DNA from: Hymenobacter aerilatus
GTDB lineage: Bacteria > Bacteroidota > Bacteroidia > Cytophagales > Hymenobacteraceae
Length of the DNA: 64,000 nucleotides
Direction: 5' to 3'
NCBI RefSeq assembly: GCF_022921095.1
Contig: NZ_CP095053.1
Coordinates: forward strand, 372,001 to 436,000
Shown here in pieces: positions 1-64,000 of the stretch. The position numbers and the translations under genes are program-made. A model generated the notes under the pieces. The model searched no databases. It saw nothing but the letters and a program-made list of their open reading frames with translations, and had not been told where the DNA came from. Positions within the stretch are counted from its first letter, which is position 1, and each line of letters starts with the position of its first letter.

Positions 1-433
1 TAGCGGGATACCCTGCCACAGATGGCGTCGGCCGTTTGCGGGCGAACATATGTCCGCGCCCCTCCGAGTCTGTATCGCGCAGGTAGAGGCGGTTGCCAAC
101 AATGGTGTAGTACTGATGCGCCCGATATCCATGGTACACAATCAGTTGCTTGCGCCGGCTGCGGCGACGCAGCGAGAACTGCGCTGCCCCAGTCATAGAG
201 TTGTCCTGGTAGAAGCGGGCTCGGCCGCGCCGGTCAAAATCTACGGCACTGGTATGTCCTACTACGGCAGGCGTCAGTTTTAAGGAGTCGGAAGGCAATG
301 TAGTTTCCACCCATTCCCAGCGGCCTACCAACTGGTCTTCCACACCCGCCACCGAATCCCGACTGCAGCCTGTTGTTAGGAAACCGCCCACGCACAGAAG
401 TATAAGGCTTCCCTTTGCGTATAGTTTGTTCAT
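1..433 (-). CDS. Lipoprotein, lipocalin-like (C-terminus cut by window edge)
   Basis: This reading frame starts at ATG 433 and runs off the left edge, leaving about 144 codons. The first 20 or so residues form a lipoprotein signal: a Lys near the N-terminus, a hydrophobic stretch (LILLCVGGFL) and a lipobox LTTGC, so the mature protein should be anchored by a lipidated cysteine. The mature part begins near a GRWEWVET block, which resembles the opening strand of lipocalin-like small lipoproteins common in Bacteroidota; the rest is rich in Arg and Tyr. It is divergent from aroB. The family assignment is an inference from the short motif. The exported lipoprotein nature is well supported. Confidence 0.7.
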   Translation of the reverse strand, partial: MNKLYAKGSLILLCVGGFLTTGCSRDSVAGVEDQLVGRWEWVETTLPSDSLKLTPAVVGHTSAVDFDRRGRARFYQDNSMTGAAQFSLRRRSRRKQLIVYHGYRAHQYYTIVGNRLYLRDTDSEGRGHMFARKRPTPSVAGYPA

Positions 434-574
434 AAATAGATACTTAGATAGTGTAATAGAAACCCCACGCTAACATGATTCAATAAAGCCACGAAAGGTT
501 GCAGCAAATCACGCTATTTTTACCGGAGTCCTTGCGGATTTTATGCAAAAAATTTACCAGAAAATTCAATAGCT

Positions 575-1615
575 GTGGTAGCTCCTCTTTTCATCGGCTC
601 CGAATCGTTGGCTGAACTGGCTGCTTTGCTGGCACGCCCTGCCGTAGGGCAGGTAATAGTAGTAACAGACGACAACACGCAACGCCTGTGTTACCCCTTA
701 CTACGGCCCTACCTGCCCGCCAAGCACAGCGTAGTGGTACTACCGGCAGGAGAGGAGTTTAAGACACTTAGTAGTTGCGAGTTGGTGTGGAACGAACTTA
801 CGACGGAGCGCGCCGACCGGTTTGCTGTGGTCGTGAACCTGGGTGGCGGGGTAATCACGGACCTAGGTGGCTTCAGCGCAGCCCTATATAAACGGGGCAT
901 CCGGTTTATGCAAGTGCCCACTACCTTGCTGGCACAGGTAGATGCCAGCGTGGGTGGCAAAACCGGTGTGGACTACCAAGGCTTCAAAAATCACATTGGC
1001 GTGTTCCAGGAGCCGGCGGGCGTGTTCATCGACCCACAATTTTTACAAACGTTGGACCCGCGGCAGCTCAAATCGGGATACGCAGAGATTGTGAAGCACT
1101 GGCTGATTGCCGATGCCGACGCCTTTGCCACTGGCCGCCACATAGGTCTATTTGTGGAAGACTGGACGCCAATAATTCGGGCATCAGTAAAAACTAAAGA
1201 GGCAATTGTAGCGCAAGACCCATTGGAAAGTGGCTTGCGCAAAATTCTGAATTTCGGCCACACGGTGGGTCACGCACTGGAAAGCTACCTGCTCACGCAG
1301 CCCAGCCGCGAGATTCTGCACGGCGAGGCCGTGGCCGCGGGCATGATCTGCGAAAGCTGGCTATCGGTGCAGAAAGGTCTGCTGAGCCCCGAAGAGCTGG
1401 ACAAGATTGAAACGTTCTTGTTCTCAATTTATGAGAAGGTGCCGTTCGTATCGCTGGAAACGGAAGCCATTGCCGATTTTGCCCGGCAGGATAAGAAAAA
1501 CGCCGGTACTACCATCAACTGCACGCTGCTAGAGGCCATTGGCCGCGCCGTATACGATCAGCCTATTACGGTGCAGGATGTAGCCGATTCGCTGCGTTAC
1601 TACCAAAAGATATAG
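575..1615 (+). CDS. aroB: 3-dehydroquinate synthase
   Basis: Cytoplasmic enzyme of the shikimate pathway; it converts DAHP to 3-dehydroquinate using NAD and a divalent metal. At 346 residues it has the family length. Diagnostic blocks are the NAD-binding NLGGGVITDLGGF (about residue 90), the QVPTTLLAQVDASVGGKTG segment, NFGHTVGHALES with a metal-ligand histidine, and LHGEAVAAGM with a second. The start is GTG at 575; an ATG at 543 hits a stop after nine codons, so it cannot be used. aroA follows on the same strand, so the two consecutive shikimate genes are probably cotranscribed. No recognisable ribosome-binding site precedes the start, which is normal in Bacteroidota. Confidence 0.96.
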   Translation: MVAPLFIGSESLAELAALLARPAVGQVIVVTDDNTQRLCYPLLRPYLPAKHSVVVLPAGEEFKTLSSCELVWNELTTERADRFAVVVNLGGGVITDLGGFSAALYKRGIRFMQVPTTLLAQVDASVGGKTGVDYQGFKNHIGVFQEPAGVFIDPQFLQTLDPRQLKSGYAEIVKHWLIADADAFATGRHIGLFVEDWTPIIRASVKTKEAIVAQDPLESGLRKILNFGHTVGHALESYLLTQPSREILHGEAVAAGMICESWLSVQKGLLSPEELDKIETFLFSIYEKVPFVSLETEAIADFARQDKKNAGTTINCTLLEAIGRAVYDQPITVQDVADSLRYYQKI

Positions 1616-1726
1616 CAAGTAATAGTCGCGCCGGTTTTGCTTAAGCAATGGCATTTCCAAAAACGGTCGGCGCACAGGCTTACAGCATACAGTACCCGAT
1701 CTTTCACACCTAATGTACCCTTTCTT

Positions 1727-2959
1727 TTGTCTACTACCCTTACTTGGTCTAATCAGCCTTTGAGCGGCACGGCACAGCTGCCGGCTTCTAAAAGCGAAAG
1801 CAACCGCGCCCTCATCATTCGGGCGCTGGCGGGCGGTGGCCAACTCGACAACCTATCCGATGCCAACGACACGCAGCTAATGCAGCGCCTGCTAGCCAAC
1901 CCCGCGGCTACAGAATTCGACGCGGAAGATGCCGGCACAGTGATGCGCTTTCTAACCGCCTACCTTGCCGCCACCAATAGCCACGGCCTGCTCACGGGCA
2001 CTGCTCGGATGCAAGAGCGCCCTATTAAGGTGCTGGTAGATGCTCTGCGCGAACTGGGAGCCACCATTAGCTACGAAAAGCAGGACGGCTATCCTCCGCT
2101 GCGCTTAGAAGGCTGGCAGATGCCTACTACGAGCGAAGAAGAAATGCCAGAACTGGCTGTGCGCGGCGACATTAGCAGCCAGTATATCTCGGCACTGCTA
2201 ATGATTGCGCCCACGCTCCCGCAGGGCCTGCTGGTGCGCCTGACGGGCAAGGTAGGCTCACGGCCCTACATCCGGATGACGCAGGCGCTGATGCAGCACT
2301 TCGGGGCCGACTGCCGCGACCTGGGCAGCGTGCTGCAAGTGCGCCCCCAGCCCTACCACCCCGCCGACTATACCATCGAAAGCGACTGGTCGGCGGCAAG
2401 CTACTGGTACGCCATGGTAGCGCTGGGGCCGCAGGGCTCTGAGGTGACGCTACCAGGTCTGCGGGAGTACTCCTGGCAGGGCGACCAAGCTATTGTGGGC
2501 ATTATGGCTCAGCTGGGCGTGGCTACCGAATACGTTGCCGATGGCGTGCGCCTCACGCAAATTACGCCGTCCACGGCCGCCATTCAGGACTTCACCGATT
2601 GTCCCGATCTGGCCCAAACCGTGGCTGTAGTAGCCGCCGCTCTGGACGTGCCCTTCGACATGACCGGCCTGGAAAGCCTGCGCATCAAGGAAACCGACCG
2701 CATTGCCGCGCTGCAAACCGAGATGGCCAAGTTTGGTGGTGCTCTGACCGACTTGGGTGAAGGCCGTTTCCGGGTGTCGGCTACCGATTTCCGGGTGGCT
2801 GGGCAGTCGGTGGCTACCTACCACGACCACCGTATGGCCATGGCTTTTGCGCCGCTGGCTATGCGCGGTCCCCTCACGGTAGAAGCGCCGCAGGTGGTGC
2901 GCAAGTCCTACCCTCAATTCTGGAACGAGCTGCAAAAAGCTGGGTTCGAGGTGAAGTAG
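1727..2959 (+). CDS. aroA: 3-phosphoshikimate 1-carboxyvinyltransferase (EPSP synthase)
   Basis: Transfers the enolpyruvyl group of PEP to shikimate 3-phosphate, the sixth step of the shikimate pathway. The substrate-binding LPASKSESNRA block, DAGTVMRF, the ISSQYISALL segment and the C-terminal SLRIKETDR and HDHRMAMAFA motifs are all present. The frame is open back to a TTG at 1637, but those 30 extra residues do not look like the family; the in-frame TTG at 1727 leaves 18 residues before SKSESNR and gives 410 aa, a normal length, so I chose it. No in-frame ATG exists near the N-terminus. It lies 111 bases after aroB. The repeat at 2994-3092 follows and probably ends transcription. Confidence 0.94.
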   Translation: MSTTLTWSNQPLSGTAQLPASKSESNRALIIRALAGGGQLDNLSDANDTQLMQRLLANPAATEFDAEDAGTVMRFLTAYLAATNSHGLLTGTARMQERPIKVLVDALRELGATISYEKQDGYPPLRLEGWQMPTTSEEEMPELAVRGDISSQYISALLMIAPTLPQGLLVRLTGKVGSRPYIRMTQALMQHFGADCRDLGSVLQVRPQPYHPADYTIESDWSAASYWYAMVALGPQGSEVTLPGLREYSWQGDQAIVGIMAQLGVATEYVADGVRLTQITPSTAAIQDFTDCPDLAQTVAVVAAALDVPFDMTGLESLRIKETDRIAALQTEMAKFGGALTDLGEGRFRVSATDFRVAGQSVATYHDHRMAMAFAPLAMRGPLTVEAPQVVRKSYPQFWNELQKAGFEVK

Positions 2960-2993
2960 AGACGCATACTTGCGTCTTGTCGTTGAAATGTAA

Positions 2994-3092
2994 ACCGTCC
3001 TGTTGAGCGGAGCCGAAGCATCTCGCGTGCCGATGAAAAATAGTAACTCACATCAGCACGCGAGATGCTTCGGCTCCGCTCAGCAGGACGGT
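2994..3092. repeat. Intergenic inverted repeat, GAAGCATCTC subtype
   Basis: Two arms of about 37 bases, 2994-3030 and 3056-3092, are almost perfectly complementary around a 25-base loop. The arms carry GAGCGGAGCCGAAGCATCTC. It lies between the convergent aroA and response-regulator genes and could serve as a two-way terminator. It belongs to the repeat superfamily found about 15 times in this window. Confidence 0.9.
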
Positions 3093-3125
3093 CAAATAAT
3101 AATTGCTAATCTATCCCAGGGTGGG

Positions 3126-3539
3126 CTAGTTGTATAGCACCCGCGACCAAGCCTCACTGCCGTTGCGCATCACTGTGCGGATGGCGCTTTGCACTTGCTC
3201 GGGGTCAGCGTTTTTGAGGAGGTAGCCGTGGGCGCCCTCGGCGCGCAGACTTTCAATTAGCTCTGGCTCGTCGTGCATCGAGATGATGATGACGCGCACG
3301 TGCGGATACTGGGCGCGCAGCAGACGAGTGGTCTGGAGGCCGTCGAGGTTGGGCATTTGCAGGTCCATCAGCACCACATCGGGAACCAGGCCCTGGTCGA
3401 AATGCTCCAGCAGTTCTTCTCCATCACCGGCTTCAAACAGCACCTCCATCCCCGCAAAGCCGCTTAACAATGCGTGTAGACCTTTGCGAAACAGAATATG
3501 ATCATCGACCACCGCCAGGCGAATAGGGGTGTTGCTCAT
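3126..3539 (-). CDS. Response regulator with receiver domain only (NarL/LuxR-type, output domain missing)
   Basis: A 137-residue receiver domain. The acidic pocket D12-D13, phospho-acceptor D59 (LMDLQMPN), S87 in IIISMHDE and K109 in YLLKN are all present, so it should accept phosphate. The sequence resembles NarL-family regulators, which normally continue with a LuxR helix-turn-helix of about 65 residues. Here the protein stops at WSRVLYN directly after the receiver and no HTH coding follows in any frame before the inverted repeat at 2994-3092. The start at 3539 overlaps the kinase gene by 38 bases, which implies translational coupling. The frame is open further upstream, but VDDH at residues 11-14 fits this start. 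It may act through protein contacts or be a truncated remnant. Confidence 0.9.
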   Translation of the reverse strand: MSNTPIRLAVVDDHILFRKGLHALLSGFAGMEVLFEAGDGEELLEHFDQGLVPDVVLMDLQMPNLDGLQTTRLLRAQYPHVRVIIISMHDEPELIESLRAEGAHGYLLKNADPEQVQSAIRTVMRNGSEAWSRVLYN

Positions 3540-4347
3540 AGGTGGTGACAGGAATAACAGGATCGGAAGCAAGATACTCAAGGGGTAGGGAAATCCAAAC
3601 CCTGCTGCCCATGCCCGGTGCCGATTCATGTTGCAACATACCACGTAGTACGGCCACCCGACTGCGTAGGTTAGTGAACCCCAAACCTATACGAGCGCCC
3701 ACGGCCGGCTGAGCCTCTACCAGCGCTGGGTCGAAACCCACGCCGTTGTCGATGTACTGGATGGAAAGCGAATCGGGGCCGAAGTTGACGGTGATGTCGA
3801 TGTTGGCGGCCTGGGCGTGGCGCAGGCCATTGCCGAGTAGCTCCTGCACCACGCGGTAGATAATCAGCTCCTGTTGGGCCGAAAGGCGGCGGGGCTGCCC
3901 GTGCTGGGTAATCACCACGCGGGTAGGGCCGTCGGCGGGCACAGTGCGGGCCAAGGCTTCGAGGGCGAAGGGCAGGCCAAACTTTTGCAGGGTAGCGGGC
4001 AGCAGGTTGCGCGAAATGCGCCGCACCTCGCCAATCACCTGATCCAGCAAATCGGTAGCGTCGCGCGTGAGGTCGGGGCGGGAGAGGGCGTTGAGGTGCA
4101 TCTTCACGATGGCCAGGGTGGTGCCTACCCCGTCGTGCAGCTCGCCAGCAATGCGGCGGCGCTCTTCTTCTTGGGCCAGCAGGGCCGCTTCTAAGGCCTG
4201 CTGCTGGGCGGTGTCCTCCACAGCGCGCAATTGCTCCTGTTGCCGAAACAGCCGCCGCTGGTAGCGAATGACAAAGACGATGATGCCGCCCGAGAGCAGC
4301 ATCAGCAACGGCGTAATCAGAACCAGCGGGAGTAACGATTCGGGCAT
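3502..4347 (-). CDS. Sensor histidine kinase, HisKA_3 (NarX/DegS-type)
   Basis: A membrane-anchored histidine kinase of 281 aa. One transmembrane helix spans about residues 6-27, followed by a coiled-coil rich in Gln and Glu (30-65). The dimerisation/phospho-acceptor motif ERRRIAGELHDGVG holds H71. The ATPase domain has the N-box ELLGNGLRHA and the G1 box YIDNGVGFD, then IGLGFTNLRSR. No extracellular sensor domain is present, so it probably senses through the membrane helix or a partner. The response-regulator gene overlaps its 3' end. The adjacent upstream gene encodes a 7-helix membrane protein and is a candidate sensor partner. Confidence 0.93.
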   Translation of the reverse strand: MPESLLPLVLITPLLMLLSGGIIVFVIRYQRRLFRQQEQLRAVEDTAQQQALEAALLAQEEERRRIAGELHDGVGTTLAIVKMHLNALSRPDLTRDATDLLDQVIGEVRRISRNLLPATLQKFGLPFALEALARTVPADGPTRVVITQHGQPRRLSAQQELIIYRVVQELLGNGLRHAQAANIDITVNFGPDSLSIQYIDNGVGFDPALVEAQPAVGARIGLGFTNLRSRVAVLRGMLQHESAPGMGSRVWISLPLEYLASDPVIPVTTYEQHPYSPGGGR

Positions 4348-4440
4348 AGCACCACAAGTAAGCGACTATACGCCCGGCGGGTCGTACTAGCTACGAAGAT
4401 ATATATTTTCTCGGCCCGCTAGCACGCTGGTAAAACTGAG

Positions 4441-5166
4441 CTAGTTTGCCGGAATAGGACGCGACCGACGGCGCCAGCGCAGCCATTCAGGCAGCGCCTG
4501 CCGGGGCGGCCGATCCAGCGGGAACCGAGCAAACATCAGTGCCTGGAACATAGCCGCTACTCCTGCTGAGAGGATGAACGGAATCATATTGAGGAATATA
4601 AAGTCGAAAGCTTTGTATTGCTCTAAATACGAATTGATGATAGCTACTATGAGTGGTACTGAATAAAAGACAATGACGCTGATGGAAAATAAAAAGTCGG
4701 GCCGTTTCTCGATAACGGGTACGTGTTCCTCAGTCAGAAGTAGAATATAATATAAGGCATAAGTAAGTACCATCAAATTGCCGAAAGTACGGGCGTATAT
4801 ATTCACTCCTTTCATAAACCCATGCCAGAAAACGGCATCACCGAATGCAATGCATAGGAATAAAATATAGCCTACCTGTAAGATCCGTCGAAAGGTGGGT
4901 TTCGGAATAAGACGATAGTAGACTTGTGATAAAAAGCTTATTTCTAAGATTGAAGTAAGATGAAAACAAAAAATATTATTGTGTAAGTATAGACGTCCGT
5001 AACGTCCTGTATACCAAATAGCTAATAGACCAATTGTATAATGAAAGACAGGTCGGAAGGTGTGTGGTATATGACGCAGTCGGGGCAGAGCTGTAGCGAA
5101 GGGTACTAAGGCAAAAGCTTCAGCCCCCAAAGCCATTGCGTATAACAGCGTATCCCACCAAGGCAT
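4441..5166 (-). CDS. Seven-helix membrane protein of unknown function
   Basis: I do not recognise this 241-residue protein. Hydrophobic segments at about residues 6-26, 38-54, 64-86, 94-116, 124-146, 158-181 and 190-216 suggest seven membrane helices. The C-terminal tail (WLRWRRRSRPIPAN) is strongly basic and should be cytoplasmic by the positive-inside rule. The gene is visibly richer in A and T than its neighbours, which may be a sign of different history. It starts 9 bases after the stop of the unknown gene 5176-5580 and lies 93 bases before the histidine kinase on the same strand, so an operon is likely. A role as receptor for the kinase is an inference from position. Confidence 0.8.
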   Translation of the reverse strand: MPWWDTLLYAMALGAEAFALVPFATALPRLRHIPHTFRPVFHYTIGLLAIWYTGRYGRLYLHNNIFCFHLTSILEISFLSQVYYRLIPKPTFRRILQVGYILFLCIAFGDAVFWHGFMKGVNIYARTFGNLMVLTYALYYILLLTEEHVPVIEKRPDFLFSISVIVFYSVPLIVAIINSYLEQYKAFDFIFLNMIPFILSAGVAAMFQALMFARFPLDRPPRQALPEWLRWRRRSRPIPAN

Positions 5167-5175
5167 GGTAGCGGT

Positions 5176-5580
5176 CTAATGAACTAGCGGACTATCGTCC
5201 GAGCAATGATCTGGGCAGATAGTTCCATTATCCAATACCGGGTCATCTACAGAGCCATCTTCGCACTCGCTTACGTCCAGTAGGTCGTTGCCGTGCTTAT
5301 CGACGGCTACCAGCACCATACGGTTACGGTTGGTAGTGGTAGGATCAGTATCGTCGATGCCTTGGTAGATGCGGATGCCAACGCAGCGTTTACCCCAGCG
5401 CTTCATGAGCTTTTTGATGGCTTTGCGGCCGAAGAAAGTGGCGTAGGTAGGCTCTTGTGCTACGCCGTCTTCGTCAAACTCGGGGTGTTCTTGCTGATAC
5501 TTTTTGGTCCATTTGGCAGCGGTATCCAGCGGAATAGGGCTGCCCACTGAGGGGCTGTAGGGAGAGGAAGAGTTAGACAT
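5176..5580 (-). CDS. Hypothetical acidic protein with C-terminal Cys/His cluster
   Basis: Unrecognised 134-residue protein. The frame is open to 5652, but the ATG at 5580 gives the more natural N-terminus (MSNSSSPYSPS). The middle part is basic and looks folded (TYATFFGRKAIKKLMKRWGK, then GIRIYQGIDD and MVLVAVDKHGNDLLD). The C-terminal 30 residues are acidic, with three cysteines and a histidine (SECEDG, ICPDHCSDD), which could bind a metal or form a disulfide. No signal peptide or membrane segment is seen. The gap to the 7-helix gene downstream is only 9 bases, so the two are almost certainly cotranscribed. No function can be given. Confidence 0.75.
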   Translation of the reverse strand: MSNSSSPYSPSVGSPIPLDTAAKWTKKYQQEHPEFDEDGVAQEPTYATFFGRKAIKKLMKRWGKRCVGIRIYQGIDDTDPTTTNRNRMVLVAVDKHGNDLLDVSECEDGSVDDPVLDNGTICPDHCSDDSPLVH

Positions 5581-5690
5581 GCGAAAACGACAGATCAGGT
5601 GTGCAAGAGCAGAAAGCGTTGTCAAATATACAAGGCTTCCTATGCTTACCAAGAAGCTGAACAGTGAGCAACGCGACCAAGCCAGATGAG

Positions 5691-5909
5691 TTAATCTTCG
5701 TCTGGCTCTTCGTCTTCCTCGTCCAGGTTCTCAAACACCTGATCGATAGTTGATTCGATGCCGCGCAGCTTCTGTTTGCACAGCCGAATCAGCTCGGCCG
5801 AGCGTTGCACCTGGGTGGTGAGGTCGTCTACGTCTACGCTGTCGGTTTCCAGCGTGCGCAGGATGGTTTCTAGCTCTTCGATAGCCTGGCGGTAGGTCTG
5901 GTCAGACAC
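5691..5909 (-). CDS. xseB: Exonuclease VII small subunit
   Basis: A 72-residue all-helical protein with the family signature: YRQAIEELETILRTLE at the N-terminus, then LTTQVQRSAELIRLCKQKL, and a strongly acidic tail (EDEEPDED). It binds the XseA large subunit in several copies and is needed for degradation of single-stranded DNA to oligonucleotides. The start is GTG at 5909. xseA lies directly upstream on the same strand with a 66-base gap, so both subunits come from one operon. Confidence 0.93.
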   Translation of the reverse strand: MSDQTYRQAIEELETILRTLETDSVDVDDLTTQVQRSAELIRLCKQKLRGIESTIDQVFENLDEEDEEPDED

Positions 5910-5975
5910 TTTAAGGAATTAAGAAGTAATAATCTAAGAATGAAAAGCAGGGTGCAGATGATGGTAAAGCGCGGC

Positions 5976-7511
5976 TTACTTCTCCGGTTGTTGGGTCGGG
6001 CGGGGGGCAGTGAGGCGGGCGTACCACTCGGCCGAGGGTAGGCGCAATAACACAGCGGCGCCGGCGCTCAGTTCCTCAGGCAGCAAGGGCGCCCCTGAGG
6101 GCCGCAGCAGCTCCACCGTGTGGGATGGGGTAACGGTGGCGGTTTCCTCCACGCCAGCAGCGGCTACGCGGTAAACCGTTGCCCGAGCTAAGCGCAGCTC
6201 GGCGCGGTGTAGGAGCCGCTCGGCAGCTAGCTGCACGTGGTAGCGGTGGTGCACCAGTTGCTCGCAGCGGCGGCGGTGAAGTCGCCGGAAGCGCCGAGCG
6301 AGGCGGTAGCCCAACAGCCGGAGTCGTAGCTGCTGGTGGGCCAGGGCGCGGGCCGTGGCGCGGGGTAGGCGCTGGCGCACGCGGGCCAATGTGCGGTGCT
6401 GCTGGCGCAACTCGGTGCGGGCAACGGTAGCGGCCTGCCGTGTGCGCTGTTGCAAAGCGGTATGGTGCTGACGAAGCTGCTGCTGGGCTGCGTCGCGAAT
6501 GGTAAGGGCGTGGCGCCGCAGCTGCCGTTGCTGTTCGCGCACGTGGTCCTGGGCCAGCTCCCGGATACGCCCGGCGTAGCCACTCAGCACTGCATCCAAT
6601 CGGGCCAGGCGCTCAATCAGGAAAACAGCTGTGGCCGTGGGTGTTTTCAGGCTGAGGTGGGCCGTGAGGTCTAGTACGGCTTCGTCGCGCTCGTGCCCGA
6701 TGCCGGTGAGCACAGGTAAGGGGAAGCTACCGACGGCTGCCGCCAACCCAAAATCATCGAAGGCCAGCAAATCGGTTTTGGAACCACCCCCGCGGATAAT
6801 GACCACCACATCGAACTGCTGGCGCTGCGGCCGCACAGCATCTAGCGCCGCCCGGATACTGGCGGGCGCCTCCTGGCCCTGCATGGAAGCGGCAAACAGC
6901 GTCACTTCAAAGGCATACGGTGCCTCGCGCAGTTGCTGCATAAAGTCCTGCAAGCCCGCAGCCGTGGGCGACGAAATAACGGCCAGCCGCTGCGGGGCCA
7001 GGGGTAGGGGTAGGCGCTGCTGGCGCTCCAGCAAATCCTGCTCGGCTAGCTTGCGGATGGTTTCGCGGCGCTGGCGGGCCAAGTCGCCCACGGTGTAGCT
7101 GGGGTCGAGGGCTACCACGTCCAGCGAAAGGCCATACTGCTCATGAAACTTCACCTGCACGCGCAGCATCACCTTCAGGCCAATCTGCAACTCCTGACCG
7201 GTTTGCTCCGCAAAAACCGGGGCCAGCTGCTGGTAGCGCTGACTCCAGATGGTGGCGCGGGCCTGTGCTTTTAGCTCGGCGCCGCGGCCGGTGGTGTGCT
7301 GGTCGGTGAGCACAAGGTAACAATGGGCACCGTCGTAGCGGGGGAGGGTAAGGTCGGCAATTTCGGCCACCACCCAGTAGGATTCCGCAAACCGCTCGCT
7401 CAGGGTCTGGCGCACGCGCGTGAGCAGCTCGCCCAAGGGCAGCGCTACCAGCGGCCGGCCGGGAGAAGCGGGCAAACCAGAGTCGGGACGACGATTATAG
7501 AGCGGTGGCAT
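5976..7511 (-). CDS. xseA: Exonuclease VII large subunit
   Basis: Catalytic subunit of exonuclease VII, acting on single-stranded DNA in the cytoplasm. The N-terminal OB-fold covers about residues 15-120 (LGELLTRVRQTL...WVVAEI). The catalytic core has the RGGGSKTDLLAFDD block, GIGHERDEAVLDLTAH and KTPTATA. A long Arg/Gln/His-rich coiled coil follows (about 280-450), where XseB binds, and then a short beta tail. At 511 residues it is longer than the usual 400-460, because of the extended coiled coil. I used ATG 7511; the open frame extends to 7604, but the added residues do not resemble the family. Confidence 0.95.
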   Translation of the reverse strand: MPPLYNRRPDSGLPASPGRPLVALPLGELLTRVRQTLSERFAESYWVVAEIADLTLPRYDGAHCYLVLTDQHTTGRGAELKAQARATIWSQRYQQLAPVFAEQTGQELQIGLKVMLRVQVKFHEQYGLSLDVVALDPSYTVGDLARQRRETIRKLAEQDLLERQQRLPLPLAPQRLAVISSPTAAGLQDFMQQLREAPYAFEVTLFAASMQGQEAPASIRAALDAVRPQRQQFDVVVIIRGGGSKTDLLAFDDFGLAAAVGSFPLPVLTGIGHERDEAVLDLTAHLSLKTPTATAVFLIERLARLDAVLSGYAGRIRELAQDHVREQQRQLRRHALTIRDAAQQQLRQHHTALQQRTRQAATVARTELRQQHRTLARVRQRLPRATARALAHQQLRLRLLGYRLARRFRRLHRRRCEQLVHHRYHVQLAAERLLHRAELRLARATVYRVAAAGVEETATVTPSHTVELLRPSGAPLLPEELSAGAAVLLRLPSAEWYARLTAPRPTQQPEK

Positions 7512-7680
7512 TCGTGCAAGATACGCAATTTGGGCGGCGCTAGACGCAATGCAACGCTTCCCGCGGGGTAGTGTCTTATGCAGAATAACTTGTATTTTGG
7601 GCAATGCTCCACCTTGTTTTTAATGAAACGAGGTGAAGACTACGTTGCTTTTCAACACCACAAAACCTGTTCTCTTGCAC

Positions 7681-9807
7681 ATGAAGAACCGTAATACTCT
7701 GACGCTGGCGGCCCTGGCGGCGGCGGGCCTGCTTTCGGCAGGCTGCAACTCTTCCAAAACCACCACAGCTACTACCGCTACCGCCGACACGACTACGGCC
7801 AACACCGCCACGGCCATGACGGCTGCTGCCGACGCGCCCAAGGGTGTCGGCATCGACATTGCCAACCTCGACAAATCAGCCAACCCCTGCGACGATTTCT
7901 ACGAGTTTGCCTCGGGCAACTGGGTGAAAAACAATCCAATTCCGGCCGCCGAGTCGCGCTGGGGCTCCTTCAACGAACTGGCTAATAAGAACAACGCTAC
8001 CACCCGCCAGATTCTGGAGGAGGCTGCGGCTAACACCACGGCTGCCAAGGGTAGCAATGCCCAGAAGGTAGGCGACTTCTACGCTTCGGGTATGGACTCG
8101 GTAGCCATTGATAAGGCCGGTCTGAAGTACTTGCAGCCCGAGCTGAACAAGATTGCGTCCGTGAAGGACCAGAAAAGCCTGCAACTAGAAATTGCCCGCC
8201 AGCAGACGCTGGGCACCGGACCCTTGTTCCGGGCTGGGGTAGGGCAAGACCGCAAAAACAGCTCGGTGTATGCCGTGAACTTGAACCAGGGCGGCCTGAG
8301 CATGCCCGACCGCGACTACTACCTCAAGGACGACGCCCGTTCCAAAACGGTGCGCAACGCCTACGTCGCCTACCTCACCAACACCTTTAAGCTGCTGGGC
8401 GACAGCGAAGCTACCGCCGCCAAAAATGCCCAGACGGTGCTGGCGCTGGAAACCAAGCTCGCCAAAGCCAGCAAGAGCCGCGTAGAGCTGCGCGACCCGT
8501 ACGCCAACTACAATAAGATGCCGTTGGCGGAGTTCAACCAGAAATATCCCAACATCGCCCTACCCACCTTGCTGAAGCAAAACGGTCTGGGTACGGCGCA
8601 AGAGGTGATTGTGGGCCAGCCGGCCTTCTTCGAGGAGGTGAATGGGCTGATGAAGACTACGCCGCTGGCTGATATGAAAACCTACCTGCGCTGGCAGCTG
8701 GTGTCGTCGCTGACGGCGGCCCTACCCAAGGCCTACGGCGACGAAGCTTTCCGCTACACGCAGGTGCTCAGCGGCGCCAAGCAGCAGCAGCCTCGCTGGA
8801 AGCGCATGGGGGCCGCCACCGATGGCACGCTGGGCGAGGCCTTCGGCCAACTCTACGTCGACAAAGCCTTCTCGCCCGAAGCCAAGGCCAAGGCCCTGGA
8901 GATGGTAAATAACCTAAAAGCGTCGTTTGCCGAGCATATTCAGCAAAACACCTGGATGAGCGCACCTACCAAGGCCGAAGCCTTGAAGAAGCTGAACGCT
9001 TTCACGGTGAAAATCGGCTACCCCGACAAGTGGAAGGACTACTCCACCCTGAACATCTCGCGCGAATCGTACTTGCAAAACGTGCTAGCCGCCCGCAAGT
9101 GGAACTACGCCCGCAACGTGGAAAAGTACGGCAAGCCGATTGACCGCACCGAATGGGGCATGACCCCGCCCACGGTGAATGCCTACTATAGCCCGTCGAT
9201 GAACGAAATCGTGTTTCCGGCCGGCATCATGCAGCCCCCGTTCTTTGACCCCAAGGCCGATGACGCGGTGAACTACGGCGGTATGGGCGCGGTGATTGGT
9301 CACGAAATGACCCACGGCTTCGACGACCAAGGTCGCCAATTTGACGCGGCCGGCAACCTGCGCGACTGGTGGACCAAAGAAGACGCCGAGAAGTTTACCC
9401 AGCGTGCTACCTTGGTCGGTAACCAGTATTCGGCCTTCTCACCGCTCGATTCGGTGTACGTGAACGGCAAGCTGACGATGGGCGAAAACCTAGCCGACCT
9501 GGGCGGGCTGAACCTGGCCTATACCGCCCTACAAAAGCAACTCGACAAGAAATACGGCAATAACCCCCGCCCGCAGTACGACGGCTTCTCGCCCGAGCAA
9601 CGCTTCTTCCTGGCCTGGGCCCAAATCTGGCGTTCCAACTCGCGCCCCGAGGCCCTGCGCCAGCAGGTACTGACGGACCCTCACTCGCCGGGCATGTTCC
9701 GGACCATTGGGCCGCTGCAAAACATGCCGGAGTTCTACGAGGCTTTCGGCTGCAAGCAGGACGCCAAAATGGTACGCGCCGAAAACGTGCGGGCCAAAAT
9801 CTGGTAA
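7681..9807 (+). CDS. M13-family metallopeptidase lipoprotein (neprilysin/PepO-like), copy 1
   Basis: A 708-residue zinc endopeptidase of the neprilysin family, which cuts oligopeptides. The N-terminus is a lipoprotein signal with lipobox LLSAGC, then a Thr/Ala-rich linker. The M13 N-terminal domain starts near NPCDDFYEFASGNW. The catalytic domain has NAYYSPSMNEIVFPAG, the zinc motif HEMTH (H541, E542, H545) and the third ligand in GENLADLGG (E602, D606); the protein ends in the family-typical form with VRAKIW. The ATG at 7681 starts the lipoprotein signal; an in-frame GTG at 7633 would disrupt it. A closely similar paralogue follows at 10077. Probably displayed on the periplasmic face or the outer membrane. 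Confidence 0.95.
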   Translation: MKNRNTLTLAALAAAGLLSAGCNSSKTTTATTATADTTTANTATAMTAAADAPKGVGIDIANLDKSANPCDDFYEFASGNWVKNNPIPAAESRWGSFNELANKNNATTRQILEEAAANTTAAKGSNAQKVGDFYASGMDSVAIDKAGLKYLQPELNKIASVKDQKSLQLEIARQQTLGTGPLFRAGVGQDRKNSSVYAVNLNQGGLSMPDRDYYLKDDARSKTVRNAYVAYLTNTFKLLGDSEATAAKNAQTVLALETKLAKASKSRVELRDPYANYNKMPLAEFNQKYPNIALPTLLKQNGLGTAQEVIVGQPAFFEEVNGLMKTTPLADMKTYLRWQLVSSLTAALPKAYGDEAFRYTQVLSGAKQQQPRWKRMGAATDGTLGEAFGQLYVDKAFSPEAKAKALEMVNNLKASFAEHIQQNTWMSAPTKAEALKKLNAFTVKIGYPDKWKDYSTLNISRESYLQNVLAARKWNYARNVEKYGKPIDRTEWGMTPPTVNAYYSPSMNEIVFPAGIMQPPFFDPKADDAVNYGGMGAVIGHEMTHGFDDQGRQFDAAGNLRDWWTKEDAEKFTQRATLVGNQYSAFSPLDSVYVNGKLTMGENLADLGGLNLAYTALQKQLDKKYGNNPRPQYDGFSPEQRFFLAWAQIWRSNSRPEALRQQVLTDPHSPGMFRTIGPLQNMPEFYEAFGCKQDAKMVRAENVRAKIW

Positions 9808-9838
9808 GCGGAACGTTAACTACTGTTTCGTGAAACCG

Positions 9839-9931
9839 TCATGCTAATCCTGTCGAAGCATCTCTATGTGAGTAATTTTTAGCGATTACAGGGAAGCAGT
9901 AGAAACGCTTCAATAAGCTCAGCATAACAAT
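9839..9931. repeat. Degenerate copy of the GAAGCATCTC inverted repeat
   Basis: Between the two M13 genes, TCGAAGCATCTCT on the left and AGAAACGCTTCAATAAG with GCTCAGCATAAC on the right form an imperfect inverted repeat. It resembles the better copy at 36163-36264 and appears to be a decayed member of the same superfamily. Confidence 0.6.
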
Positions 9932-9943
9932 CTTTAGAAATAA

Positions 9944-9970
9944 AAAGGCAGCCTACAGGCTGCCTTTTTT
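9944..9970 (+). terminator. Intrinsic terminator of the first M13 gene
   Basis: The hairpin AAGGCAGCC-TACA-GGCTGCCTT is followed directly by a run of T, 137 bases after the stop codon of the first M13 peptidase. It implies that the second copy has its own promoter. Confidence 0.85.
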
Positions 9971-10030
9971 ATGTTACAGGCACTAGATAGTACAAAACAC
10001 CTATTAGGTAGGAGCACAGGATTTCCTCCG

Positions 10031-10038
10031 TATCTTGC
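10031..10038 (+). promoter_or_regulatory. Possible -7 element (TATCTTGC) for the second M13 gene
   Basis: TATCTTGC lies 46 bases before ATG 10077, after the terminator of the preceding gene. It is a shortened form of the Bacteroidota -7 consensus TAnnTTTG. The same TAnCTTG pattern appears at a similar distance before three other genes in the window. No clear -33 TTG partner was found. Confidence 0.3.
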
Positions 10039-10076
10039 TTCTCCAATTCCCATTTTTTCTCCTTTTTCTACCACCA

Positions 10077-12194
10077 ATGAAGAACCGAAATAGCCTGACG
10101 CTGGCTGTAGTGGCCGCGGCTGGGCTGACGCTGGCGGGCTGTAGCTCGTCGAAATCAACTACCACGGCCTCCGATACGGCTGCTACCTCTACGGCAACGG
10201 CTACCTCCGCTACGGCTACCACCCAAGCCGAGGCGCCCAAAGGTACCGGCCTGAACGTGGCGAATATCGACAAATCGGCTAATCCGTGCGACAACTTCTT
10301 TCAGTTTGCTTCAGGCAGCTGGTTGAAAAATAACCCGATTCCGGCCGCTGAGTCGCGCTGGGGCTCTTTCAACGAGCTGGCTGACAAGAACAACGCGGTA
10401 ATGCGGCAGATTCTAGACGAAGCCGCGGCTAACACCACGGCTGCCAAGGGTAGCAACGCCCAGAAGGTAGGCGACTACTACGCCTCTGCTATGGATACCG
10501 TGGCCATTGAGAAGGCGGGCTTGAAATACCTGCAACCCGAGCTGGCTAAGATTGCCGCTGTGAAGGATCTGAAAGGATTGCAGGCTGAGATTGCCCGTCA
10601 GCAGACCATCGGCACCGGTGCGTTCTACTACAGCGGGGTAGGGCAGGACGACAAAATTAGCTCGCAGTATGCCGTGAGCCTGTACCAAGGCGGCCTTTCC
10701 CTACCCGACCGCGACTACTACCTCAAGGACGATGCCCGCTCTAAGAGCATCCGCATGGCCTACGTAAACTACCTCACCAACACCTTCAAACTGTTGGGCG
10801 ATTCGCCGGCTGTAGCCGCGAAGAATGCCCAAACGGTGTTGGCTTTCGAAACTAAACTGGCCCAGGCCAGCCGCACCCGCGTGGCCCTGCGCGACCCCTA
10901 CGCCAACTACAACAAGATGACGCTGGCGGAGGTGCAGAAGCAGTACCCCAACCTAAACGTGGCCGGCGCCCTCAAGCAAAATGGCCTTGGCGCTGCCCAA
11001 GAGGTGATTGTAGGTCAGCCTGATTTCTTCAAGGCTGAAAACGCCCTGCTGAAATCGACCCCGCTGGCTGAGCTGAAAACCTACATGCGCTGGCACCTGA
11101 CCACCTCGCTGACCTCGGCCCTACCCAAGGCGTTTGGCGATGAGTCGTTTGCCTTCTCCAAAGTGCTGAGCGGTGCCAAGCAGCAGCAGCCTCGCTGGAA
11201 GCGCATGTTGCGCGCCACCGACGGTGCCCTGGGCGAAGCCTTCGGCCAGCTGTACGTAGACAAGGCCTTCTCGCCTGAAGCCAAAGCCAAGGCCAAGCAG
11301 ATGGTAGAGAACCTGCGTGCCGCCTTCGCCGAGCACATCCAGAATCTGGATTGGATGAGCGCTACCACCAAGGAGCAGGCCCTGAAGAAGCTGAACGCCT
11401 TCACCGTGAAAATCGGCTACCCCGACAAGTGGAAGGATTATTCGGCTCTCACCATCTCGCGCGAGTCGTACTTGCAAAACGTGCTGGCCTCCCGTAAATG
11501 GGCTTACAAGGACAACGTAGGCCATTACGGCAAGCCGATTGACCGCAACGAGTGGGGCATGACGCCACCCACGGTGAATGCCTACTACAACCCGCCGATG
11601 AACGAAATCGTGTTTCCGGCCGGTATCATGCAGCCCCCATTCTTCGACCCTAAGGCTGATGACGCGGTGAACTACGGCGGCATGGGCGCTGTGATTGGCC
11701 ACGAAATGACCCACGGCTTCGATGACCAGGGCCGTCAGTACGACGCTGAGGGTAACCTCAAAGACTGGTGGACCAAGGAAGACGCTGCCAAGTTCACCCA
11801 GCGCGCCGACCTCGTGGACAAGCAGTACTCGGCCTTCTCGCCGTTGGACTCTGTATTTGTGAACGGCAAGCTGACGATGGGCGAAAACCTAGCCGATATC
11901 GGTGGCTTAAACATTGCCTACACGGCTCTGAAAAAAGCCATTGCCGGCAAAAACGTACCCAACTACGACGGCTACACGCCTGAGCAGCGCTTCTTCTTGG
12001 CCTGGGCCCAGATCTGGCGCACCAACTCGCGCCCCGAGGCCTTGCGTCAGCAGGTGCTGACGGACCCGCACTCACCGGCCCAGTTCCGCACCGAGGGGCC
12101 GCTACAAAATATGCCGCAATTCTATGAGGCTTTCGGCTGCAAAGAAGATGCGAAAATGGTACGCGCTGAAAACGTGCGTGCCCGTATCTGGTAA
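10077..12194 (+). CDS. M13-family metallopeptidase lipoprotein (neprilysin/PepO-like), copy 2
   Basis: A 705-residue paralogue of the preceding gene, with the same order of parts: lipoprotein signal (LTLAGC), Thr/Ser/Ala linker, NPCDNFFQFASGSW block, NAYYNPPMNEIVFPAG, zinc motif HEMTH (H542, E543, H546) and GENLADIGG (E603). Most positions match copy 1, including long identical runs around the active site; differences cluster in the linker, in the segment near residues 290-330 and before the C-terminus. Both copies keep every catalytic residue, so neither looks decayed. ATG 10077 begins the lipoprotein signal. The arrangement is a direct tandem duplication, and each copy has its own terminator. 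Confidence 0.95.
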   Translation: MKNRNSLTLAVVAAAGLTLAGCSSSKSTTTASDTAATSTATATSATATTQAEAPKGTGLNVANIDKSANPCDNFFQFASGSWLKNNPIPAAESRWGSFNELADKNNAVMRQILDEAAANTTAAKGSNAQKVGDYYASAMDTVAIEKAGLKYLQPELAKIAAVKDLKGLQAEIARQQTIGTGAFYYSGVGQDDKISSQYAVSLYQGGLSLPDRDYYLKDDARSKSIRMAYVNYLTNTFKLLGDSPAVAAKNAQTVLAFETKLAQASRTRVALRDPYANYNKMTLAEVQKQYPNLNVAGALKQNGLGAAQEVIVGQPDFFKAENALLKSTPLAELKTYMRWHLTTSLTSALPKAFGDESFAFSKVLSGAKQQQPRWKRMLRATDGALGEAFGQLYVDKAFSPEAKAKAKQMVENLRAAFAEHIQNLDWMSATTKEQALKKLNAFTVKIGYPDKWKDYSALTISRESYLQNVLASRKWAYKDNVGHYGKPIDRNEWGMTPPTVNAYYNPPMNEIVFPAGIMQPPFFDPKADDAVNYGGMGAVIGHEMTHGFDDQGRQYDAEGNLKDWWTKEDAAKFTQRADLVDKQYSAFSPLDSVFVNGKLTMGENLADIGGLNIAYTALKKAIAGKNVPNYDGYTPEQRFFLAWAQIWRTNSRPEALRQQVLTDPHSPAQFRTEGPLQNMPQFYEAFGCKEDAKMVRAENVRARIW

Positions 12195-12213
12195 GCAGAC
12201 TATTGCCTGAAAC

Positions 12214-12249
12214 GAAAAGCCCTGATGCAGAAGCGTCAGGGCTTTTTTT
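12214..12249 (+). terminator. Intrinsic terminator of the second M13 gene
   Basis: AAAGCCCTGA and TCAGGGCTTT form a hairpin followed by seven T residues, about 20 bases after the stop codon at 12194. Confidence 0.88.
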
Positions 12250-12272
12250 GTGAATTAGAAGGTTACAATTAG

Positions 12273-12330
12273 AAAGGCTAGCAACTAGCTCCCCTCCTTT
12301 TTTAAGGAGGGGAGCTAGTTGCTAGCCTTT
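12273..12330. repeat. Palindrome with CCCCTCC-TTTTTT-AAGGAGGGG core
   Basis: A near-perfect inverted repeat of about 26-base arms (GGCTAGCAACTAGCTCCCCT and its complement) between the convergent M13 and cyclophilin genes. A shorter relative with the same CCCCTCCTT core is at 23100-23121. It is a second, smaller hairpin family, distinct from the GTCATCCTGAG one, and can act as a two-way terminator. Confidence 0.75.
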
Positions 12331-12344
12331 TACTTTTTTATTGC

Positions 12345-13121
12345 TTAACCGCCTACCACTTCCATCTTCATATTCACGTCTTTTTTCGGCCATTTGTAGG
12401 CGTCAATCGGCTCGTCGGCAATTTTGTCTAGCACGTCTAGGCCTTCCACTACCTCGCCGAACACCGTGTAGCGGCCATCCAGAGAGGGTAGGCCACCCTC
12501 AGTGGCGTAGGTCTGCACTTGGGCAGGCGTGAGCTTACGGCCTGCCACGGCTTGCGACTGGTTGGGCGCTAACTTCTTGCCTTGCACAATATAAAAATCA
12601 ATGCCCGACGACAGTTGACCAGGGTTTTGGTCGTCGTCGTAGCGGGCCATGGCCAGGGCGCCTTTTTTGTGGAAGTGCTCGGGCCGAATTTCGGGCGGTA
12701 GGCGGTAGCGGTTAATGGCGATGGTGCGGTTAGTAGAGCGCCCACCCTGAATCACCAGCCCTTTCTCTACCCGCTGGAATAACGTCTCATTGAACACGCC
12801 CTTACGAATCAGCAGCAGGAAATTGGCCTTATGAATGGGCGTATCATCGTAGAGGCGTAGGCGCATGGTACCCAGGCGGGTGTGCAGCAGCACTTCCGAG
12901 CCAGGATGCTCTCGGAGGTAGGGCGTGAGCAACTCCACCACATTGCTATCGGCCAGGGCCGTGAGGTTGGGGCCGGGCACAGGCGGCGGTGTAGTAGGTT
13001 GCTGGGTAGTAGCGGCGGTTTCCGGCGGACTTTGGTTGCAGGCGGTACTCAATGCCAGCAGAAGCGCTGCACACACAGACAAGGGCCGGGTATAGGTGCC
13101 TAGTAGATTGGAAAGAAACAT
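12345..13121 (-). CDS. Cyclophilin-type peptidyl-prolyl isomerase, lipoprotein
   Basis: A 258-residue exported proline isomerase that helps proteins fold in the periplasm. The N-terminus is a lipoprotein signal ending in LLALSTAC, followed by a Pro/Thr linker and a helical segment (ALADSNVVELLTPYL). The cyclophilin domain runs from about residue 85: TRLGTMRLRLYDDTPIHKANF, LFQRVEKGLVIQGG (the usual FHR..F..QGG block, with Gln for His), GALAMAR, DFYIVQG and YTVFGEVVEGLDVLDKI. ATG 13121 gives a proper signal; the frame is open further upstream to 13145. The His-to-Gln change beside the catalytic Arg is the only odd residue I see. Confidence 0.92.
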   Translation of the reverse strand: MFLSNLLGTYTRPLSVCAALLLALSTACNQSPPETAATTQQPTTPPPVPGPNLTALADSNVVELLTPYLREHPGSEVLLHTRLGTMRLRLYDDTPIHKANFLLLIRKGVFNETLFQRVEKGLVIQGGRSTNRTIAINRYRLPPEIRPEHFHKKGALAMARYDDDQNPGQLSSGIDFYIVQGKKLAPNQSQAVAGRKLTPAQVQTYATEGGLPSLDGRYTVFGEVVEGLDVLDKIADEPIDAYKWPKKDVNMKMEVVGG

Positions 13122-13145
13122 AGGGTAGGGCCAGAGGGTCAGCAA

Positions 13146-13181
13146 AAAGGGCTGCTACCCTACAGCCAGGGTAGCAGCCCA
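13146..13181 (-). terminator. Intrinsic terminator after the manganese catalase gene
   Basis: On the minus strand, GGGCTGCTACCCT and AGGGTAGCAGCCC form a hairpin followed by five T residues, about 40 bases after the stop of the catalase gene and just before the cyclophilin start. It separates the two transcripts. Confidence 0.82.
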
Positions 13182-13219
13182 AAAATAGCCGGAATCCGGC
13201 GCATCCAAATAAATGCTGG

Positions 13220-14125
13220 CTACAGCTTGATGCCGAGCTTCTTTGCAATATCCGCAAACATCTGCGGGTCGTAATCGTCGGCGCCGGGCGAGTTCAGTTG
13301 TGGCTCCTCTTCCAGCACAGGGTAGGGGACACCCTCAAAACCACCCTGTATCACTTCCAGTGGCTGACCGTCCTCGGGGTGGGTGCCATTCCAAATGATA
13401 CCGGCCTGCTTGTAGTCATCGGGGCTGAAAGTATAGAGCTTTAGGTGGAGTTTCTGCTCGTCCTGCAATTTCTTAGCCTCTGGGAAGGCATCGTTGCTCA
13501 AATCGGGCACGGGTACCAGCTTGGTAACTTCCACACCCGTGAGGTGCTCTAGGGCTTTAGCATACGCTACCACGTGCAAACCGCCCCGAACCAACAAGTA
13601 GCCTACCATTGTACGGGCAGTTGGATCAGACACCATTTCGTACACGCGCATCTTATTGGCGCGCGCGCCGCACTCCAGAAAGAAATTGTGCAGCAAATCC
13701 AGCTTCAGGTTGCCGCTGGCGTGTACGTTTTGGCCAGTCCACGGATTCCCCATCGAGTCGATGGGTAGGGCGGCCTGGGCACTGCTCAGAAAGTGGTAGC
13801 TGTTGCGGGCGTCTACTACTCCCTCCAGCGGTGCGGGTACTGGGTCTTTGCCACGCGGCGTAGTACCCGTCAGCAACAAGTTGATGGCATACGAAACAGC
13901 CTCAATGTGGCTGTACTCTTCTGCGGCAATACTGCATGTGAGGTCATAAAAGGGGCGTAGGCGGTTGCGCCCCCGGAAATTAAACGACTGGAACGTATAG
14001 TTCATTAACGTCGACATTTCCCCGTACTTACCCCCCAGCAGCTCCTGAATAGCAGCTGCGTCGTTGGGCGACGGATTTTTAGGCTTGGGCAGCTCCACTG
14101 CCAAACGGTCATAACGCAGAATCAT
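13220..14125 (-). CDS. Manganese catalase family protein
   Basis: A non-haem catalase that breaks down hydrogen peroxide at a di-manganese centre in the cytoplasm. In this 301-residue protein, E36 (GGKYGEMS), E70 and H73 (AEEYSHIE), E151 (LECGARANK) and H184 (RGGLHVVAYAK) have the same spacing as the five known ligands of the Lactobacillus plantarum enzyme, which strongly supports activity. The fold is the usual four-helix ferritin-like bundle followed by a C-terminal tail. The start ATG 14125 directly precedes a plausible N-terminus. It sits alone between terminators, so it is probably a single-gene unit. Confidence 0.94.
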   Translation of the reverse strand: MILRYDRLAVELPKPKNPSPNDAAAIQELLGGKYGEMSTLMNYTFQSFNFRGRNRLRPFYDLTCSIAAEEYSHIEAVSYAINLLLTGTTPRGKDPVPAPLEGVVDARNSYHFLSSAQAALPIDSMGNPWTGQNVHASGNLKLDLLHNFFLECGARANKMRVYEMVSDPTARTMVGYLLVRGGLHVVAYAKALEHLTGVEVTKLVPVPDLSNDAFPEAKKLQDEQKLHLKLYTFSPDDYKQAGIIWNGTHPEDGQPLEVIQGGFEGVPYPVLEEEPQLNSPGADDYDPQMFADIAKKLGIKL

Positions 14126-14149
14126 ACAGAAGAAGGTAAGTGGTGGAAG

Positions 14150-14187
14150 TAAAAGTCCCGGACGCCGCAGTGGCTGCCCGGGACTTG
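14150..14187 (-). terminator. Intrinsic terminator after the nuclease gene
   Basis: On the minus strand AAGTCCCGG and CCGGGACTT close a hairpin followed by TTTTA, about 70 bases after the stop codon of the S1/P1-like gene and ahead of the catalase start. Confidence 0.7.
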
Positions 14188-14255
14188 TATTACCTTCTTA
14201 CGCTGCTAGTAGGCAATGGTTATGTGTAAAATATTGACGATCAACCATAAATACC

Positions 14256-15473
14256 TTACCAGGCGCCGGTGCCCCAGTCGTCGCTGGCTTTTTTGGCTTT
14301 CACCTTGGTTTTGGTAGCAGGAGCCGCGGCAGGCTTCACTTTCACCTTCACTTTATCGGGGGTAGGGGCTGCTGCTTTAGCGGGCGCGGCGGTAGCAGCC
14401 GGCTGTGGTTTTTCTTCTAAATCAGACGCAGTGGGGGTGCTCATCTCGGTGGCGGCGCCAATCTGGTCGGGGCGGGCGGCGGCTTTCGGTTTCTCCAGGG
14501 CCAGCAGGCGCTGCTGAGGCACCAGCTGGTTGTCTTTCCAGAGCTTCAGGTCGGAAGCCAGACGGTCTTTTTCTTCCTTGGTGGGCTCATGGCCCAGCAG
14601 CTTGTCGAGGTTGGGGCTGCCGGCGTCTTTCCAGGCCGTGTACCACATAGAGGCTACCAGGGTAGGGGCCTGCTTGAGGCGGTAGGCTACTTGGCCGCCC
14701 ACAATATCATGGTAAGAATCAGCGAAGGCATCGGAGTAGGAGCGGCGGGTAGTGCCGTACTTGTGCGAGTAATTGTACTTGGTTTCGGGGGTATACTTCA
14801 GCGTTACCTTTTCTTCCTCATCAAACGTGGCGCCCAGGAAGCCGTACGACTGCTGCACGGTTAGCCAAATGGCTGCCAGTGGGTCTTTCACGTACTTAGC
14901 CTCTTCGCTGTTGAGCTTGTACTTGGCAATGTGGCGCTCCGGTAGCTTCGACTCCCACAGGCTATGAAGGCCGGTTTGGTTGGTGAGCTGACCGTCGTAA
15001 TTCTGGGTGGTATGCAGGGGCACAAAGGCGTCGCCGATATAGTGGCCCAAGTCCGACGACAGTCTCAGAATATTGGTGGTGTCACCGTCGCGGAAGGCCT
15101 GGGTGAGCTGGTCCTTCAGGTCGATAACCGTCCACGGCACGGTACCGTACTTGCGCAGCGTATCGGCCGAGTATTTGGCCACGGCCTTTTCCCAGGCTTT
15201 GGGCATGGCCCCAAACGGGTCGGTGCCGTAGTGGTCCATGTCGATGTAGTGCTTGGGCGCCTCCGTGGGGTCTACGTCGCGGCGCTCATCAGGAGCGGTG
15301 GAGAGCTTCACCAGGCGCGGCAGAAAGTGATAGTAAAACGGCTGCATGGCTTTGGGCAGCGCGTACACCGAAATCTGCGCAATGGTGCGGTGGCCCATGA
15401 AGCCCCAGCCCGGCGACAGGGTAGGCAGCAGCACCAACGTAGCAAGCAGCAGCGGAGTCAGTAGTTTTTTCAT
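14256..15473 (-). CDS. Exported zinc-dependent S1/P1 nuclease-phospholipase C family protein
   Basis: A 405-residue secreted protein. After a hydrophobic signal peptide the mature chain begins WGFMGH, the hallmark of S1/P1 nucleases and zinc phospholipase C, in which the N-terminal Trp and the His are zinc ligands. Further ligand blocks are IDMDHYGTDP, SSDLGHYIGDAFVPLH and the NQTGLHSLWE segment, then SYHDIVGGQVAYRL. It probably cleaves nucleic acids or phosphate esters outside the cytoplasm. The last 100 residues are low-complexity Ala/Lys/Pro/Val repeats (KVKVKVKPAAAPA), probably an unstructured tail. ATG 15473 starts the signal; a TTG nine bases upstream is possible. Confidence 0.85.
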   Translation of the reverse strand: MKKLLTPLLLATLVLLPTLSPGWGFMGHRTIAQISVYALPKAMQPFYYHFLPRLVKLSTAPDERRDVDPTEAPKHYIDMDHYGTDPFGAMPKAWEKAVAKYSADTLRKYGTVPWTVIDLKDQLTQAFRDGDTTNILRLSSDLGHYIGDAFVPLHTTQNYDGQLTNQTGLHSLWESKLPERHIAKYKLNSEEAKYVKDPLAAIWLTVQQSYGFLGATFDEEEKVTLKYTPETKYNYSHKYGTTRRSYSDAFADSYHDIVGGQVAYRLKQAPTLVASMWYTAWKDAGSPNLDKLLGHEPTKEEKDRLASDLKLWKDNQLVPQQRLLALEKPKAAARPDQIGAATEMSTPTASDLEEKPQPAATAAPAKAAAPTPDKVKVKVKPAAAPATKTKVKAKKASDDWGTGAW

Positions 15474-15607
15474 CTTTGACAACAGAAGAACACACAGTAG
15501 AATACCGTAAAGTTCGAGATTAAATACCTGAGCCTGACCACCAGAACTTCAGTTTTTCCGCCGATTCCTGCCCCAGTCCTATTTTTTCGCATACCTATCC
15601 TCATCCC

Positions 15608-16636
15608 GTGGAAATTTCCAAAAAGAAAAAGATCTACCCGCTCGATGCGGCCTTGCGCCACTACCTGCGCCAGTACGACCGCGCCACGGACCTGCCCATT
15701 TCCTACCTCGACCTTTTGCGCGTGAGCAACGCCTACCCCCTGCTCGACCGCCAGGGCCGCGACACGCTCTGGGAAACCGTGTACTACGAGCCCAGCGAGC
15801 TGCAGGAGCTGACCCGCGGCCTAACAGAGATATACGCCCTGCTGAAAACCGATGGCGACCTGTCGTTCACCGAACACCTACTGGCCGACCGCATCGACTA
15901 CTGCCGCTTCGGCAATAGCAACCCGTTTCGGGTGCGCGTGGTCAACCAACTCAACGACAACTACGACTATTTCTACGTGAAGCGCGCCGACGCCTCCCGC
16001 GTATACGGCCTGGAGCTGGAGCACCTGCTTTCGCCCAACAGCATCAACTACTTGGTGCAGAACGAAACCTTGATTGAGGAGCACATTGTGGGCATTCCCG
16101 GCGACGACTTCATCCGCACCCGGCTGCGCACGCCCCAGCTCAACCAAGTGCGTATTGCCAAGGAGTTTGTGAAGTTCAACGAGCGGTGCTTTGCCCGCCT
16201 GTTGGGCGATATGCGCGCCTACAACTACGTGATTGACGTGACGCCCGATTTCGAAGACGAGCAGTACCGCGTGCGCGCCATCGACTTTGACCAGCAGAGC
16301 TACGAGGGTAGGAAAACCATGTACCTGCCGCAGTTTTTTAAAGACAACCGCCCGGTGGTGGAGCTGTGCAGCCGCTGGCTGGAGCCCGATACCGTGCGCC
16401 AATACCAGGCCGAGGAGCGCACCCTGATGGCCCGGCGCGTGCGCTCGGAGCGCTACCGCCTCCGCGACCTGATGGACTGCATGCGCCGCTCCGAGCTGGC
16501 CCCGCCCGAAAAGATTGCGCAGCTCAAGCAAGACCTCAACACCCACCACGGCACCACACAGTTCAGCCGCTGCCGCACCATGGGCGACGTAGTGCGGCTG
16601 AACCTGAAAATCATGCTGGTGCGCCCACAGCGGTGA
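15608..16636 (+). CDS. Conserved hypothetical protein with kinase-like motif pattern
   Basis: I do not recognise this 342-residue cytoplasmic protein by name. Several spaced motifs recall aminoglycoside-phosphotransferase or HipA-like kinases: K125 in DYFYVKRAD, a Glu a short way on (LELEH), a loop GDMRAYN with D201 and N206 at the place of the catalytic HGDxxxxN, and AIDFDQ with D226 and D228 at the place of the metal-binding DFD. This is a pattern reading only and needs a profile or structure comparison. The N-terminus is Lys-rich (EISKKKKIY). The start is GTG 15608; no earlier start is in frame. It is a single gene converging on pncC, with a hairpin between them. Confidence 0.75.
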   Translation: MEISKKKKIYPLDAALRHYLRQYDRATDLPISYLDLLRVSNAYPLLDRQGRDTLWETVYYEPSELQELTRGLTEIYALLKTDGDLSFTEHLLADRIDYCRFGNSNPFRVRVVNQLNDNYDYFYVKRADASRVYGLELEHLLSPNSINYLVQNETLIEEHIVGIPGDDFIRTRLRTPQLNQVRIAKEFVKFNERCFARLLGDMRAYNYVIDVTPDFEDEQYRVRAIDFDQQSYEGRKTMYLPQFFKDNRPVVELCSRWLEPDTVRQYQAEERTLMARRVRSERYRLRDLMDCMRRSELAPPEKIAQLKQDLNTHHGTTQFSRCRTMGDVVRLNLKIMLVRPQR

Positions 16637-16654
16637 AATGATGAAGTAATGCAT

Positions 16655-16704
16655 AACAGGCCATGTGTCATCCTGCGCTTGCGAAGGATGACACATGGCC
16701 TGTT
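16655..16704. repeat. Minimal copy of the GTCATCCTG hairpin between convergent genes
   Basis: A perfect 20-base inverted repeat (AACAGGCCATGTGTCATCCT and its complement) around the loop GCGCTTGCGA. It carries the outer part of the repeat family (GTCATCCTG and GCTTGCGAAGGATGAC) but lacks the inner GGACCTT section, so it looks like an internally deleted copy. It separates two convergent genes. Confidence 0.85.
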
Positions 16705-16752
16705 ACTCACCGAGTACCGCAAGTACGTACTAACGGTAGTGCGCGGGAAGCG

Positions 16753-17283
16753 CTACTTGGAAAGGGCGGTTCGTTTAGAAGGATCTGCCTGGTATAATTT
16801 GAGAAGCTCCAGTAGCTTTTCGTAGACCAGCGTGGTGGCTTGCTGGCGCAGTTGTTCGCCGTCGCTGCCCGGAAACTCCTCCCGATACTCGTGGGCGCGG
16901 CCTTCCAGCAGAATCGTCACGAAAACAGTACCAACGGGCTTATCGGGGCTTTCGGAGGCACCGGGGCCACAGAGCCCCGTCACGGCTACGCACACCTCGG
17001 CTGGTAGCTGGCGGTGTAGCCCCTGGGCCATTTCGTTGGTCGTTTGCTGACTTTCTGCTGAGTAGGTGGTGAGCGTGTTCTTTTTGACGCCCAGCAATTT
17101 CTGCTTGGCTTCTGCATGGTACGTGACGACGGAACCCAATAACACCTCACTTATACCCTGCACGGGCGCCAGTTGGGCGGCTACCAGGCCACACGTACAG
17201 CTTTCGGCCAATGCTAACTGGAGCTTGTGTTGCAGACACAATTTGACCAGCATTTCGAGGTCAGGTTCTGTTGATTTAGGCAT
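16753..17283 (-). CDS. pncC: Nicotinamide-nucleotide amidase, CinA C-terminal family
   Basis: A 176-residue stand-alone CinA C-terminal domain, which hydrolyses nicotinamide mononucleotide to nicotinate mononucleotide in NAD recycling. Motifs are LALAESCTCGLVAA (usual AESCTGG), VVTYHAEAKQKLLGV and VAVTGLCGPGASE (usual VTGIAGPGG), then DKPVGTVFV. The catalytic Ser, Lys and Thr positions seem to be kept. Two glycine or alanine positions beside them are replaced by cysteine. I chose ATG 17283; the frame continues upstream to a TTG at 17301. There is no MoaB-like N-terminal domain as in full-length CinA. Confidence 0.88.
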   Translation of the reverse strand: MPKSTEPDLEMLVKLCLQHKLQLALAESCTCGLVAAQLAPVQGISEVLLGSVVTYHAEAKQKLLGVKKNTLTTYSAESQQTTNEMAQGLHRQLPAEVCVAVTGLCGPGASESPDKPVGTVFVTILLEGRAHEYREEFPGSDGEQLRQQATTLVYEKLLELLKLYQADPSKRTALSK

Positions 17284-17357
17284 GGGATGGCGTAAGGGCA
17301 AGTGGTTTAATAAGTGATACGCTCGGCTCCACCGCTGGTTATGGAGGAGCTACCGGC

Positions 17358-18416
17358 TCACTGCTGAATGAAAAGCAAGCCCAGCATGCCCAGCGCGTAC
17401 AGTACCAGTACCGCCCACGAGTCGAGGCCGAGGCGCCCTACCTGCCGCCGTGAGCGAAACACCAGTCCGACGGCATACACGCTGCTCAGCAAAATGCCCA
17501 AACCAGTGAGGTACAAATCGGACGCCTGGGCACGCGGCAGCACTGCTTTGCCTGATACCAGCGCGGCCAGCAAAAATAAGACGGGCAAAAAAGCATTGCC
17601 CCCAAAAATGTCGCTCACTACCAGCTCCGGCTTACCTAATTGCAAGGCTGCCAGTCCAGTCGAGACTTCGGGTAGGGAGGTGGCAGCGGCCAGCACGGTA
17701 GCGCCAAAAAATAAGCCTGTCATGCCCAGCTGGTCAGCCAGTTGCTCGCCGCTGACTTCCAGCGCCCAGCCGGCTAGCAACGTAGCCAGGGATGCCGCTC
17801 CAAATACCAGCGCTACGCGCTTCGTGCTGCTGTTCGCAAAGGGCTTCTGCTTTTGTTGGGTAGCGTCCTGGGGCTCGGGGCGGTTCGTGGTAGCGGCCGG
17901 GGCATGGGCCAGCCAGGGTAGGCCGTGCTCTGCTTTGCCAACAAGGAAAACACCGCCCAACCAAAGCAGTACCAGCACTACCTCAGCCGGCGACACGTGC
18001 CCACCCAACAGGCTAGCGGGTAGCTGGGCTCCCAGCACCACCACCGTTAACACCGCCACTACTAGCAGCGCTTCCAGCACGGGCTGTAGCGTGTGCACGC
18101 GGTGGGTAAGCGGTGTCGCGTGGCCCTTGCCGAAAGCATCAAGCCCCACCAGCACCAGCGTTTGCACCGCAATGCCACCCAAAATATTGCCCACCGCCAG
18201 ATCTACTTGCCCGCGCAACGATGCGCTCAGGGTGATAACCACTTCCGGTAGATTCGTCACGATGGCCAGCAGCAGCAATCCGCCCAACGCATCGCCTAGC
18301 TTCAGGCGCTGGGCTAGCACATCGGTGGTATCAGAAAGGTAGGTGCCTGCCTGCCATACCACCACGGCGGCTACAACGAATAGCGCTACCAGCAGCGCGG
18401 GAGAAAAATGCGACAT
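17358..18416 (-). CDS. Calcium/cation antiporter, CaCA (YrbG-like) family
   Basis: An inner-membrane exchanger of 352 aa that moves Ca2+ or other cations against Na+ or H+. The two inverted alpha repeats are clear: TNLPEVVITLSASLRG with AVGNILGG near residues 54-80, and AAATSLPEVSTGLAAL with VVSDIFGGNAF near 243-272. About ten hydrophobic helices surround them, with a hydrophilic cytoplasmic loop rich in Gln, Lys and Pro in the centre (about 175-200). ATG 18416 starts the first helix after five residues. It is divergent from the acyl-CoA-binding protein gene, with a perfect palindrome between them. Confidence 0.9.
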   Translation of the reverse strand: MSHFSPALLVALFVVAAVVVWQAGTYLSDTTDVLAQRLKLGDALGGLLLLAIVTNLPEVVITLSASLRGQVDLAVGNILGGIAVQTLVLVGLDAFGKGHATPLTHRVHTLQPVLEALLVVAVLTVVVLGAQLPASLLGGHVSPAEVVLVLLWLGGVFLVGKAEHGLPWLAHAPAATTNRPEPQDATQQKQKPFANSSTKRVALVFGAASLATLLAGWALEVSGEQLADQLGMTGLFFGATVLAAATSLPEVSTGLAALQLGKPELVVSDIFGGNAFLPVLFLLAALVSGKAVLPRAQASDLYLTGLGILLSSVYAVGLVFRSRRQVGRLGLDSWAVLVLYALGMLGLLFIQQ

Positions 18417-18494
18417 GGAGGGGAGGGGTAGGGTAGCACATACAGGCGTGCTGGCAGTAGTACGCAGCTTGGCTGATCAGGTAGAATAAGTACG

Positions 18495-18544
18495 CAGAAA
18501 GGCGGGAAAGAATGCTGCATGCAGCATTCTTTCCCGCCTTTCTG
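18495..18544. promoter_or_regulatory. Perfect 50-bp palindrome in a divergent promoter region
   Basis: Arms 18495-18519 and 18520-18544 are exact complements with no loop (centre GCTGCA|TGCAGC). It lies between the divergent antiporter (start 18416) and acyl-CoA-binding protein (start 18588) genes, so it is upstream of both and cannot be an ordinary terminator of either. The right end touches TAACTTGC, a possible -7 element, so it would cover the -10 to -60 region. Confidence 0.8.
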
Positions 18545-18552
18545 TAACTTGC
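18545..18552 (+). promoter_or_regulatory. Possible -7 element (TAACTTGC) for the acyl-CoA-binding protein gene
   Basis: TAACTTGC starts directly after the 50-bp palindrome and 43 bases before ATG 18588. It is a one-base-short form of the Bacteroidota TAnnTTTG consensus. Confidence 0.3.
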
Positions 18553-18587
18553 CCGCATTGTCTATTCCTTACATCAACTACGTTTCT

Positions 18588-18836
18588 ATGGTCACGCAGG
18601 AAGAATTTGAAGCCGCCGCCCAACGCGCCCAGCAACTCCCCAGCAAGCCCTCCAATACGGTGCTGCTCCAGCTCTACGCGCTCTACAAGCAAGCCTCCGA
18701 AGGCGACGTAACCGGCTCCCGCCCCGGTGGGTTCGATTTTAAAGCCATTGCCAAGTACGATGCCTGGGCTGGCCTCAGCGGGAAAAGCAAAGAGTCGGCC
18801 CGCCAAGAATATGTGGCGCTAGTCGACTCTCTTTAA
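18588..18836 (+). CDS. Acyl-CoA-binding protein (ACBP)
   Basis: An 82-residue cytoplasmic protein that binds long-chain acyl-CoA. The family pattern is easy to see: FEAAAQRAQQLP, LLQLYALYKQASEGDV, RPGGFDFKAIAKYDAW and LSGKSKESARQEYVALV, a four-helix bundle in which the Tyr and Lys residues contact CoA. Length and motifs match the classical single-domain form known mainly from eukaryotes and present in some bacteria. ATG 18588 is chosen because ACBP normally begins within about five residues of the first helix. It converges on the CDGSH gene, with a repeat between. Confidence 0.93.
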   Translation: MVTQEEFEAAAQRAQQLPSKPSNTVLLQLYALYKQASEGDVTGSRPGGFDFKAIAKYDAWAGLSGKSKESARQEYVALVDSL

Positions 18837-18863
18837 GTGGTGAGATGGTGAAGTTGTGAAATG

Positions 18864-19008
18864 GTGAGTAACAATACGGGTGTCATCCTGAGCAGAGCGA
18901 AGGACCTTCTCACGCGAGAACGAATCGTTGGTACGCTAGTCGTGCAACGTGATAAGGTCCTTCGCAAGCGGACGCCAGATGAAGGATGACACCCGTATTG
19001 TTACTCAC
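18864..19008. repeat. Intergenic nested inverted repeat with GTGAG outer arms
   Basis: Outer arms of 25 bases match perfectly (GTGAGTAACAATACGGGTGT and on into CATCC), then AGCGAAGGACCTTCTCACG pairs with CGTGATAAGGTCCTTCGC. The right arm has an extra 13 bases (about 18968-18980) that interrupt the pairing. It separates the convergent ACBP and CDGSH genes. Confidence 0.92.
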
Positions 19009-19014
19009 TATTTA

Positions 19015-19239
19015 CTACTGCTTGGGAGCGGGGAGGTCGAAGGCTTTGGCGTCGTGCTCGAAGTGGCCTTTGTGGGAGCCGTCGCAGAAGGGCTTTTGGG
19101 CCGAGAGGCCGCAGCGGCAGATGCTGATTCGCTCGCGGCCGCCCAGGCCGTAGGGGTTGCCTTGCGCGTCTACCAGCTCAAAATCGTTGCCCTCTACGCG
19201 CAGGGAGCCATTGCTGAGAACCGTAAGTTTGGTTGCCAT
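19015..19239 (-). CDS. CDGSH iron-sulfur domain protein
   Basis: A 74-residue protein with one CDGSH motif: C41, C43, C52 and H56 in CRCGLSAQKPFCDGSH ligate a redox-active 2Fe-2S cluster. The N-terminal part (TVLSNGSLRVEG, FELVDAQGNPY) forms the small beta cap typical of bacterial single-domain members. The role of the bacterial family is unsettled; electron transfer or iron-sulfur handling is likely. No membrane anchor is present, so it is cytoplasmic. Confidence 0.93.
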   Translation of the reverse strand: MATKLTVLSNGSLRVEGNDFELVDAQGNPYGLGGRERISICRCGLSAQKPFCDGSHKGHFEHDAKAFDLPAPKQ

Positions 19240-19305
19240 TGTTGAAAACAGGTTTGGTGAACCGTAAAGATAACCGCCACATTGGCAACTGGCCGCGCCG
19301 ACGCG

Positions 19306-19824
19306 CTATACCAACTCCTTGCGCAGAATAAAATCGTTCATCCAGTACGGACCAATCGGAATATCATCCTCACGGTAACGTTGGAAGCCCAGGCGCTCAT
19401 AGAAGGATACGGCCGGGTTGTAGCGGTTCACATTCAGCTCCAGCGTCTGTCCGCCGGCGGCGCGCACGGCATGTTCTACCGCCTCTACCAGCCGCTGCCC
19501 TAGTCCCTGGCCCTGGTGGGAGGGTAGCACGTAGATTTTGTGTAGCTTATACACCGCCTCCTCTGCGGGCAGGGGCGAAAACGATGCGTAACCGGCTGGG
19601 TGCCCCTCTACCAGCAGCAGCAGGAAGCTGTGCTGGTCGTCGGTCATTTGGCGATGCAGGGAAGCGGGGGTGTAAATCACCCGGTACATGTAGTCGATCT
19701 GTTCCTTGGAAAGGATAAATCGGTAGGTAGGCTCCCAAGTGGCTTCAGCCAGCGTGATGATGGTAGGAATATCCGCCAGGGTGGCAGGCTGAACGGCAAT
19801 AGCAGTGGGAGAAGAAGCAGACAT
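19306..19824 (-). CDS. GNAT family N-acetyltransferase
   Basis: A 172-residue acetyltransferase of the GNAT fold. The acetyl-CoA pyrophosphate loop is in HKIYVLPSHQGQGLGQRLVE, the beta-5 and alpha-4 region is LELNVNRYNPAVSFYERLGF, and the end DDIPIGPYWMNDFILRK is typical of a subgroup close to small-molecule or polyamine acetyltransferases. The substrate is unknown. The frame is open to ATG 19842, but ATG 19824 leaves a normal length before the first strand (VQPATLADIPTI). Confidence 0.9.
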   Translation of the reverse strand: MSASSPTAIAVQPATLADIPTIITLAEATWEPTYRFILSKEQIDYMYRVIYTPASLHRQMTDDQHSFLLLLVEGHPAGYASFSPLPAEEAVYKLHKIYVLPSHQGQGLGQRLVEAVEHAVRAAGGQTLELNVNRYNPAVSFYERLGFQRYREDDIPIGPYWMNDFILRKELV

Positions 19825-19971
19825 AGACCGCAAAAACGGCATTTTTCGCGGAAAAAGCGAACTTTACCTGCGTTCCATTACATCTTTGGGCCGGAAATTG
19901 TCGTTGGCAGGGCAGGGGCAGCCAGAGCTGCCTCATTTGTACCAGTGGCTTCGGCCCGTTTTCTTACGAAA

Positions 19972-20619
19972 ATGAAAAAATACGCATTCTCCTTTTTTCT
20001 GGCGGCCAGCGCCTTCGTGCCGCTTACCGCCGCCACCGCACAAACCACTACTCCCAACCGCACGCAGTCGAAAGCCGAAACGGAGCTGCGCAATTTCTCG
20101 GCTTGGGTGAATCAGCAAGTGGATAAGGCTGATGCCAGCGCCCGCCGCAACTGGCCTGCCCTGAAGTCCAACTTCGACCGCCAGAGCCAGCGCCTCGACC
20201 GCGCCACCGACAGTCTCTCTACGCAGTCGAAACGTGAGTATGCGCAACAGAAAACGCGCTACCAGGAGTGGGCTGCCCAGCAGCAGCGCCTAGAAGCCCA
20301 GGCCGCGCAGCCTGCCACCGAGCAGCAGGCGCAGCGCCGCCTGCTCAACGAAGATGTACAGATCAGCAAGGCCCGCGCGTCGGAAATGGTGGATCTGTAC
20401 TCGCGCTTCGTTGATGCCACCCGTGCCCAGCGCCGGCAATGGACTGACACTGAATGGGCTGAGGCCAGCACGGTTCTGAGCTCTCTGAATGCCCGCTACG
20501 AGCAAGTGCGCAGTCAGATTGCCATGGAGGACCGCCTGCGCATTCGCTCCTGGCAAGGGGAGTTCCGGACGCTGGAAAAGGCCCGGGGCATGAAGGATAT
20601 TGTGACGGACGATAAGTAG
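19972..20619 (+). CDS. Exported coiled-coil protein of unknown function
   Basis: A 215-residue protein with a clear Sec signal peptide (KKYAFSFFLAASAF ... ATAQ), then an almost entirely helical, Gln/Arg/Ala-rich mature part. Repeated patterns such as NFDRQSQRLDRATDSLS and QQQRLEAQAAQPATEQQAQR suggest a long coiled coil. No lipobox or known domain is seen, so it is probably a soluble periplasmic protein. I chose ATG 19972 because it starts the signal peptide, although the frame is open far upstream. The gene converges on 20653-21090 and they share a hairpin. Confidence 0.85.
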   Translation: MKKYAFSFFLAASAFVPLTAATAQTTTPNRTQSKAETELRNFSAWVNQQVDKADASARRNWPALKSNFDRQSQRLDRATDSLSTQSKREYAQQKTRYQEWAAQQQRLEAQAAQPATEQQAQRRLLNEDVQISKARASEMVDLYSRFVDATRAQRRQWTDTEWAEASTVLSSLNARYEQVRSQIAMEDRLRIRSWQGEFRTLEKARGMKDIVTDDK

Positions 20620-20630
20620 CCGGGCGCAAA

Positions 20631-20681
20631 CGGCCCTGGGGTGGCGCCAAGCTTACTGGGCTTGGAGCCACCCCAGGGCCG
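20631..20681. terminator. Bidirectional hairpin overlapping the end of the next gene
   Basis: CGGCCCTGGGGTGGC and its exact complement GCCACCCCAGGGCCG, with partly paired CCAAG/CTTGG inside, form a strong stem between two convergent genes. The right arm lies inside the last ten codons of the minus-strand gene 20653-21090, so coding and termination share sequence. Confidence 0.75.
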
Positions 20682-21090
20682 CTTCTTTATCGTAGTCGAA
20701 GAACAGCCGGATGGGCAATTGCGGCCGCACCCGGTCGGCAAAGCGCCGGCTGATGAGCTGGTTGGATATATCCGGCGATAAGACATAGGCAATGGCCTGT
20801 AAGCCCTGGTGAATGGCCTTGGGCAACCACTCAAACTCCAGCCAGGGCATGGCCTCGGCCCAGTCGCCGGTGGTGGTGGTCTTGTCGTTGTAGAGGCGCC
20901 GGATGGGCCGGAGGGCCTGGAGCTGTAAGAAAGCCTCTGCTACCTGCAGCACCTCCACGTTGGTGATATGGCCGGTCCAGACCACACACAGCAGTTCGCC
21001 CTGCGTGTGGTAATAGGCGGTGGCAATAAGCTGGCCGAGTGCATCGTGCACCGGGTAGCAGTCGGTGGGGAGAGGAGAGGCAATAGCCAT
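20653..21090 (-). CDS. Conserved hypothetical protein, STAS/SpoIIAA-like
   Basis: A 145-residue cytoplasmic protein. The alternation of short strands and helices (LLCVVWTGHITNVEVLQVAEAF, AYVLSPDI, IRLFFDYDKEAALGWL) resembles the SpoIIAA-like family of small proteins that is frequent in Hymenobacter and its relatives. The last segment, FDYDKEAALGWL, is the most family-like part. No catalytic residues are evident and the role is unknown. I used ATG 21090; a TTG two codons upstream is also in frame. Confidence 0.75.
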   Translation of the reverse strand: MAIASPLPTDCYPVHDALGQLIATAYYHTQGELLCVVWTGHITNVEVLQVAEAFLQLQALRPIRRLYNDKTTTTGDWAEAMPWLEFEWLPKAIHQGLQAIAYVLSPDISNQLISRRFADRVRPQLPIRLFFDYDKEAALGWLQAQ

Positions 21091-21325
21091 GGCCAAAACC
21101 AGCGAAAGGGTAGGTAGAAAGGAAAATAGGCAGTAGCGTTGCGTGTGATGTATCCTGACGGCGAAGGCGCACAGTGCAGAAAAGGCAGCGGCGGTGCCGG
21201 CCGTAAAAAGCTAAAACAGAGTAGTAGAACAAGATACGTTTTTTGCAGAAGCATTGCCAGTAAGCAATGGGGCTATTCGTAGTGCACGAGAGCTAACAAA
21301 AGGAGGAACACGGTTGCCGGCTTTC

Positions 21326-21333
21326 CGCTACTT
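21326..21333 (+). promoter_or_regulatory. Consensus -7 element (TACTTTTG) for the deoxynucleoside kinase gene
   Basis: TACTTTTG matches TAnnTTTG exactly, 41 bases before ATG 21375. A TTG at 21311 lies upstream at a shorter spacing than usual. Confidence 0.45.
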
Positions 21334-21374
21334 TTGTGGTTCTCTGCTTCTCTCGCTACCTGCTTTTTATACGT

Positions 21375-21998
21375 ATGCACATCGCCATCGTCGGCAACAT
21401 TGGGGCCGGCAAAACTACGCTGGCCAACAAGCTGGCCCACCACTTCAACTGGGAAGTGTTTCTGGAAGACGTCGACCACAATCCCTACCTCAAGGATTTC
21501 TACGACGATATGCCACGCTGGGCTTTTCACCTGCAAGTATATTTCCTGAACAGCCGCTTTCGGCAGGTGCAGCGCATCAAGGAGCTGCAGCGGGCCGGTA
21601 AAGGCGTGATTCAGGACCGAACTATTTATGAGGACGCGCACATTTTTGCGGCCAACCTGCACGAGTCGCGCCTCATGACGGAACGCGACTACCAGAACTA
21701 CTGCAACCTGTTCGAGTCGATGATTAGCATGGTAGACGCGCCCGACTTGCTGCTCTACCTCAAAGCTGATCTGCCCAAGCTCATCCAGCAAATCGAAAAG
21801 CGCAACCGCGACTACGAGAACAACATCAAAATTGAATACCTCAAAAACCTCAACGAGCACTACGAGAAGTGGATCAGCGGCTACAAGCATGGCAAGCTGC
21901 TGGTCGTTGACGTAAACAACCTCGACTACGTGAACAACCCCGAGGACCTAGGCGTGGTCATCGAGCGAATTAACAGCACGTTGTTCGGGCTGTTTTAG
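21375..21998 (+). CDS. Deoxynucleoside kinase
   Basis: Phosphorylates deoxynucleosides with ATP in the salvage route to dNTPs. The 207-residue protein has the P-loop GNIGAGKT at residues 7-14, the substrate block FLEDVDHNPYLKDFY, the DRTIYEDAHIF motif that replaces the DRS motif of the family, and a lid-like arginine region (IEKRNRDYENNIKIEYL). It is cytoplasmic. ATG 21375 places the P-loop at the usual distance; the frame is open upstream to 21336. It stands alone and converges on the DUF2461 gene. Confidence 0.92.
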   Translation: MHIAIVGNIGAGKTTLANKLAHHFNWEVFLEDVDHNPYLKDFYDDMPRWAFHLQVYFLNSRFRQVQRIKELQRAGKGVIQDRTIYEDAHIFAANLHESRLMTERDYQNYCNLFESMISMVDAPDLLLYLKADLPKLIQQIEKRNRDYENNIKIEYLKNLNEHYEKWISGYKHGKLLVVDVNNLDYVNNPEDLGVVIERINSTLFGLF

Positions 21999-22029
21999 AG
22001 GTGATAAAGTGGTGAGTGACAAATAGTAA

Positions 22030-22141
22030 ACGAGTGTCATCCTGAGCGCAGCGAAGGACCTTATCACGCGTGAACAAGTCGTAACAACGATTATCGTTCA
22101 CGCGTGATAAGGTCCTTCGCTGCGCTCAGGATGACACTCGT
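22030..22141. repeat. Intergenic inverted repeat, best-preserved copy
   Basis: Two perfectly complementary arms of 46 bases (22030-22075 and 22096-22141) enclose a 20-base loop. The core reads GTCATCCTGAGCGCAGCGAA then GGACCTTATCACGCGTGAAC. It lies between the convergent deoxynucleoside kinase and DUF2461 genes, flanked by GTGATAAAGTGGTGAG on the left and CTCACAACCTCACC on the right, which extend the pairing loosely. Confidence 0.95.
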
Positions 22142-22168
22142 TTTTCAACTCACAACCTCACCATTTCC

Positions 22169-22834
22169 TTACTCCTCCCCAATCGCCTGATTGAGGAACT
22201 GTACCAGCGGCTGCGCTATGTGCAGGCTTTCGACGGCTTTTTCCACGAAGTTGGGTTGAAGTAGCTCGGCATCGGAGATGGGACGGCTGACCAGGAAGCT
22301 TTTCATCTTGAGCCATTCGATGTCGGGGTCGTTTTTGTCGTAGCCTTTGGGTGGGCGCTGGAGCCGGTCGCCCTCCAGGCCGTCAGGGAAGTGGCGCACA
22401 AACTCGGGGTACTGGCGCAGGGCGTGGAAGGCCTCAGAAGAGTAATGGATTTCCTGACGGATGCGTTGCAGGCTGGCCGCGTCGGGCTGCCACTTGCCGG
22501 CACCCAGCCAGGAGTTGCCCGGCTCCAAGGTCAGAAAATAGCCTGCCCAGCGCGAGTGCCTACCCTCCGCCTTGAGGCCCGCGCCCATGTGGCGTTTATA
22601 CGGCTCCTGTCCCTGCTGAAACCGGTCGTTTTTGTTGATGCGGTACATCGTCTCCCCAGCCGTGAGAGTTTGTAGCGCCGGCTCGAAACGTTGTACCCCC
22701 TGGAGCACCTCCGCCACCAATTCTTTAAACACAGCGCGGGCCTGATGATATTCAGCCCGGTGCTCGTCCATCCAGGGCTTGTTGTTATTAGCGGCTAAGC
22801 CGCGCAAAAAATCCAGTATTGCAGCACGATTCAT
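22169..22834 (-). CDS. DUF2461 family protein
   Basis: A 221-residue cytoplasmic protein of a widespread family without an assigned function. The signature blocks are present: FLRGLAANNNKPWMDEHRAEY at the start, RINKNDRFQQGQEPYKRHMGAG, the GYFLTLEPGNSWLGAG segment, and IEWLKMKSFLVSRPISD near the end. Length matches the family. It is the last gene before a convergent junction. It starts at ATG 22834. Confidence 0.9.
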   Translation of the reverse strand: MNRAAILDFLRGLAANNNKPWMDEHRAEYHQARAVFKELVAEVLQGVQRFEPALQTLTAGETMYRINKNDRFQQGQEPYKRHMGAGLKAEGRHSRWAGYFLTLEPGNSWLGAGKWQPDAASLQRIRQEIHYSSEAFHALRQYPEFVRHFPDGLEGDRLQRPPKGYDKNDPDIEWLKMKSFLVSRPISDAELLQPNFVEKAVESLHIAQPLVQFLNQAIGEE

Positions 22835-22915
22835 GGCTGGGCATACGAGTCAGGGTAGGCGGGAGTTGGGTAGGAAGTGGAGATGCAAGTCAAGGGACTT
22901 GTGTCATACCAAGTC

Positions 22916-23020
22916 GTCTGTCATCCTGAGCTTGCGAAGGACCTTCTCACGTTGAATGACTTTCATGTCAACGACTCGTTCACGCGTGACAAGGTCCTTC
23001 GCAAGCTCAGGATGACAGAC
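22916..23020. repeat. Intergenic inverted repeat, GTCATCCTGAG subtype
   Basis: Perfect 30-base outer arms (22916-22945 and 22991-23020: GTCTGTCATCCTGAGCTTGC then GAAGGACCTT) around a longer, weakly paired centre with ACGACTCGTT. It lies between two genes of the same strand, downstream of the MOSC gene and upstream of the DUF2461 start. Confidence 0.92.
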
Positions 23021-23099
23021 AGCTTAGGGTGATAGATAATTTAGGATAGAAAGTGGCCATTGTGTTGTTCTTGCGACTTACCACCCCGGCCTTCGGCCA

Positions 23100-23121
23100 C
23101 CCCTCCTTAAAAAAGGAGGGG
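23100..23121 (-). terminator. CCCCTCCTT hairpin after the MOSC gene
   Basis: CCCCTCCTT and AAGGAGGGG pair around an A-rich loop, about 20 bases past the MOSC stop codon. The core matches the larger palindrome at 12273-12330, so it may be a member of that second repeat family. Confidence 0.5.
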
Positions 23122-23142
23122 AGTTCGTTCTTTAGCTTGGCT

Positions 23143-23979
23143 TTAGCTATTCTCTTTATTACTCAGCACCGTTAGCGAGTCGCCTACCCGGATGATGCCC
23201 TGGCTGCTGGTCGTAACGTTCTGGCCGAACAGCACCTTGCGGCCTACCGTGCGGTAGGAAGCCAGGGTACTCAGGGTTTCGGGGTACTTTTGGGCGGTTT
23301 GCTGGTCGATGGTGGTGACGACGCAACGCCCGCAGGCCCGCACGGCCCGGAAGGTGATGTCGCCTATCTGAAAATCGGCCCAGGTGTCCTCCGCAAACGG
23401 CTCGCCGCCGGTGAATACCAGGTTGGGCCGGAACCTATTCATGGGGACCGGGGCGGTGAGGCGTGCGCTCAAATCATCCAAGGCCGCCTGCCCAATGAGG
23501 AGGTAGGGGTAGCCATCGGCGAAGCTGACGAGCGTGCCAGCCGGGTTCAGCTCGGGCTTGTCGGGCTCTACCTCGCGCCGCACCATATCCGACATATACA
23601 CCAGCCGGCATTCCTGGCCCAGGGCTTCGGTCAACCACTCATCGGCGGCGGGGGTGCCGCGCCAGGCAAAGACCATATCATCCCAGATGGTCACGAACAG
23701 CGTCTTTTCTCGATTTGCCTCAAAGGGAATGTAGAGGGGTAGCAGGTCAGGGCGTTGGCGGTGTGTGAGCAGAAAGCCGTTGAAAGCGGGGGCCACGTCC
23801 AGCAGGGCCATAGCGGCAATCTGCCGTTGCGTCATGAACTGGTTGCGCGCATCTACCACCAGCCAGCGCCGGTCGTATTGCAGACCTCGCAGGCCCACGG
23901 CTGCCTCCGTCAGGCGGATACCGCCCAGCGACTTAACGGGGTAAATGTAAATATCGGAGAGGGTAAGGGAGGTAGCCAT
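23143..23979 (-). CDS. MOSC domain protein (MOSC N-terminal beta-barrel plus MOSC)
   Basis: A 278-residue protein related to the molybdenum-cofactor sulfurase C-terminal domain and YcbX-type proteins. The N-terminal beta-barrel holds LSDIYIYPVKSLGGI and GLQYDRRWLVVDARNQFMTQ. The MOSC domain has PMNRFRPNLVFTGGEPFAED and ACGRCVVTTIDQQT, where the cysteine is the expected cofactor ligand, and ends in GDSLTVL. Such proteins reduce N-hydroxylated compounds or bind molybdenum cofactor. No ferredoxin domain is present, so electrons must come from a partner. ATG 23979 fits the family; the frame is open to 24012. Confidence 0.92.
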   Translation of the reverse strand: MATSLTLSDIYIYPVKSLGGIRLTEAAVGLRGLQYDRRWLVVDARNQFMTQRQIAAMALLDVAPAFNGFLLTHRQRPDLLPLYIPFEANREKTLFVTIWDDMVFAWRGTPAADEWLTEALGQECRLVYMSDMVRREVEPDKPELNPAGTLVSFADGYPYLLIGQAALDDLSARLTAPVPMNRFRPNLVFTGGEPFAEDTWADFQIGDITFRAVRACGRCVVTTIDQQTAQKYPETLSTLASYRTVGRKVLFGQNVTTSSQGIIRVGDSLTVLSNKENS

Positions 23980-24088
23980 GCGGTAAAGGTAGGGAGGCAA
24001 CAGCAGAGACAATGGGAAGGAGTATCATTTCGAGCAGCGGAAGAAATCTTGCATGCTCTATTGGGTCGTTTCACGTACTCTCTCAATC

Positions 24089-24191
24089 TGTCCTGCTGAG
24101 CGGAGGCGAAGCATCCCGCGTGCTACGCTAATCCCAGCTGTCAGGGAGTTACCGGGAGCACGCGAGATGCTTCGACTCCGCTCAGCAGGGC
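24089..24191. repeat. Intergenic inverted repeat, GAAGCATCTC subtype
   Basis: TGTCCTGCTGAGCGGAGGCG then AAGCATCCCGCGTGC pairs with GCACGCGAGATGCTTCGACT then CCGCTCAGCAGG, with several mismatches. It is the same subtype as 2994-3092. Confidence 0.88.
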
Positions 24192-24213
24192 GTTTTGAAG
24201 GGAATTGGACGAA

Positions 24214-24257
24214 CAAAAAAAAGACCGGCGCGGGAGGCTAACCTCTCGCGCCGGTCC
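24214..24257 (-). terminator. Intrinsic terminator after the T9SS gene
   Basis: On the minus strand GACCGGCGCGAGAGG and CCTCCCGCGCCGGTC form a hairpin followed by eight T residues, about 24 bases past the stop codon at 24281. Confidence 0.9.
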
Positions 24258-24280
24258 GGCAGTGAAACATACCCGACGGG

Positions 24281-26602
24281 TTATTGCTTCACAAACTTGC
24301 TTTTCTTGCCCTGCACCTGCACCACGTACAAGCCGCTGGGGAGGTTGGCTACCGATACCGTCGTCGTTTGGTCTTTAAACGAGTGGCTCAGCACACGCTT
24401 ACCCATCATGTCGTACACTTCGGCTACGTGAGCACCGCTACCCAGGCCGCTGATGGTCAGTACATCGGGGGTAGGAACGGGGCTCAGCACCAGAGCAGGC
24501 GCGTTGCCGGCCGGTACTTCGATGGTTACTACGGGCGAGAAGCTTTCGGTGCCGTCGTTGTCGAGCTGACGCAGGCGGTAGGTGGCTTTGCCTTCGGGGG
24601 CATTGGCATCACGGAAGGAGTAGGCATTGCGCTGGCTGGTGCTGCCGTGGCCGGCTACAAAACCCAGCGTAAACCACTGGTCGCCGCCGGTGTTGCGCTG
24701 CACTTCAAAGCCTTTGTTGTTCTTCTCCGAAGCCGTAGCCCAGTTCAGACGAACGGCTGAGCCTTCCAGCTTGCCCGTGAAGGCAACGAGTTCGACGGGT
24801 AGGGGGTTGTTACCGTCGCCGAGGGTAAAGACGCCCGATAGGTTTACTGCAGTGCGAGCGAATACAGTATTTGCCGTTGCATTAACAGCGCCACCGATTC
24901 GCTGGTATGGACCCTGATTAAAAGCAGGAGAGCGGAACAAGGTCAGTTGAGCTTCCGGGATAGTGCGTAACTCGTTGTTCTGCTTATCCCGGTAACCAAA
25001 CGTGAGGTCTACATCTACGTTGTTTTGGTTACCTGCTACGATGCGATATTGACGGCTAATGCTGGTAGGATTACCTGGCTCTTGAGCCGTTACGATCAGA
25101 CCAGTCAAGCGTTGTACGGTAACTTGGCCCGGAAGTGTAGGGGCCGTGGTACCATTTGCACGAATGGTTAGACCAATGTTATTGAAATTATAATCTCGGT
25201 CACTGATGCCAATCTGCTCTGTCGACTCAACAGTACCGAGAACATAGCCGCCGCCTGCTTCATCAGCAGCAGCATCAAGAACTTCGTTTAACTGCGCGCC
25301 CGGGGCATTAACAGTATTACCTGTCAAAATAAGCGAGTTGTTGCCCGTAACAAGCCGAGCACCAGCGCTGAGCGTAATATTGTTGTTAATCGTTAGGTTG
25401 CTAGTCAGTGTTTTATCACCACCAGTGAGAGACAGATTTGCAAGTGTTAAGTTTTTAGCGCGAACAACTTGCGTTTCGTCTCCATCCAAAACAACAGCAC
25501 TGGTTGCAGCAGAGCCAGGAGCAAATGTGCCAAAATCATTGATTGTAAAATCACCAGTGATGCGCAAAGGAGCCGCTTCCTGGTAAAATTTACCACCGTC
25601 AGCTACAGTAAATTTACCGCCTACATTAATAGGTGCCTGCGTATTAGCATATACGCTGACATCTTTGCCGATGTATAGGTTATTGCTGATATTCCAAGTA
25701 GGCGTGCCACTTGAAGTACGGTTGAGTTGTAGGGAATTATTAATGAAAGGGTGGTTCGCAGTGAAGTCGTATACGCTGATTTGACCAAAGTTTGAATTGT
25801 TCTGGTCAGGAGTAGCGTAGCTTTCACGGCTAAACGGGCCGGTGGCTCCGGCTTCTGTGCTGTTTACAGCTCCGTTGTTAGTACTAGAAACAGTATAATA
25901 ACGTACGAACTTAGCATCAGTGCCAATAGGACCCGCTCCATTTCTATTTAAAACAGTTTTAGCGGGAATCTGACCGTATATATACCCGCCATTTAATGTA
26001 GGAGCAGTTACGTAACCTACCATATTGAAAGAGGCAGGCCTTCCGCCCATAATACTCCATGGAATGGAAATCTCGCGCGTACCGTTTGTGCTTTCATTGT
26101 TATAAACTACAGTAATACCTGTTCTGGTATTACCAGTGTTGTTATCACTCACTGGATTATTCCAGCCATTACCACCGTCTGGTTTACGATACTCCTTGTA
26201 ATTTTTACGCAGGAACAGAGCTATATCTGCACGAAAAGGTAGAATACCGCTAGTGCCATCATAATTATTAAAAGCCTTATTCGAACCGTCGGAACTTGAG
26301 CCTCCGTTAACTGGGATAATCGGATTAGTATCTAGATAAATTACGGTTGCCTCTCTCTTGTTAACGTCGTTATTTACATCAGAAATGGCGATATATAGGT
26401 TGGTATCATCCCATGTCATATACCATGTCATATTAGGACGGTCAGAAACATCAGTCTCCTGAGTGTTTTCGTTACCATACTCAGTAGCGTCAGCACTACC
26501 ATTTACGTTAACAGTCCTAAACTGCGCCTTCGCGCTCCCTACTGCCAGCACGAGTAAGAAAAGAGCACTAAAGACCTTTCGGGTTAGATATAAGTGTTTC
26601 AT
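24281..26602 (-). CDS. T9SS-secreted protein with CBM9/DOMON-like N-terminal domain
   Basis: A 773-residue secreted protein. It has a Sec signal peptide (FSALFLLVLAVGSAKAQ) and a C-terminal type A T9SS sorting domain with PVELVAFTGKLEGSAVRLNW, NAYSFRDANAPEGKATYRLRQ, LSPVPTPDVLTISGLG and the final GLYVVQVQGKKSKFVKQ. Residues about 30-230 contain MTWDDTNLYIAISDVN and a VIYLDTNP block, which recall CBM9-like or DOMON beta-sandwich domains that bind carbohydrates; this is an inference. The middle is a beta-rich, Asn/Thr-rich repeat region. The N-terminal two thirds of the gene are much richer in A and T than the sorting domain, which suggests a composite origin. Substrate unknown. Confidence 0.88.
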   Translation of the reverse strand: MKHLYLTRKVFSALFLLVLAVGSAKAQFRTVNVNGSADATEYGNENTQETDVSDRPNMTWYMTWDDTNLYIAISDVNNDVNKREATVIYLDTNPIIPVNGGSSSDGSNKAFNNYDGTSGILPFRADIALFLRKNYKEYRKPDGGNGWNNPVSDNNTGNTRTGITVVYNNESTNGTREISIPWSIMGGRPASFNMVGYVTAPTLNGGYIYGQIPAKTVLNRNGAGPIGTDAKFVRYYTVSSTNNGAVNSTEAGATGPFSRESYATPDQNNSNFGQISVYDFTANHPFINNSLQLNRTSSGTPTWNISNNLYIGKDVSVYANTQAPINVGGKFTVADGGKFYQEAAPLRITGDFTINDFGTFAPGSAATSAVVLDGDETQVVRAKNLTLANLSLTGGDKTLTSNLTINNNITLSAGARLVTGNNSLILTGNTVNAPGAQLNEVLDAAADEAGGGYVLGTVESTEQIGISDRDYNFNNIGLTIRANGTTAPTLPGQVTVQRLTGLIVTAQEPGNPTSISRQYRIVAGNQNNVDVDLTFGYRDKQNNELRTIPEAQLTLFRSPAFNQGPYQRIGGAVNATANTVFARTAVNLSGVFTLGDGNNPLPVELVAFTGKLEGSAVRLNWATASEKNNKGFEVQRNTGGDQWFTLGFVAGHGSTSQRNAYSFRDANAPEGKATYRLRQLDNDGTESFSPVVTIEVPAGNAPALVLSPVPTPDVLTISGLGSGAHVAEVYDMMGKRVLSHSFKDQTTTVSVANLPSGLYVVQVQGKKSKFVKQ

Positions 26603-27008
26603 TTTGAGAAGGTGGAATAGAAGAATTCTGTCACAAATTTAACGTATAGATGAAAAAATTGTGTTAAATAAATCTTATATTTAACAAAAACAGGATTTAG
26701 TTATATAATAGAGAATGTGTTCTATCCTATATAGAGTTTCTCGTTATAGGACGCTCGTCTGAGTTAAATCCTGTATAGGGCCATTATTGGAATATGACGC
26801 GTTATGGGAGACAACAAAAAAGTCTATTACGCTTGTTATTTTTTGTGCTCTTGGATAGCGTAGGGAAGCCTGATTTTAGAAATATTCCCTTCAAAAATTA
26901 TAATTGAATTATTTGAGTAGTGATGATGAGATGCAACCTTTTGGCATTGTTCGAGTGGTGGTTATAGCAGGCTGTTGTAAATATTTGTATCAGAGAACGA
27001 TAAGAGCA
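26603..27008. other. AT-rich intergenic stretch without a gene
   Basis: About 400 bases, clearly richer in A and T than the surroundings. I find no convincing reading frame or structured RNA. The left end carries the promoter of the T9SS gene (-7 element at 26634-26641). The right end carries the terminator of the subtilase gene. The middle is unexplained. Confidence 0.6.
26634..26641 (-). promoter_or_regulatory. Consensus -7 element (TAAATTTG) of the T9SS gene
   Basis: Read on the minus strand this is TAAATTTG, an exact TAnnTTTG match, 31 bases before ATG 26602, giving a leader of about 25 bases. A T-rich block lies upstream where the -33 element would be. Confidence 0.5.
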
Positions 27009-27056
27009 TAAAAGAAGCGGCGCGGCAGCTACCAAACTGGTAGCTGCCGCGCCGCT
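27009..27056 (-). terminator. Intrinsic terminator after the subtilase gene
   Basis: A perfect 19-base stem (AGCGGCGCGGCAGCTACCA and complement, loop AAC) followed on the minus strand by TCTTTT, about 22 bases past the stop codon at 27079. Confidence 0.88.
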
Positions 27057-27078
27057 TGCGCTGTGGTTTGCAAAAAGG

Positions 27079-28704
27079 CTACTGCACCTGCTGCGCCATT
27101 TGCACGGCCTTGTAGAGGTTCACTAAACCACCCGTGTTCGATAGCTCGGCAAAGTCGATGGTGGTTTTGCCGCCGGGCTTCAGCACCTTGGTATGCAAAG
27201 GCGTAGCCGACTCGCGGATAATGCGTTTCAGATCTTCGGGGCTAAGCTTGGGGAAATAGGCTTTCAACACCGCCGCCATACCGGCTACCATGGGGCCAGC
27301 CATACTGGTGCCGCTCTCGTTGCCGTAGGTATTGTTGGGAAGGGTAGAGTAGATCTGCACGCCGGGCGCAAATACGTCTACGTTTTTCTTGCCGTAGTTT
27401 GAAAAATCGGCTACCAGCTCCTGGTTGTTGGTACGCGATGCGGCGCCTACCGTAATCATGTTCGGGATGGTCTTGCCATTCAGGAACACCGGCGACGGGT
27501 ACTGCTTCTTGGTGTCGATATCGATGGACTCGTTGCCGGCCGAGTGCACCAGCAGCACGCCCTTGGTATCGGCGTAGCGGATAGCTTCCTCCACGGCCTC
27601 GCGGTGAGGCGAGAAGTACTTGCCGAAGCTCATATTGATGATCTGCGCCCCGTTATCCACGGCGTAGCGGATGGCGTTGGCCACGTCTTTGTCGCGCTCG
27701 TCGCCGTTGGGTACAGCCCGCACCGCCATAATGCGTACGGGTAGGCCCGCCACGCCCATGATGCCTACGTTATTGGTTCGGTCGCCGGCAATGATGCCTG
27801 CCACGTGCGTGCCGTGGGTAGGGTCGGGGCCGGTCACGTCGGCGTTGCCGTAGAAGCGTTGCTTGAGGTTGTCGGGGTCGTCGCCCACAATGCCGCGGGG
27901 GGTGTACTTGAGGTCGAGCGAGTACTCCACCAGGTTTTTGGTCTGGTCGTAGGCGCGCTTCATGTCGTCCAGCACCGATTCCAGATCAGCATAGCCCCCG
28001 GCCTTCAGGTTCTGGTAAAACAGCTGGCTGATCTTGCGCAGGTCGGCATTATCGGTAGGCGGGTTGCGCAGGGTAGCCGTGTCCAGGCGCGACACGCCTA
28101 GAGCCTGCTTCATCTGGTCGGCAATGGCCTGAGTCTGCGGATATGTGTCCTTCACTTGGTCGTAGTGCTCGTTGTCTTCCCGGTAGTGCGTCTGGTACGA
28201 CTTCTTCACCTGCTGATACAAGTCGAACTCCGCACGCTTGGCGGCCGGCACCTGGTTGCGGGTTTTGCCCTGGTAGAGCGGCTCCAGACGGGCCAGCATG
28301 CGCGTATCCTCGTAGGCTTCCACATCGATGTTGCGGCCGTCCTGCCCCCCGATAAAGTTCCAGCCATACACGTCGTCGATGTAGCCGTTGCCGTCGTCGT
28401 CTTTGCCGTTGCCAGCAATTTCCTTGGGGTTGCGCCACATCACCCCGCGCAGGTCTACGTGAGCCGTGTCCACGCCGCCGTCAATCACGGCCACGGTAAC
28501 GGGGGTAGCAGTGCGGCCTTTCAGGAGCTCCTGGTAGGTGCGCTCGGCGCTCAGGCCCATCACGCCATTGTTCTGCTGCGGGTCGAGCAGGTGCCACTGG
28601 GTAGGCTGAGCATCTGAGGACGAAGGAGTAGTTTGCGCGGCGGCAGCCAGAGGCAGTAGCAGCGCTACCAGGCCAGCCTGGTAGGAAAAGGGGAAAAAGC
28701 GCAT
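27079..28704 (-). CDS. Exported subtilisin-like serine peptidase (S8 family)
   Basis: A 541-residue secreted protease. After a signal peptide (LVALLLPLAAAAQ) the catalytic triad is D75 (VAVIDGGVD), H297 (THGTHVAG) and S467 (GTSMAGP), with the oxyanion Asn N391 (SAGNES). The gap of over 200 residues between Asp and His is far longer than in subtilisin (about 30), because of an inserted helical, charged region around 120-270 (EPLYQGKTRN, QVPAAKRAEFDLYQQVKKSY, QMKQALGV). DDDGNGYIDDVYGWNF directly after the Asp is typical of bacterial S8 enzymes and may bind calcium. No T9SS domain is visible, so it is probably periplasmic. ATG 28704 starts the signal. Confidence 0.94.
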   Translation of the reverse strand: MRFFPFSYQAGLVALLLPLAAAAQTTPSSSDAQPTQWHLLDPQQNNGVMGLSAERTYQELLKGRTATPVTVAVIDGGVDTAHVDLRGVMWRNPKEIAGNGKDDDGNGYIDDVYGWNFIGGQDGRNIDVEAYEDTRMLARLEPLYQGKTRNQVPAAKRAEFDLYQQVKKSYQTHYREDNEHYDQVKDTYPQTQAIADQMKQALGVSRLDTATLRNPPTDNADLRKISQLFYQNLKAGGYADLESVLDDMKRAYDQTKNLVEYSLDLKYTPRGIVGDDPDNLKQRFYGNADVTGPDPTHGTHVAGIIAGDRTNNVGIMGVAGLPVRIMAVRAVPNGDERDKDVANAIRYAVDNGAQIINMSFGKYFSPHREAVEEAIRYADTKGVLLVHSAGNESIDIDTKKQYPSPVFLNGKTIPNMITVGAASRTNNQELVADFSNYGKKNVDVFAPGVQIYSTLPNNTYGNESGTSMAGPMVAGMAAVLKAYFPKLSPEDLKRIIRESATPLHTKVLKPGGKTTIDFAELSNTGGLVNLYKAVQMAQQVQ

Positions 28705-29127
28705 CAGAGAAAGTTAAAAAGACAAAGAGGCGGGTAGTAACACAGTTGCCGATTGTAGATGCTGTGCCTAACACAACGCAACAGCAAGCTGGTTCTTGCC
28801 CGCAGTACAAGATTCAGAAAAATCCCGCTTAGTTACACCGTTTTGGGTTGGCCGCGCCGGTAAGCTGTGCAGAATGAAGTCGTACAACTGCTAAAAGCTA
28901 TTTTTTACGTGTCATTATTCGTTGAAAAAATAGAAAGGTAAGCGAGTAAAGAATTGTATTTATAGAGTATAAGGTTATAAGCGACGACTATCCGACTGCG
29001 TAAATTAAAATTGTGTATATAAAGTGTTACAATCGGCTAAAAATCGGCAAAAAGCGTTTACAGTAGCGCTATTTTGATGTGGCACTATTCTTTATGCTCC
29101 TATTCCTGACGCCAAATCACCTCAGGA
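28705..29127. other. AT-rich intergenic stretch without a gene
   Basis: This 423-base region separates two divergent genes. It must hold two promoters. On the plus strand a TATTTTG at 29071-29077 lies about 50 bases before the start at 29128 and is a one-base-short -7 element. I see no gene, RNA or repeat. Confidence 0.55.
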
Positions 29128-31026
29128 ATGCAAATACGTTTACTACTTTTTTTATTTCTGTTGCTATCCGCCAGCCAGCAAGCGGCTGCAACCACGTATT
29201 ACGTCCGTATTGCGGGCGATGATGCGCAGGCAGGTACTACCCCGGCTACTGCCTGGCGCAGCATTGCGCGGGTGAATGCCGCCCCGCTACGACCCGGTGA
29301 CCAGGTATTGTTTGAGGGGGAGCAGACTTTTGTAGGCGGCTTGCAGCTGAAAGGCAATACCCAGGGCACATCCACTCAACCTATTGCATTTGGCTCGTTT
29401 GGTCGGGGGTGGGCTACCATCAGCAGCGGTGGCACTGTTGGCTTATTAGCTCGCAATGTGGGCGGTATCGAGTTGCGCCGCCTGTATTTTGCCGGCTCGG
29501 GGCGATTGAATAATAAAAGCGCCGGCGTCGTATTCGTGCTGGACTCGGCTGCCACGCAGCTCCCGCGCCTAGTGCTGGATAGTGTGGATGTAAGCGGTTA
29601 TCAGCAGGCCGGCGTGACGATCAGCAGCCTGCGGGCAGGCAGCGGCTACTCCGATGTGCGCATTACCAACAGCCGCGTGCACGACAACGGCGAGGCCGGC
29701 ATCAACTCCTACGGCCCGGCCGCGGCCACGCACCGCAACTGGTACGTGGCGCACTGCCAGCTGTACAACAACACCGGCCGCCTCGACCTGAAACAAACCC
29801 GCACCGGCTACGGCCTGCTGCTGGCTCACGTAACAGGTGCCGTGGTAGAGCAGTGCGAGGCCTACAACAACGGCCGCCTGAACGCCTACCCCGCGGCTGG
29901 CCCGGCAGGCATTGGGGCCTGGCGCTGCACCAACCTTACGGTGCAACAGTGTCAGTCGTACAGCAACCGCTCGGGTACGGTGCGGGGCGGAGGCTTTGCG
30001 CTGGAAGGTGGCTGCGCTACCACCGTGCTGCAATACAACTATGCTCACGACAACGAAGGCCCCGGCTACGCCATCAGTCAGCCTGATACGATGACGGCTC
30101 CCAGCACCAACCTGACGGTGCGCTATAACATCAGCGACAATGACGCACGCCGCGCCAACCAAGGTGCCCTGGCGGTGCTGGCGCCGGCCTCGGCAGAGCA
30201 GATGCAGCGTATCAGCCTGCACAACAACACGGTGCTGGTAACAAAGCCCGCCAACAATTCAGCACCCGTGGCGGTGCAGCTCGGTGGTGGCGCGGCCAGC
30301 GGGGTAGCGCTGCGCAACAATCTGCTCCAAACCACCGACGGTCTGACGTTGGTAGACGCTACCTTGACCAACGGCGTACGCTTGGAAGGCAACTGCTATT
30401 GGAGTGCTGGCGGCGCTTTTGTGCTGCGCTGGGGCACTACCATCTACGCCTCGCTACCCACCTGGCGGCAGGCTACCACCCAGGAGCAACTGGGCGACCG
30501 GCCCTGCGGCCTGAGCCTCAACCCCCAATTGCGCACTGCCAGCCAGAGCGACGCGACGACGACCACCCCAACGGCCGCTGCCACGGCTGCCAGCAACGAC
30601 TACCGCCTGGCGCCCACCTCAGCGCTGGTAGGGGCCGCCCTGAATCTGTGGGATGAGTTCCGGCAGGAGGTAGGGCCACGTGACTACTTCGGCCTGGCCA
30701 CGCCTACAGCGGGTGTGCGGGGAAATATCGGAGCATCGGAAAGCCCATCCGTGACGCTGCCTACGGCTACGCCTGCTGTTGTATCGGGCCCATGGTGTGC
30801 GGCTTACCCTACTCGCACCCACGAGCTGGTGCGCGTGGTGCTGACCAATACGCCTACCACCGACGTTGCCATTCGTCTCTACGACATGCAGGGCCGCACC
30901 TGCTTGACGCGCACGCTGCAGGGCCGTGAAACAGAAGTGCCTGTGGCTGGTCTGGCCAGCGGCGTGTACGTACTGCGGGTAGAAGCCGCTGCCCAGCATT
31001 ATCAGCAGCGTATTGTGGTGGAATAA
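29128..31026 (+). CDS. T9SS-secreted right-handed beta-helix protein
   Basis: A 632-residue exported protein. A signal peptide (LLLFLFLLLSASQQAAA) precedes TTYYVRIAGDDAQAGTTPAT, the typical opening of secreted pectate-lyase-like proteins. The body consists of repeated beta-helix turns with N-rich corners (ITNSRVHDNGEAGINSYG, VEQCEAYNNGR, LQYNYAHDNEGPGY, ISLHNNTVLVT). The last 80 residues are a T9SS type A sorting domain (VAIRLYDMQGRTCLTRTL, VAGLASGVYVLRVEA). It could bind or cleave a polysaccharide, but no catalytic residues can be assigned. It starts at ATG 29128 and stands alone before a repeat. Confidence 0.88.
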   Translation: MQIRLLLFLFLLLSASQQAAATTYYVRIAGDDAQAGTTPATAWRSIARVNAAPLRPGDQVLFEGEQTFVGGLQLKGNTQGTSTQPIAFGSFGRGWATISSGGTVGLLARNVGGIELRRLYFAGSGRLNNKSAGVVFVLDSAATQLPRLVLDSVDVSGYQQAGVTISSLRAGSGYSDVRITNSRVHDNGEAGINSYGPAAATHRNWYVAHCQLYNNTGRLDLKQTRTGYGLLLAHVTGAVVEQCEAYNNGRLNAYPAAGPAGIGAWRCTNLTVQQCQSYSNRSGTVRGGGFALEGGCATTVLQYNYAHDNEGPGYAISQPDTMTAPSTNLTVRYNISDNDARRANQGALAVLAPASAEQMQRISLHNNTVLVTKPANNSAPVAVQLGGGAASGVALRNNLLQTTDGLTLVDATLTNGVRLEGNCYWSAGGAFVLRWGTTIYASLPTWRQATTQEQLGDRPCGLSLNPQLRTASQSDATTTTPTAAATAASNDYRLAPTSALVGAALNLWDEFRQEVGPRDYFGLATPTAGVRGNIGASESPSVTLPTATPAVVSGPWCAAYPTRTHELVRVVLTNTPTTDVAIRLYDMQGRTCLTRTLQGRETEVPVAGLASGVYVLRVEAAAQHYQQRIVVE

Positions 31027-31044
31027 GGTACTTATTAGTTATCG

Positions 31045-31164
31045 GTAAAAAGCACTTGTCATCCTGAGCTTGCGAAGGACCTTATGCTAGTTGAACGCCA
31101 ACTGTACGGTTCGCTCAACTAGCATAAGGTCCTTCGCAAGCTCAGGATGACAAGTGCTTTTTAC
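31045..31164. repeat. Intergenic inverted repeat with very long arms
   Basis: Arms of about 53 bases pair with one or two mismatches, from GTAAAAAGCACTTGTCATCC to GGATGACAAGTGCTTTTTAC. The inner part CCTTATGCTAGTTGAACG is unlike the CACG version in other copies. It lies between two genes on the plus strand and ends with a T run after the right arm (GTGCTTTTTA), so it may terminate the beta-helix gene. Confidence 0.93.
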
Positions 31165-31182
31165 GGACCACTTCACAACTCG

Positions 31183-31190
31183 TAACTTGC
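31183..31190 (+). promoter_or_regulatory. Possible -7 element (TAACTTGC) for the GHL10 gene
   Basis: TAACTTGC lies 36 bases before the start at 31219. It is identical to the element before the ACBP gene. Confidence 0.3.
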
Positions 31191-31218
31191 GCGCTTATCC
31201 GATTTTAGAAGCGTGCAA

Positions 31219-32982
31219 ATGATGCGAGTAGTAGCTGCCGGCTGCCGATGGGGTGCGGGTGTACTGATGTTATTGTGGTTGTTGGGAAATGGTGCCGTGC
31301 AAGCCCAGGACGCGCCGCCCAAGCGGGAGTTGCGGGGCGTGTGGATTGCCTCAGTGGCCAACATCGACTGGCCCAGCCGGCCCGGCCTCACCGCCGATCA
31401 GCAGCGCAACGAGTACCGTCGGATGCTGGACCAGCAGCAGCGCACGGGTATCAATGCCGTGTTTGTGCAGGTGCGGCCCGCCGCCGATGCCTTCTACCGG
31501 AGTGGTCTGGAACCCTGGAGTAAGTGGCTGACGGGCCAGCAAGGCAAAGATCCCGGCTACGATCCGCTCCCGTTTTTGATTGACGAGGCGCATAAGCGCG
31601 GCATGGAGTTTCATGCGTGGTTTAATCCCTACCGTGCCTCGCAAGATACGCTCACGCGGCGCCTGGCCGCTACCCATGCCTACCGCCAGCACCCCGAATG
31701 GTTTTTGCGCTACGGCGGCAAGCTGCTATTCAATCCCGGCTTGCCAGAAGTGCGCCAGCGCATTACGGAGGTGATTCTGGACGTAGTGCGTCGCTACGAC
31801 ATCGATGGCGTGCATTTCGACGACTATTTCTATCCCTACCCCGAAGCCGGCCAGGTAGTGCACGATGAAGCCGCTTTCGCTCAGTTCAACCCCGACCGCC
31901 TCGCACTGGCCGACTGGCGCCGGCAAAATGTGAACCTGCTGATTGAAAAGCTGAGCCGCGAGATTCACGCTACCAAGCGCTGGGTGAAGTTCGGCGTTTC
32001 GCCGTTTGGGGTCTGGATGAATCGCTCGGCTCATCCCGAAGGCTCCGACACGCGGGCCGGTCAGCCTACCTATGCCAACCTGTATGCTGACACGCGCCTG
32101 TGGCTACAGCGCGGCTGGATCGATTACATTGTACCACAGCTGTATTGGAGCAGCAACTTCCGGCTGGCGCCCTACCCGGTGCTAGTGGAGTGGTGGAGCC
32201 GCAACCACTTTGGGCGCCATCTTTATGTTGGACAGGCACCTTACCGGATGCTGGAAAACACCAAAGGCGATACCACCTGGCGTAATCCCCGCGAACTGAT
32301 GCGTCAGATTCGTCTCAATCGCAGCTACCCTACGGAGGTAAGCGGCAGCGTATTTTTTAGCTCGAAATCATTGCTGGCCAACCCGCTGCACGTCACAGAC
32401 TCGTTGCGGCAAAACGTATTTCGCTATCCGGCGCTGGTGCCCGCCATGCCCTGGCTGGACGCGGTGCCGCCCCGCCCGGCTCAGCAGCTGGTGCTGGTGC
32501 GCACGCCCCCGGCCGTGACGCTCACCTGGCAGCCCGGCCCCACCGCCGCCGATGGCGATGATGCCCGTTACTTTGTGGTGTACCGCTTCGCGGAGGGCGA
32601 AACCCCCTCGCCCGACGACCCCCGCCACATTCTGGCTCTGGTGCCACGTACCGCCTACGCGCCTACCCTGATTGATACCACGGCCCTGGCCGGCCAGGAA
32701 TACGCCTACTATGTGACGGCCGTAGACCGCCTCCACAATGAAAGCGCCCCCGTGCACGTGGTGACCAGAAAAGGCGAAATTCTGGTAGCGCAAGCTCCCC
32801 GTCCAGCTGCCCTACCCTCGGGGCCTGTACCCGTTCCTGCACCACCTACTCCCGCGCAGCCTACCCCCAAGCCGGCTACTGACGTGAAAGTGAAAACCAA
32901 AACCGAAGCCGGTACCATCAAGAAGAAAACCAAGCTGAAAAAGCGGCGCAAAGGTTTCTTCGGGCGGTTGTTTGGGGGATGA
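31219..32982 (+). CDS. GHL10/DUF187-type glycosyl hydrolase, exported
   Basis: A 587-residue secreted protein of the glycosyl-hydrolase-like 10 family. After a signal peptide (AGVLMLLWLLGNGAVQAQ) the TIM-barrel domain starts with KRELRGVWIASVANIDWPS, then TGINAVFVQVRPAADAFY, GMEFHAWFNPYRA, YDIDGVHFDDYFYPYP (the acidic active-site region), FGVSPFGVWMN and DYIVPQLYWS. A fibronectin type III-like segment follows (about 435-520: PAVTLTWQPGP, EYAYYVTAVDRLHNES), and the tail is Pro-rich and then strongly basic (KKKTKLKKRRKGFFGRLFGG). Family members act on cell-wall or other glycans; the substrate here is unknown. GTG 31213 is an alternative start two codons earlier. Confidence 0.9.
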   Translation: MMRVVAAGCRWGAGVLMLLWLLGNGAVQAQDAPPKRELRGVWIASVANIDWPSRPGLTADQQRNEYRRMLDQQQRTGINAVFVQVRPAADAFYRSGLEPWSKWLTGQQGKDPGYDPLPFLIDEAHKRGMEFHAWFNPYRASQDTLTRRLAATHAYRQHPEWFLRYGGKLLFNPGLPEVRQRITEVILDVVRRYDIDGVHFDDYFYPYPEAGQVVHDEAAFAQFNPDRLALADWRRQNVNLLIEKLSREIHATKRWVKFGVSPFGVWMNRSAHPEGSDTRAGQPTYANLYADTRLWLQRGWIDYIVPQLYWSSNFRLAPYPVLVEWWSRNHFGRHLYVGQAPYRMLENTKGDTTWRNPRELMRQIRLNRSYPTEVSGSVFFSSKSLLANPLHVTDSLRQNVFRYPALVPAMPWLDAVPPRPAQQLVLVRTPPAVTLTWQPGPTAADGDDARYFVVYRFAEGETPSPDDPRHILALVPRTAYAPTLIDTTALAGQEYAYYVTAVDRLHNESAPVHVVTRKGEILVAQAPRPAALPSGPVPVPAPPTPAQPTPKPATDVKVKTKTEAGTIKKKTKLKKRRKGFFGRLFGG

Positions 32983-33028
32983 GAAAGAGTGAGGTGGTGA
33001 AATAGCAAAATGGTGAAAGGGTGAAGTA

Positions 33029-33151
33029 GAAAAGCAGGTGTCATCCTGAGCGCAGTGAAGGACCTTCTCACAGCAGAACGATACTCGTAACAACGACTCG
33101 TTTTCACGTGAGAAGGTCCTTCGCTGCGCTCAGGATGACATACGCTTTTCA
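33029..33151. repeat. Intergenic inverted repeat, GTCATCCTGAG subtype
   Basis: AGGTGTCATCCTGAGCGCAG then TGAAGGACCTTCTCAC pairs with GTGAGAAGGTCCTTCGCTGC then GCTCAGGATGACA. The loop contains GAACGATACTCGTAACAACG and ACTCGTT, an inner hairpin shared by several copies. GTGAAAGGGTGAAG lies on the left and CTTCACAAACTCACCCTTTC on the right. It separates convergent genes. Confidence 0.92.
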
Positions 33152-33184
33152 CTCACAACTTCACAAACTCACCCTTTCACCAGC

Positions 33185-34441
33185 TCACAGCATTCGATAC
33201 TCAAACCGCACCCGCGAGGTAGCGCCGGTGGCGCCGGTTTTCACGCCCAGAATGCGCAGGAGTATCACTTCGCCGGTGCCGCGCACGCGTACGGCGTACA
33301 CGTCGCCAGCGGTGGCGGCGCCCAGCTCGGCGGTGTTGGTGTTCTGGTACAAGAGGTTGCCCACGGCGTTGGCAGTGGCTTGGGTATAGAAACCAGCCGC
33401 TACTTGAGTAGCAGGTACTTTGTAGTAGCGCGTGTTGTTGCCGGCCGTAAGCGTGACGCTGCTGTTGGCAACACCACTCACAAACAGGTCTTTGGTAGTG
33501 GCAGCGCTGGCGGCGGGCTCGTTGCGGGCCAGCTTTAGATTATAGGCCAGCGAGTCGGGAGAAGCACCGGTGCCGAAGCTGACCATGCCGCGCTGGGTGG
33601 TAGCCAGCGTGGTAGGCGCCACAATATTGAGGGTAGCGGAGGACAGATCGACGCGCTGAGTTTGGGCGAAGGCCGAAAACAGGAACGTGATGGGCTGGCC
33701 CTGCGCCCCGGCGGGCACGCGTACATCTACGGCGCGGGTGGCGGCCACACCAGCTGTGGGCGTGCGCAATACCCCCTGGCGCACGGGCGCTTGTGTGCCC
33801 ACGCGGGCATAGTACACCAGGCTGTCGATGTTTTTGAACAGCGTGGCGCTGCTGCCAGCGGCAGGTACCGTCGAAATGCCGCCTTCATTCATCACAATAG
33901 AGTAGCCAATCAGGTCGCCGGGACTCTGAGCGTTAGCCGTCAGGCCGTTGCGGTAGGTGGCGGGGGTAGCGCCAAACTTTAGGGTAGGGGCCGAAGCTAC
34001 GGTGTAGGAGAAGCGCCGCAGCTGCTTGGAGCCATTCGTGAAGTTTAACGTCACGTCTACCCGCACGGGCGTTTTGTTGGCCAGCGCAGAGGGCACTGTG
34101 TAGGGCACCGACTGCGAGAAAGCCTGCGTGGTAGCATCCAAGGCGCCGCTGGCGGGGTAGGTGCCGACTACCGCTGAATCCTGGCGGTTTATCACCTGAA
34201 ATACCGTAATGTCGCGGAGGTTGTCCTGCTGGTTGTAGCTCACCAGTACCGGCACGGTTTCGCCGGGCGCAAACTTGGTAGCCGTCGTCACTAAGCCCCG
34301 CAACGAGCCGAAGCCCGCGTCTTGTTGCACAGTGTATAACTCGTCGTACGGCTCTTTCTCGCAGCCCGCGAGCAGGGCCACGGCGAGGCACGCTACCACT
34401 GGTAGCGTGCGGCGTAAAGTGAAATAAGTAGAATATAACAT
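33185..34441 (-). CDS. Lipoprotein of a SusCD operon, function unknown
   Basis: A 418-residue lipoprotein (lipobox VALLAGCEKE). It is the third gene after susC and susD on the same strand, the place usually taken by SusE/SusF-like surface glycan-binding lipoproteins. The mature part is beta-rich, with an Ig-like look (PGETVPVLVSYNQQDNLRD, VRVDVTLNFTNGSKQLRRFSY, GQPITFLFSAFAQTQRVDL), and ends VRFEYRML. No known domain is recognised. A role in ligand capture at the cell surface is inferred only from position. ATG 34441 directly starts the signal. Confidence 0.82.
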   Translation of the reverse strand: MLYSTYFTLRRTLPVVACLAVALLAGCEKEPYDELYTVQQDAGFGSLRGLVTTATKFAPGETVPVLVSYNQQDNLRDITVFQVINRQDSAVVGTYPASGALDATTQAFSQSVPYTVPSALANKTPVRVDVTLNFTNGSKQLRRFSYTVASAPTLKFGATPATYRNGLTANAQSPGDLIGYSIVMNEGGISTVPAAGSSATLFKNIDSLVYYARVGTQAPVRQGVLRTPTAGVAATRAVDVRVPAGAQGQPITFLFSAFAQTQRVDLSSATLNIVAPTTLATTQRGMVSFGTGASPDSLAYNLKLARNEPAASAATTKDLFVSGVANSSVTLTAGNNTRYYKVPATQVAAGFYTQATANAVGNLLYQNTNTAELGAATAGDVYAVRVRGTGEVILLRILGVKTGATGATSRVRFEYRML

Positions 34442-34481
34442 GCTGATGAATTGCGTTTTGGGAATGAAAGGGTAGGACGTT

Positions 34482-34564
34482 GTCTGTCATTTCGAGCGTA
34501 GCGAGGAATCTGGCGCAACCGTTGTGGGTGCATACTCAGATTACTCGCTACGCTCGGAATGACA
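34482..34564. repeat. Inverted repeat inside the sus operon, TCGAGCGTAGCGAGGAATC subtype
   Basis: CTGTCATTTCGAGCGTAGCG then AGGAATCTG pairs with CAGATTACTCGCTACGCTCG then GAATGACAG. It is a divergent member of the repeat superfamily, located in the 132-base gap between susD and the third lipoprotein gene. Confidence 0.9.
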
Positions 34565-34573
34565 GCAGGCCTT

Positions 34574-36133
34574 CTAATTGGCCTGATCCCACCACAGTGG
34601 CTTGGTGATGTAGTTACCGTTGGAGGTGGCGCCCACGTCGCTGAATAGCTTGGCTACGGCCACTGGGTTGTAGAGCACTTCGGTGGCGCCGGGCAACATG
34701 CGGCGCGGAAACTTGCTTTCTACCTCGGGGTTAGCCTCCACAGGGAAGCGGAAGTTGGGGTAGATGTCAGTTGAAAAATCCAAGCGGCGCAGGTCCGACC
34801 ACGACTCCGGGTTCAGGAACATAGCAATGTACTTCTGCTCCATAATGCGCTTCAGGCTAAGCTGGCCCTCATTCTGGGCCACGGCGGCACTGTTCAGGTA
34901 GTCGTCAATCTGTGAGGTGGCGATAAGCGGGAACGTAACAGGCGGCACAGCGTTGGAACCTCCCGAGCCAATTTTCTCGATATGTGCCCGAATGCCAGCC
35001 CGGTAGGCCGTGAGGGCCCGCGACAGGTTGCCGGCCCGGTAAGCCGCTTCGGCCTCAATAAACTTGGCCTCTGCGTAAGTCATCACCTGAAAAATACCCA
35101 GGTCGCGGGCGTACCAGCCGGAGTAGAAGTCAGAGTAGCCATTCAATACAAAGCTGGTAGAAGGCACGCTCACGCCCGGGTCGGTGCCCAGGCTAATGGA
35201 GGTAGCCATAATGGTATAGCGCGGATCTACCACGCCAGGGTAGGCCGCCCCGCCCGCGTTGCCATTCAGGTACTTGATGATGTTGGCCGAGAAAGTGGCC
35301 GTGGAGTAGTTGTTGCGCGTGGTTCCGAAGATGTTGGTGGTGCTCGTTTGCGGCGCCACAGCCGGAATGTATTGAATCTGCGCGTCGTCAGCGTTGCTCG
35401 TAAAACCCTTGTCGAGCAAGGCCAGCACTTGCTGCGGGTTGTAGGAGCCTTTCTTGGTGAGGTGGTTGAGCTGCCGCGCTTTCAGCGTGTTGGCAAAGCG
35501 AATCCACTTTTGCACGTCGCCTTTGTACAGGATGTCGCCGCTTTCGCTGGGCGAGGTCACATACAGCGGCCGGAACTCCTCGCTGGCGGGGCGCTCCATC
35601 AGGGCAATGCCCTCATCCAGCAGGGTGTTGATAGTGGCGTAAATCTGCTGCTGTGGGTCGTAGGCGGGCGTGTAGTTGGCCGCGCCTTTAAAGGCCTCGG
35701 TATAGGGTATGTCGCCCAGCATATCGGTGGCATGGGCCAGCACCATGGCCGTCATAATCTTGCCCGCGCCCACGTAGTAGGGCGAGCCCTCTGCTTCGGC
35801 GGCGGCCGTCATCGTCGGCACGTTGCCGGCCGAGTAGTAATAGGTGTAGTTGAAAACGTTGGTGCTGTTGGCGTTCGAGAGAAAATACTGGTCGGTGCTG
35901 CCTACTGGCGTTTTGCGCACCGTGTACTGCGTGAGGTAGGTAGTGGTAAGCGAGGTGAACATCTGCGTTTGAAAGCCCTGCGAGATGATGCCAGGCAGCA
36001 GGAAATTCGGGGTCGTGGTTACTGGGTTGTTGGGGTCGGTATTCACGTCGAGGTAGCTCTCGCACGCCGTAAAGGTGCCGCTACCCAGCAGAAGACCCAT
36101 CAAAAGTAGATATCGTGATTTCATTGAGTTCAT
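34574..36133 (-). CDS. SusD/RagB-like outer-membrane nutrient-binding lipoprotein
   Basis: A 519-residue SusD-family lipoprotein that forms the extracellular lid on the SusC transporter. The signal ends GSGTFTACESYLDVNTDPNN, the usual SusD N-terminus. The helical TPR-like scaffold includes YVGAGKIMTAMVLAHATDML, DIPYTEAF, the RFANTLKARQLNHLTK segment, YAEAKFIEAEAAYRAGN and QKYIAMFLNPESWSDLRRLDF near the end. These fit the SusD-like 2 subfamily. Substrate class cannot be told from the sequence. ATG 36133 or 36124 are both possible starts. It follows susC by 152 bases that contain a repeat element. Confidence 0.94.
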   Translation of the reverse strand: MNSMKSRYLLLMGLLLGSGTFTACESYLDVNTDPNNPVTTTPNFLLPGIISQGFQTQMFTSLTTTYLTQYTVRKTPVGSTDQYFLSNANSTNVFNYTYYYSAGNVPTMTAAAEAEGSPYYVGAGKIMTAMVLAHATDMLGDIPYTEAFKGAANYTPAYDPQQQIYATINTLLDEGIALMERPASEEFRPLYVTSPSESGDILYKGDVQKWIRFANTLKARQLNHLTKKGSYNPQQVLALLDKGFTSNADDAQIQYIPAVAPQTSTTNIFGTTRNNYSTATFSANIIKYLNGNAGGAAYPGVVDPRYTIMATSISLGTDPGVSVPSTSFVLNGYSDFYSGWYARDLGIFQVMTYAEAKFIEAEAAYRAGNLSRALTAYRAGIRAHIEKIGSGGSNAVPPVTFPLIATSQIDDYLNSAAVAQNEGQLSLKRIMEQKYIAMFLNPESWSDLRRLDFSTDIYPNFRFPVEANPEVESKFPRRMLPGATEVLYNPVAVAKLFSDVGATSNGNYITKPLWWDQAN

Positions 36134-36162
36134 ATGTTGAATTGTTGTTGCCGTCCGCATTC

Positions 36163-36264
36163 CTGTTATGCTGAGCGGAGGCGGAGTATCTCTGCTGTAA
36201 GCTACTTTTAGTTGGTAGCAACGAAGCAGTAGAGATGCTTCGACTTTGCTGCGCTCAGCATAAC
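36163..36264. repeat. Inverted repeat between susC and susD, GAAGCATCTC subtype
   Basis: GTTATGCTGAGCGGAGGCGG then AGTATCTCTGCT pairs with AGCAGTAGAGATGCTTCGAC and GCTCAGCATAAC, with several mismatches and an insertion in the right arm. It sits inside the presumed susCD operon. Confidence 0.88.
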
Positions 36265-36285
36265 GGCCTGACGAGGGGCTTCCAC

Positions 36286-39200
36286 TTAAAAGTTCACCCG
36301 TAGTCCCATGTCTACGCCGCGGGTGCCGGGCACAGCGCCGTAGTCGAAGCCGCCGGAGCCGCCACCGCGCACGCCGGCACCCGAAGCTGCTGTTTCGGGA
36401 TCTACGCCTGAGTATTTGGTGAGCAGCAGTAGGTTGCGGCCGGTCACATTCAGCTCCACGCCTTTAATGAACTTGTTGCGCTCCAGCAGGGCGGCGGGTA
36501 GGGCATACGTCAGGTTCACGTAGCGCAGGCGCACCCAGGAGCCGTCTTCAATAAACGGCGTACCGATAGCGCCCAGCACGTTTTGGTAGTAGGCTTGCGT
36601 CAGCTCTACAGGGCGCGTGTTGGCCGAGTAGGTGCCGTCTGCGTTGGCAATTACCCCATCGAACACCACCTGCTTGTAGCGGTCTTGGGTGCGCTCGGCT
36701 AACCCGGTGCCTGTGAGGTACAACTCATTGCCATTGAACACTTTGCCACCCTTCCGGAAGTCCGTCAGGAACGACAGGCCCAGGCCTTTGTAGCTGAACG
36801 AGTTGGTAATCTGGACCGTGAAATCGGGCGCGCGGTTGCCAGCGTAGATGAACGTGCCGGTGTTGATGAGCGGGTAGCCCGTGTTGCGGTTGATCAGAAT
36901 CTGTCCGTCGGGTGCGCGCTGGAAATCGGTGGCGCTGATGGAGGAAATCGGGCGGCCCAGGAAGGCACCGCCGCGGGCCCCGGTCAGATTCACATCCGAC
37001 TGGAACACCTCCGTCAAGAAACTCGGAATGGACTCTACCTTGTTGCGGTTGCGGGTGTAATTGGCCAGCACATCCCACGTAAAGCCGCTGGCGGCGCGCA
37101 CGGGTGTGCCCGTCAACGACACTTCCCAGCCCTGGTTGCGCACGTTGCCTGCATTGATGTATTGCAGAATAAAACCCGTGGCCTGGCTCACGCGCGGCCC
37201 AATGATTTGGTCGCGGGTGAGCTGGTTGTAGTACGTCACGCTCAGGCCCAGGCGGTTCTGAATGAACTGCAAGTCCAAGCCGCCCTCAATGGCGCGGGTG
37301 CGCTCGGGTACCAGGTTGGCGTTGGAGCCGAAGAAGCCGTTGCGGAAGCCGCCCCCAATGTAGGTAGCCTGCGCCAGCGGCGAAAACACCCGGTAGGGCT
37401 GGGTGTCCTTGCCCACGTCGGCCACCGCCGCCCGAATCTTACCAAAGTTGAGGTAGCGGTTTTGATCCAAGCCCAGCAGACGCGTAAACTGCCAGCCCGC
37501 CGCCACCGAGCCGTAGCCGAAGAGCTTGCCAAAGTTTTTGCCTTCGTCGGGGCGGGGTAGGGTAGAGGATTGGTCGATGCGGCCGTTCACCTCCAGCGTC
37601 ACCTGCTGCAACATGTCCAGGCTCAGGCGGGCAAAGTTACCAATTAGGCGGCGGTCCTGGGTGGTAATCAACACGTTGCGGTTCACCGTGTTGTTGATGC
37701 TGGTGAAGGTAGGGTTCTGGAAAATCAGGCCCAGATTGTCGGTGGTTTCGCGGTGCAGGTACTCCACGGTGTTGCCCAGTACCAAGGAGCCGCTAAAGTT
37801 GTCGCTGAAGCGGTGCGTGAGGGTAGCCAGCAGGTTGCTGGTAATGAGCTGGTTGAAAACGTCAGATTCTGAAATGCCCCCGTTCTGGTTGTCGCGCTGG
37901 GTGGTACCCACAGCCCGTACCGAGCGGTCTTTCTGAAAGTAGAAGTCGTTGCCGATGTTGTAGCTGAAGTTCAGCCAGTCGGTGGCTTTGAAGCCCAACT
38001 GCACGTTGCCCAGCATGCGGTTGGTGCGGCTGGTCTGGGGGTTGCGGTACACCTGGAAGTAAGGGTTATCAGCATCGGTGCTGGCTTGGGCAGCGCCCAG
38101 CAGGCGGCGCACCGAGCCATCGGGGTTCAGGTAGTTGCGGGCATCGTCGTTGCGGGGCCAGTTTAGGAGGCTACGGAGGTAGCCGCCCGCGCCCCCAAAC
38201 AGGCCATCGCCCTGCAAGGGCGAGCGGTTGCCCGAATTCAGGTATTCCACCGAGCCCGAACCGCTGAACTTTGGCGTAAACTGAAAGGTGCCCGACAGGC
38301 GCGCCGTGGTTTTGTCGTACTGGCTGGTAGGCGCCACACCGGTTTGATCGAGGCGCGAGGCCGACACGAAGAAGGTCCCTTTGTCGCTGCCACCCGACAT
38401 AGTGAGGTAGTGCTGCCAGCTTTTGCCGGTCTGGAAGAAGTTACCCAGGTTGTCGTATACCGGTTCGCCTGGCTGGAAGCGCGGCCCCCAGGAGCCCCGC
38501 ACACCCGTATCAAACACGCCCTGCGAGCCTTGCTTGTACTGGTCCTGTAGCTTGGGTAGGCGGCTCACCTCATCCACCGAAAACTGGGTGCGGTAGTTGA
38601 GGGTAGTAGTGCCCTTGGTGCCTTTTTTGGTGGTAATCACCACAGCACCGTTGGCGGCGCGCAGGCCGTAGATGGCCGAAGCGGCCGGACCTTTCAGCAC
38701 CGTCATGCTTTCAATATTCTCGGGGTTCAAGTCACCAGCGCGGTTAGTGCTGGCCGATGAGCGACCTAGAATGCCGTTGAAGGCAGAGCCTCCGCCCGGC
38801 GCCGTCGACTCCACAAACGAGGAGTTGTCCATGATAATGCCGTCAATCACGAATAGCGGCTGGTTGTCCGAGTCGAGCGAGGCCCCACCGCGAATCACGA
38901 TAGACGCTCCCTCGCCGGGCGCGCCGCCCGAGCTGGTCACCTGCACGCCGGCTACCTTGCCCTGCAGGGCATTCACCACGTTCGGCTGCCGCGATTCAAT
39001 AATGTCCTTGGACTTCACCACCTGCACGGCATAGTTGATTTTAGCCTGCTCTTCCTTGATGCCGTAGCCCGTCACCACGGCCTCCTGTAACTGCTGCGCC
39101 GACTCGCGCATGGACACGCTGATTTCGCCGGTAGCCTCTACCGTGCGCTCCTGACTGGTATAGCCGATAAAGCTGAATACGAGCACCGTACCAGGCGCAG

Positions 39201-39399
39201 CCTGTAGCGTGAAGCGGCCGTCGCCGTTAGTGGTAGCGCCGTTGGTAGTATTCTTCACCACTACCGTCACACCGGGTAGGGGCGAGTTGTCGGAGGCAGC
39301 CGTGACTACGCCCGTTACGGCGCGGGGTGCCCCCGTTTGGGCGTAGGCGCTGGGCACTACAAAGCCTAATAGCAGGAGAAATAGTAGGAGTTTGTGCAT
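36286..39399 (-). CDS. SusC/RagA-family TonB-dependent outer-membrane transporter
   Basis: A 1037-residue outer-membrane transporter that takes up large nutrients using the TonB system together with SusD. In order: signal peptide (LLFLLLLGFVVPSAYAQ), carboxypeptidase-regulatory-like domain (AVTGVVTAASDNSPLPGVTV, FSFIGYTSQERTV), plug domain (VVTGYGIKEEQAKINYAVQV, NALQGKVAGVQVTSSGG, IVIRGGASL, VIDGIIMD, AASAIYGLRAANGAVVITTK) and a large beta-barrel ending VDMGLRVNF. The plug motifs place it in the SusC/RagA group. ATG 39399 starts the signal peptide; the frame is open to 39435. The downstream susD and lipoprotein genes complete a three-gene uptake unit. No sigma/anti-sigma pair lies next to it. 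Confidence 0.95.
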   Translation of the reverse strand: MHKLLLFLLLLGFVVPSAYAQTGAPRAVTGVVTAASDNSPLPGVTVVVKNTTNGATTNGDGRFTLQAAPGTVLVFSFIGYTSQERTVEATGEISVSMRESAQQLQEAVVTGYGIKEEQAKINYAVQVVKSKDIIESRQPNVVNALQGKVAGVQVTSSGGAPGEGASIVIRGGASLDSDNQPLFVIDGIIMDNSSFVESTAPGGGSAFNGILGRSSASTNRAGDLNPENIESMTVLKGPAASAIYGLRAANGAVVITTKKGTKGTTTLNYRTQFSVDEVSRLPKLQDQYKQGSQGVFDTGVRGSWGPRFQPGEPVYDNLGNFFQTGKSWQHYLTMSGGSDKGTFFVSASRLDQTGVAPTSQYDKTTARLSGTFQFTPKFSGSGSVEYLNSGNRSPLQGDGLFGGAGGYLRSLLNWPRNDDARNYLNPDGSVRRLLGAAQASTDADNPYFQVYRNPQTSRTNRMLGNVQLGFKATDWLNFSYNIGNDFYFQKDRSVRAVGTTQRDNQNGGISESDVFNQLITSNLLATLTHRFSDNFSGSLVLGNTVEYLHRETTDNLGLIFQNPTFTSINNTVNRNVLITTQDRRLIGNFARLSLDMLQQVTLEVNGRIDQSSTLPRPDEGKNFGKLFGYGSVAAGWQFTRLLGLDQNRYLNFGKIRAAVADVGKDTQPYRVFSPLAQATYIGGGFRNGFFGSNANLVPERTRAIEGGLDLQFIQNRLGLSVTYYNQLTRDQIIGPRVSQATGFILQYINAGNVRNQGWEVSLTGTPVRAASGFTWDVLANYTRNRNKVESIPSFLTEVFQSDVNLTGARGGAFLGRPISSISATDFQRAPDGQILINRNTGYPLINTGTFIYAGNRAPDFTVQITNSFSYKGLGLSFLTDFRKGGKVFNGNELYLTGTGLAERTQDRYKQVVFDGVIANADGTYSANTRPVELTQAYYQNVLGAIGTPFIEDGSWVRLRYVNLTYALPAALLERNKFIKGVELNVTGRNLLLLTKYSGVDPETAASGAGVRGGGSGGFDYGAVPGTRGVDMGLRVNF

Positions 39400-39740
39400 A
39401 GAAATGGGAAAGGGAAATGGAAAACATAGAGACATCGACAGCCGATGAATGCAAAGCAGAAAGTATGGCGGAACTGGAAACTTGAAAAAGGTCTATTGCT
39501 GCCGCTTTGTACAAATTACGATTGTCAGCTAGCTACTTAAAGTGCAATTGAGCTTGCTTGATGCATAAGAATCTGCTTTTCAATCTACATTTTCACCGAC
39601 AATAGCGCAAGCAGTGTGAGCTGTTTGTCGAGGCTGCTTGGTATTCTGTGGGGTCAATAGCCGTCTTTATCGGTGCTGACAGCAGATAGGAAATGGGAGG
39701 TCGTGGTGAAATATATACATTTAGCAAAACGCCCCTACCT
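39400..39740. other. Divergent intergenic region between susC and the acyltransferase gene
   Basis: This 341-base stretch has no convincing gene. It should hold the susC promoter on the minus strand and that of the acyltransferase on the plus strand. TACATTTA at 39716-39723 is one base off a -7 element for the latter but is close to the start codon. No repeat is present. Confidence 0.55.
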
Positions 39741-40922
39741 ATGCACACCACTACCCAGGCTGCCGCCGCTACCACCGGTGCCCTACCCCTGGCCGAAGCC
39801 TCGCAGCCCGGCCGCTTGCTTTCTCTGGACGTGTTCCGGGGCTTCACGGTGGCGGCCATGCTGCTCGTCAACAACCCCGGCGACTGGGGCCACATCTACG
39901 CCCCGCTAGAGCACGCGCACTGGAACGGCTGCACGCCCACCGACCTCATTTTTCCGTTTTTCCTGTTTATCGTGGGCGTCAGCATTGCCTATGCCCTGGG
40001 CACGGCCCGGCAAGACACCAGCCGCCACCCGCAACTGCTCCTGCGCGTGCTAAAGCGAGCCGCCATCCTATTCGGACTAGGACTGCTGATGGCCCTCGAA
40101 CCACGCTTCGATTTCGCGCACGTGCGCGTGCTAGGCGTGTTGCAGCGCATTGCGCTGGTATTTTTGGTGTGCGGAGTGGTGTTCGTAAAAACCGACTGGC
40201 GCACGCAGGTGTGGCTGCTGGTAGCGGCCCTGGTAGGGTATAACATCCTGATGCAGGTAGTGCCTGTGCCGGGGGGAGGGGCCGCCAACCTGGAGCCCGC
40301 CACCAACCTCGGCGCCTGGCTCGACCGCACGGTGTTGGGCGAGGACCACCTCTGGAGCCAGAGCAAAACCTGGGACCCCGAGGGCCTACTAGGCACCCTA
40401 CCCGCCGTGGGCACGGGGTTGCTAGGCCTGCTGGCCGGGCAGTGGCTGCGCCGCAAGGCGGTGCCCGTGGCCGAGCGCATTGCCTGGCTGTTCGTACTAA
40501 GCGCCGCCGCCGTGGTGCTGGGCCTCATCTGGAACGGCTGGTTCCCGATCAACAAAAGTCTGTGGACCAGCTCGTTTGTGCTTTATGTAGGCGGACTGGC
40601 GGGTGCTACCCTAGCAGCGCTCTACTGGCTCTGCGACATACAGGGCTACCGGGGCTGGTGGTCGCGCTTTGCGGTGGTGTACGGCGTCAATGCCATTACC
40701 GTGTTTTTCCTGTCGGGGGTGGTGGCGCGGTGGCTGGGCATGTGGCAGGTGCCCAACGGGACAGGTGGCACCACGTCGGCCCACCAGTGGCTGTACCAAC
40801 GTTTCTTCGTGCCCTACCTCAGTCCCCTCAATGCTTCACTGGCGGCAGCCATCGTGTGCGTACTCATCTGGTACGGCGTATTGTGGGTGATGTACAAACG
40901 TCGGATCATTATTAAAGTATGA
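39741..40922 (+). CDS. NagX/HGSNAT-like membrane acyltransferase (DUF5009)
   Basis: A 393-residue inner-membrane protein related to heparan-alpha-glucosaminide N-acetyltransferase and bacterial NagX. The family opening is clear: RLLSLDVFRGFTVAAMLLVNN, GHIYAPLEHAHWNGCTPTDL (with the conserved His) and FPFFLFIVGVSIAYALG. Ten or eleven hydrophobic helices follow, with a loop holding the LEPATNLGAWLDRTVLGEDH segment and TWDPEGLLGTLPAVGTGLLG. It probably moves an acetyl group across the membrane onto an amino sugar. The neighbouring susCD operon and NagZ-type gene fit an amino-sugar or cell-wall theme. ATG 39741 is the first natural start. Confidence 0.9.
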   Translation: MHTTTQAAAATTGALPLAEASQPGRLLSLDVFRGFTVAAMLLVNNPGDWGHIYAPLEHAHWNGCTPTDLIFPFFLFIVGVSIAYALGTARQDTSRHPQLLLRVLKRAAILFGLGLLMALEPRFDFAHVRVLGVLQRIALVFLVCGVVFVKTDWRTQVWLLVAALVGYNILMQVVPVPGGGAANLEPATNLGAWLDRTVLGEDHLWSQSKTWDPEGLLGTLPAVGTGLLGLLAGQWLRRKAVPVAERIAWLFVLSAAAVVLGLIWNGWFPINKSLWTSSFVLYVGGLAGATLAALYWLCDIQGYRGWWSRFAVVYGVNAITVFFLSGVVARWLGMWQVPNGTGGTTSAHQWLYQRFFVPYLSPLNASLAAAIVCVLIWYGVLWVMYKRRIIIKV

Positions 40923-40965
40923 GGCTGATTTTTGGCGTATTCCCACAAGACTCGGCTGTGTGCGC

Positions 40966-40973
40966 TACCTTGT
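40966..40973 (+). promoter_or_regulatory. Possible -7 element (TACCTTGT) for the DUF2059 gene
   Basis: TACCTTGT is 38 bases before ATG 41005 and follows the TAnCTTG pattern seen elsewhere in the window. Confidence 0.25.
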
Positions 40974-41004
40974 ATGCACACTCTCATACTCCGTATACTG
41001 CTTT

Positions 41005-41553
41005 ATGAAACACTACATAGTACTACTGGCCTGCGGGCTACTGCTGACTGCTCCCGCGGCAGTGGCTCAGACTAAATCAGCAAAAGGCAAAACCACCAAG
41101 CCAGCTGCTGCGGCCACAACACCCGTTCCCGCACCGGTAGCCGCAGAGCCTATACCTGCTGCGCAGCGGCAAGCGGCCGAAACACTGTTTGGTACCATGC
41201 AAATGGACAAAAACATGACCACCATGATGGAGCAGATGCTGGACATGCAGGTAAAGCAGAATCCGCAGTTGCAGACAGTAGAGCCAGAAATGCGCGCATT
41301 TTTCAATAAATACATGAGCTGGACTGCGCTCCGGGAAGATATGGTGCAGGTATACGCCCGGGAATTCACGGCATCCGAGCTACAGGACCTCAACCGGTTC
41401 TACCAGACGCCCACCGGCCAGAAATACATCAGCAAGCAGACCAGTTTGATGCAGGAAGGGATGCTGATTGCTCAGCGCCGTGTGCAGGAACACATGCCTG
41501 AGCTGCAGCAGACGATTATGCAGAAGTTGGGTCAAGGCCAATCCACGGAGTAA
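41005..41553 (+). CDS. DUF2059 domain protein, exported
   Basis: A 182-residue exported protein. The signal peptide (IVLLACGLLLTAPAAVAQ) is followed by a Lys/Thr/Ala/Pro-rich linker and the helical DUF2059 domain, whose hallmark YAREFTASELQDLNRFYQTP with TGQKYISKQ is present near residues 125-155. Family members are periplasmic and of unknown role. ATG 41005 begins the signal peptide; the open frame to 40960 adds a poor N-terminus. It ends one base before a strong hairpin shared with the convergent DUF2905 gene. Confidence 0.9.
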   Translation: MKHYIVLLACGLLLTAPAAVAQTKSAKGKTTKPAAAATTPVPAPVAAEPIPAAQRQAAETLFGTMQMDKNMTTMMEQMLDMQVKQNPQLQTVEPEMRAFFNKYMSWTALREDMVQVYAREFTASELQDLNRFYQTPTGQKYISKQTSLMQEGMLIAQRRVQEHMPELQQTIMQKLGQGQSTE

Positions 41554-41633
41554 GCTCCAACTCCTTCTTGTACACAACACCCCCTACCCCAGCACTGGGG
41601 TAGGGGGTGTTGTGTACAAGAAGGAGTTGGAGC
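41554..41633. terminator. Large bidirectional hairpin between convergent genes
   Basis: About 39-base perfect arms (GCTCCAACTCCTTCTTGTAC, ACAACACCCCCTACCCCAG and complement) with a two-base centre. It starts directly after the DUF2059 stop codon and ends 14 bases before the DUF2905 stop. There is no T run, so it may act as an mRNA end stabiliser rather than a classical terminator. Confidence 0.75.
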
Positions 41634-41647
41634 CGTCTATCAATAAT

Positions 41648-41875
41648 TCAGCTAAAACGTCTGATTATCCACAGTACCAGGCTAAGCAGCAGGCTGATGA
41701 GTAGCATCGAGACAAACGGCACGTAGAGCCGAAAACCGGGCCGCTCCACGCGGATGTCGCCGGGCAAGCGGCCAAACCAACTCAGTACACTACCACCGCC
41801 CCACCAAATAATGGTGCCTACTACCGCCAGCGTGAGGCCAAGAAGAACCAGTAACTTTCCAAGCTGCGGACTCAT
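41648..41875 (-). CDS. DUF2905 family small membrane protein
   Basis: A 75-residue protein with two membrane helices (LLVLLGLTLAVVGTIIWW and the FVSMLLISLLLSLVLWII segment) and the family motif GRLPGDIRVERPGFRLYVP between them. Function of the family is unknown. ATG 41875 is chosen because the family begins with a short hydrophilic stretch before LGK; the frame is open to 41974 across the terminator of the next gene and this extension is not credible. Confidence 0.9.
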   Translation of the reverse strand: MSPQLGKLLVLLGLTLAVVGTIIWWGGGSVLSWFGRLPGDIRVERPGFRLYVPFVSMLLISLLLSLVLWIIRRFS

Positions 41876-41929
41876 ACTACAGAGAAAAACATGAGTATAA
41901 CTGCTGACTGGCAGAATATGGCAAGGTAG

Positions 41930-41980
41930 AAAAAAATAGAGGCCGTGCGGAAAGCAATCAGTTGCTTTCCGCACGGCCTC
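41930..41980 (-). terminator. Intrinsic terminator after the NagZ-type fusion gene
   Basis: GAGGCCGTGCGGAAAGCAA and its exact complement form a 19-base stem, followed on the minus strand by TATTTTTTTC, about 22 bases after the stop codon at 42002. Confidence 0.9.
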
Positions 41981-42001
41981 TGCACGTGGCAGCCGCTGGC
42001 G

Positions 42002-45000
42002 CTACTCCTCCTTCGGCACCGTCGACTCGATGGGTAGGCGCGCCGTTTTACCGGCTTGTGCGGCCTCAATGGCAATCTGCAGAAAGTTGCTACGCACACT
42101 CAGCTCGCCCAGCTTGTTGTTGTTGCGCGTTGGATATACGCGGTTGGTAAGCAGAATGCACACCAGATCTTCGGTGGGCTCTACCCAGAAATAGGTGCCC
42201 GTGTAGCCCGTATGGCCGTAGCTCTGCTGCGAGGCACTCTTGGCCGAGTTGATGGTCGGGTCGAGGGTAGGGCGGTCGAAGCCCAGGGCGCGGCGGTTGT
42301 CGGGGCAGAACTGGCAGCGGGTGTACTCCTGCAGCGTTTCTTTTTTCAAGACCTGCTGCCCGCCGTAGCGGCCGTTCCAAGCATACATCTGCACCACTTT
42401 GGCTAAGTCGTTGGCGTTGCCGAACAAGCCGGCGTGGCCCGATAGGCCGCCCAGCAAAGAGGCCCCTTCATCGTGTACGGCACCGTGCAGCAATTGGTGC
42501 CGGTATAGCGAGTCGTACTCGGTGGGCACAATGCGGCTGAGCGGGAAGCGGCGGGTAGGGTTGAACGTGAGCGTGGTAGCCCCCAGCGGCTGGTAAATTT
42601 CCTGGCCCACAAACTGGTCCAGCGGCTCACCCGCCACGCGCTTCACAAACTCAGGATACATAATAAACGACAAGTCGGAATACACGTAGCCCGGCTTCTC
42701 GTTCAGTGGAGAAGCGCCAATTTCCCGGTGAATACGGTCGGGCATATCCTTGCGCACCCACACGTTATTGGCTGCCCGGATGGGGAACCGCGCCGACGAA
42801 TCGGCCCGGAAGTAGCGCCGGCTCATCTCGCTCGGCTTCTTATCCGATACCGTAACGGCATCCGGGCGCTTGTTGAGCAAACCTTTGGGCGCCGTGTATT
42901 CCTTCCAGAATGGAATCCAGGCCTTCAGGCGGGCCTGGTGGGTAAGTACGTCGCGCAGCTTCAGATCGGCTTTGTTGGTGCCTTTGAACTCCGGAAACAC
43001 CTGGCCCATCGTCATTTCGGGCGAGAACTTACCCTCGTCTTGCAGCTTCATCAGCGCGGGTAGGGCTGCCGTAATTTTCGTCACCGAGGCCATGTCGTAC
43101 AGGTCGGTATTCGTGACGGGCCGGGCCTTCTGGCCGGCCGTAGGGTAGGTGTGCGTGCCGTAGCTTTTGCGCAGCACCACCGTGCCGCGCCGGGCAATAA
43201 CTACCTCTGCGCCGGGAAACGCCTTGGCCGCAATAGCATTGTTGATCAGCGAGTCGATACGATGTTCGAGGTTGTTGCTCATGCCCACTGCCTCGGGGTA
43301 GGAGTAGGCCAGGCGCTGCCCGCCCTGCGTGGTGAGGCCGGCATCGTACGGAAACTGCTGGTTGATGGTAACGGGCAGGCGCCCGGTGGCACCCACGCCC
43401 CCGAAAATGATTTCGGCGGCCACTTCCTGAGCGTTCTGGCTTTCCTGGTAGGCCAGTACCACGGCGGTGGCGCGGTTCAGATCGCGCAACTTGTCTACGG
43501 CGTAGGCATTGCCAAACACGCTGACCACTACCCGCTGTTTCCCGGTGCTCAGCTCGCGCAGCAGCACGTTGGTTTCGGGCGTCACACCGAAGTTGGTAGC
43601 GGGTAGGCGGCCCAGGTTGTTCACGCCCACCAAGATGGTGTTATAAGGCTTCAGCGCTTCACGCATGCGCATCAGCTCGTCGAGGCTGGCGGAGGCAGGC
43701 AGCCAGAAGTGCTTGGTAGTGGCGTAGTCGGCCACCATTTTTTGGAAGTAGGTGGTATCGGTGGTACCAATGGCCAGGGTGGCGATGCGCAGGGTATCGA
43801 GGCGCTGCAGGGGTAGGGTTTGCTGCTGATTGCGCAGCACCGTTACGCTCAGCTCCGAGAGGCGGCGCGTGAGGTACTCGGCGTGGGGCGTGTTCAGGTC
43901 CTGATACAGGTTCTTTAGCTCCACGGGGCGGTAATGGTTGAGGCCTACCCATTGCTTGAGGGCCAATACCTTGCGGCAGCGCCTGTCTATTTCCTGCTGC
44001 GTTAGCTCGCCGCGGTTGATGGCCTCACGCACCATGCGCAGGGCCAGCGGAATGTTTTTCGAGAATTCCAGAATATCGTTGCCGGCGAGCAGGGCGCGCA
44101 CATCGGCCTCGCCGGGCGGGTACTTGCTGATGACGCCCTTCATGTTCATGGCGTCGGTGAAAATCATACCGTCAAATCCCATCTTCTGCTGCAACAAGCC
44201 CGTCACGATGGGCTTGCTGAGGGTAGAGGGTAGGCCGGTGCTGTCGAGGGCCGGGATGTTGAGGTGGGCCACCATCATACCACCCAAGCCGCTCTTAATC
44301 AGGCTTTTAAATGGAAACAGCTCCAACGTATCAATCCGGCGCTGGTCTACCCGAATGAGGGGTAGGGCCAAGTGCGAGTCGGTGTCGGTGTCGCCATGGC
44401 CGGGGAAGTGCTTGGCCACGGCCAGCACGCCAGCATCCTGCATGCCGCGCATGTACTGGTAGCTTTTCTCGGTTACGTCCTCGCGGTTCTCGCCCCACGA
44501 GCGGTAGCCAATCACGGGATTGGCAGCGTTATTGTTCACGTCTACCACCGGCGCGAAGTTCACGTGCATGCCAATGCGCTTGAACTCGCGGGCAATTTCC
44601 TTCCCCATGTCGTAGAGCAGCTGATTGTCGCGGAGGCCGCCCATGCTCATCTGGTAGGGAAACCGAATGGTGCTATCTAGGCGCATGCCCAGGCCCCACT
44701 CCCCATCCAGCGCCACCAGCAGCGGCACCTTGCTCTGGCTCTGGTAGCGGTTCAGTAGCTTGGCTTGCCGCACCGGGCCACCCTGGAAAAAGATCAGCCC
44801 CCCAATACCATATTGCTGAATGAGAGTCGATACCGAATCCTCGAACGCGCGGTTGCGGTTGGAGTAGGCGGCCACCATAAACAGTTGCGCCACGCGCTGG
44901 TCGGGCGTCAGCGTGGCCATCACCGAATCAACCCAGCGTGAGCTGAGCTGCGGGGCAAAAGGCACAGGCGTGTTCAATGAAGCGGCTGGCGCAGGAGTTT

Positions 45001-45106
45001 TGGCTGGCTTCCGCCGCCGCTGGGCCGAAGCATCCGGGGCGTGCAGCAGCGCGAACAGCAGCAACAGGCACGGTAGAAGACGAGAGGTAGACAAGGTATT
45101 TCGCAA
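42002..45106 (-). CDS. NagZ-type GH3 beta-N-acetylhexosaminidase fused to a class C beta-lactamase-like domain
   Basis: A 1034-residue exported two-domain enzyme. After a signal peptide (LLPCLLLLFALLHAPDASAQ) the GH3 domain (about 50-420) has LVALDGEWGLGMRLD, KHFPGHGDTDTDSH (His of the catalytic dyad near 237) and the nucleophile D318 in MIFTDAMNM, all typical of NagZ, which removes GlcNAc from muropeptides. A linker domain (430-600) leads to a serine-hydrolase domain (610-1020) with SxxK S674-K677 (ASVTK), Y809 in VYSDLSF and H965-T-G (GHTGYTG), the three motifs of AmpC-like enzymes and DD-peptidases. Both active sites look intact. This architecture is known in Bacteroidota and suggests joint cutting of glycan and peptide bonds in peptidoglycan. 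Confidence 0.93.
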   Translation of the reverse strand: MRNTLSTSRLLPCLLLLFALLHAPDASAQRRRKPAKTPAPAASLNTPVPFAPQLSSRWVDSVMATLTPDQRVAQLFMVAAYSNRNRAFEDSVSTLIQQYGIGGLIFFQGGPVRQAKLLNRYQSQSKVPLLVALDGEWGLGMRLDSTIRFPYQMSMGGLRDNQLLYDMGKEIAREFKRIGMHVNFAPVVDVNNNAANPVIGYRSWGENREDVTEKSYQYMRGMQDAGVLAVAKHFPGHGDTDTDSHLALPLIRVDQRRIDTLELFPFKSLIKSGLGGMMVAHLNIPALDSTGLPSTLSKPIVTGLLQQKMGFDGMIFTDAMNMKGVISKYPPGEADVRALLAGNDILEFSKNIPLALRMVREAINRGELTQQEIDRRCRKVLALKQWVGLNHYRPVELKNLYQDLNTPHAEYLTRRLSELSVTVLRNQQQTLPLQRLDTLRIATLAIGTTDTTYFQKMVADYATTKHFWLPASASLDELMRMREALKPYNTILVGVNNLGRLPATNFGVTPETNVLLRELSTGKQRVVVSVFGNAYAVDKLRDLNRATAVVLAYQESQNAQEVAAEIIFGGVGATGRLPVTINQQFPYDAGLTTQGGQRLAYSYPEAVGMSNNLEHRIDSLINNAIAAKAFPGAEVVIARRGTVVLRKSYGTHTYPTAGQKARPVTNTDLYDMASVTKITAALPALMKLQDEGKFSPEMTMGQVFPEFKGTNKADLKLRDVLTHQARLKAWIPFWKEYTAPKGLLNKRPDAVTVSDKKPSEMSRRYFRADSSARFPIRAANNVWVRKDMPDRIHREIGASPLNEKPGYVYSDLSFIMYPEFVKRVAGEPLDQFVGQEIYQPLGATTLTFNPTRRFPLSRIVPTEYDSLYRHQLLHGAVHDEGASLLGGLSGHAGLFGNANDLAKVVQMYAWNGRYGGQQVLKKETLQEYTRCQFCPDNRRALGFDRPTLDPTINSAKSASQQSYGHTGYTGTYFWVEPTEDLVCILLTNRVYPTRNNNKLGELSVRSNFLQIAIEAAQAGKTARLPIESTVPKEE

Positions 45107-45263
45107 CAGTTGAGATACGTAAGTTGCGAAAATAGAGGAATTAGGAGGGAAATAGTTGCATCTGCCCCAGCAGAAGAATATGCTAATGCGCTTGTGCAGC
45201 CCTGGGGCGTTTGAGGTGGTCTGACCGTACTAGCCAGAATAGCGCTTTGACGTGGTACTTCAG

Positions 45264-45300
45264 CAAAACGCCCCTGCTGCGGAAAGCAACAGGGGCGTTT
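45264..45300 (-). terminator. Terminator after the beta-helix/Ig-like T9SS gene
   Basis: AAACGCCCCTGTTGC and GCAGCAGGGGCGTTTT form a hairpin whose 3' side on the minus strand ends in TTTTG, about 24 bases past the stop codon at 45324. Confidence 0.75.
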
Positions 45301-45323
45301 GGGTGGGGGCAAAAGAGAAAGAG

Positions 45324-48300
45324 TTACTCTTTTATAAACTGATGTACTGAGCTGCCCTGCGGCATTTCTACGCGCAGAATGTACAACCCCGAGGCCAGCG
45401 AGCGAACATCTAGCGTTGCTGAGGTGTGCGTAGTGGTGGTAGTTTGCAGTAGGCTGCCAGCAGGAGAATAGATCAGGCAGCGGGCACCGGCAACGGGTAA
45501 TTGCACATGCAGTTCCTGGCTAGCTGGGTTAGGCAATACCTGCACTACCACTGAGGCACCAAAGCGGATAGCCTGTACAGGGCTATAGGAGATAGTGCCA
45601 TCCAGATCTACTTGCCGCAACCGGTAGTACACCATACCTGGCAACTCGCGCCCAATACCGGCATCTGTGAATGAGTAGGTGTGGCTGGAAGAGGAGGCTC
45701 CTTGCCCGTTCACCCGGCCAATCTCGCTGTACTGGGTACCATCTAAGCTGCGCTCCACGGCAAAATAGGCACTGCGTAGTTCCTGGGCCGTTGCCCACGT
45801 AACCAGGGCATCTTCTTTGCGGGCTACCACTGCAAATTGCTTGAGCACTACCGGTAGCGGTGCCCCAACCGGAATAGAGAAGGTAGCTGCTGCGGAGCTT
45901 TCCAGTCCTAAGTTGTCGGTGGCTGTATAGTTGAAACTGTAAGCTCCTGTGACACTAGGTTGATAAGCCAACAAATTGGCTTGGTTGAACGGAATTTGCA
46001 TACCCACCGTGGCCAGTACACTGTTGAAGTAAAGCGTACCGCTGGTGGGCAACGTTTTGATTGTATAGCCTACCACAGCACCGTCCGAGTCTGTACCAAT
46101 TAAGCTGTTAATGGACGTAATTCCTGCATTGCGCGGAATAGTGGAGTTCGTGACGTTGCCAGCCACTGGCTGGGCATTGGTAGCTGTGCTGGTACCGGTG
46201 CCTACCGGAATAGTGTAGGTGGCCGCGCTACTCAGCCCGTTCTGGTTGTCGGTGGCTGTGTATTGGAATATTGCCTGCCCGTTGTAGCCCGCAGCCGGAG
46301 TGAAAAGTAACTGGCCTGCACGGGCAAAGCTTACAACTGTGCCTGCTGTCACGGTTACTGTAGCTGTACCATTGTTGTAGTACAGCACGCCTGCGGCAGC
46401 GGGAGGAATGGTCGTGATTGTGAAGGCTGTAATAGTACCGTCGGTATCTGTCCCGCTGAGCGATGTTATAGCTGTTTGGCCAGCTGTGTTAGCAATGGTG
46501 GCGTTTGTTATATTATTGGCAGTAGGCGGATTGTTAATCGGAATAGTGAGTGTGGCATTGCCCGCGCTTACTGTGCCTGTATTGTTGGTGGCTGTGTAAC
46601 CAACCACCGCTTCACCTGAGAAGCCACTTGCCGGATCGAATGACAAGTTGCCTCGGTCTGCAAATGGAATTACCTGACCTGCCTGCACAAGACTGGTGGT
46701 GCTCCCACTGGTATAGTACAGCACACCAGAAGCCGCTGCTGGCAACGATACGATCGTGAAAGAGGTGATGGTAGTGCCACTAGGAGTAGTAGCATCCAGT
46801 GCGGCCGTTAGTGCTGTGCGAGGCGCCATATTTTGCAAAACGGGGTTGACCACATCATTAGCGACTGGAAACTGGGCAGCAGCCGTCACAGTGAAGTTAT
46901 TCGATGCTTCTGAGGTGCCCCGGGCTGTAAGCCAGGCGGTGCCGCTAATGGCGTTGCCCGCTACCAGATTGCTGACGGTAAGCGCAACGTTGGTAAAGGT
47001 TCCGTTGCTGGCTGCCGTAATCGAGCCAAGGTAGCGGCGGGTTTCGCCGTGGGGGACAGATCCTGAAGAAGTAGTTGTAATGGTGCCGTCATTGTTGCCA
47101 TCATCTACTGCTTCAAAAATCTCTACGGTAGCACCTCCAAAGTCAGTTTGACCTGCTGCCGTACCTACGTAGCCGCTTACTGTAAGCGTATTGCCATTCA
47201 GAGCAGCAGCAGTGAAAATAGGGTAGTTGATGCGGTAGTTAGGAGATGCCGTGTTCGTACCAAAGGCTCCGCTGTTAGGCGTTACCCCATCCCCGTTACC
47301 GTACGTATCGGCGTTAGGAGCAGCTGTACCCACGCGAATAGCAGAGTTATCGATTAGATCGATGCTCAGCAAGCCATTGCTATAAATAGCATTCTCCGTA
47401 ATGCGCACGTTGCGCTGGCCATAGCCAACCACGATACCAGAGGCTTCTGAGCCTTGAATAATATTGCGTCGGATAATGTCAGCATTCGTACCGGTGCGGG
47501 TGCCGTCGCGCTGGAGGTAGCAGATAGCCGAGCCCTCCAGCGAGGCTGTATTGGTGCCGTTACCACCTAATCCCGAGGCGAGCATCGTATTGTTCTCAAT
47601 GATAGAGGCTGAAACAGAGCCAATTTCGAATTGCACGGCACTAGAGTTGGTAGCCGTGAACAAATTGCCGCGAACGGTTGCTGGCCCAGCAACCGCCGTT
47701 CCGGACCTACCTAGTGTAATGCCGTCGCCTCCGCCTCTGGTGTAGCCATTTTGGTTGAACTGACAGCCCGTAACGCTGACGGTGTTAGCAGCACCATTAA
47801 TGACGTAGATACCCGAGCTGCCCGTAAAACCAATTAAGGAGTTCGTAACACTGCCTGCCCCGCCAGTGCCAATGGTAATGCCAAACGAAGCGCAGGGAGC
47901 ATTTGCTGGGTAGCCGTAGTCGAGTGCCGTGGTACCTATAAGGCAATTCACTACGCTGAAACCGCTGCCATTCAAAGTCAGGGCTGCACTGTTGAACTGG
48001 TCAGAGCCTCCATGTATGGCAACACCACGGATAGTAAATCCTGCGGCCGTGCAAGTAAGTGCGGAGAAGCCTGTAGGAAAGCTAATTTCAACTTCAGGTC
48101 GTTCCACGGGAGACACAGCCAGCCCATCTATTCCTACAGTCGCGGTGGTGCCAAAGGTACCTGTGTTCGTATTGCCTACGGTTGTGGTCTGCGTAAAACC
48201 ATCAAGCGTGACATTCGCTACGGTAATGTTGGGTAAAGCAGATGCAAGCGTGATTAAGGCCCGCTGGCTTGCAAAAGAACCCGTAAGCGCGCTGCTGGGA

Positions 48301-48470
48301 ATATTGAAGGCAATAGTGTGCGGCCCAGCACCGGCGGCATTCACATCGGTAATAGCTTGCCGTAATGAGCCGGTGCCCGCATCGGCAGTGTTCGTAACAG
48401 TGAAAGTAGCCGCTTGGCTGATACTAGTGAAACCTATGATAAGGTAACTAGTCAGTAAGAAATGTTTCAT
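45324..48470 (-). CDS. Large T9SS-secreted protein with beta-helix and tandem Ig-like repeats
   Basis: A 1048-residue surface or secreted protein. The signal peptide ([16 protein letters not shown]) is followed by [20 protein letters not shown] and [12 protein letters not shown], the standard start of bacterial parallel beta-helix proteins, and beta-helix turns to about residue 400 ([33 protein letters not shown]). Three Ig/cadherin-like repeats follow (about 560-860), each with a TATDN-type block and a GVLYY or GTLYF strand. The last 90 residues are a T9SS sorting domain ([34 protein letters not shown]). An adhesive or structural role is likely; no catalytic motif is seen. The gene uses more A and T than its neighbours. 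Confidence 0.88.
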
Positions 48471-48504
48471 AACGCTGGCAGGTAAAACAGTGCCAGAGTC
48501 CTTA

Positions 48505-48512
48505 CAAACTTA
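48505..48512 (-). promoter_or_regulatory. Consensus -7 element (TAAGTTTG) of the large T9SS gene
   Basis: On the minus strand TAAGTTTG matches TAnnTTTG exactly, 34 bases before ATG 48470. No TTG at the ideal -33 distance is seen. Confidence 0.45.
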
Positions 48513-48670
48513 TTGCCTTACTTTATGAAGATTGGGTCTACAAAGCCTGATGTTTGAAAAGTGAATGAACATATAAGTTAAAGCCATTCCATCGGTATAC
48601 TAAGTTGAAAACGAGCTGTTACGGATCGATAGGAAGGATTTTGTTTAACCATAGTTCTCTAAAAATAAGA

Positions 48671-48738
48671 AAGTACCTAATCGAGCGAAGCTCCTCCTAA
48701 ACAGATCGTAAGCAGGAGCTTCGTTCGATTAGGCACTT
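48671..48738 (-). terminator. Terminator after the SDR gene
   Basis: AAGTGCCTAATCGAACGAAG then CTCCT pairs with AGGAGCTTCGCTCGATTAGG then TACTT, followed on the minus strand by TCTTATTTTT. The left arm begins only six bases after the SDR stop codon. Confidence 0.85.
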
Positions 48739-48743
48739 CTGCT

Positions 48744-49460
48744 TTACGGATTGGTGCTCCACAGCCCGGCTTCCTTCACAAACACCCGGCGGTTCAGCTT
48801 GAGTTGGGCAATGATGAACTCGGCCAGATCTTCCGGCTGCATCACTTTCTCGGGGTTGCCATCCGTAAGCTTTAGCTCCTGCGCCAGCGGGGTAGCCACG
48901 GTGCTAGGTGTGAGGGCCGACACGCGAATGTTGTGCTTGCGCACCTCCTGCATCAGCGACTCGGTGAGGCCCAGCACGGCAAACTTGGAGGCCGAGTAGG
49001 CACTGGTGCCTGCCGCCCCGCGCTGTCCGGCCGTGGAAGAAATATTGATAATGTCGCCGGTCTGGCGCTCAATCATGCCGGGTAGTACAGCGCGAGTGGC
49101 ATAGTACACGCCCATGAGGTTCACCCGGATAATGTTTTCCCAGGCGTCGGGTTCCTGCTCCAGAAACTTGCCGAACGCGGCTGTGCCAGCGTTGTTGAGC
49201 AGAATATCAATGGCCCCGAGTTGCTGCTGTATCTGCGCTACGGCAGCTTCCACGGCGCCTCGGTCAGCTACATCAGCCGTTGCAATGGCAGCTTTCACGC
49301 CTAGCTTTTCCAGTTCGGCGGCTACGTTGCGCAAGTCGTTTTCGGAGCGGGCCAGCAAGCCCACGTGCACGCCTTCGTGTGCCAGAGCCACGGCTACGGC
49401 GCGGCCAATGCCTTTGCCGGCACCCGTTACAAGGGCGACTTTTCCGGTCAGATTTTCCAT
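48744..49460 (-). CDS. Short-chain dehydrogenase/reductase (FabG-like)
   Basis: A 238-residue classical SDR oxidoreductase. The cofactor motif TGAGKGIG is at residues 13-20, NNAG at about 89-92, and the catalytic Ser (ISSTAG) and YxxxK (YSASK) are near 140-158. LLARSEN after the second strand suggests NADP(H) use. The sequence is close to 3-ketoacyl-ACP reductases and sepiapterin-reductase-like SDRs; substrate cannot be told. The closing [12 protein letters not shown] is typical of the FabG-like subgroup. It starts at ATG 49460 and is divergent from metE. Confidence 0.92.
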
Positions 49461-49560
49461 ATAAGTAAAGGGGATTAAAGAGGTTGGTGAGCCCTACCCC
49501 AGGTTCCCTGTGAGGTAGGGGTAAGGGGTAGGACTACTAGCAACCAACTAGCCTGCGAGT

Positions 49561-49590
49561 TGTTGCGCCGGAAATTTCGCGTATCATTGC
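49561..49590 (+). promoter_or_regulatory. Probable promoter of the metE leader
   Basis: TTG at 49561-49563 and TATCATTG at 49583-49590 are separated by 19 bases. This fits the Bacteroidota -33/-7 arrangement (TTG, TAnnTTTG) with one mismatch. Transcription would begin near 49597, just ahead of the riboswitch. Confidence 0.45.
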
Positions 49591-49613
49591 CCTTAGTTCT
49601 TTGCAATATCAAT

Positions 49614-49795
49614 TGCCGTAGAGGGGTTTTCGGGTAATACCGGAATTAATAAGGAACCGTGTGTGAATCACGGGCTGTCGCGCAACTGTAAGTACCCAAA
49701 CAAGTTACGATCCGTAGCACGTCCATTGTTCTGCCAGGCAGAATGAGAAGGATGATCGTAATGGTACAAGCCAGGAGACTTGCCTTTCTACGCCT
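49614..49795 (+). promoter_or_regulatory. Cobalamin (B12) riboswitch upstream of metE
   Basis: The AdoCbl riboswitch core is clear: AAGGAACCGTGTGTGAATCA followed by CGGGCTGTCGCGCAACTGTA (49651-49690) and the B12 box GCCAGGAGACTTGCC at 49770-49784. Complementary ends CCGTAGA (about 49616) and TCTACG (about 49788) can form the closing P1 stem. It precedes the B12-independent methionine synthase. Bound cobalamin should lower metE expression, since the B12-dependent MetH can then be used. The switch is cis-acting RNA. Confidence 0.93.
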
Positions 49796-50000
49796 TGACG
49801 TATGCTTCCGCGCTCTGAAGCAGTAGTCTGGTCAATTGCATACTGCTGTCTTCTTAAGAGTCTCCGCGAGGTGGAGGCTGGCGCGTGCGTATGCACGCCG
49901 GACGGTAGGGTGCAGGGTAGGCCATACACTGTGTTGGGCGCGTAACGTACTCGTTGCGAGAACAATAAATCCATTTATTGTTCCCTTCACCCTAAGCACT

Positions 50001-52307
50001 ATGCTTACGCACAACCTCGGCTACCCGCGCATTGGTAGCCAACGCGAACTGAAAAAGGCCAGTGAGAAATACTGGTCGGGCCAGCTGACGCTGTCCGAAT
50101 TGCAGGCCGCCGCCCGCCACATTGCCCAACACAACTGGCAGTTGCAGCAGGAAGCCGGCCTCGATCTGATTCCCTGCAACGACTTCAGCTACTACGATCA
50201 GGTGCTGGATACCAGCTTGATGGTAGGGGCCATTCCCAGGCGCTACACGCCCGTGCTCAGTGAAAATCCGCAGAACACCGCGGTGGATCTATACTTTGCC
50301 ATGGCCCGTGGCTACCAGCGCAATGGCCTCGACATCACGGCGATGGAGATGACGAAGTGGTTCGACACCAACTACCACTACCTCGTGCCCGAGTTCACGG
50401 CCGACCAGGAGTTTCGGCTGTTTTCGGAGCACATTTTCGATCAGTTCATTCACGCACGCAACACGCTCAGCACCACGCCCAAGCCGGTGCTGCTGGGGCC
50501 GGTTTCCTACCTGCTGTTGGGGAAGGAAAAGGAAGAGGGCTTCCACCGGATTGAGTTGCTGAAGCGGTTGCTGCCCGTGTACGTGGAGGTGCTAACCAAG
50601 CTGCATCAGTACGGTGCCACCTGGGTGCAGCTCGACGAGCCCTACCTAGCTCTTGATCTAACATCTGCTGAAAAAGACGCCTACCTGTTTGCCTACGCCA
50701 AACTGGCGCGCAGCTGCCCCGGGCTCAAATTACTTGTAGCCACTTACTTCGAAGGCCTGCGCGACAATGCCGAGCTGGCCGTGAGCCTACCCATCAGCGC
50801 CCTGCACCTAGACCTGGTGCGGGCGCCAGAGCAGTTGGATGCTGTGCTGCCGCTGGTGCCGCAGTGGCTAAGCCTGTCGCTGGGCGTGGTAGATGGCCGC
50901 AATATTTGGAAGAACGACTACCAGGCGTCGTTGGCGCTGCTTGAAAAAGCAGTAGCAGCGCTGGGCACCGAGCGGGTGCTGCTGGCGCCCAGCTGCTCGT
51001 TGCTCCACAGCCCCTGCGACCTGGACCTGGAAACCAACGACGCGACGCTGACGCCGGAAATTAAGAACTGGCTGGCCTTTGCGAAGCAGAAGCTGCGCGA
51101 AGTAGAAGAATTGCGTCAGATTGCAGACCATAGTGCTCAGGACCTGCTACGCCAAAACCAACAGGCGCTGGATAGCCGCCGCAAGTCGGAGCGTATCCAC
51201 CGTACCCATATCAAGGAGCGTACCGCCGCCGTTACGGAGGCAGATGCGCGCCGCCGGAGCCCGTTTGCGGTGCGGCAGGCCCGGCAGCAGGAGCACCTGC
51301 AACTGCCGTTGTTCCCCACGACTACCATCGGCTCCTTCCCGCAGACCGAGGACATCCGGCAGTTGCGTGCCCGCTTCAAGAAAGGAGAACTGAGCAGCGA
51401 GCAGTACGATGAAGCCTTGCAGAACGCTACCATCGACGTGATTCGCTGGCAGGAAGAGGTAGGGCTGGATGTGCTGGTGCACGGTGAGTTTGAGCGCAAC
51501 GATATGGTGGAGTACTTTGGCGAGCTGCTCGACGGCTTTGCTTTCACCAAAAACGGCTGGGTGCAGAGCTACGGCTCGCGCTGCGTGAAACCGCCTGTTC
51601 TGTACGGCGACATTCACCGCCCGCAGGACATGACTGTGGCCTGGAGCACCTTCGCGCAGGCCCAGACCCAGCAATATGTAAAAGGTATGCTGACGGGACC
51701 GGTAACCATTTTGCAATGGTCGTTTGTGCGCGACGACCAGCCAAGGGCCACTACCGCCTTGCAGATTGCGCTGGCCATTCGCGAAGAAGTGCTTGCACTG
51801 GAAAAAGCTGGTATTCAGCTGATTCAAATTGACGAGCCTGCCATTCGGGAAGGGCTGCCCCTACGCCGCTCCGACTGGCCTACCTACCTGGCCTGGGCCG
51901 TACAGGCGTTTCGGGTAGCCGCTGCCGGCGTGCGCGACGAAACCCAGATTCACACGCACATGTGCTATTCGGAGTTCAACGAAATACTTCCTGCCATTGC
52001 CGAGCTGGACGCCGACGTGATTACCATGGAAACCTCCCGCTCGCAGATGGAGTTGCTGGCCGCCTTCGCCGATTTTCAATATCCCAATCAGATTGGGCCG
52101 GGCGTGTACGACATCCATTCGCCCCGCGTGCCCAGCACCACTGAGATGGTAGCGTTGCTGGAAAAAGCGCAAACGCTTCTACCAGCCGAAAATCTATGGG
52201 TAAACCCCGACTGCGGCCTGAAAACTCGCAAATGGCCCGAAACCGAAGCCGCCCTGCGCAACATGGTGCAAGCCGCCTACCATGTGCGCGCCAGGGTAGG
52301 GAAGTAG
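50001..52307 (+). CDS. metE: Cobalamin-independent methionine synthase
   Basis: Transfers a methyl group from methyltetrahydrofolate-triglutamate to homocysteine, giving methionine without B12. At 768 residues it has the family length and both barrels. The N-terminal part starts [20 protein letters not shown]; the C-terminal catalytic barrel has [47 protein letters not shown] and [13 protein letters not shown]. Zinc ligands are in [11 protein letters not shown] and the late Cys in [16 protein letters not shown] 50001 is chosen because homologues begin with this block. The cobalamin riboswitch in the 400-base leader regulates it. Confidence 0.97.
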
Positions 52308-52336
52308 TGAAAGGGGATGTTTGTGAGAGATTGAGA

Positions 52337-52489
52337 AGGTGAAAGGGTGAGTTTTGATGTTCTGTCATCCTGAGCAGCGCGAAGGACCTTATGCCCGCAG
52401 AACGAGTCGTTGGTACGCTTGTCGTTCACGTGTGAGAAGGTCCTTTGCAAGCTCAGGATGAGAGAACATCGAAACTCACCCTTTCACCT
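52337..52489. repeat. Intergenic inverted repeat with GTGAAAGGGTGAG outer arms
   Basis: The outer arms AAGGTGAAAGGGTGAGTTTT and CTCACCCTTTCACCTT pair, then GATGTTCTGTCATCCTGAGC with GCTCAGGATGAGAGAACATC. The inner right arm reads AAGGTCCTTTGCAAG. The loop contains GAACGAGTCGTTGGTACG. It lies between metE and the next plus-strand gene and shows that the GTGA-rich flanks are part of the element. Confidence 0.9.
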
Positions 52490-52588
52490 TCTTATTGAGG
52501 GTGCGGCCCGTATTTTGCGGGGCGGCGTACGGCTGCATGCTTTATTGGCGTTGTAGCCAGACGCTCGTTCATCTAATCTTCCTTTGCT

Positions 52589-53824
52589 TTGGCTCGTTCA
52601 AACATCTTTGCTGTTACCGCTGCCCGTCTGCTCGCGCTCATGGGTTTTTTCTTGCTGCTAGGCAGCAGCGCCGCGCAGGCGCAATACCAATTGCGCGGCT
52701 CTGTCCTCGATAAAGAAACTAAGGAGCCGATTCCCTTCGTGAGTATCGGTATTCCGGGCACGTCATTGGGTACGGCCAGCAACGCCGACGGCCAGTTTTT
52801 CCTGAACCTGCCGTCGCTGCCGCAGCGCGTCATTTTCTCCGAAATTGGTCACTTGCGCGATACGCTGGTGGTCACCAGCACGCAAAAGCCCTTTGAGGTG
52901 CTCTTGGGCTCAGCCACCGTGACGCTGCCCGAAGTGAAGGTAGGCAGCTATGCCTTTCAATTGGTAGACCGCGCCTATCGCCACATGGCTGAGAATTACG
53001 ACAAGAAATTTTACGGCAAGGCCTACTACCGGCAGGTGACGCGCATCGGCGCGGAGCCTACTGAGTTGCAGGAAATGATCTGGAACGTGAAGTCTAACAA
53101 CGCTCGGATTGAGGGAACCACCACAGCACAAGGGCGCTTTGCCGCCAAGCAGGCGCTGCTCAACTTCACCAACTTTTCCTTTAACACCAAAGGCTATGGC
53201 CTTTACAACCCCAATGCCGATAGCACCGTGTCGCTGGCTCTGCTGAGCCCGAATGCGGTGAAAAACTACTACGTGGAGCTACAGGGTATCTTGGAAAAAG
53301 GCGATGCCAATGTAGCTGAAATCACTTTCGAAACCCGCCCCGAGGTGGAAGGTTACCAGGCCAACGGCACCATCTGGGTTGATACGGATACCTACAAAGT
53401 GGTGCGCTTCACCATCACCTCGCCCAACTATACATCGGCTTCGCAAAACCCTACCTACAAGCTGAAAAACACGAAGTTGACGTTTGACCTCAGCTTTCAG
53501 AACACGCCCGACCCCGTGTCGCCGCTTGACTACATGAAGGTCAACCTAACGGCGGACGTACTGCGCCCCGGTACGCCTACCACCAAGCTCGACGTGTCGT
53601 CGTTCACTTTCTTCTACGACACCAACCGCAAGCCCACCGGTATTGCCTACGAGCGCGGCACCCTGGACGAAAAAGACCGCGAAACCATCCGCCAAGCCAA
53701 GTACGACCCCGAGTTTTGGGCCAACAACCCCGTAGTGCAGCGCACGCCGGTAGAGGATGAAGTAATTAAATCCTTCGAGCAGAAAGGCGCTTTTGGTACC
53801 ACCATCAAGCCCAAGCGGAAGTAA
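52589..53824 (+). CDS. Exported protein with carboxypeptidase-regulatory-like domain
   Basis: A 411-residue exported protein. The signal peptide (ARLLALMGFFLLLGSSAAQAQ) is followed by a carboxypeptidase-regulatory-like (Ig-fold) domain: QLRGSVLDKETKEPIPFVSI, LGTASNADGQFFLNLPSLP, VIFSEIGHLRDTL. The rest resembles a DUF5686-like fragment or outer-membrane-associated protein (VDRAYRHMAENYDKKFYGKA, GTIWVDTDTYKVVRFTI, KLTFDLSFQNT), though no close family is certain. The start is a TTG at 52589, the only one that keeps a complete signal peptide; ATG 52640 would leave only about 15 residues. Confidence 0.8.
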   Translation: MARSNIFAVTAARLLALMGFFLLLGSSAAQAQYQLRGSVLDKETKEPIPFVSIGIPGTSLGTASNADGQFFLNLPSLPQRVIFSEIGHLRDTLVVTSTQKPFEVLLGSATVTLPEVKVGSYAFQLVDRAYRHMAENYDKKFYGKAYYRQVTRIGAEPTELQEMIWNVKSNNARIEGTTTAQGRFAAKQALLNFTNFSFNTKGYGLYNPNADSTVSLALLSPNAVKNYYVELQGILEKGDANVAEITFETRPEVEGYQANGTIWVDTDTYKVVRFTITSPNYTSASQNPTYKLKNTKLTFDLSFQNTPDPVSPLDYMKVNLTADVLRPGTPTTKLDVSSFTFFYDTNRKPTGIAYERGTLDEKDRETIRQAKYDPEFWANNPVVQRTPVEDEVIKSFEQKGAFGTTIKPKRK

Positions 53825-53846
53825 GAGGGTAGGATAGAGTTTGTCC

Positions 53847-53966
53847 AAAAACCGCCTGTCCTCCTGAGCAGCGCGAAGGACCTTCTCACGCGTGAACAAC
53901 TATCGTAATAACGACTCGTTCTACCGTGAGAAGGTCCTTCGCAAGCTCAGGAGGACAGGCGGTTTT
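53847..53966. repeat. Intergenic inverted repeat with paired base changes
   Basis: AAAACCGCCTGTCCTCCTGA and on to GAAGGACCTTCTCACG pair with CGTGAGAAGGTCCTTCGC and CTCAGGAGGACAGGCGGTTT. The otherwise invariant GTCATCCTGAG is GTCCTCCTGAG here, and the opposite arm carries the matching CTCAGGAGGAC, so pairing is preserved. The right arm ends on the base before the GAF gene's stop codon. Confidence 0.92.
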
Positions 53967-56309
53967 CTAATTACTCTGTTCTTCTAACTTCACTCGTACC
54001 CGCAACGCGAGCAGGCCTTTCACGCCTTGCAGCTCTTCCAGCTCCAGCTCCTCTATCTCGGGTTCCAATAGGCCGCGGTCCTGGAGGTAATCGAGGTATT
54101 CTAAGTATTCGTCGGCTTCGCGCTGTTGGGCGTATACCAAGGCAATGCAACCGGGCTGCGTAAGTCGTTCGCCAGTGCCCAGAATTGTGGCCTTATCGAT
54201 GCGCTTTTTGATGATTTCGTAGCGGATGTTGTAGGCGCCGTCCACATCAAACTGGCGCTCGTCCTGCCGGAAGCGAATGGCCAGCGGCTGACCATGGATG
54301 AGGATAAGTTGCGTGGTATCGAGCGGCACGGGTAGGTGTGCCTTGAGGGCGGCGGTGCGGCGCGTAATTTCCACCATCACCAGCAACTGCCACAGGCGCA
54401 GGTTTTTCAGAAATACCAAGTCAAACGGCTTGTTCTCTACCAGCGACGCACCCACGTAGATGTTGTGCTCCACCCCATCGGTCTTGAAGCGCTGAAAGTA
54501 GTGCGGAAACATCTGTTGCGCTTTCTGCTCTTCCTCGTCGAGGTAGTCGCTTACCGTATCGTTGAGCAGGGTAATGCTGCGCTCAAACGCCTTGCGCCGC
54601 TTGTACAGAATGCCCAGCACAGGGTCGATGTTGTTCCAGTACTCCGCAATGACGGGGCGCAATTCTAACGTGTTCTGCGCGAAATACTCAAACAGGGGCT
54701 CTACCTCCGATTTCAACGAGTCGAAGATGCTCACCTCATCGCCCGAAACAATCCCCTGCTGCAACCGCTTCAGGTTTTTTTCCACGTAAAACTTCAGCTC
54801 ATCCAGAATAGGAAGCTGCTGAAACTCGGAAGCCTTTTTGAGCACTTTGTTGGCCAGTGTAAGGTGCTCAATCAGGTCGCCCTGCACGGCTTCGTTGCGG
54901 GCCGTGCTGCTGCCGCGAATGTCGCAGGAGCCATGCAGCGGATACACCTCCTGGAAGACAATATCCTCCATCTCAGCACTTTTGTTGCCGGCTTCAATCT
55001 TCTCCAGCAGGTTCAGAGCGGCGTCGTTGAAGCGCCACTCCATAGTAGGATGCAGGGCCGTAAACTTCTCCTTCACAATGGCTTGCACGCGGTTTTGCAT
55101 GTCCTCGGCATTGCGCTTCACGGCCACCGCAAACAGCGGCACAAACTGATTCACCTTTTCCAAGCTGAATTCGTCTAGGTCACCCACATTAGGGGAGCCC
55201 AGCTCCAGCAGGCCCACGGTATCGTCGCCGTAGGGTAGGAGGGCCAGGATGGCGCTTTTGATACCGATGCTACGGATCTGCTGTCGCAAGTCTTCCGGAA
55301 TATCAGCCGTTTCTACGTTTTCCAGAATCAGTGGCTGGCGGTCCTGCAACAGTTGGGAGTAGATTTGGTGAAAACCCGCGCCGGCCTGTTGGTTGTTGAG
55401 CTGCTTGGTTAGGAAGCTGTGGTTGATTTTGCGGCCGAAGTCCACAAAAGCCTGCTTGTTCTCGTCGTAGGCGGCAATGCCCAGCTGCAAAAACGGCCGC
55501 TTAAACAGCACCCGCAGCTTCTCTTGAATCTGCTCCAGCCGGTCGGAGGCCTGCAACACGTCGCGCTCCAGCAAGTCGTACTTCAATTCCGACAGGATTT
55601 CCTGGTCCGTCACGTCCACCAAGTGCAGGATGTTGAAGCCTTCCAACTCGAAGCGCTCGGGCGGCAGCAGCTCCCGCCACAAATCCTGGCGGTGCATATT
55701 GTGCAGCAGCAAATCAATCTGCTCTTCAGTCAGCTCGGGCCGCTCACCTACCAGCTTTACATTCAGGAAGGTGGAGTTAAAATCGACGCCGTAGTGCCGG
55801 TACAGGCCGATGCTATAATCGGGTACCGTAAACACCAGCGTATCGTTCTTTGGTAGCTCTACATCGTATATCTTGCTCAGGATGAGATGATAGGCCATGC
55901 GCGCCAGATATATTTCCATATGGCGGCTGTCGATGTTGAGCGGCTGCTTGATGATGTCGTTGGCATTCAGCAGCACCTCCCCAAACAAAGGCGTATAGTA
56001 GAAGCTGCGGCGCTGAAACGGCGGAACAGCCCCGCTGATATCCGTGGAGAAGGAAGCCGGCGGAAACACGGCCATCATCAGCGTTTCAATCAGGTGGCAA
56101 CCACATTCTACGGCATGAGGGTCCGTAATAGGGCCATGTGCCCAGGGCTCTTGGGCCACCTGCTCGCCAATACTACGAGCCAATTGTGCGAGGCCAGCGT
56201 TTGAATCGTTTTCCCGGCTTTTCCAGTACGTAATCAGCGGTTCTAGGCTGAGCGTAGTGTGGAAAGGGAAAATAGTACTTTCGATGGGGGAGACGAGTTC
56301 TTTCAGCAT
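53967..56309 (-). CDS. Large GAF-domain protein of unknown function
   Basis: A 780-residue cytoplasmic protein without a signal peptide or membrane helix. A GAF domain is likely near residues 285-405 (LRQQIRSIGIKSAILALLPY, GDDTVGLLELGSPN, FVPLFAVAVKRNAEDM). The flanking regions are helical and show no known catalytic domain: an N-terminal half with LFGEVLLNANDIIKQPLNID, and a C-terminal half with LHGSCDIRGSSTARNEAVQG, WNNIDPVLGILYKRRKAFER and DERQFDVDGAYNIRYEIIKK. No kinase, cyclase or GGDEF motif is seen. I believe this is a conserved Bacteroidota family, but its role is unknown. Confidence 0.85.
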   Translation of the reverse strand: MLKELVSPIESTIFPFHTTLSLEPLITYWKSRENDSNAGLAQLARSIGEQVAQEPWAHGPITDPHAVECGCHLIETLMMAVFPPASFSTDISGAVPPFQRRSFYYTPLFGEVLLNANDIIKQPLNIDSRHMEIYLARMAYHLILSKIYDVELPKNDTLVFTVPDYSIGLYRHYGVDFNSTFLNVKLVGERPELTEEQIDLLLHNMHRQDLWRELLPPERFELEGFNILHLVDVTDQEILSELKYDLLERDVLQASDRLEQIQEKLRVLFKRPFLQLGIAAYDENKQAFVDFGRKINHSFLTKQLNNQQAGAGFHQIYSQLLQDRQPLILENVETADIPEDLRQQIRSIGIKSAILALLPYGDDTVGLLELGSPNVGDLDEFSLEKVNQFVPLFAVAVKRNAEDMQNRVQAIVKEKFTALHPTMEWRFNDAALNLLEKIEAGNKSAEMEDIVFQEVYPLHGSCDIRGSSTARNEAVQGDLIEHLTLANKVLKKASEFQQLPILDELKFYVEKNLKRLQQGIVSGDEVSIFDSLKSEVEPLFEYFAQNTLELRPVIAEYWNNIDPVLGILYKRRKAFERSITLLNDTVSDYLDEEEQKAQQMFPHYFQRFKTDGVEHNIYVGASLVENKPFDLVFLKNLRLWQLLVMVEITRRTAALKAHLPVPLDTTQLILIHGQPLAIRFRQDERQFDVDGAYNIRYEIIKKRIDKATILGTGERLTQPGCIALVYAQQREADEYLEYLDYLQDRGLLEPEIEELELEELQGVKGLLALRVRVKLEEQSN

Positions 56310-56386
56310 ATCGGTTTCCGTAGGCAGGCCACTAGTAGAGTAGCTGTACTATATACGAAGAAACCGTGCAGTTCGCCTACCCTCAG

Positions 56387-56947
56387 TTAGGGTACTAGCG
56401 GAGCATAGGATATTTTGTTGAGGTCGATGCCGGATTGTAGCGTTCTGCCGTTATAAAGATCTATGGTTTTAAGCGTATTCATGTAATAAGTGCAGCAGCC
56501 ATCTTCATCGTTGAACCCGCCTTGCAATTGGACGTTTGTAATATCGAAACGCAGTACTTTAGTTTTGCCAGTGGTATCAGCCGGATTCGGCGTGTAAATC
56601 TCGTACGTGTAAGCATTGAGCTTACGGTTAGCCGTGGCTACAAACGGGGTATTATTACCGATGGCGAGGTTGCGGTTTGTCGATGAATCAGCGGCTGTGC
56701 TTATCAACCGAGCAGTATCGCGCACTGGAGGGCCAGGAGTAGGTGTTGGAATAGCGTTGGGCTTAGGCGTATAAGTTCGGACGATATACACGGTTTCAAT
56801 AGCTTCGTCTGTCACCGAAGGTGCAAACCGAAAAAATAGCGTATCAGCATTCTTTTCCCGATTATCACAGGCGACGCTGCCGCAGCAGGCCGCCGTAGCA
56901 AAAGCAAGAAGAGAAAGAAACAGCCAGGAAAAGGAGGTGCGTAGCAT
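56387..56947 (-). CDS. Lipoprotein of unknown function
   Basis: A 186-residue lipoprotein. The signal peptide ends LLAFATAACCGSVACD; either of the two adjacent cysteines could be lipidated. The mature part is soluble and beta-rich, with a Pro-rich loop (KPNAIPTPTPGPPVRD) and repeated strands (ETVYIVRTY, YTYEIYTPN, VLRFDITNVQLQGGFNDEDG). Four further cysteines might form disulfides. No known family is recognised. ATG 56947 gives the proper signal, although the frame is open to 57073. Confidence 0.8.
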   Translation of the reverse strand: MLRTSFSWLFLSLLAFATAACCGSVACDNREKNADTLFFRFAPSVTDEAIETVYIVRTYTPKPNAIPTPTPGPPVRDTARLISTAADSSTNRNLAIGNNTPFVATANRKLNAYTYEIYTPNPADTTGKTKVLRFDITNVQLQGGFNDEDGCCTYYMNTLKTIDLYNGRTLQSGIDLNKISYAPLVP

Positions 56948-57044
56948 AACAGGACAAAGATAAGCAGCCGGTGCCGGATGCCTATGTACGTTGCAGAGGT
57001 AAGGATTATTGCTTCGGCACGCCACTGTTCTGTCAGTAAGGGTA

Positions 57045-57103
57045 GTCAAGAAACACCAGCGCCGCCCCAACAATCGTCGGGGCGGCGCTGGTGTTTCTTG
57101 ACA
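57045..57103 (-). terminator. Strong hairpin after the second lipoprotein gene
   Basis: GTCAAGAAACACCAGCGCCG then CCCC and its exact complement form a 24-base stem with a short loop, about 15 bases past the stop at 57118. No clear T run follows, so it may also act as a stabiliser. Confidence 0.65.
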
Positions 57104-57117
57104 AGCGGCAGTAATTA

Positions 57118-57759
57118 TTAATAAGCTGCGCCAATAATGGTTTCTACTGGGCCCGTGTGCAGCAGCTGCTGGCGCAGGGTGTCAGCATCTTCGGCCAGCT
57201 GCGGACGAATCTGGCTGAGCGCCTGCCGCAGGGCTTCTACGTCGGCCAGGCGCGGGGCCTTGCTCTGAGAGTAGCCGTGGTACATGGCCACCCGCACGTT
57301 CGACTTACCCGAGCCGGTGTAAGTGCCCAGCACGTGGCCTTGGGCATCCATAATCTGTACTTCAGCCTGAATATCGGTGCAGTAGTTTTCGAGGGGTAGG
57401 CCCAGCAAGCTGGGGGTCAGCAACGTTAGCATCTGTAAGGCCTGAAAGCCCTTGCCCTTGCGCGTAACGTCGGCCTTAATTACTTGCAATTTGGCGTAGC
57501 CGAATACTGTGCTATCAGTGGGCTCTAGCACGTTGCGCTTCATCTCCGTATCGAACAGCTTCTCGGGGTCGTCGGGGTAGGCGCCTTCGGTAGCCATTAG
57601 CGGGCCGGGGTCTACGGCCAGCTCTAGTGCTGGCAACCGGTTTTCGATGATGTTGACCTCGCTTTTTGCCATAATCTGGCTAGCTGAGCGGCAGCCGATA
57701 AGCAGCAGCGTGAGCGGTAAGATCAAATGCAAAGAGCGAGAAACCAGAGAAGAGTACAT
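57118..57759 (-). CDS. Lipoprotein of unknown function
   Basis: A 213-residue lipoprotein with signal peptide LHLILPLTLLLIGCRSASQ. The mature part is mixed alpha/beta: LQVIKADVTRKGKGFQALQM, a hydrophobic segment LTLLTPSLLGLPLENYCTDI, then AEVQIMDAQGHVLGTYTGSG, which looks like a beta-hairpin typical of proteins that hold a lipid or peptide. A helical end (EALRQALSQIRPQLAEDADT) follows. No family is recognised. ATG 57759 starts the signal. Confidence 0.82.
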   Translation of the reverse strand: MYSSLVSRSLHLILPLTLLLIGCRSASQIMAKSEVNIIENRLPALELAVDPGPLMATEGAYPDDPEKLFDTEMKRNVLEPTDSTVFGYAKLQVIKADVTRKGKGFQALQMLTLLTPSLLGLPLENYCTDIQAEVQIMDAQGHVLGTYTGSGKSNVRVAMYHGYSQSKAPRLADVEALRQALSQIRPQLAEDADTLRQQLLHTGPVETIIGAAY

Positions 57760-57979
57760 AGTTCAGGCGAATAGAAGGTCGAAGATAGAAACTCTCTACG
57801 CACCTTGTATGCCAGCCCTTTACGTATCAGATAGATTGTTTAATACTTAAAAATTAATATTTGATAAGTGCAAAGTATAGTATGACTTTTTCGATACAGG
57901 GTAGGATTCGGACTTAAGACGCTTTTCCATTTGGAAATCGGACCGTCCCTATTCAATTAAGCATCAACTAGAAATGCGA

Positions 57980-58024
57980 AACGCTCCCTCAGTCACCGGA
58001 AAGCCCGATTGAATGAGGGAGCGT
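57980..58024 (-). terminator. Probable terminator after the symporter gene
   Basis: ACGCTCCCTCA and TGAGGGAGCGT pair across a 22-base loop, starting about 20 bases after the stop codon at 58044. On the minus strand the stem is followed by TTCGCATTTC, so the T run is weak. Confidence 0.5.
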
Positions 58025-58043
58025 ATGGAGGCGGCAAACAAGA

Positions 58044-59465
58044 CTAGTGGCCTGAATGAGCCAGTGTGCTATCGGCTTCGGCCAGTTCCGTTACGGGCTC
58101 CGGGGCCACGTAATTGTCGATAAACTCACCTTCCCAGCGGGCTACCACCGCCGAGGCTAGGCAGTTGCCCATCACGTTTACGGCGGTACGGGCCATATCC
58201 ATTAGCGCATCGATACCGAGGATGATGAAGACCGGCCAAGAGGGTAGATTGAAGGAAGAAACGGTAGCCAGCAGAATAACCAGGGAAGCGCGCGGCACGC
58301 CGGCCACGCCTTTGCTGGTGAGCATTAGCGTAAACACCATCACCAACTGCTGCCCAAGCGACAGCTCGATACCTGCGGCCTGGGCTACAAAAATGGCCGC
58401 CAGAGACAGGTAGAGGGTAGTGCCATCGAGGTTGAACGAATAGCCCGTGGGCATCACGAAGGCTACAATGCGGCGCGGTACGCCCACGCTTTCCATGGCC
58501 TCCATGGCGCGGGGTAGGGCAGCTTCGGAGGAGGTAGTAGCGAAGGCAATACTAACCGGCTCGGCAATAGCCGACACAATGCGCTTTACGGGCAGGCGCG
58601 CGATAAGGGCCACGGGTAGCAGGATCAGCAGCAGGAAGGCTATAAGGGCGCCGTAGAGTGTGAGCAGCAGTTGAAAGGCATTTACCAACGGTCCGAAGCC
58701 CATCTTGCCCACCGTGTAGGCCAAGGCGCCGCCTACCCCAAAGGGAGCAAAAAACATGACCACGTTGGTGAATTTAAACATCACCTCCGATAGGCTTTCT
58801 GTCCAGCTGAGCATGGGTTGCCGGTGCTTGGAGGGCACCATGGCCAGACCAATGGCGAAAATGATGGCGAAGATAACCACCTGCAACACCTGTCCCTCGG
58901 CCACCGACTTGGCAATATTCTCGGGGAAAATATGCAGGATAATGTCGCTGGTGGTCTGGTTGACGGTTTCCAGCTTTTCGGTGTCGGCGGCAATAGCGCC
59001 GCGGTTGATGCCCGCTCCGGCCTGCGTGAGGTTGATAGCCGCCAGCCCGATAAACAGCGCGAAGGTGGTAACTATCTCAAAGTATATCAGCGCTTTCACG
59101 CCCATGCGCCCTACCTGCTTCAGGTCGGCGTGGCCGGCAATACCTACTACTAGGGTGGCGAATACCAGCGGGGCAATAATCGTTTTTACTAAGCGCAGGA
59201 AGGCGTCGCTGAGCACCTTCATGTTGACGGCTGCCGCTGGGAAGTCGTGCCCAAACTCGGCTCCCACAAACATGCTGACTACAATCCAGAACGTGAGTGA
59301 GCGGCGGCGGGCTGCCAGTACGCCCAGCGCTACCAAGGCCAGCCAGCGTGCCACCAGGGGCACAACCGGAGCCAGCGTGAGCCAGCCGTACGCTTGACCG
59401 GCCGTGAGCAGGCCGGCTAGTAGAAATAAAACGAGGGTGAGTAGAACCAGGGGAGAAAACTTCAT
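58044..59465 (-). CDS. Dicarboxylate/amino acid:cation symporter (DAACS family)
   Basis: A 473-residue inner-membrane transporter that imports C4-dicarboxylates or acidic amino acids with Na+ or H+. Signature blocks: FLRLVKTIIAPLVFATLVVG, AFATTSSEAALPRAMEAMES (the hairpin 1 serine-rich motif), MPTGYSFNLDGTTLYLSLAA and the GIDALMDMARTAVNVMGN segment near the end, which binds substrate. The arrangement matches GltP and DctA. The N-terminus has an extra 70 hydrophobic residues compared with the short forms. ATG 59465 is used; a TTG three codons upstream is in frame. An exact -7 element lies 41 bases upstream of the start codon. Confidence 0.94.
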   Translation of the reverse strand: MKFSPLVLLTLVLFLLAGLLTAGQAYGWLTLAPVVPLVARWLALVALGVLAARRRSLTFWIVVSMFVGAEFGHDFPAAAVNMKVLSDAFLRLVKTIIAPLVFATLVVGIAGHADLKQVGRMGVKALIYFEIVTTFALFIGLAAINLTQAGAGINRGAIAADTEKLETVNQTTSDIILHIFPENIAKSVAEGQVLQVVIFAIIFAIGLAMVPSKHRQPMLSWTESLSEVMFKFTNVVMFFAPFGVGGALAYTVGKMGFGPLVNAFQLLLTLYGALIAFLLLILLPVALIARLPVKRIVSAIAEPVSIAFATTSSEAALPRAMEAMESVGVPRRIVAFVMPTGYSFNLDGTTLYLSLAAIFVAQAAGIELSLGQQLVMVFTLMLTSKGVAGVPRASLVILLATVSSFNLPSWPVFIILGIDALMDMARTAVNVMGNCLASAVVARWEGEFIDNYVAPEPVTELAEADSTLAHSGH

Positions 59466-59505
59466 CAGCAGCAAAAAAGGAAAATACTTGGCGACGGAAA
59501 GTCAG

Positions 59506-59513
59506 CAAATATA
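59506..59513 (-). promoter_or_regulatory. Consensus -7 element (TATATTTG) of the symporter gene
   Basis: TATATTTG on the minus strand is an exact TAnnTTTG match, about 40 bases before ATG 59465, giving a leader of about 34 bases. Confidence 0.5.
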
Positions 59514-59543
59514 CTCCTTTGCGCGTGGCGCCCCAGCACTCGG

Positions 59544-60710
59544 CTAGTGCCCAATCACAATCCGCCGCACAATAGTTTTGTTGGCCATCTGGAGGCGTAG
59601 CGTATACAGGCCGATGGGCACGTTGGGCGAAACCTGAACGTCGGGCTGGCCGGTGATGGGTAGGGGGGCACTATACGCCCGCACGCCACTGGCATCCCAT
59701 AGCTCTAGGGTGGCAGTTTGGGGTAGGGCCGGCTGCACGCGCAAGTAGAAGGTGCCGTTGTTGGGAACAGGATACAGGCTTACTTGTAGCGGCACCTCTT
59801 TCACCTCCACTGCTTTGATAGGGGAATACACAGCCTGGGTACCGCAAAGCTGGCGCAAGCGGTAGTAGGTGGTGCCTAGCGGAGCACGCTGATCAATCAG
59901 GTCGTAGGTGTGGGCCTGCGTGGATGTGCCGGCGCCAGCCAGGCTACCAATTTCCTCAAACGTAACGCCATCGGAGGAGCGCTCTACTACAAAGGATTTG
60001 CTGTGGTGCTCCGTGGCGGTGGTCCAATGCAGTTGCACTTGCTGGCCTACACTGTTCAGCTCAAACTCGGTGAGGACAGGAGAGGGGTTGCCGTTTCTAT
60101 TAGTATATAATACGCCGTTGGGGACCACTTGCTGTATCATGTCGGGGCCGTCGTAGCGCAGTACCAGCCCCTGGCTGCCACCATGCTCGCCGTAGAATAC
60201 CCGTATGGTATGAAAACCAGCACTGAGCTTTTTGGTGGCCGTGGCCTCGCGGTAGCCGTGCGCGTCGCCAACATTGACGACCGTAGGCTGCGTGTCCTGA
60301 TCAAACCAAACGGAAGCGGCATCGTCGGAACCGAGGTAGAACGTGTAGGTGCCGCCCGTGAGAGCATATAGCTTACCAGTATACGTAGCGCTGAACTCGT
60401 CAGGGTTGCCGGGGGAGTTGTAGACGGCTACATCGCCCACGTTGAACATATCCGTCTGCCCAAACGGAAAGTTTAGCTCATTCACGGCACGATTGACAAT
60501 ACCTGGCTTTGCTCGCGCAAAAAAAGACAAGTCATCGTAGAAATACCCCCGGTAATAGGTAGCCAATAAGCCCGCTTCGCAGTCAGTAGCTGGAGTAGTC
60601 TGACCCCACGTAAACAAAGGCGACAGAATACTTACGCAAAAGAATACAGATAATGCTATATACTTTGCTGATTGTAGCCAACGAAAAAAAGCGTAAAAGT
60701 TAATTTTCAT
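59544..60710 (-). CDS. T9SS-secreted PA14-domain protein
   Basis: A 388-residue secreted protein. A signal peptide (IALSVFFCVSILSPLFTWGQ) is followed by a PA14 domain at about 45-205 (EAGLLATYYRGYFYDD, TYTFYLGSDDAASVWFD, GFHTIRVFYGEHGGSQGLVL), a sandwich fold that often binds carbohydrates. A fibronectin-like segment (LTEFELNSVGQQVQLHWTTA, SFVVERSSDGVTFEEIG, YYRLRQL) and a T9SS sorting domain (VSLYPVPNNGTFYLRVQP, GLYTLRLQMANKTIVRR) follow. ATG 60710 starts the signal; the frame is open to 60794. It is likely an adhesin or glycan-binding protein. Confidence 0.88.
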   Translation of the reverse strand: MKINFYAFFRWLQSAKYIALSVFFCVSILSPLFTWGQTTPATDCEAGLLATYYRGYFYDDLSFFARAKPGIVNRAVNELNFPFGQTDMFNVGDVAVYNSPGNPDEFSATYTGKLYALTGGTYTFYLGSDDAASVWFDQDTQPTVVNVGDAHGYREATATKKLSAGFHTIRVFYGEHGGSQGLVLRYDGPDMIQQVVPNGVLYTNRNGNPSPVLTEFELNSVGQQVQLHWTTATEHHSKSFVVERSSDGVTFEEIGSLAGAGTSTQAHTYDLIDQRAPLGTTYYRLRQLCGTQAVYSPIKAVEVKEVPLQVSLYPVPNNGTFYLRVQPALPQTATLELWDASGVRAYSAPLPITGQPDVQVSPNVPIGLYTLRLQMANKTIVRRIVIGH

Positions 60711-61012
60711 AATCTGGGTGGAAAAGACGTAGAGGGCAGAAAACGGCAAACGTGAAGGAGTAAAAAGGCAAGCGAGAAACAACCCAAAATCCAACTATAT
60801 TATCTTGCAATTGTAATATTCCAACGCCACCTGCTGCCATATACGCACACCACTTTCTGAGGTTTAAAATTATGGCATTGCGAGGAAAAAGAAAGAAAAA
60901 TAAAGGCTAAATACTATTCACAAAGTAGAGAGCTTCTTTCCATAAAAAGGTTGCAGTTCTTTGTGAAACTCACCGCCCGCGCCCTGAATAAGTTTTCGTT
61001 TCCTCTGGTTAT
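60711..61012. other. AT-rich divergent intergenic region
   Basis: No gene is seen in about 300 bases between the PA14 gene and the divergent epimerase gene. Both promoters must lie here. On the plus strand TTGCAGTTCTTTGTG near 60951 resembles a promoter but does not fit the consensus closely. Confidence 0.5.
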
Positions 61013-62029
61013 ATGCTGATCTGGACCCTTACACCCCTGCTATTGCCCCTGCGCTATACCTGGAAAATTGCCCGCAACGCTTCTGACAGCAAAACCAATC
61101 TAGTGGTACAGCTTACTGATGGGCAGGGGCAGTACCAGGGTAGGGGCGAGGCGGCGCCCAACGTGCGCTACGGGGAGTCGCCGGAGCGGCTGTTGCAGGA
61201 GTTTGGGCAGCTGCTGGCAGTGGGGCTGGGCCGTGTGAGCAGCTTGGCGGAACTGCAAGCCTTACTGACGGCCTACCCACCCGCCCACGCGTTGCGCTTT
61301 GCCTTAGAGTCGGCCTATCTGCACCGCGAGGCGGCACGATTGGGGCAGTCGGTGCCTGCGCTGCTGGGCGTACCCGCGCCGGCAGCACGTACGCCCACCG
61401 CGTTTTCCTTACCCATTATGGAACCGGGCGCTGTGGCTGGCTTTATGCAGGAGCAGGCCATGCAGCGCTTTCCTCTGCTGAAAATCAAAGTGAACCAGGA
61501 AAGTGGCTACGAGCTGCTGCGGGAGGTAGTGCGCGCCGCACCGGGGCACCTGTTGCTGATTGACGGCAATGAGTCCTGGGCCGATGCCGATGCTTTGTTG
61601 CTGTTCCTGGAGAAAATCGGGCAGTTGCCGGGCTTGCGCGTGCGCCTGCTGGAGCAGCCCCTACCCGCCGCCTGCACCACCGACTACGAATACCTGCGTC
61701 CCCGCACGCCCTACCCCCTGTTTGCCGATGAGTCGGTGACCGATACGGCCGATTTTGCGGCTATTGCCCAGCAGTTTCATGGCGTAAATATGAAGCTGAT
61801 GAAGGCCGGCGGTTATTATAATGGCCTACAGCTGTTTGCGCAAACCCGCGCTCATGGCCTGCAAACCATGCTGGGCTGCATGGTCGAAACCTCACTGGGC
61901 ATCTGGTCGGCCCTGCAGGTAAGTGCCCTAGCCGATGTATGCGACCTGGACGGCTTCCTAATTCTGCGCGACGAACCGTTTGGGCTAGTACGCGAGCAGG
62001 ATGGAGAGTTAGAAATGGCGGAGTTGTGA
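61013..62029 (+). CDS. Dipeptide epimerase (enolase superfamily, L-Ala-D/L-Glu type)
   Basis: A 338-residue cytoplasmic enzyme of the muconate-lactonising subgroup of the enolase superfamily. The catalytic and metal residues are visible: the Lys pair in LLKIKVN, D in LLIDGNESW, E in LLEQPLP, D in LFADES, and the second Lys in NMKLMKAGGYYNGLQLF, followed by TMLGCMVETSLG. The MLGCMxE block is characteristic of L-Ala-D/L-Glu epimerases, which recycle the murein dipeptide; the group is related to o-succinylbenzoate synthase, so other dipeptides are possible. The start is at 61013. Confidence 0.87.
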   Translation: MLIWTLTPLLLPLRYTWKIARNASDSKTNLVVQLTDGQGQYQGRGEAAPNVRYGESPERLLQEFGQLLAVGLGRVSSLAELQALLTAYPPAHALRFALESAYLHREAARLGQSVPALLGVPAPAARTPTAFSLPIMEPGAVAGFMQEQAMQRFPLLKIKVNQESGYELLREVVRAAPGHLLLIDGNESWADADALLLFLEKIGQLPGLRVRLLEQPLPAACTTDYEYLRPRTPYPLFADESVTDTADFAAIAQQFHGVNMKLMKAGGYYNGLQLFAQTRAHGLQTMLGCMVETSLGIWSALQVSALADVCDLDGFLILRDEPFGLVREQDGELEMAEL

Positions 62030-62040
62030 GCTTGTAAGTA

Positions 62041-62160
62041 GTGAGTAACAATACGGGTGTCATCCTGAGCTTGCGAAGGACCTTATCACGCTGGAATGAC
62101 AGGCGTACCAACGACTCGTTCTGCGGGCATAAGGTCCTTCGCAAGCTCAGGATGACACGC
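62041..62160. repeat. Intergenic inverted repeat, GTCATCCTGAG subtype
   Basis: GTGAGTAACAATACGGGTGT then CATCCTGAGCTTGCGAAGGA pairs with TCCTTCGCAAGCTCAGGATG then ACACGCATTTTCAC. The left flank through GTCATCCTGAG is identical to that at 18864. The loop has ACGACTCGTTCTGC. It lies between the convergent epimerase and DUF6799-like genes. Confidence 0.92.
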
Positions 62161-62205
62161 ATTTTCACTTCTCATTACCTACAAACTCACAACTTCACCT
62201 TTTCA

Positions 62206-62796
62206 CTATTTCGCTACTTGCTGAAGCTGCTGGTCCAGCTCTTTAAGTTGCTGGTCGAGCTGACGGGTATTGGGCGAGGTAGGCTGGCGGGAGAGTAGGT
62301 CAATTTTTTGGTTGAGCAGCCGTACTTTTTGCTCCATAAGCTGCAACTGCTGACGCTGGCGGCTCAGTTGCGCTTGTAAATCGGGTAGAGGTACCACTTG
62401 GCCCCGCTCCACATACTGCTCAAAGCGGGCCGCCGTGGCACCAACGGTATCGTGACGGGCCGCGGCGGCACTGCTTGGCGTGGCAAATACAATGTTGCCT
62501 GTACTGTTCACGTAGTCTCCTTCGTGCAGGGTCGTCATTTTGCCGCTGGGAAGCTCCACAATGCCACTTTTGTAATTTATTTTGGTGCCGTTGGCTAGCC
62601 GGATGTTTTTCGTGAGCGGCTGATAATTATTATCTTGATGAAGCACTACCTCTCCATTGCGAAACAGAAACTGGGCTCCTATGCCGTAGGCGACTGCACC
62701 CACAGGCCGGACGCGGGGAGTTTTATTCTGGGCTTTTGCAAACGGTGTGGCTGTCAGCATACTACCCATTAGCAAAAGGGAAAGAAACGTGCGCAT
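62206..62796 (-). CDS. Exported protein with DUF6799-like motif and C-terminal coiled coil
   Basis: A 196-residue exported protein. The signal peptide (FLSLLLMGSMLTATPFAKAQ) is followed by a short repeated beta motif: VAYGIGAQFLFRNGEVVLHQ, LTKNIRLANGTKINYKSGIV and GKMTTLHEGDYVNSTGNIVF, which resembles the two-stranded units of DUF6799-type proteins. The C-terminal 70 residues are a Gln/Leu-rich coiled coil (QLSRQRQQLQLMEQKVRLLN, QLDQQLKELDQQLQQVAK). Family assignment is tentative. ATG 62796 starts the signal. It is divergent from marR, and the operator lies between them. Confidence 0.78.
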   Translation of the reverse strand: MRTFLSLLLMGSMLTATPFAKAQNKTPRVRPVGAVAYGIGAQFLFRNGEVVLHQDNNYQPLTKNIRLANGTKINYKSGIVELPSGKMTTLHEGDYVNSTGNIVFATPSSAAAARHDTVGATAARFEQYVERGQVVPLPDLQAQLSRQRQQLQLMEQKVRLLNQKIDLLSRQPTSPNTRQLDQQLKELDQQLQQVAK

Positions 62797-62887
62797 ACGT
62801 TGCAGTTGAGAGTGAGAAAGTCTCCTCTACGCAACGGTACAATACAAGGACGGAGTAGTAGGTAGAGAAATTTTTTTGCGAAATATG

Positions 62888-62918
62888 TTGCGACATTAAA
62901 TGTATGTACATACATTTG
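62888..62918 (+). promoter_or_regulatory. marR promoter with overlapping operator palindrome
   Basis: TTG at 62888-62890 and an exact -7 element TACATTTG at 62911-62918 are separated by 20 bases. A perfect 20-base palindrome (AAATGTATGT-ACATACATTT, 62898-62917) fills the gap and covers most of the -7 element, 25 bases before marR. This is the expected size and place of a MarR operator, so the repressor probably blocks its own promoter. The same site may affect the divergent gene. Confidence 0.75.
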
Positions 62919-62942
62919 TATCGTTCATTCGCCGCGTAACTT

Positions 62943-63401
62943 ATGTCAGCCATGAAGATAGAGGATGCCATCAAACAGCCGGTTTTCAAGGACTCCTATC
63001 AGAAGGTGATGATTAACCTCTTATATACAGCTGGGTGGCTGGAGTTGCGGCAAGCCTCGGCTTTCCGCGAGTACGGTATCACTGGGCCTCAATATAATAT
63101 ACTGCGCATTCTGCGGGGGCAGCACCCCAAGCCAGCCACTGTAAATCTGCTGATAGAGCGGATGCTGGATAAGACCAGTAACGCCTCGCGCATTGTGGAT
63201 AAGCTAGAGGCCAAGCAGTTCGTGACGCGCACAGTATGCCCGAGCAACCGTCGTGCCGTGGACATCCGCATCACCGACGCTGGCCTAGCGTTGCTAGAAA
63301 GCATGCAGCCCGCGTTGGAAGAACAAAATACCGTGTTACAGAAGCTGAGCGCGGCCGAAGCCGAGCAACTCAGCGACTTACTAGATAAACTCCGGGACTG
63401 A
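62943..63401 (+). CDS. MarR-family transcriptional regulator
   Basis: A 152-residue winged-helix repressor. The dimerisation helices (FKDSYQKVMINLLYTAGWLE) precede the DNA-binding domain: the FREYGITGPQYNILRILRGQ segment, LLIERMLDKTSNASRIVDKL (recognition helix) and LEAKQFVTRTVCPSNRRAVD with IRITDAGLALLE (the wing). The ligand is unknown. It is followed at 33 bases by a YceI gene on the same strand, a pairing frequent in Bacteroidota. The operator palindrome lies directly upstream. ATG 62943 or an internal ATG at 62952 could serve as start. Confidence 0.93.
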   Translation: MSAMKIEDAIKQPVFKDSYQKVMINLLYTAGWLELRQASAFREYGITGPQYNILRILRGQHPKPATVNLLIERMLDKTSNASRIVDKLEAKQFVTRTVCPSNRRAVDIRITDAGLALLESMQPALEEQNTVLQKLSAAEAEQLSDLLDKLRD

Positions 63402-63434
63402 CGGCTTTCAGTCACATTCACTCCTTTTTTCATC

Positions 63435-64000
63435 ATGAAAAAAATCGTTTTGTCGGCTCTCGTGGCCGCCACTTTCCTCGGCACTTCTGCTTTTGTTGCT
63501 GCTCCTGGCACCAACGCTGTTCGAGTGGAAAAAGCTGCCGCTAAGACCTACAAAGTACAGCCGCAACTCAGCACCCTGGGTTGGGAAGGTAAAGCCGTAA
63601 CGCACGGCCACAATGGTACGGCTCAGTTTACGGGCGGTGAGCTGATGGTGAACGGTAATCAGTTGGTAGGCGGTACTGTTACGGTGGACATGACCACAGT
63701 AAAGACCACCGATATCAAAGATGCCGATAGCAACACCAAGTTTATGGGCCACATCAACTCGGATGATTTCTTCAGCACTTCTAAGTTTCCAACTGCTACC
63801 TTCAAAATCACGAAAGTAGCCTATATCAAAGGTGCCGCAGCTGATGCCAACAACGCCAACATCACCGGCGACCTAACCATCAAAGGCAAAACCAACAGCA
63901 TCACCTTCCCTGCCAAGGTAGGCGTGAAAAACGGCGTAGCTGCTGCCAGCGGTACTGCCACTGTTGACCGCACCAAGTACGACATCAAATACGGCTCGAA
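63435..64000 (+). CDS. YceI-family exported protein (cut by window edge)
   Basis: The first 188 codons of a YceI-family gene. The signal peptide (IVLSALVAATFLGTSAFVAA) is followed by the lipocalin-like YceI fold: KTYKVQPQLSTLGWEGKAVT, GELMVNGNQLVGGTVTVDMT, SDDFFSTSKFPTATFKITKV and NITGDLTIKGKTNSITFPAK. YceI proteins bind long isoprenoid chains in the periplasm; in bacteria the role is often stress-related or linked to quinone biosynthesis. It lies directly after marR and is very likely in the same operon, so MarR should control it. The C-terminus is missing. Confidence 0.93.
   Translation, partial: MKKIVLSALVAATFLGTSAFVAAPGTNAVRVEKAAAKTYKVQPQLSTLGWEGKAVTHGHNGTAQFTGGELMVNGNQLVGGTVTVDMTTVKTTDIKDADSNTKFMGHINSDDFFSTSKFPTATFKITKVAYIKGAAADANNANITGDLTIKGKTNSITFPAKVGVKNGVAAASGTATVDRTKYDIKYGS

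Follow-up and report, generated by a model that had tools for sequence, protein, structure and literature searches.

Introduction

The closest described relatives of the repeats analysed here are the CGTC-tagged REPs (Di Nocera, De Gregorio and Rocco 2013, PMC3733652). According to the accessible text of that paper, these REPs have an 8-9 bp stem beginning with AT, occur in several phyla, including Bacteroidetes, and have no linked tyrosine transposase. No dedicated transposase or other enzyme is reported for them in this text, and extinction of the transposase is offered there as one explanation. The second comparable system is formed by RAYT REPtrons and REPINs (Nunvar 2010, PMC2817692; Bertels and Rainey 2011, PMC3116915). 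As far as the accessible parts of these papers go, it shares with the system described below a single gene between inverted REPs, a joint change of gene and REP subtype, and gene-free doublets scattered outside genes. It differs in its HUH tyrosine transposase, where we found a GIY-YIG nuclease, and in its GTAG tag, where we found GTC-AT. Free-standing UPF0213-type nucleases (1zg2, BH0048) have the GIY-YIG catalytic domain in common with the Hymenobacter protein; unlike them, the Hymenobacter gene lies between cognate REPs at many different sites.

Results

Repeat elements in the window

The analysed stretch of Hymenobacter aerilatus DNA (64,000 nucleotides, hereafter the window) had been predicted from its sequence to carry one widespread REP-like superfamily between genes, and our analysis supported this. 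All 14 positions named in the original prediction hold a family member, and the half-site search recovered every one of them (26 half-sites). Twelve are among the 25 longest inverted repeats listed for the window, the exceptions being those at 9839 and 36163. Allowing 2 mismatches at most, we counted 26 occurrences of GTCATCCTGAGC in the window, whereas 100 shuffles gave a mean of 4.0 and a maximum of 9. In the whole genome, the C-type half-site pattern gave 326 matches with up to 3 mismatches (160 on the plus and 166 on the minus strand), and the reversed pattern gave none. The building block of the family is a short hairpin, [T/C]GTC-AT-N-CTGAGC..GCGAAG-N'-A, arranged as an inverted pair. 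Its N and N' covary; this third stem pair is paired in 229 of 242 half-sites, with 133 expected under independence. Both predicted cores are present, but they are only subtypes of a single half-site that differ at the covarying base pair.

All 14 elements were intergenic according to a simple gene caller written for this analysis. With the same caller, the predicted share of convergent gene ends carrying an element, six of eight, became seven of ten gaps; the gaps at 12195, 20620 and 41554 contain unrelated hairpins and no family element. G-type dimers were found in the convergent gap at 2994..3092 (inverted repeat I5 and half-sites), in the tandem gap at 24083..24198, where H. profundi keeps remnants only, and at 36165..36264 (half-sites). 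The right half of the last one contains, with one substitution, the 25-base end sequence of the first of this genome's GIY-YIG cassettes. A degenerate G-type element with one recognised half-site lies in the tandem gap at 9838..9928, its right end being set by GTTATGCTGAGC, and a T-type dimer (GTCATTTCGAGC) in the tandem gap at 34484..34565 (inverted repeat and half-sites). The element at 16654..16705, in a convergent gap, is a short form with one hairpin and mirrored 12-base outer arms.

The remaining elements are C-type dimers. Five are in convergent gaps. The element at 18859..19013, which has an H. profundi ortholog, has one recognised half-site, a disrupted right half and long mirrored outer arms. 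At 22028..22143, 48 of 48 arm bases are paired, and the RNA fold reaches -103.7 kcal/mol (z -20.2). The dimers at 33029..33150 and 62050..62165 are defined by inverted repeat and half-sites, and that at 53848..53966 carries AAAACCGCCT as mirrored arms, which are conserved in H. profundi. Three are in tandem gaps: 22904..23032, also present in H. profundi; 31037..31172, with mirrored AAAAAGCACTT arms that differ in H. profundi and yet are mirrored there too; and 52334..52492, with 42-base mirrored arms. In the last case, the left inner half is conserved in H. profundi at 44 of 46 positions, whereas the outer arms differ between the two species and are mirrored within each. Separately, a perfect palindrome at L179:16521, first classed as non-family, turned out to be a family member overlooked by the half-site search.

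Relation to CGTC-tagged REPs

The superfamily does have a description in the literature, as it fits the CGTC-tagged REPs in the accessible account of PMC3733652. Shared features are the CGTC/TGTC tag, the inverted dimers and the position downstream of genes, and the repeats fit head-to-head dimers of CGTC-type REPs of a TGTC variant. In 106 arms of the H. aerilatus genome, GTC is preceded by T in 83% of cases and by C in 14%; in 48 arms of another Hymenobacter genome, G056, it is preceded by C in 56% and by T in 33%. The tag is thus [T/C]GTC and not the GTAG of RAYT/REPIN REPs. Inverted (plus-minus) pairs account for 53 of the 86 elements, and tandem or convergent gaps hold 76 of the 86. The G and T types are able to form the AT stem start; the C types read GGACC, so that their first stem pair is A-C, and a lone C-type half folds weakly (-5.9 kcal/mol, z -0.6). 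Unlike the REPs described in that account, the Hymenobacter stem has a G-A/A-G interruption, and its tails are CTT or CTC instead of the short unpaired tail, in most cases CCA, of those REPs; by type, we found CTT/CTA (C type) and CTC/CTT (G and T types). CCA tails are present in the GIY-YIG flanks of Shinella, Rhizobium and Azospirillum. Rfam contained no family for the repeats, a cobalamin riboswitch alone reaching the gathering threshold. The literature search found no paper on CHPERSEG, and its matches to GTCATCCTGAGC were unrelated by title.

A GIY-YIG nuclease gene between repeats

A further difference from the accessible account in PMC3733652 is a GIY-YIG gene located between such repeats. 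We analysed 70 Hymenobacter loci of this 96-aa gene, 30 picked by the tool and 40 picked to span identity, which form a part of the matches listed for the genus. Half-sites were found on both sides in 64 of the 70: all 30 of the top loci had them within 600 nt, and 34 of the 40 more divergent loci within 700 nt. Among control genes of up to 600 nt, with half-sites counted within 700 nt in either orientation, 5 of 352 were flanked on both sides (4/158 in the H. aerilatus genome, 1/86 in G056 and 0/108 in G009). At 61 of the 70 loci, a plus half-site upstream was combined with a minus half-site downstream, i.e., the gene lies between cognate REPs arranged as terminal inverted repeats. The loci fall into 22 flank clusters, the largest of which has 34 loci and includes two or more sites of common descent. 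The longer cassettes carry variable cargo, immunity-like genes among it.

The protein matched Pfam PF01541 (E 5e-18), and the sole solved relative found was 1zg2 (E 2.5e-5); NCBIfam had no family for it. The open reading frame is uninterrupted over the aligned part in 69 of 70 genes, and the median dN/dS is 0.06 (51 pairs). This data indicates that the gene is under strong purifying selection. Another gene between solo half-sites (L173:15153-16046) was dropped as an ordinary histidine-pathway-like gene. Comparisons of L308, L324 and L340 with the H. aerilatus genome and G056 as empty sites were also abandoned, since the flanks are too diverged and the matches of L324 and L340 may be coding.

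The enzyme and the REP subtype change together. Of 73 flanks of genes with an identity of 78% or more to the query, 69 are GTCATGCTGAGC; of 27 flanks of genes with 52-59% identity, 20 are GTCATCCTGAGC and 5 are GTCATTCCGAGC. On the nuclease tree, from which the short L301 was left out and in which the label of L303 is based on a doubtful match, the subtype changes 6 times, compared with 17.5 after shuffling (0 of 200 shuffles as low). With one row per flank cluster, the tree has 4 changes against 9.8 (0 of 500 shuffles as low). The H. aerilatus genome has two GIY-YIG genes among the matches listed (C1:4678385-4678672 and C1:4650489-4650758), one G-type-flanked and one C-type-flanked, which correspond in subtype to the two cores of the window.

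The presence of the nuclease gene was no predictor of half-site number: the median was 46 in 99 genomes with the gene and 43 in 21 without it (p 0.56). The comparison is a blunt one, with a pattern restricted to C-type half-sites and a gene search covering all clades. Three genomes rich in half-sites (G055, 343; G103, 285; G045, 221) had no GIY-YIG gene among the matches listed.

Units beyond Hymenobacter

At 14 of the 19 non-Hymenobacter GIY-YIG loci fetched, an inverted repeat of the CGTC-REP form spans the gene at E<=1e-3, and at five there was none at this threshold; Spirosoma showed a weak one in a separate comparison (E 4.9e-4). In three records at E<=1e-4, inverted repeats surrounded 3 of 3 GIY-YIG genes and 2 of 110 other CDS, the plasmid control lists covering 44/46, 26/33 and 44/49 features, with some long or edge CDS left out. 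In Azospirillum lipoferum, the unit directly follows the sufB stop codon, and three relatives (95-96% identity) are without the unit at this site.

Position at gene 3' ends

In 784 kb of the H. aerilatus genome, convergent and tandem gaps contain 0.126 and 0.125 elements per 3' end, respectively, and 86 divergent gaps contain 3 elements. The corresponding values in G056 are 0.098 and 0.101. The elements are therefore concentrated at 3' ends, as the original prediction implied, but its convergent-specific excess disappears: convergent gaps are richer only because each has two 3' ends. A convergent-specific role was dropped for both genomes. The placement is compatible with the suggested role in RNA 3'-end formation.

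Discussion

The repeats flank small GIY-YIG genes in many bacteria, which makes the nuclease a strong and testable candidate for the missing enzyme. We consider that a small free-standing GIY-YIG endonuclease is most likely the enzyme matched to these repeats, with a probability of roughly two in three. The full unit would consist of the GIY-YIG gene between a REP and an inverted REP, accompanied in some cases by a cargo gene, and the palindromes of about 100 bases in the window would represent its gene-free versions. REPs of the matching subtype, folded into a hairpin or cruciform, may be what the nuclease recognises; it would cut there, or at a target immediately after a stop codon, and repair would then copy or insert the unit. 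Palindromes landing at 3' ends would be tolerated and could act as transcription terminators. What we observed is the architecture, the subtype match, the presence and absence of the unit at one site, the position at 3' ends and the scarcity of other terminators there; DNA binding, cleavage, movement of the unit and termination are what we infer. Points against this reading are that the gene does not predict half-site numbers, that five of the 19 non-Hymenobacter loci had no inverted repeat at the threshold, that neither a target-site duplication nor an excised form was observed, and that GIY-YIG enzymes are not known to act as transposases. A literature search on GIY-YIG and REPs found no mention of GIY-YIG among the papers listed, and a printed report may exist; "GIY" is absent from the main texts of PMC3733652, PMC10969869, PMC6006769 and PMC2817692.

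The outer stem arms are mirrored locus by locus in this lineage, which fits template switching during replication, with one arm copied onto the other. We lean slightly towards this origin of the perfected arms, which complements the nuclease reading and does not exclude it. Perfect hairpins are a known product of such switching, according to the accessible part of PMC8794818. Perfect mirrored runs of at least 10 bases outside the core occur in 12 of 50 dimers, compared with 0.08% of 2450 between-copy pairings. Identity falls from 96% to 30% just past the arm end (background 29%), a drop that is partly built in, as the end was chosen by score. Differences between species are mirrored as well; at 52337, for example, both arms have a 5-base indel. 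The signal is clear in this lineage only, however: runs of at least 8 bases were found in 15 of 50 H. aerilatus dimers but in 2 of 24 in G056 and, on initial inspection of three further genomes, in 1 of 21. For the 12 outer bases of seven ortholog pairs, the values of 0.70 and 0.71 within species exceed those between species (0.59 and 0.63) modestly, and the inner halves show no such excess.

Alternatively, the GIY-YIG gene could be a homing-type passenger that cuts pre-existing REP palindromes and inserts between their halves, the REPs spreading in another way. Target choice of this kind would yield the same flanks and the same subtype matching, and insertion sequences using REPs as targets are reported in the accessible part of PMC1525189. 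In H. rubidus (L040:5446-5600), moreover, a palindrome stands alone in a gap where ten other loci hold the gene beside REPs. We find this unlikely, since the empty Azospirillum sites are without any REP, which points to a joint arrival of gene and REPs or to two steps that went unseen, and since G009, with only 2 half-sites in the genus scan, has a GIY-YIG gene between half-sites (L302).

The repeats could also be primarily host terminators, kept by selection at the RNA level and mobile only incidentally, which we regard as quite improbable. Most element-bearing 3' ends do lack another terminator: one was found at 1 of 50 convergent ends with an element and at 42 of 114 without, at 1 of 51 and 30 of 256 ends in tandem gaps, respectively, and in a gap-matched set at 2 of 46 and 57 of 295 (p 0.011), although the sequence within 25 bases of each element is masked in this test. 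Of 30 downstream sides in tandem gaps, 12 have a T run of at least 4 next to the stem, as do 20 of 42 convergent sides, compared with 11% of random intergenic 22-mers, but A runs upstream in tandem gaps are as frequent (11 of 30) as T runs downstream. Half-site copy number varies from 0 to 404 within the single genus, and stem mismatches show no excess of G-U (50) over A-C (44) on the transcribed strand (p 0.61). Selection for RNA pairing as the origin of the arms was rejected, as there was no G-U bias. Insertion into the loop of pre-existing terminators was considered, since the arms resemble an A-tract, GC stem and T-tract; it appears less likely, since the copies share a weak AAAA-NCG-NCT consensus beyond the core among themselves and with G056, and since the arms differ between species yet are mirrored in each.

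A search for a REP-associated tyrosine transposase (RAYT) had been proposed; that such an enzyme moves the repeats as REPINs was rejected as highly improbable from the H. aerilatus genome, the genus and 26 loci: the repeats match the REPIN definition in the accessible part of PMC3116915 (extragenic inverted doublets in high copy), and Y1_Tnp genes are present in 83 of 120 genus genomes, but there is no such gene in the H. aerilatus genome (no PF01797) or in G056 despite its 404 half-sites, the median half-site number is 45 with and 46 without Y1_Tnp (p 0.89), only 3 of 26 Y1_Tnp loci have a half-site pair anywhere in 3.4-4 kb, none seen enclosing the gene, and it is the GIY-YIG nuclease that is associated instead.

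Returning to the GIY-YIG reading, we give even odds to its broadest form. REPs of the CGTC superfamily across phyla would then be gene-free forms of a new mobile class, with a GIY-YIG gene between inverted REPs, that inserts just downstream of stop codons by nuclease and repair, sometimes taking along cargo that can be exchanged, for instance orphan immunity genes. Among small bacterial repeats, CGTC REPs belong to the most common, and the accessible 2013 account left them without an enzyme (PMC3733652). A subtype-matched nuclease under purifying selection makes the question of the missing enzyme testable with one protein and one set of DNA oligonucleotides. If true, the proposed mechanism would add nuclease-based spreading to the known transposase-based ways, explain the position of the repeats at gene ends and point to a carrier of small cargo genes, e.g., immunity genes.

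Repeat Family

All 14 intergenic positions listed in the original prediction were occupied by members of one repeat superfamily, and its two cores correspond to the C and G subtypes of a REP-like half-site. The half-site has the layout [T/C]GTC-AT-N-CTGAGC-loop-GCGAAG-N'-A, in which N and N' are paired in 229 of 242 half-sites against 133 expected under independence; the N-N' pair defines the subtypes C-G, G-C, and T-A. With up to three mismatches, the GTCATCCTGAGCNNNGCGAAGGACCT pattern was matched 160 times on the + strand and 166 times on the − strand of the whole 5.28-Mb H. aerilatus genome, and its reversed form not once. The half-site pattern was present in 118 of 120 Hymenobacter genomes (copy range 0 to 404), and its general form, with one mismatch, in 100 of 296 genomes and 55 of 139 genera of the phylum. 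T-type half-sites form a tandem array with a period of ~158 bases in another Bacteroidota genome (G322:C1:1372964-1374415).

Two facing halves, ~98-100 bases apart end to end, make up an element; such pairs accounted for 53 of 86 elements in a 784-kb sample (the window plus 36 segments, each 20 kb long, placed at almost even spacing). As RNA, the element at 22028-22143 is predicted to form a single hairpin (−103.7 kcal/mol, z −20.2), and the predicted fold of a lone C-type half is weak (z −0.6). A weak AAAA-NCG-NCT consensus, common to H. aerilatus and a second Hymenobacter genome (G056), flanks the core, so the whole element reads as a stem with A and T tracts closing both sides. Degenerate GTGA tracts also flank elements, e.g., at 52310-52360; in H. 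aerilatus, 31% of 106 element arms hold at least two GTGA per 50 bases, whereas other intergenic stretches do so in 2.4% of 286; in G056, the figure is 2% of 48 element arms. Several contigs of H. profundi, the nearest named genome found and the one used for comparison, start or stop within an element (L157-L160, L197-L201), which indicates that the repeats break short-read assemblies.

Placement at Gene Ends

Genes in the 784-kb sample were called by a simple coding-score method. The 86 elements lay in tandem (51), convergent (25), and divergent (3) gaps, in coding sequence (4, every one a single half), and at sample edges (3); 143 half-sites were matched in all, against a single one in the reversed sequence. 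The predicted placement at gene ends was confirmed for 3′ ends, at a median of 26 bases past the stop codon and 84 before the next start. The predicted preference for convergent ends was not, since the rate per 3′ end is equal in convergent gaps (25 elements in 99 gaps with 198 ends, 0.126) and tandem ones (51 in 409 gaps, 0.125). The rates in G056 agree (0.098 and 0.101).

A second terminator was found at 1 of 50 convergent ends with an element against 42 of 114 without, and at 1 of 51 tandem ends against 30 of 256. Once gaps were matched, the counts became 2 of 46 with an element and 57 of 295 without (p 0.011). T runs adjoining the stem are ~4 times as frequent as in random intergenic sequence and are symmetric in tandem gaps. 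The rarity of other terminators at these ends, together with the T runs, supports, without proving, a use of the elements as terminators. Elsewhere in the window, a cobalamin riboswitch (49607-49801, Rfam RF00174) precedes a gene identified by Pfam as cobalamin-independent methionine synthase.

Mirrored Outer Arms

Beyond the core, the arms of elements in the H. aerilatus lineage are copy-specific yet mirror each other. Perfect mirrored runs of at least 10 bases, with an abrupt end, occurred in 12 of 50 dimers against 0.08% between copies, and the loops of the two halves matched in 29 of 44 cases against 8.4 shuffled. H. profundi has an element in 9 of the 15 orthologous gaps carrying one in either species. 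The arms of elements 31045 and 52337 differ between the two species and are mirrored within each. The left inner half of element 52337 is kept at 44 of 46 bases, which means that the element has not just been replaced. Over seven scored ortholog pairs, the within-species excess was modest for outer arms and absent for inner halves. A G-U bias was absent among stem mismatches as read on the transcript (50 versus 44). The species-wise mirroring and the absent bias favour arms made by DNA-level copying of the template-switching type (PMC8794818, in part). Other lineages show the mirroring weakly: of 50 dimers in H. aerilatus, 15 had runs of at least 8 bases, against 2 of 24 in G056 and 1 of 21 across G002, G056, and G066, all Hymenobacter genomes.

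Perfect palindromes with arms of at least 16 bases that were not assigned to the family occupy 28 of 99 convergent gaps in H. aerilatus; G056 has them in 8 of 46 and a further Hymenobacter genome (G009) in 5 of 59. One shuffle of the sample gave none. In the window, long perfect palindromes of other sequence lie mostly at gene ends (12273-12330, 18495-18544, 27015-27057, 41554-41633, 41938-41981, and 57045-57102).

A GIY-YIG Gene between Inverted Half-Sites

The RAYT suggested as a possible partner of the repeats was not supported. No Y1 (RAYT-type) transposase was found in the H. aerilatus genome; within the genus it is present in 83 of 120 genomes and absent in 37, and the half-site count does not differ between the two groups (median 45 versus 46, p 0.89). 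Of 26 Y1 loci, only 3 had a half-site pair anywhere.

A screen of genes between solo half-sites yielded a 96-aa GIY-YIG gene (Pfam PF01541, 5e-18) on the − strand of a fetched Hymenobacter stretch (L194:18382-18672). The sole other relative first available, from H. terricola, was likewise enclosed, and the gene was matched in 99 of 120 genus genomes. Among the matches listed, 70 loci were examined, 30 chosen by the tool and 40 by us to span 52-83% identity. Both sides carried half-sites in 30 of 30 and 34 of 40, respectively, and all 70 loci had one on at least one side; a + half-site upstream with a − half-site downstream was found in 61. Control short genes were flanked on both sides in 4 of 158, 1 of 86, and 0 of 108 cases. 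The 70 loci fall into 22 flank clusters, the largest of which (34 loci) spans at least two sites. The reading frame is intact over the aligned part in 69 of 70, with a median dN/dS of 0.06. A mechanical count gave a further reading frame between the outermost REPs in 28 of 61 Hymenobacter cassettes, and three of ten frames scanned matched immunity families (SMI1/KNR4, Imm50, Barstar). In the cassettes of L272-L304 and L321, the GIY-YIG gene is conserved and the neighbouring frame varies by species.

The flanks change with the gene. At 78% identity to the query or above, genes had GTCATGCTGAGC flanks in 69 of 73 cases; at 62-76%, 25 of 31 had flanks of a G subtype with altered neighbours; at 52-59%, GTCATCCTGAGC was found in 20 of 27 and GTCATTCCGAGC in 5 of 27. 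The N base was common to both flanks in 54 of 61 loci. In a 69-row protein tree with few columns and many open forks, the REP labels required 6 changes against 17.5 when shuffled; with one row per cluster, 4 against 9.8, and none of 500 shuffles was as low. H. aerilatus has two GIY-YIG genes, the first flanked by the G type and the other by the C type, and the terminal 25 bases of the first cassette recur, one base substituted, in window element 36163. At the H. aerilatus locus L322, a GTAGG repeat array lies downstream of the gene, between it and a C-type dimer.

Cassettes outside Hymenobacter

Plasmid-collection records matched the first query in 36 cases and the second in 34, and 19 GIY-YIG loci outside Hymenobacter were fetched from them. 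An inverted repeat across the gene (E ≤ 1e-3) was found in 14: Planktothrix, Shinella (3), Rhizobium CIAT894, Neorhizobium, Novosphingobium, Azospirillum, Sphingobium (3), Sinorhizobium (2), and Aeromonas. Their sequence is CGTCATCC..GGATCCA or similar. None was found at this threshold in Photobacterium, two Rhizobium of one site, Sphingomonas paeninsulae, and Spirosoma; a separate analysis gave a weak one in Spirosoma (E 4.9e-4). By neighbouring genes, the 19 loci represent ~14 sites, 10 of them positive, if one unannotated record is assumed to share a site. In Azospirillum lipoferum, a REP, GIY-YIG, REP unit stands directly 3′ of the sufB stop codon; the same site (95-96%) lacks the unit in A. 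ramasamyi, A. oryzae, and Azospirillum sp. B510. The sufB-sufC gap of Shinella PSBB067 likewise holds a REP, GIY-YIG, REP unit, one of its own. In Sphingomonas parapaucimobilis, the gap that contains the GIY-YIG unit in Azospirillum and Shinella is occupied by a DUF559 gene (L357:927-1337).

Relation to Known REP Systems

The half-site resembles the CGTC REPs (PMC3733652, in part) in tag, dimer form, and location, whereas tail and stem fit less well. CGTC REPs are reported there without a dedicated transposase, and no earlier report linking GIY-YIG genes to them was found among the papers listed by a literature search. Half-site number is independent of GIY-YIG presence (46 with versus 43 without, p 0.56), and three Hymenobacter genomes (G055, G103, and G045) have many half-sites and no GIY-YIG match. 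Insertion of the gene into ready-made REP dimers is a live rival to a partnership between gene and repeat. The argument for RAYTs made in 2010 (PMC2817692, in part), and used again in PMC3733652, was that the gene is always flanked by inverted REPs and varies together with them. The evidence formerly used for RAYTs, inverted REP flanks and joint change, now applies to the GIY-YIG gene.
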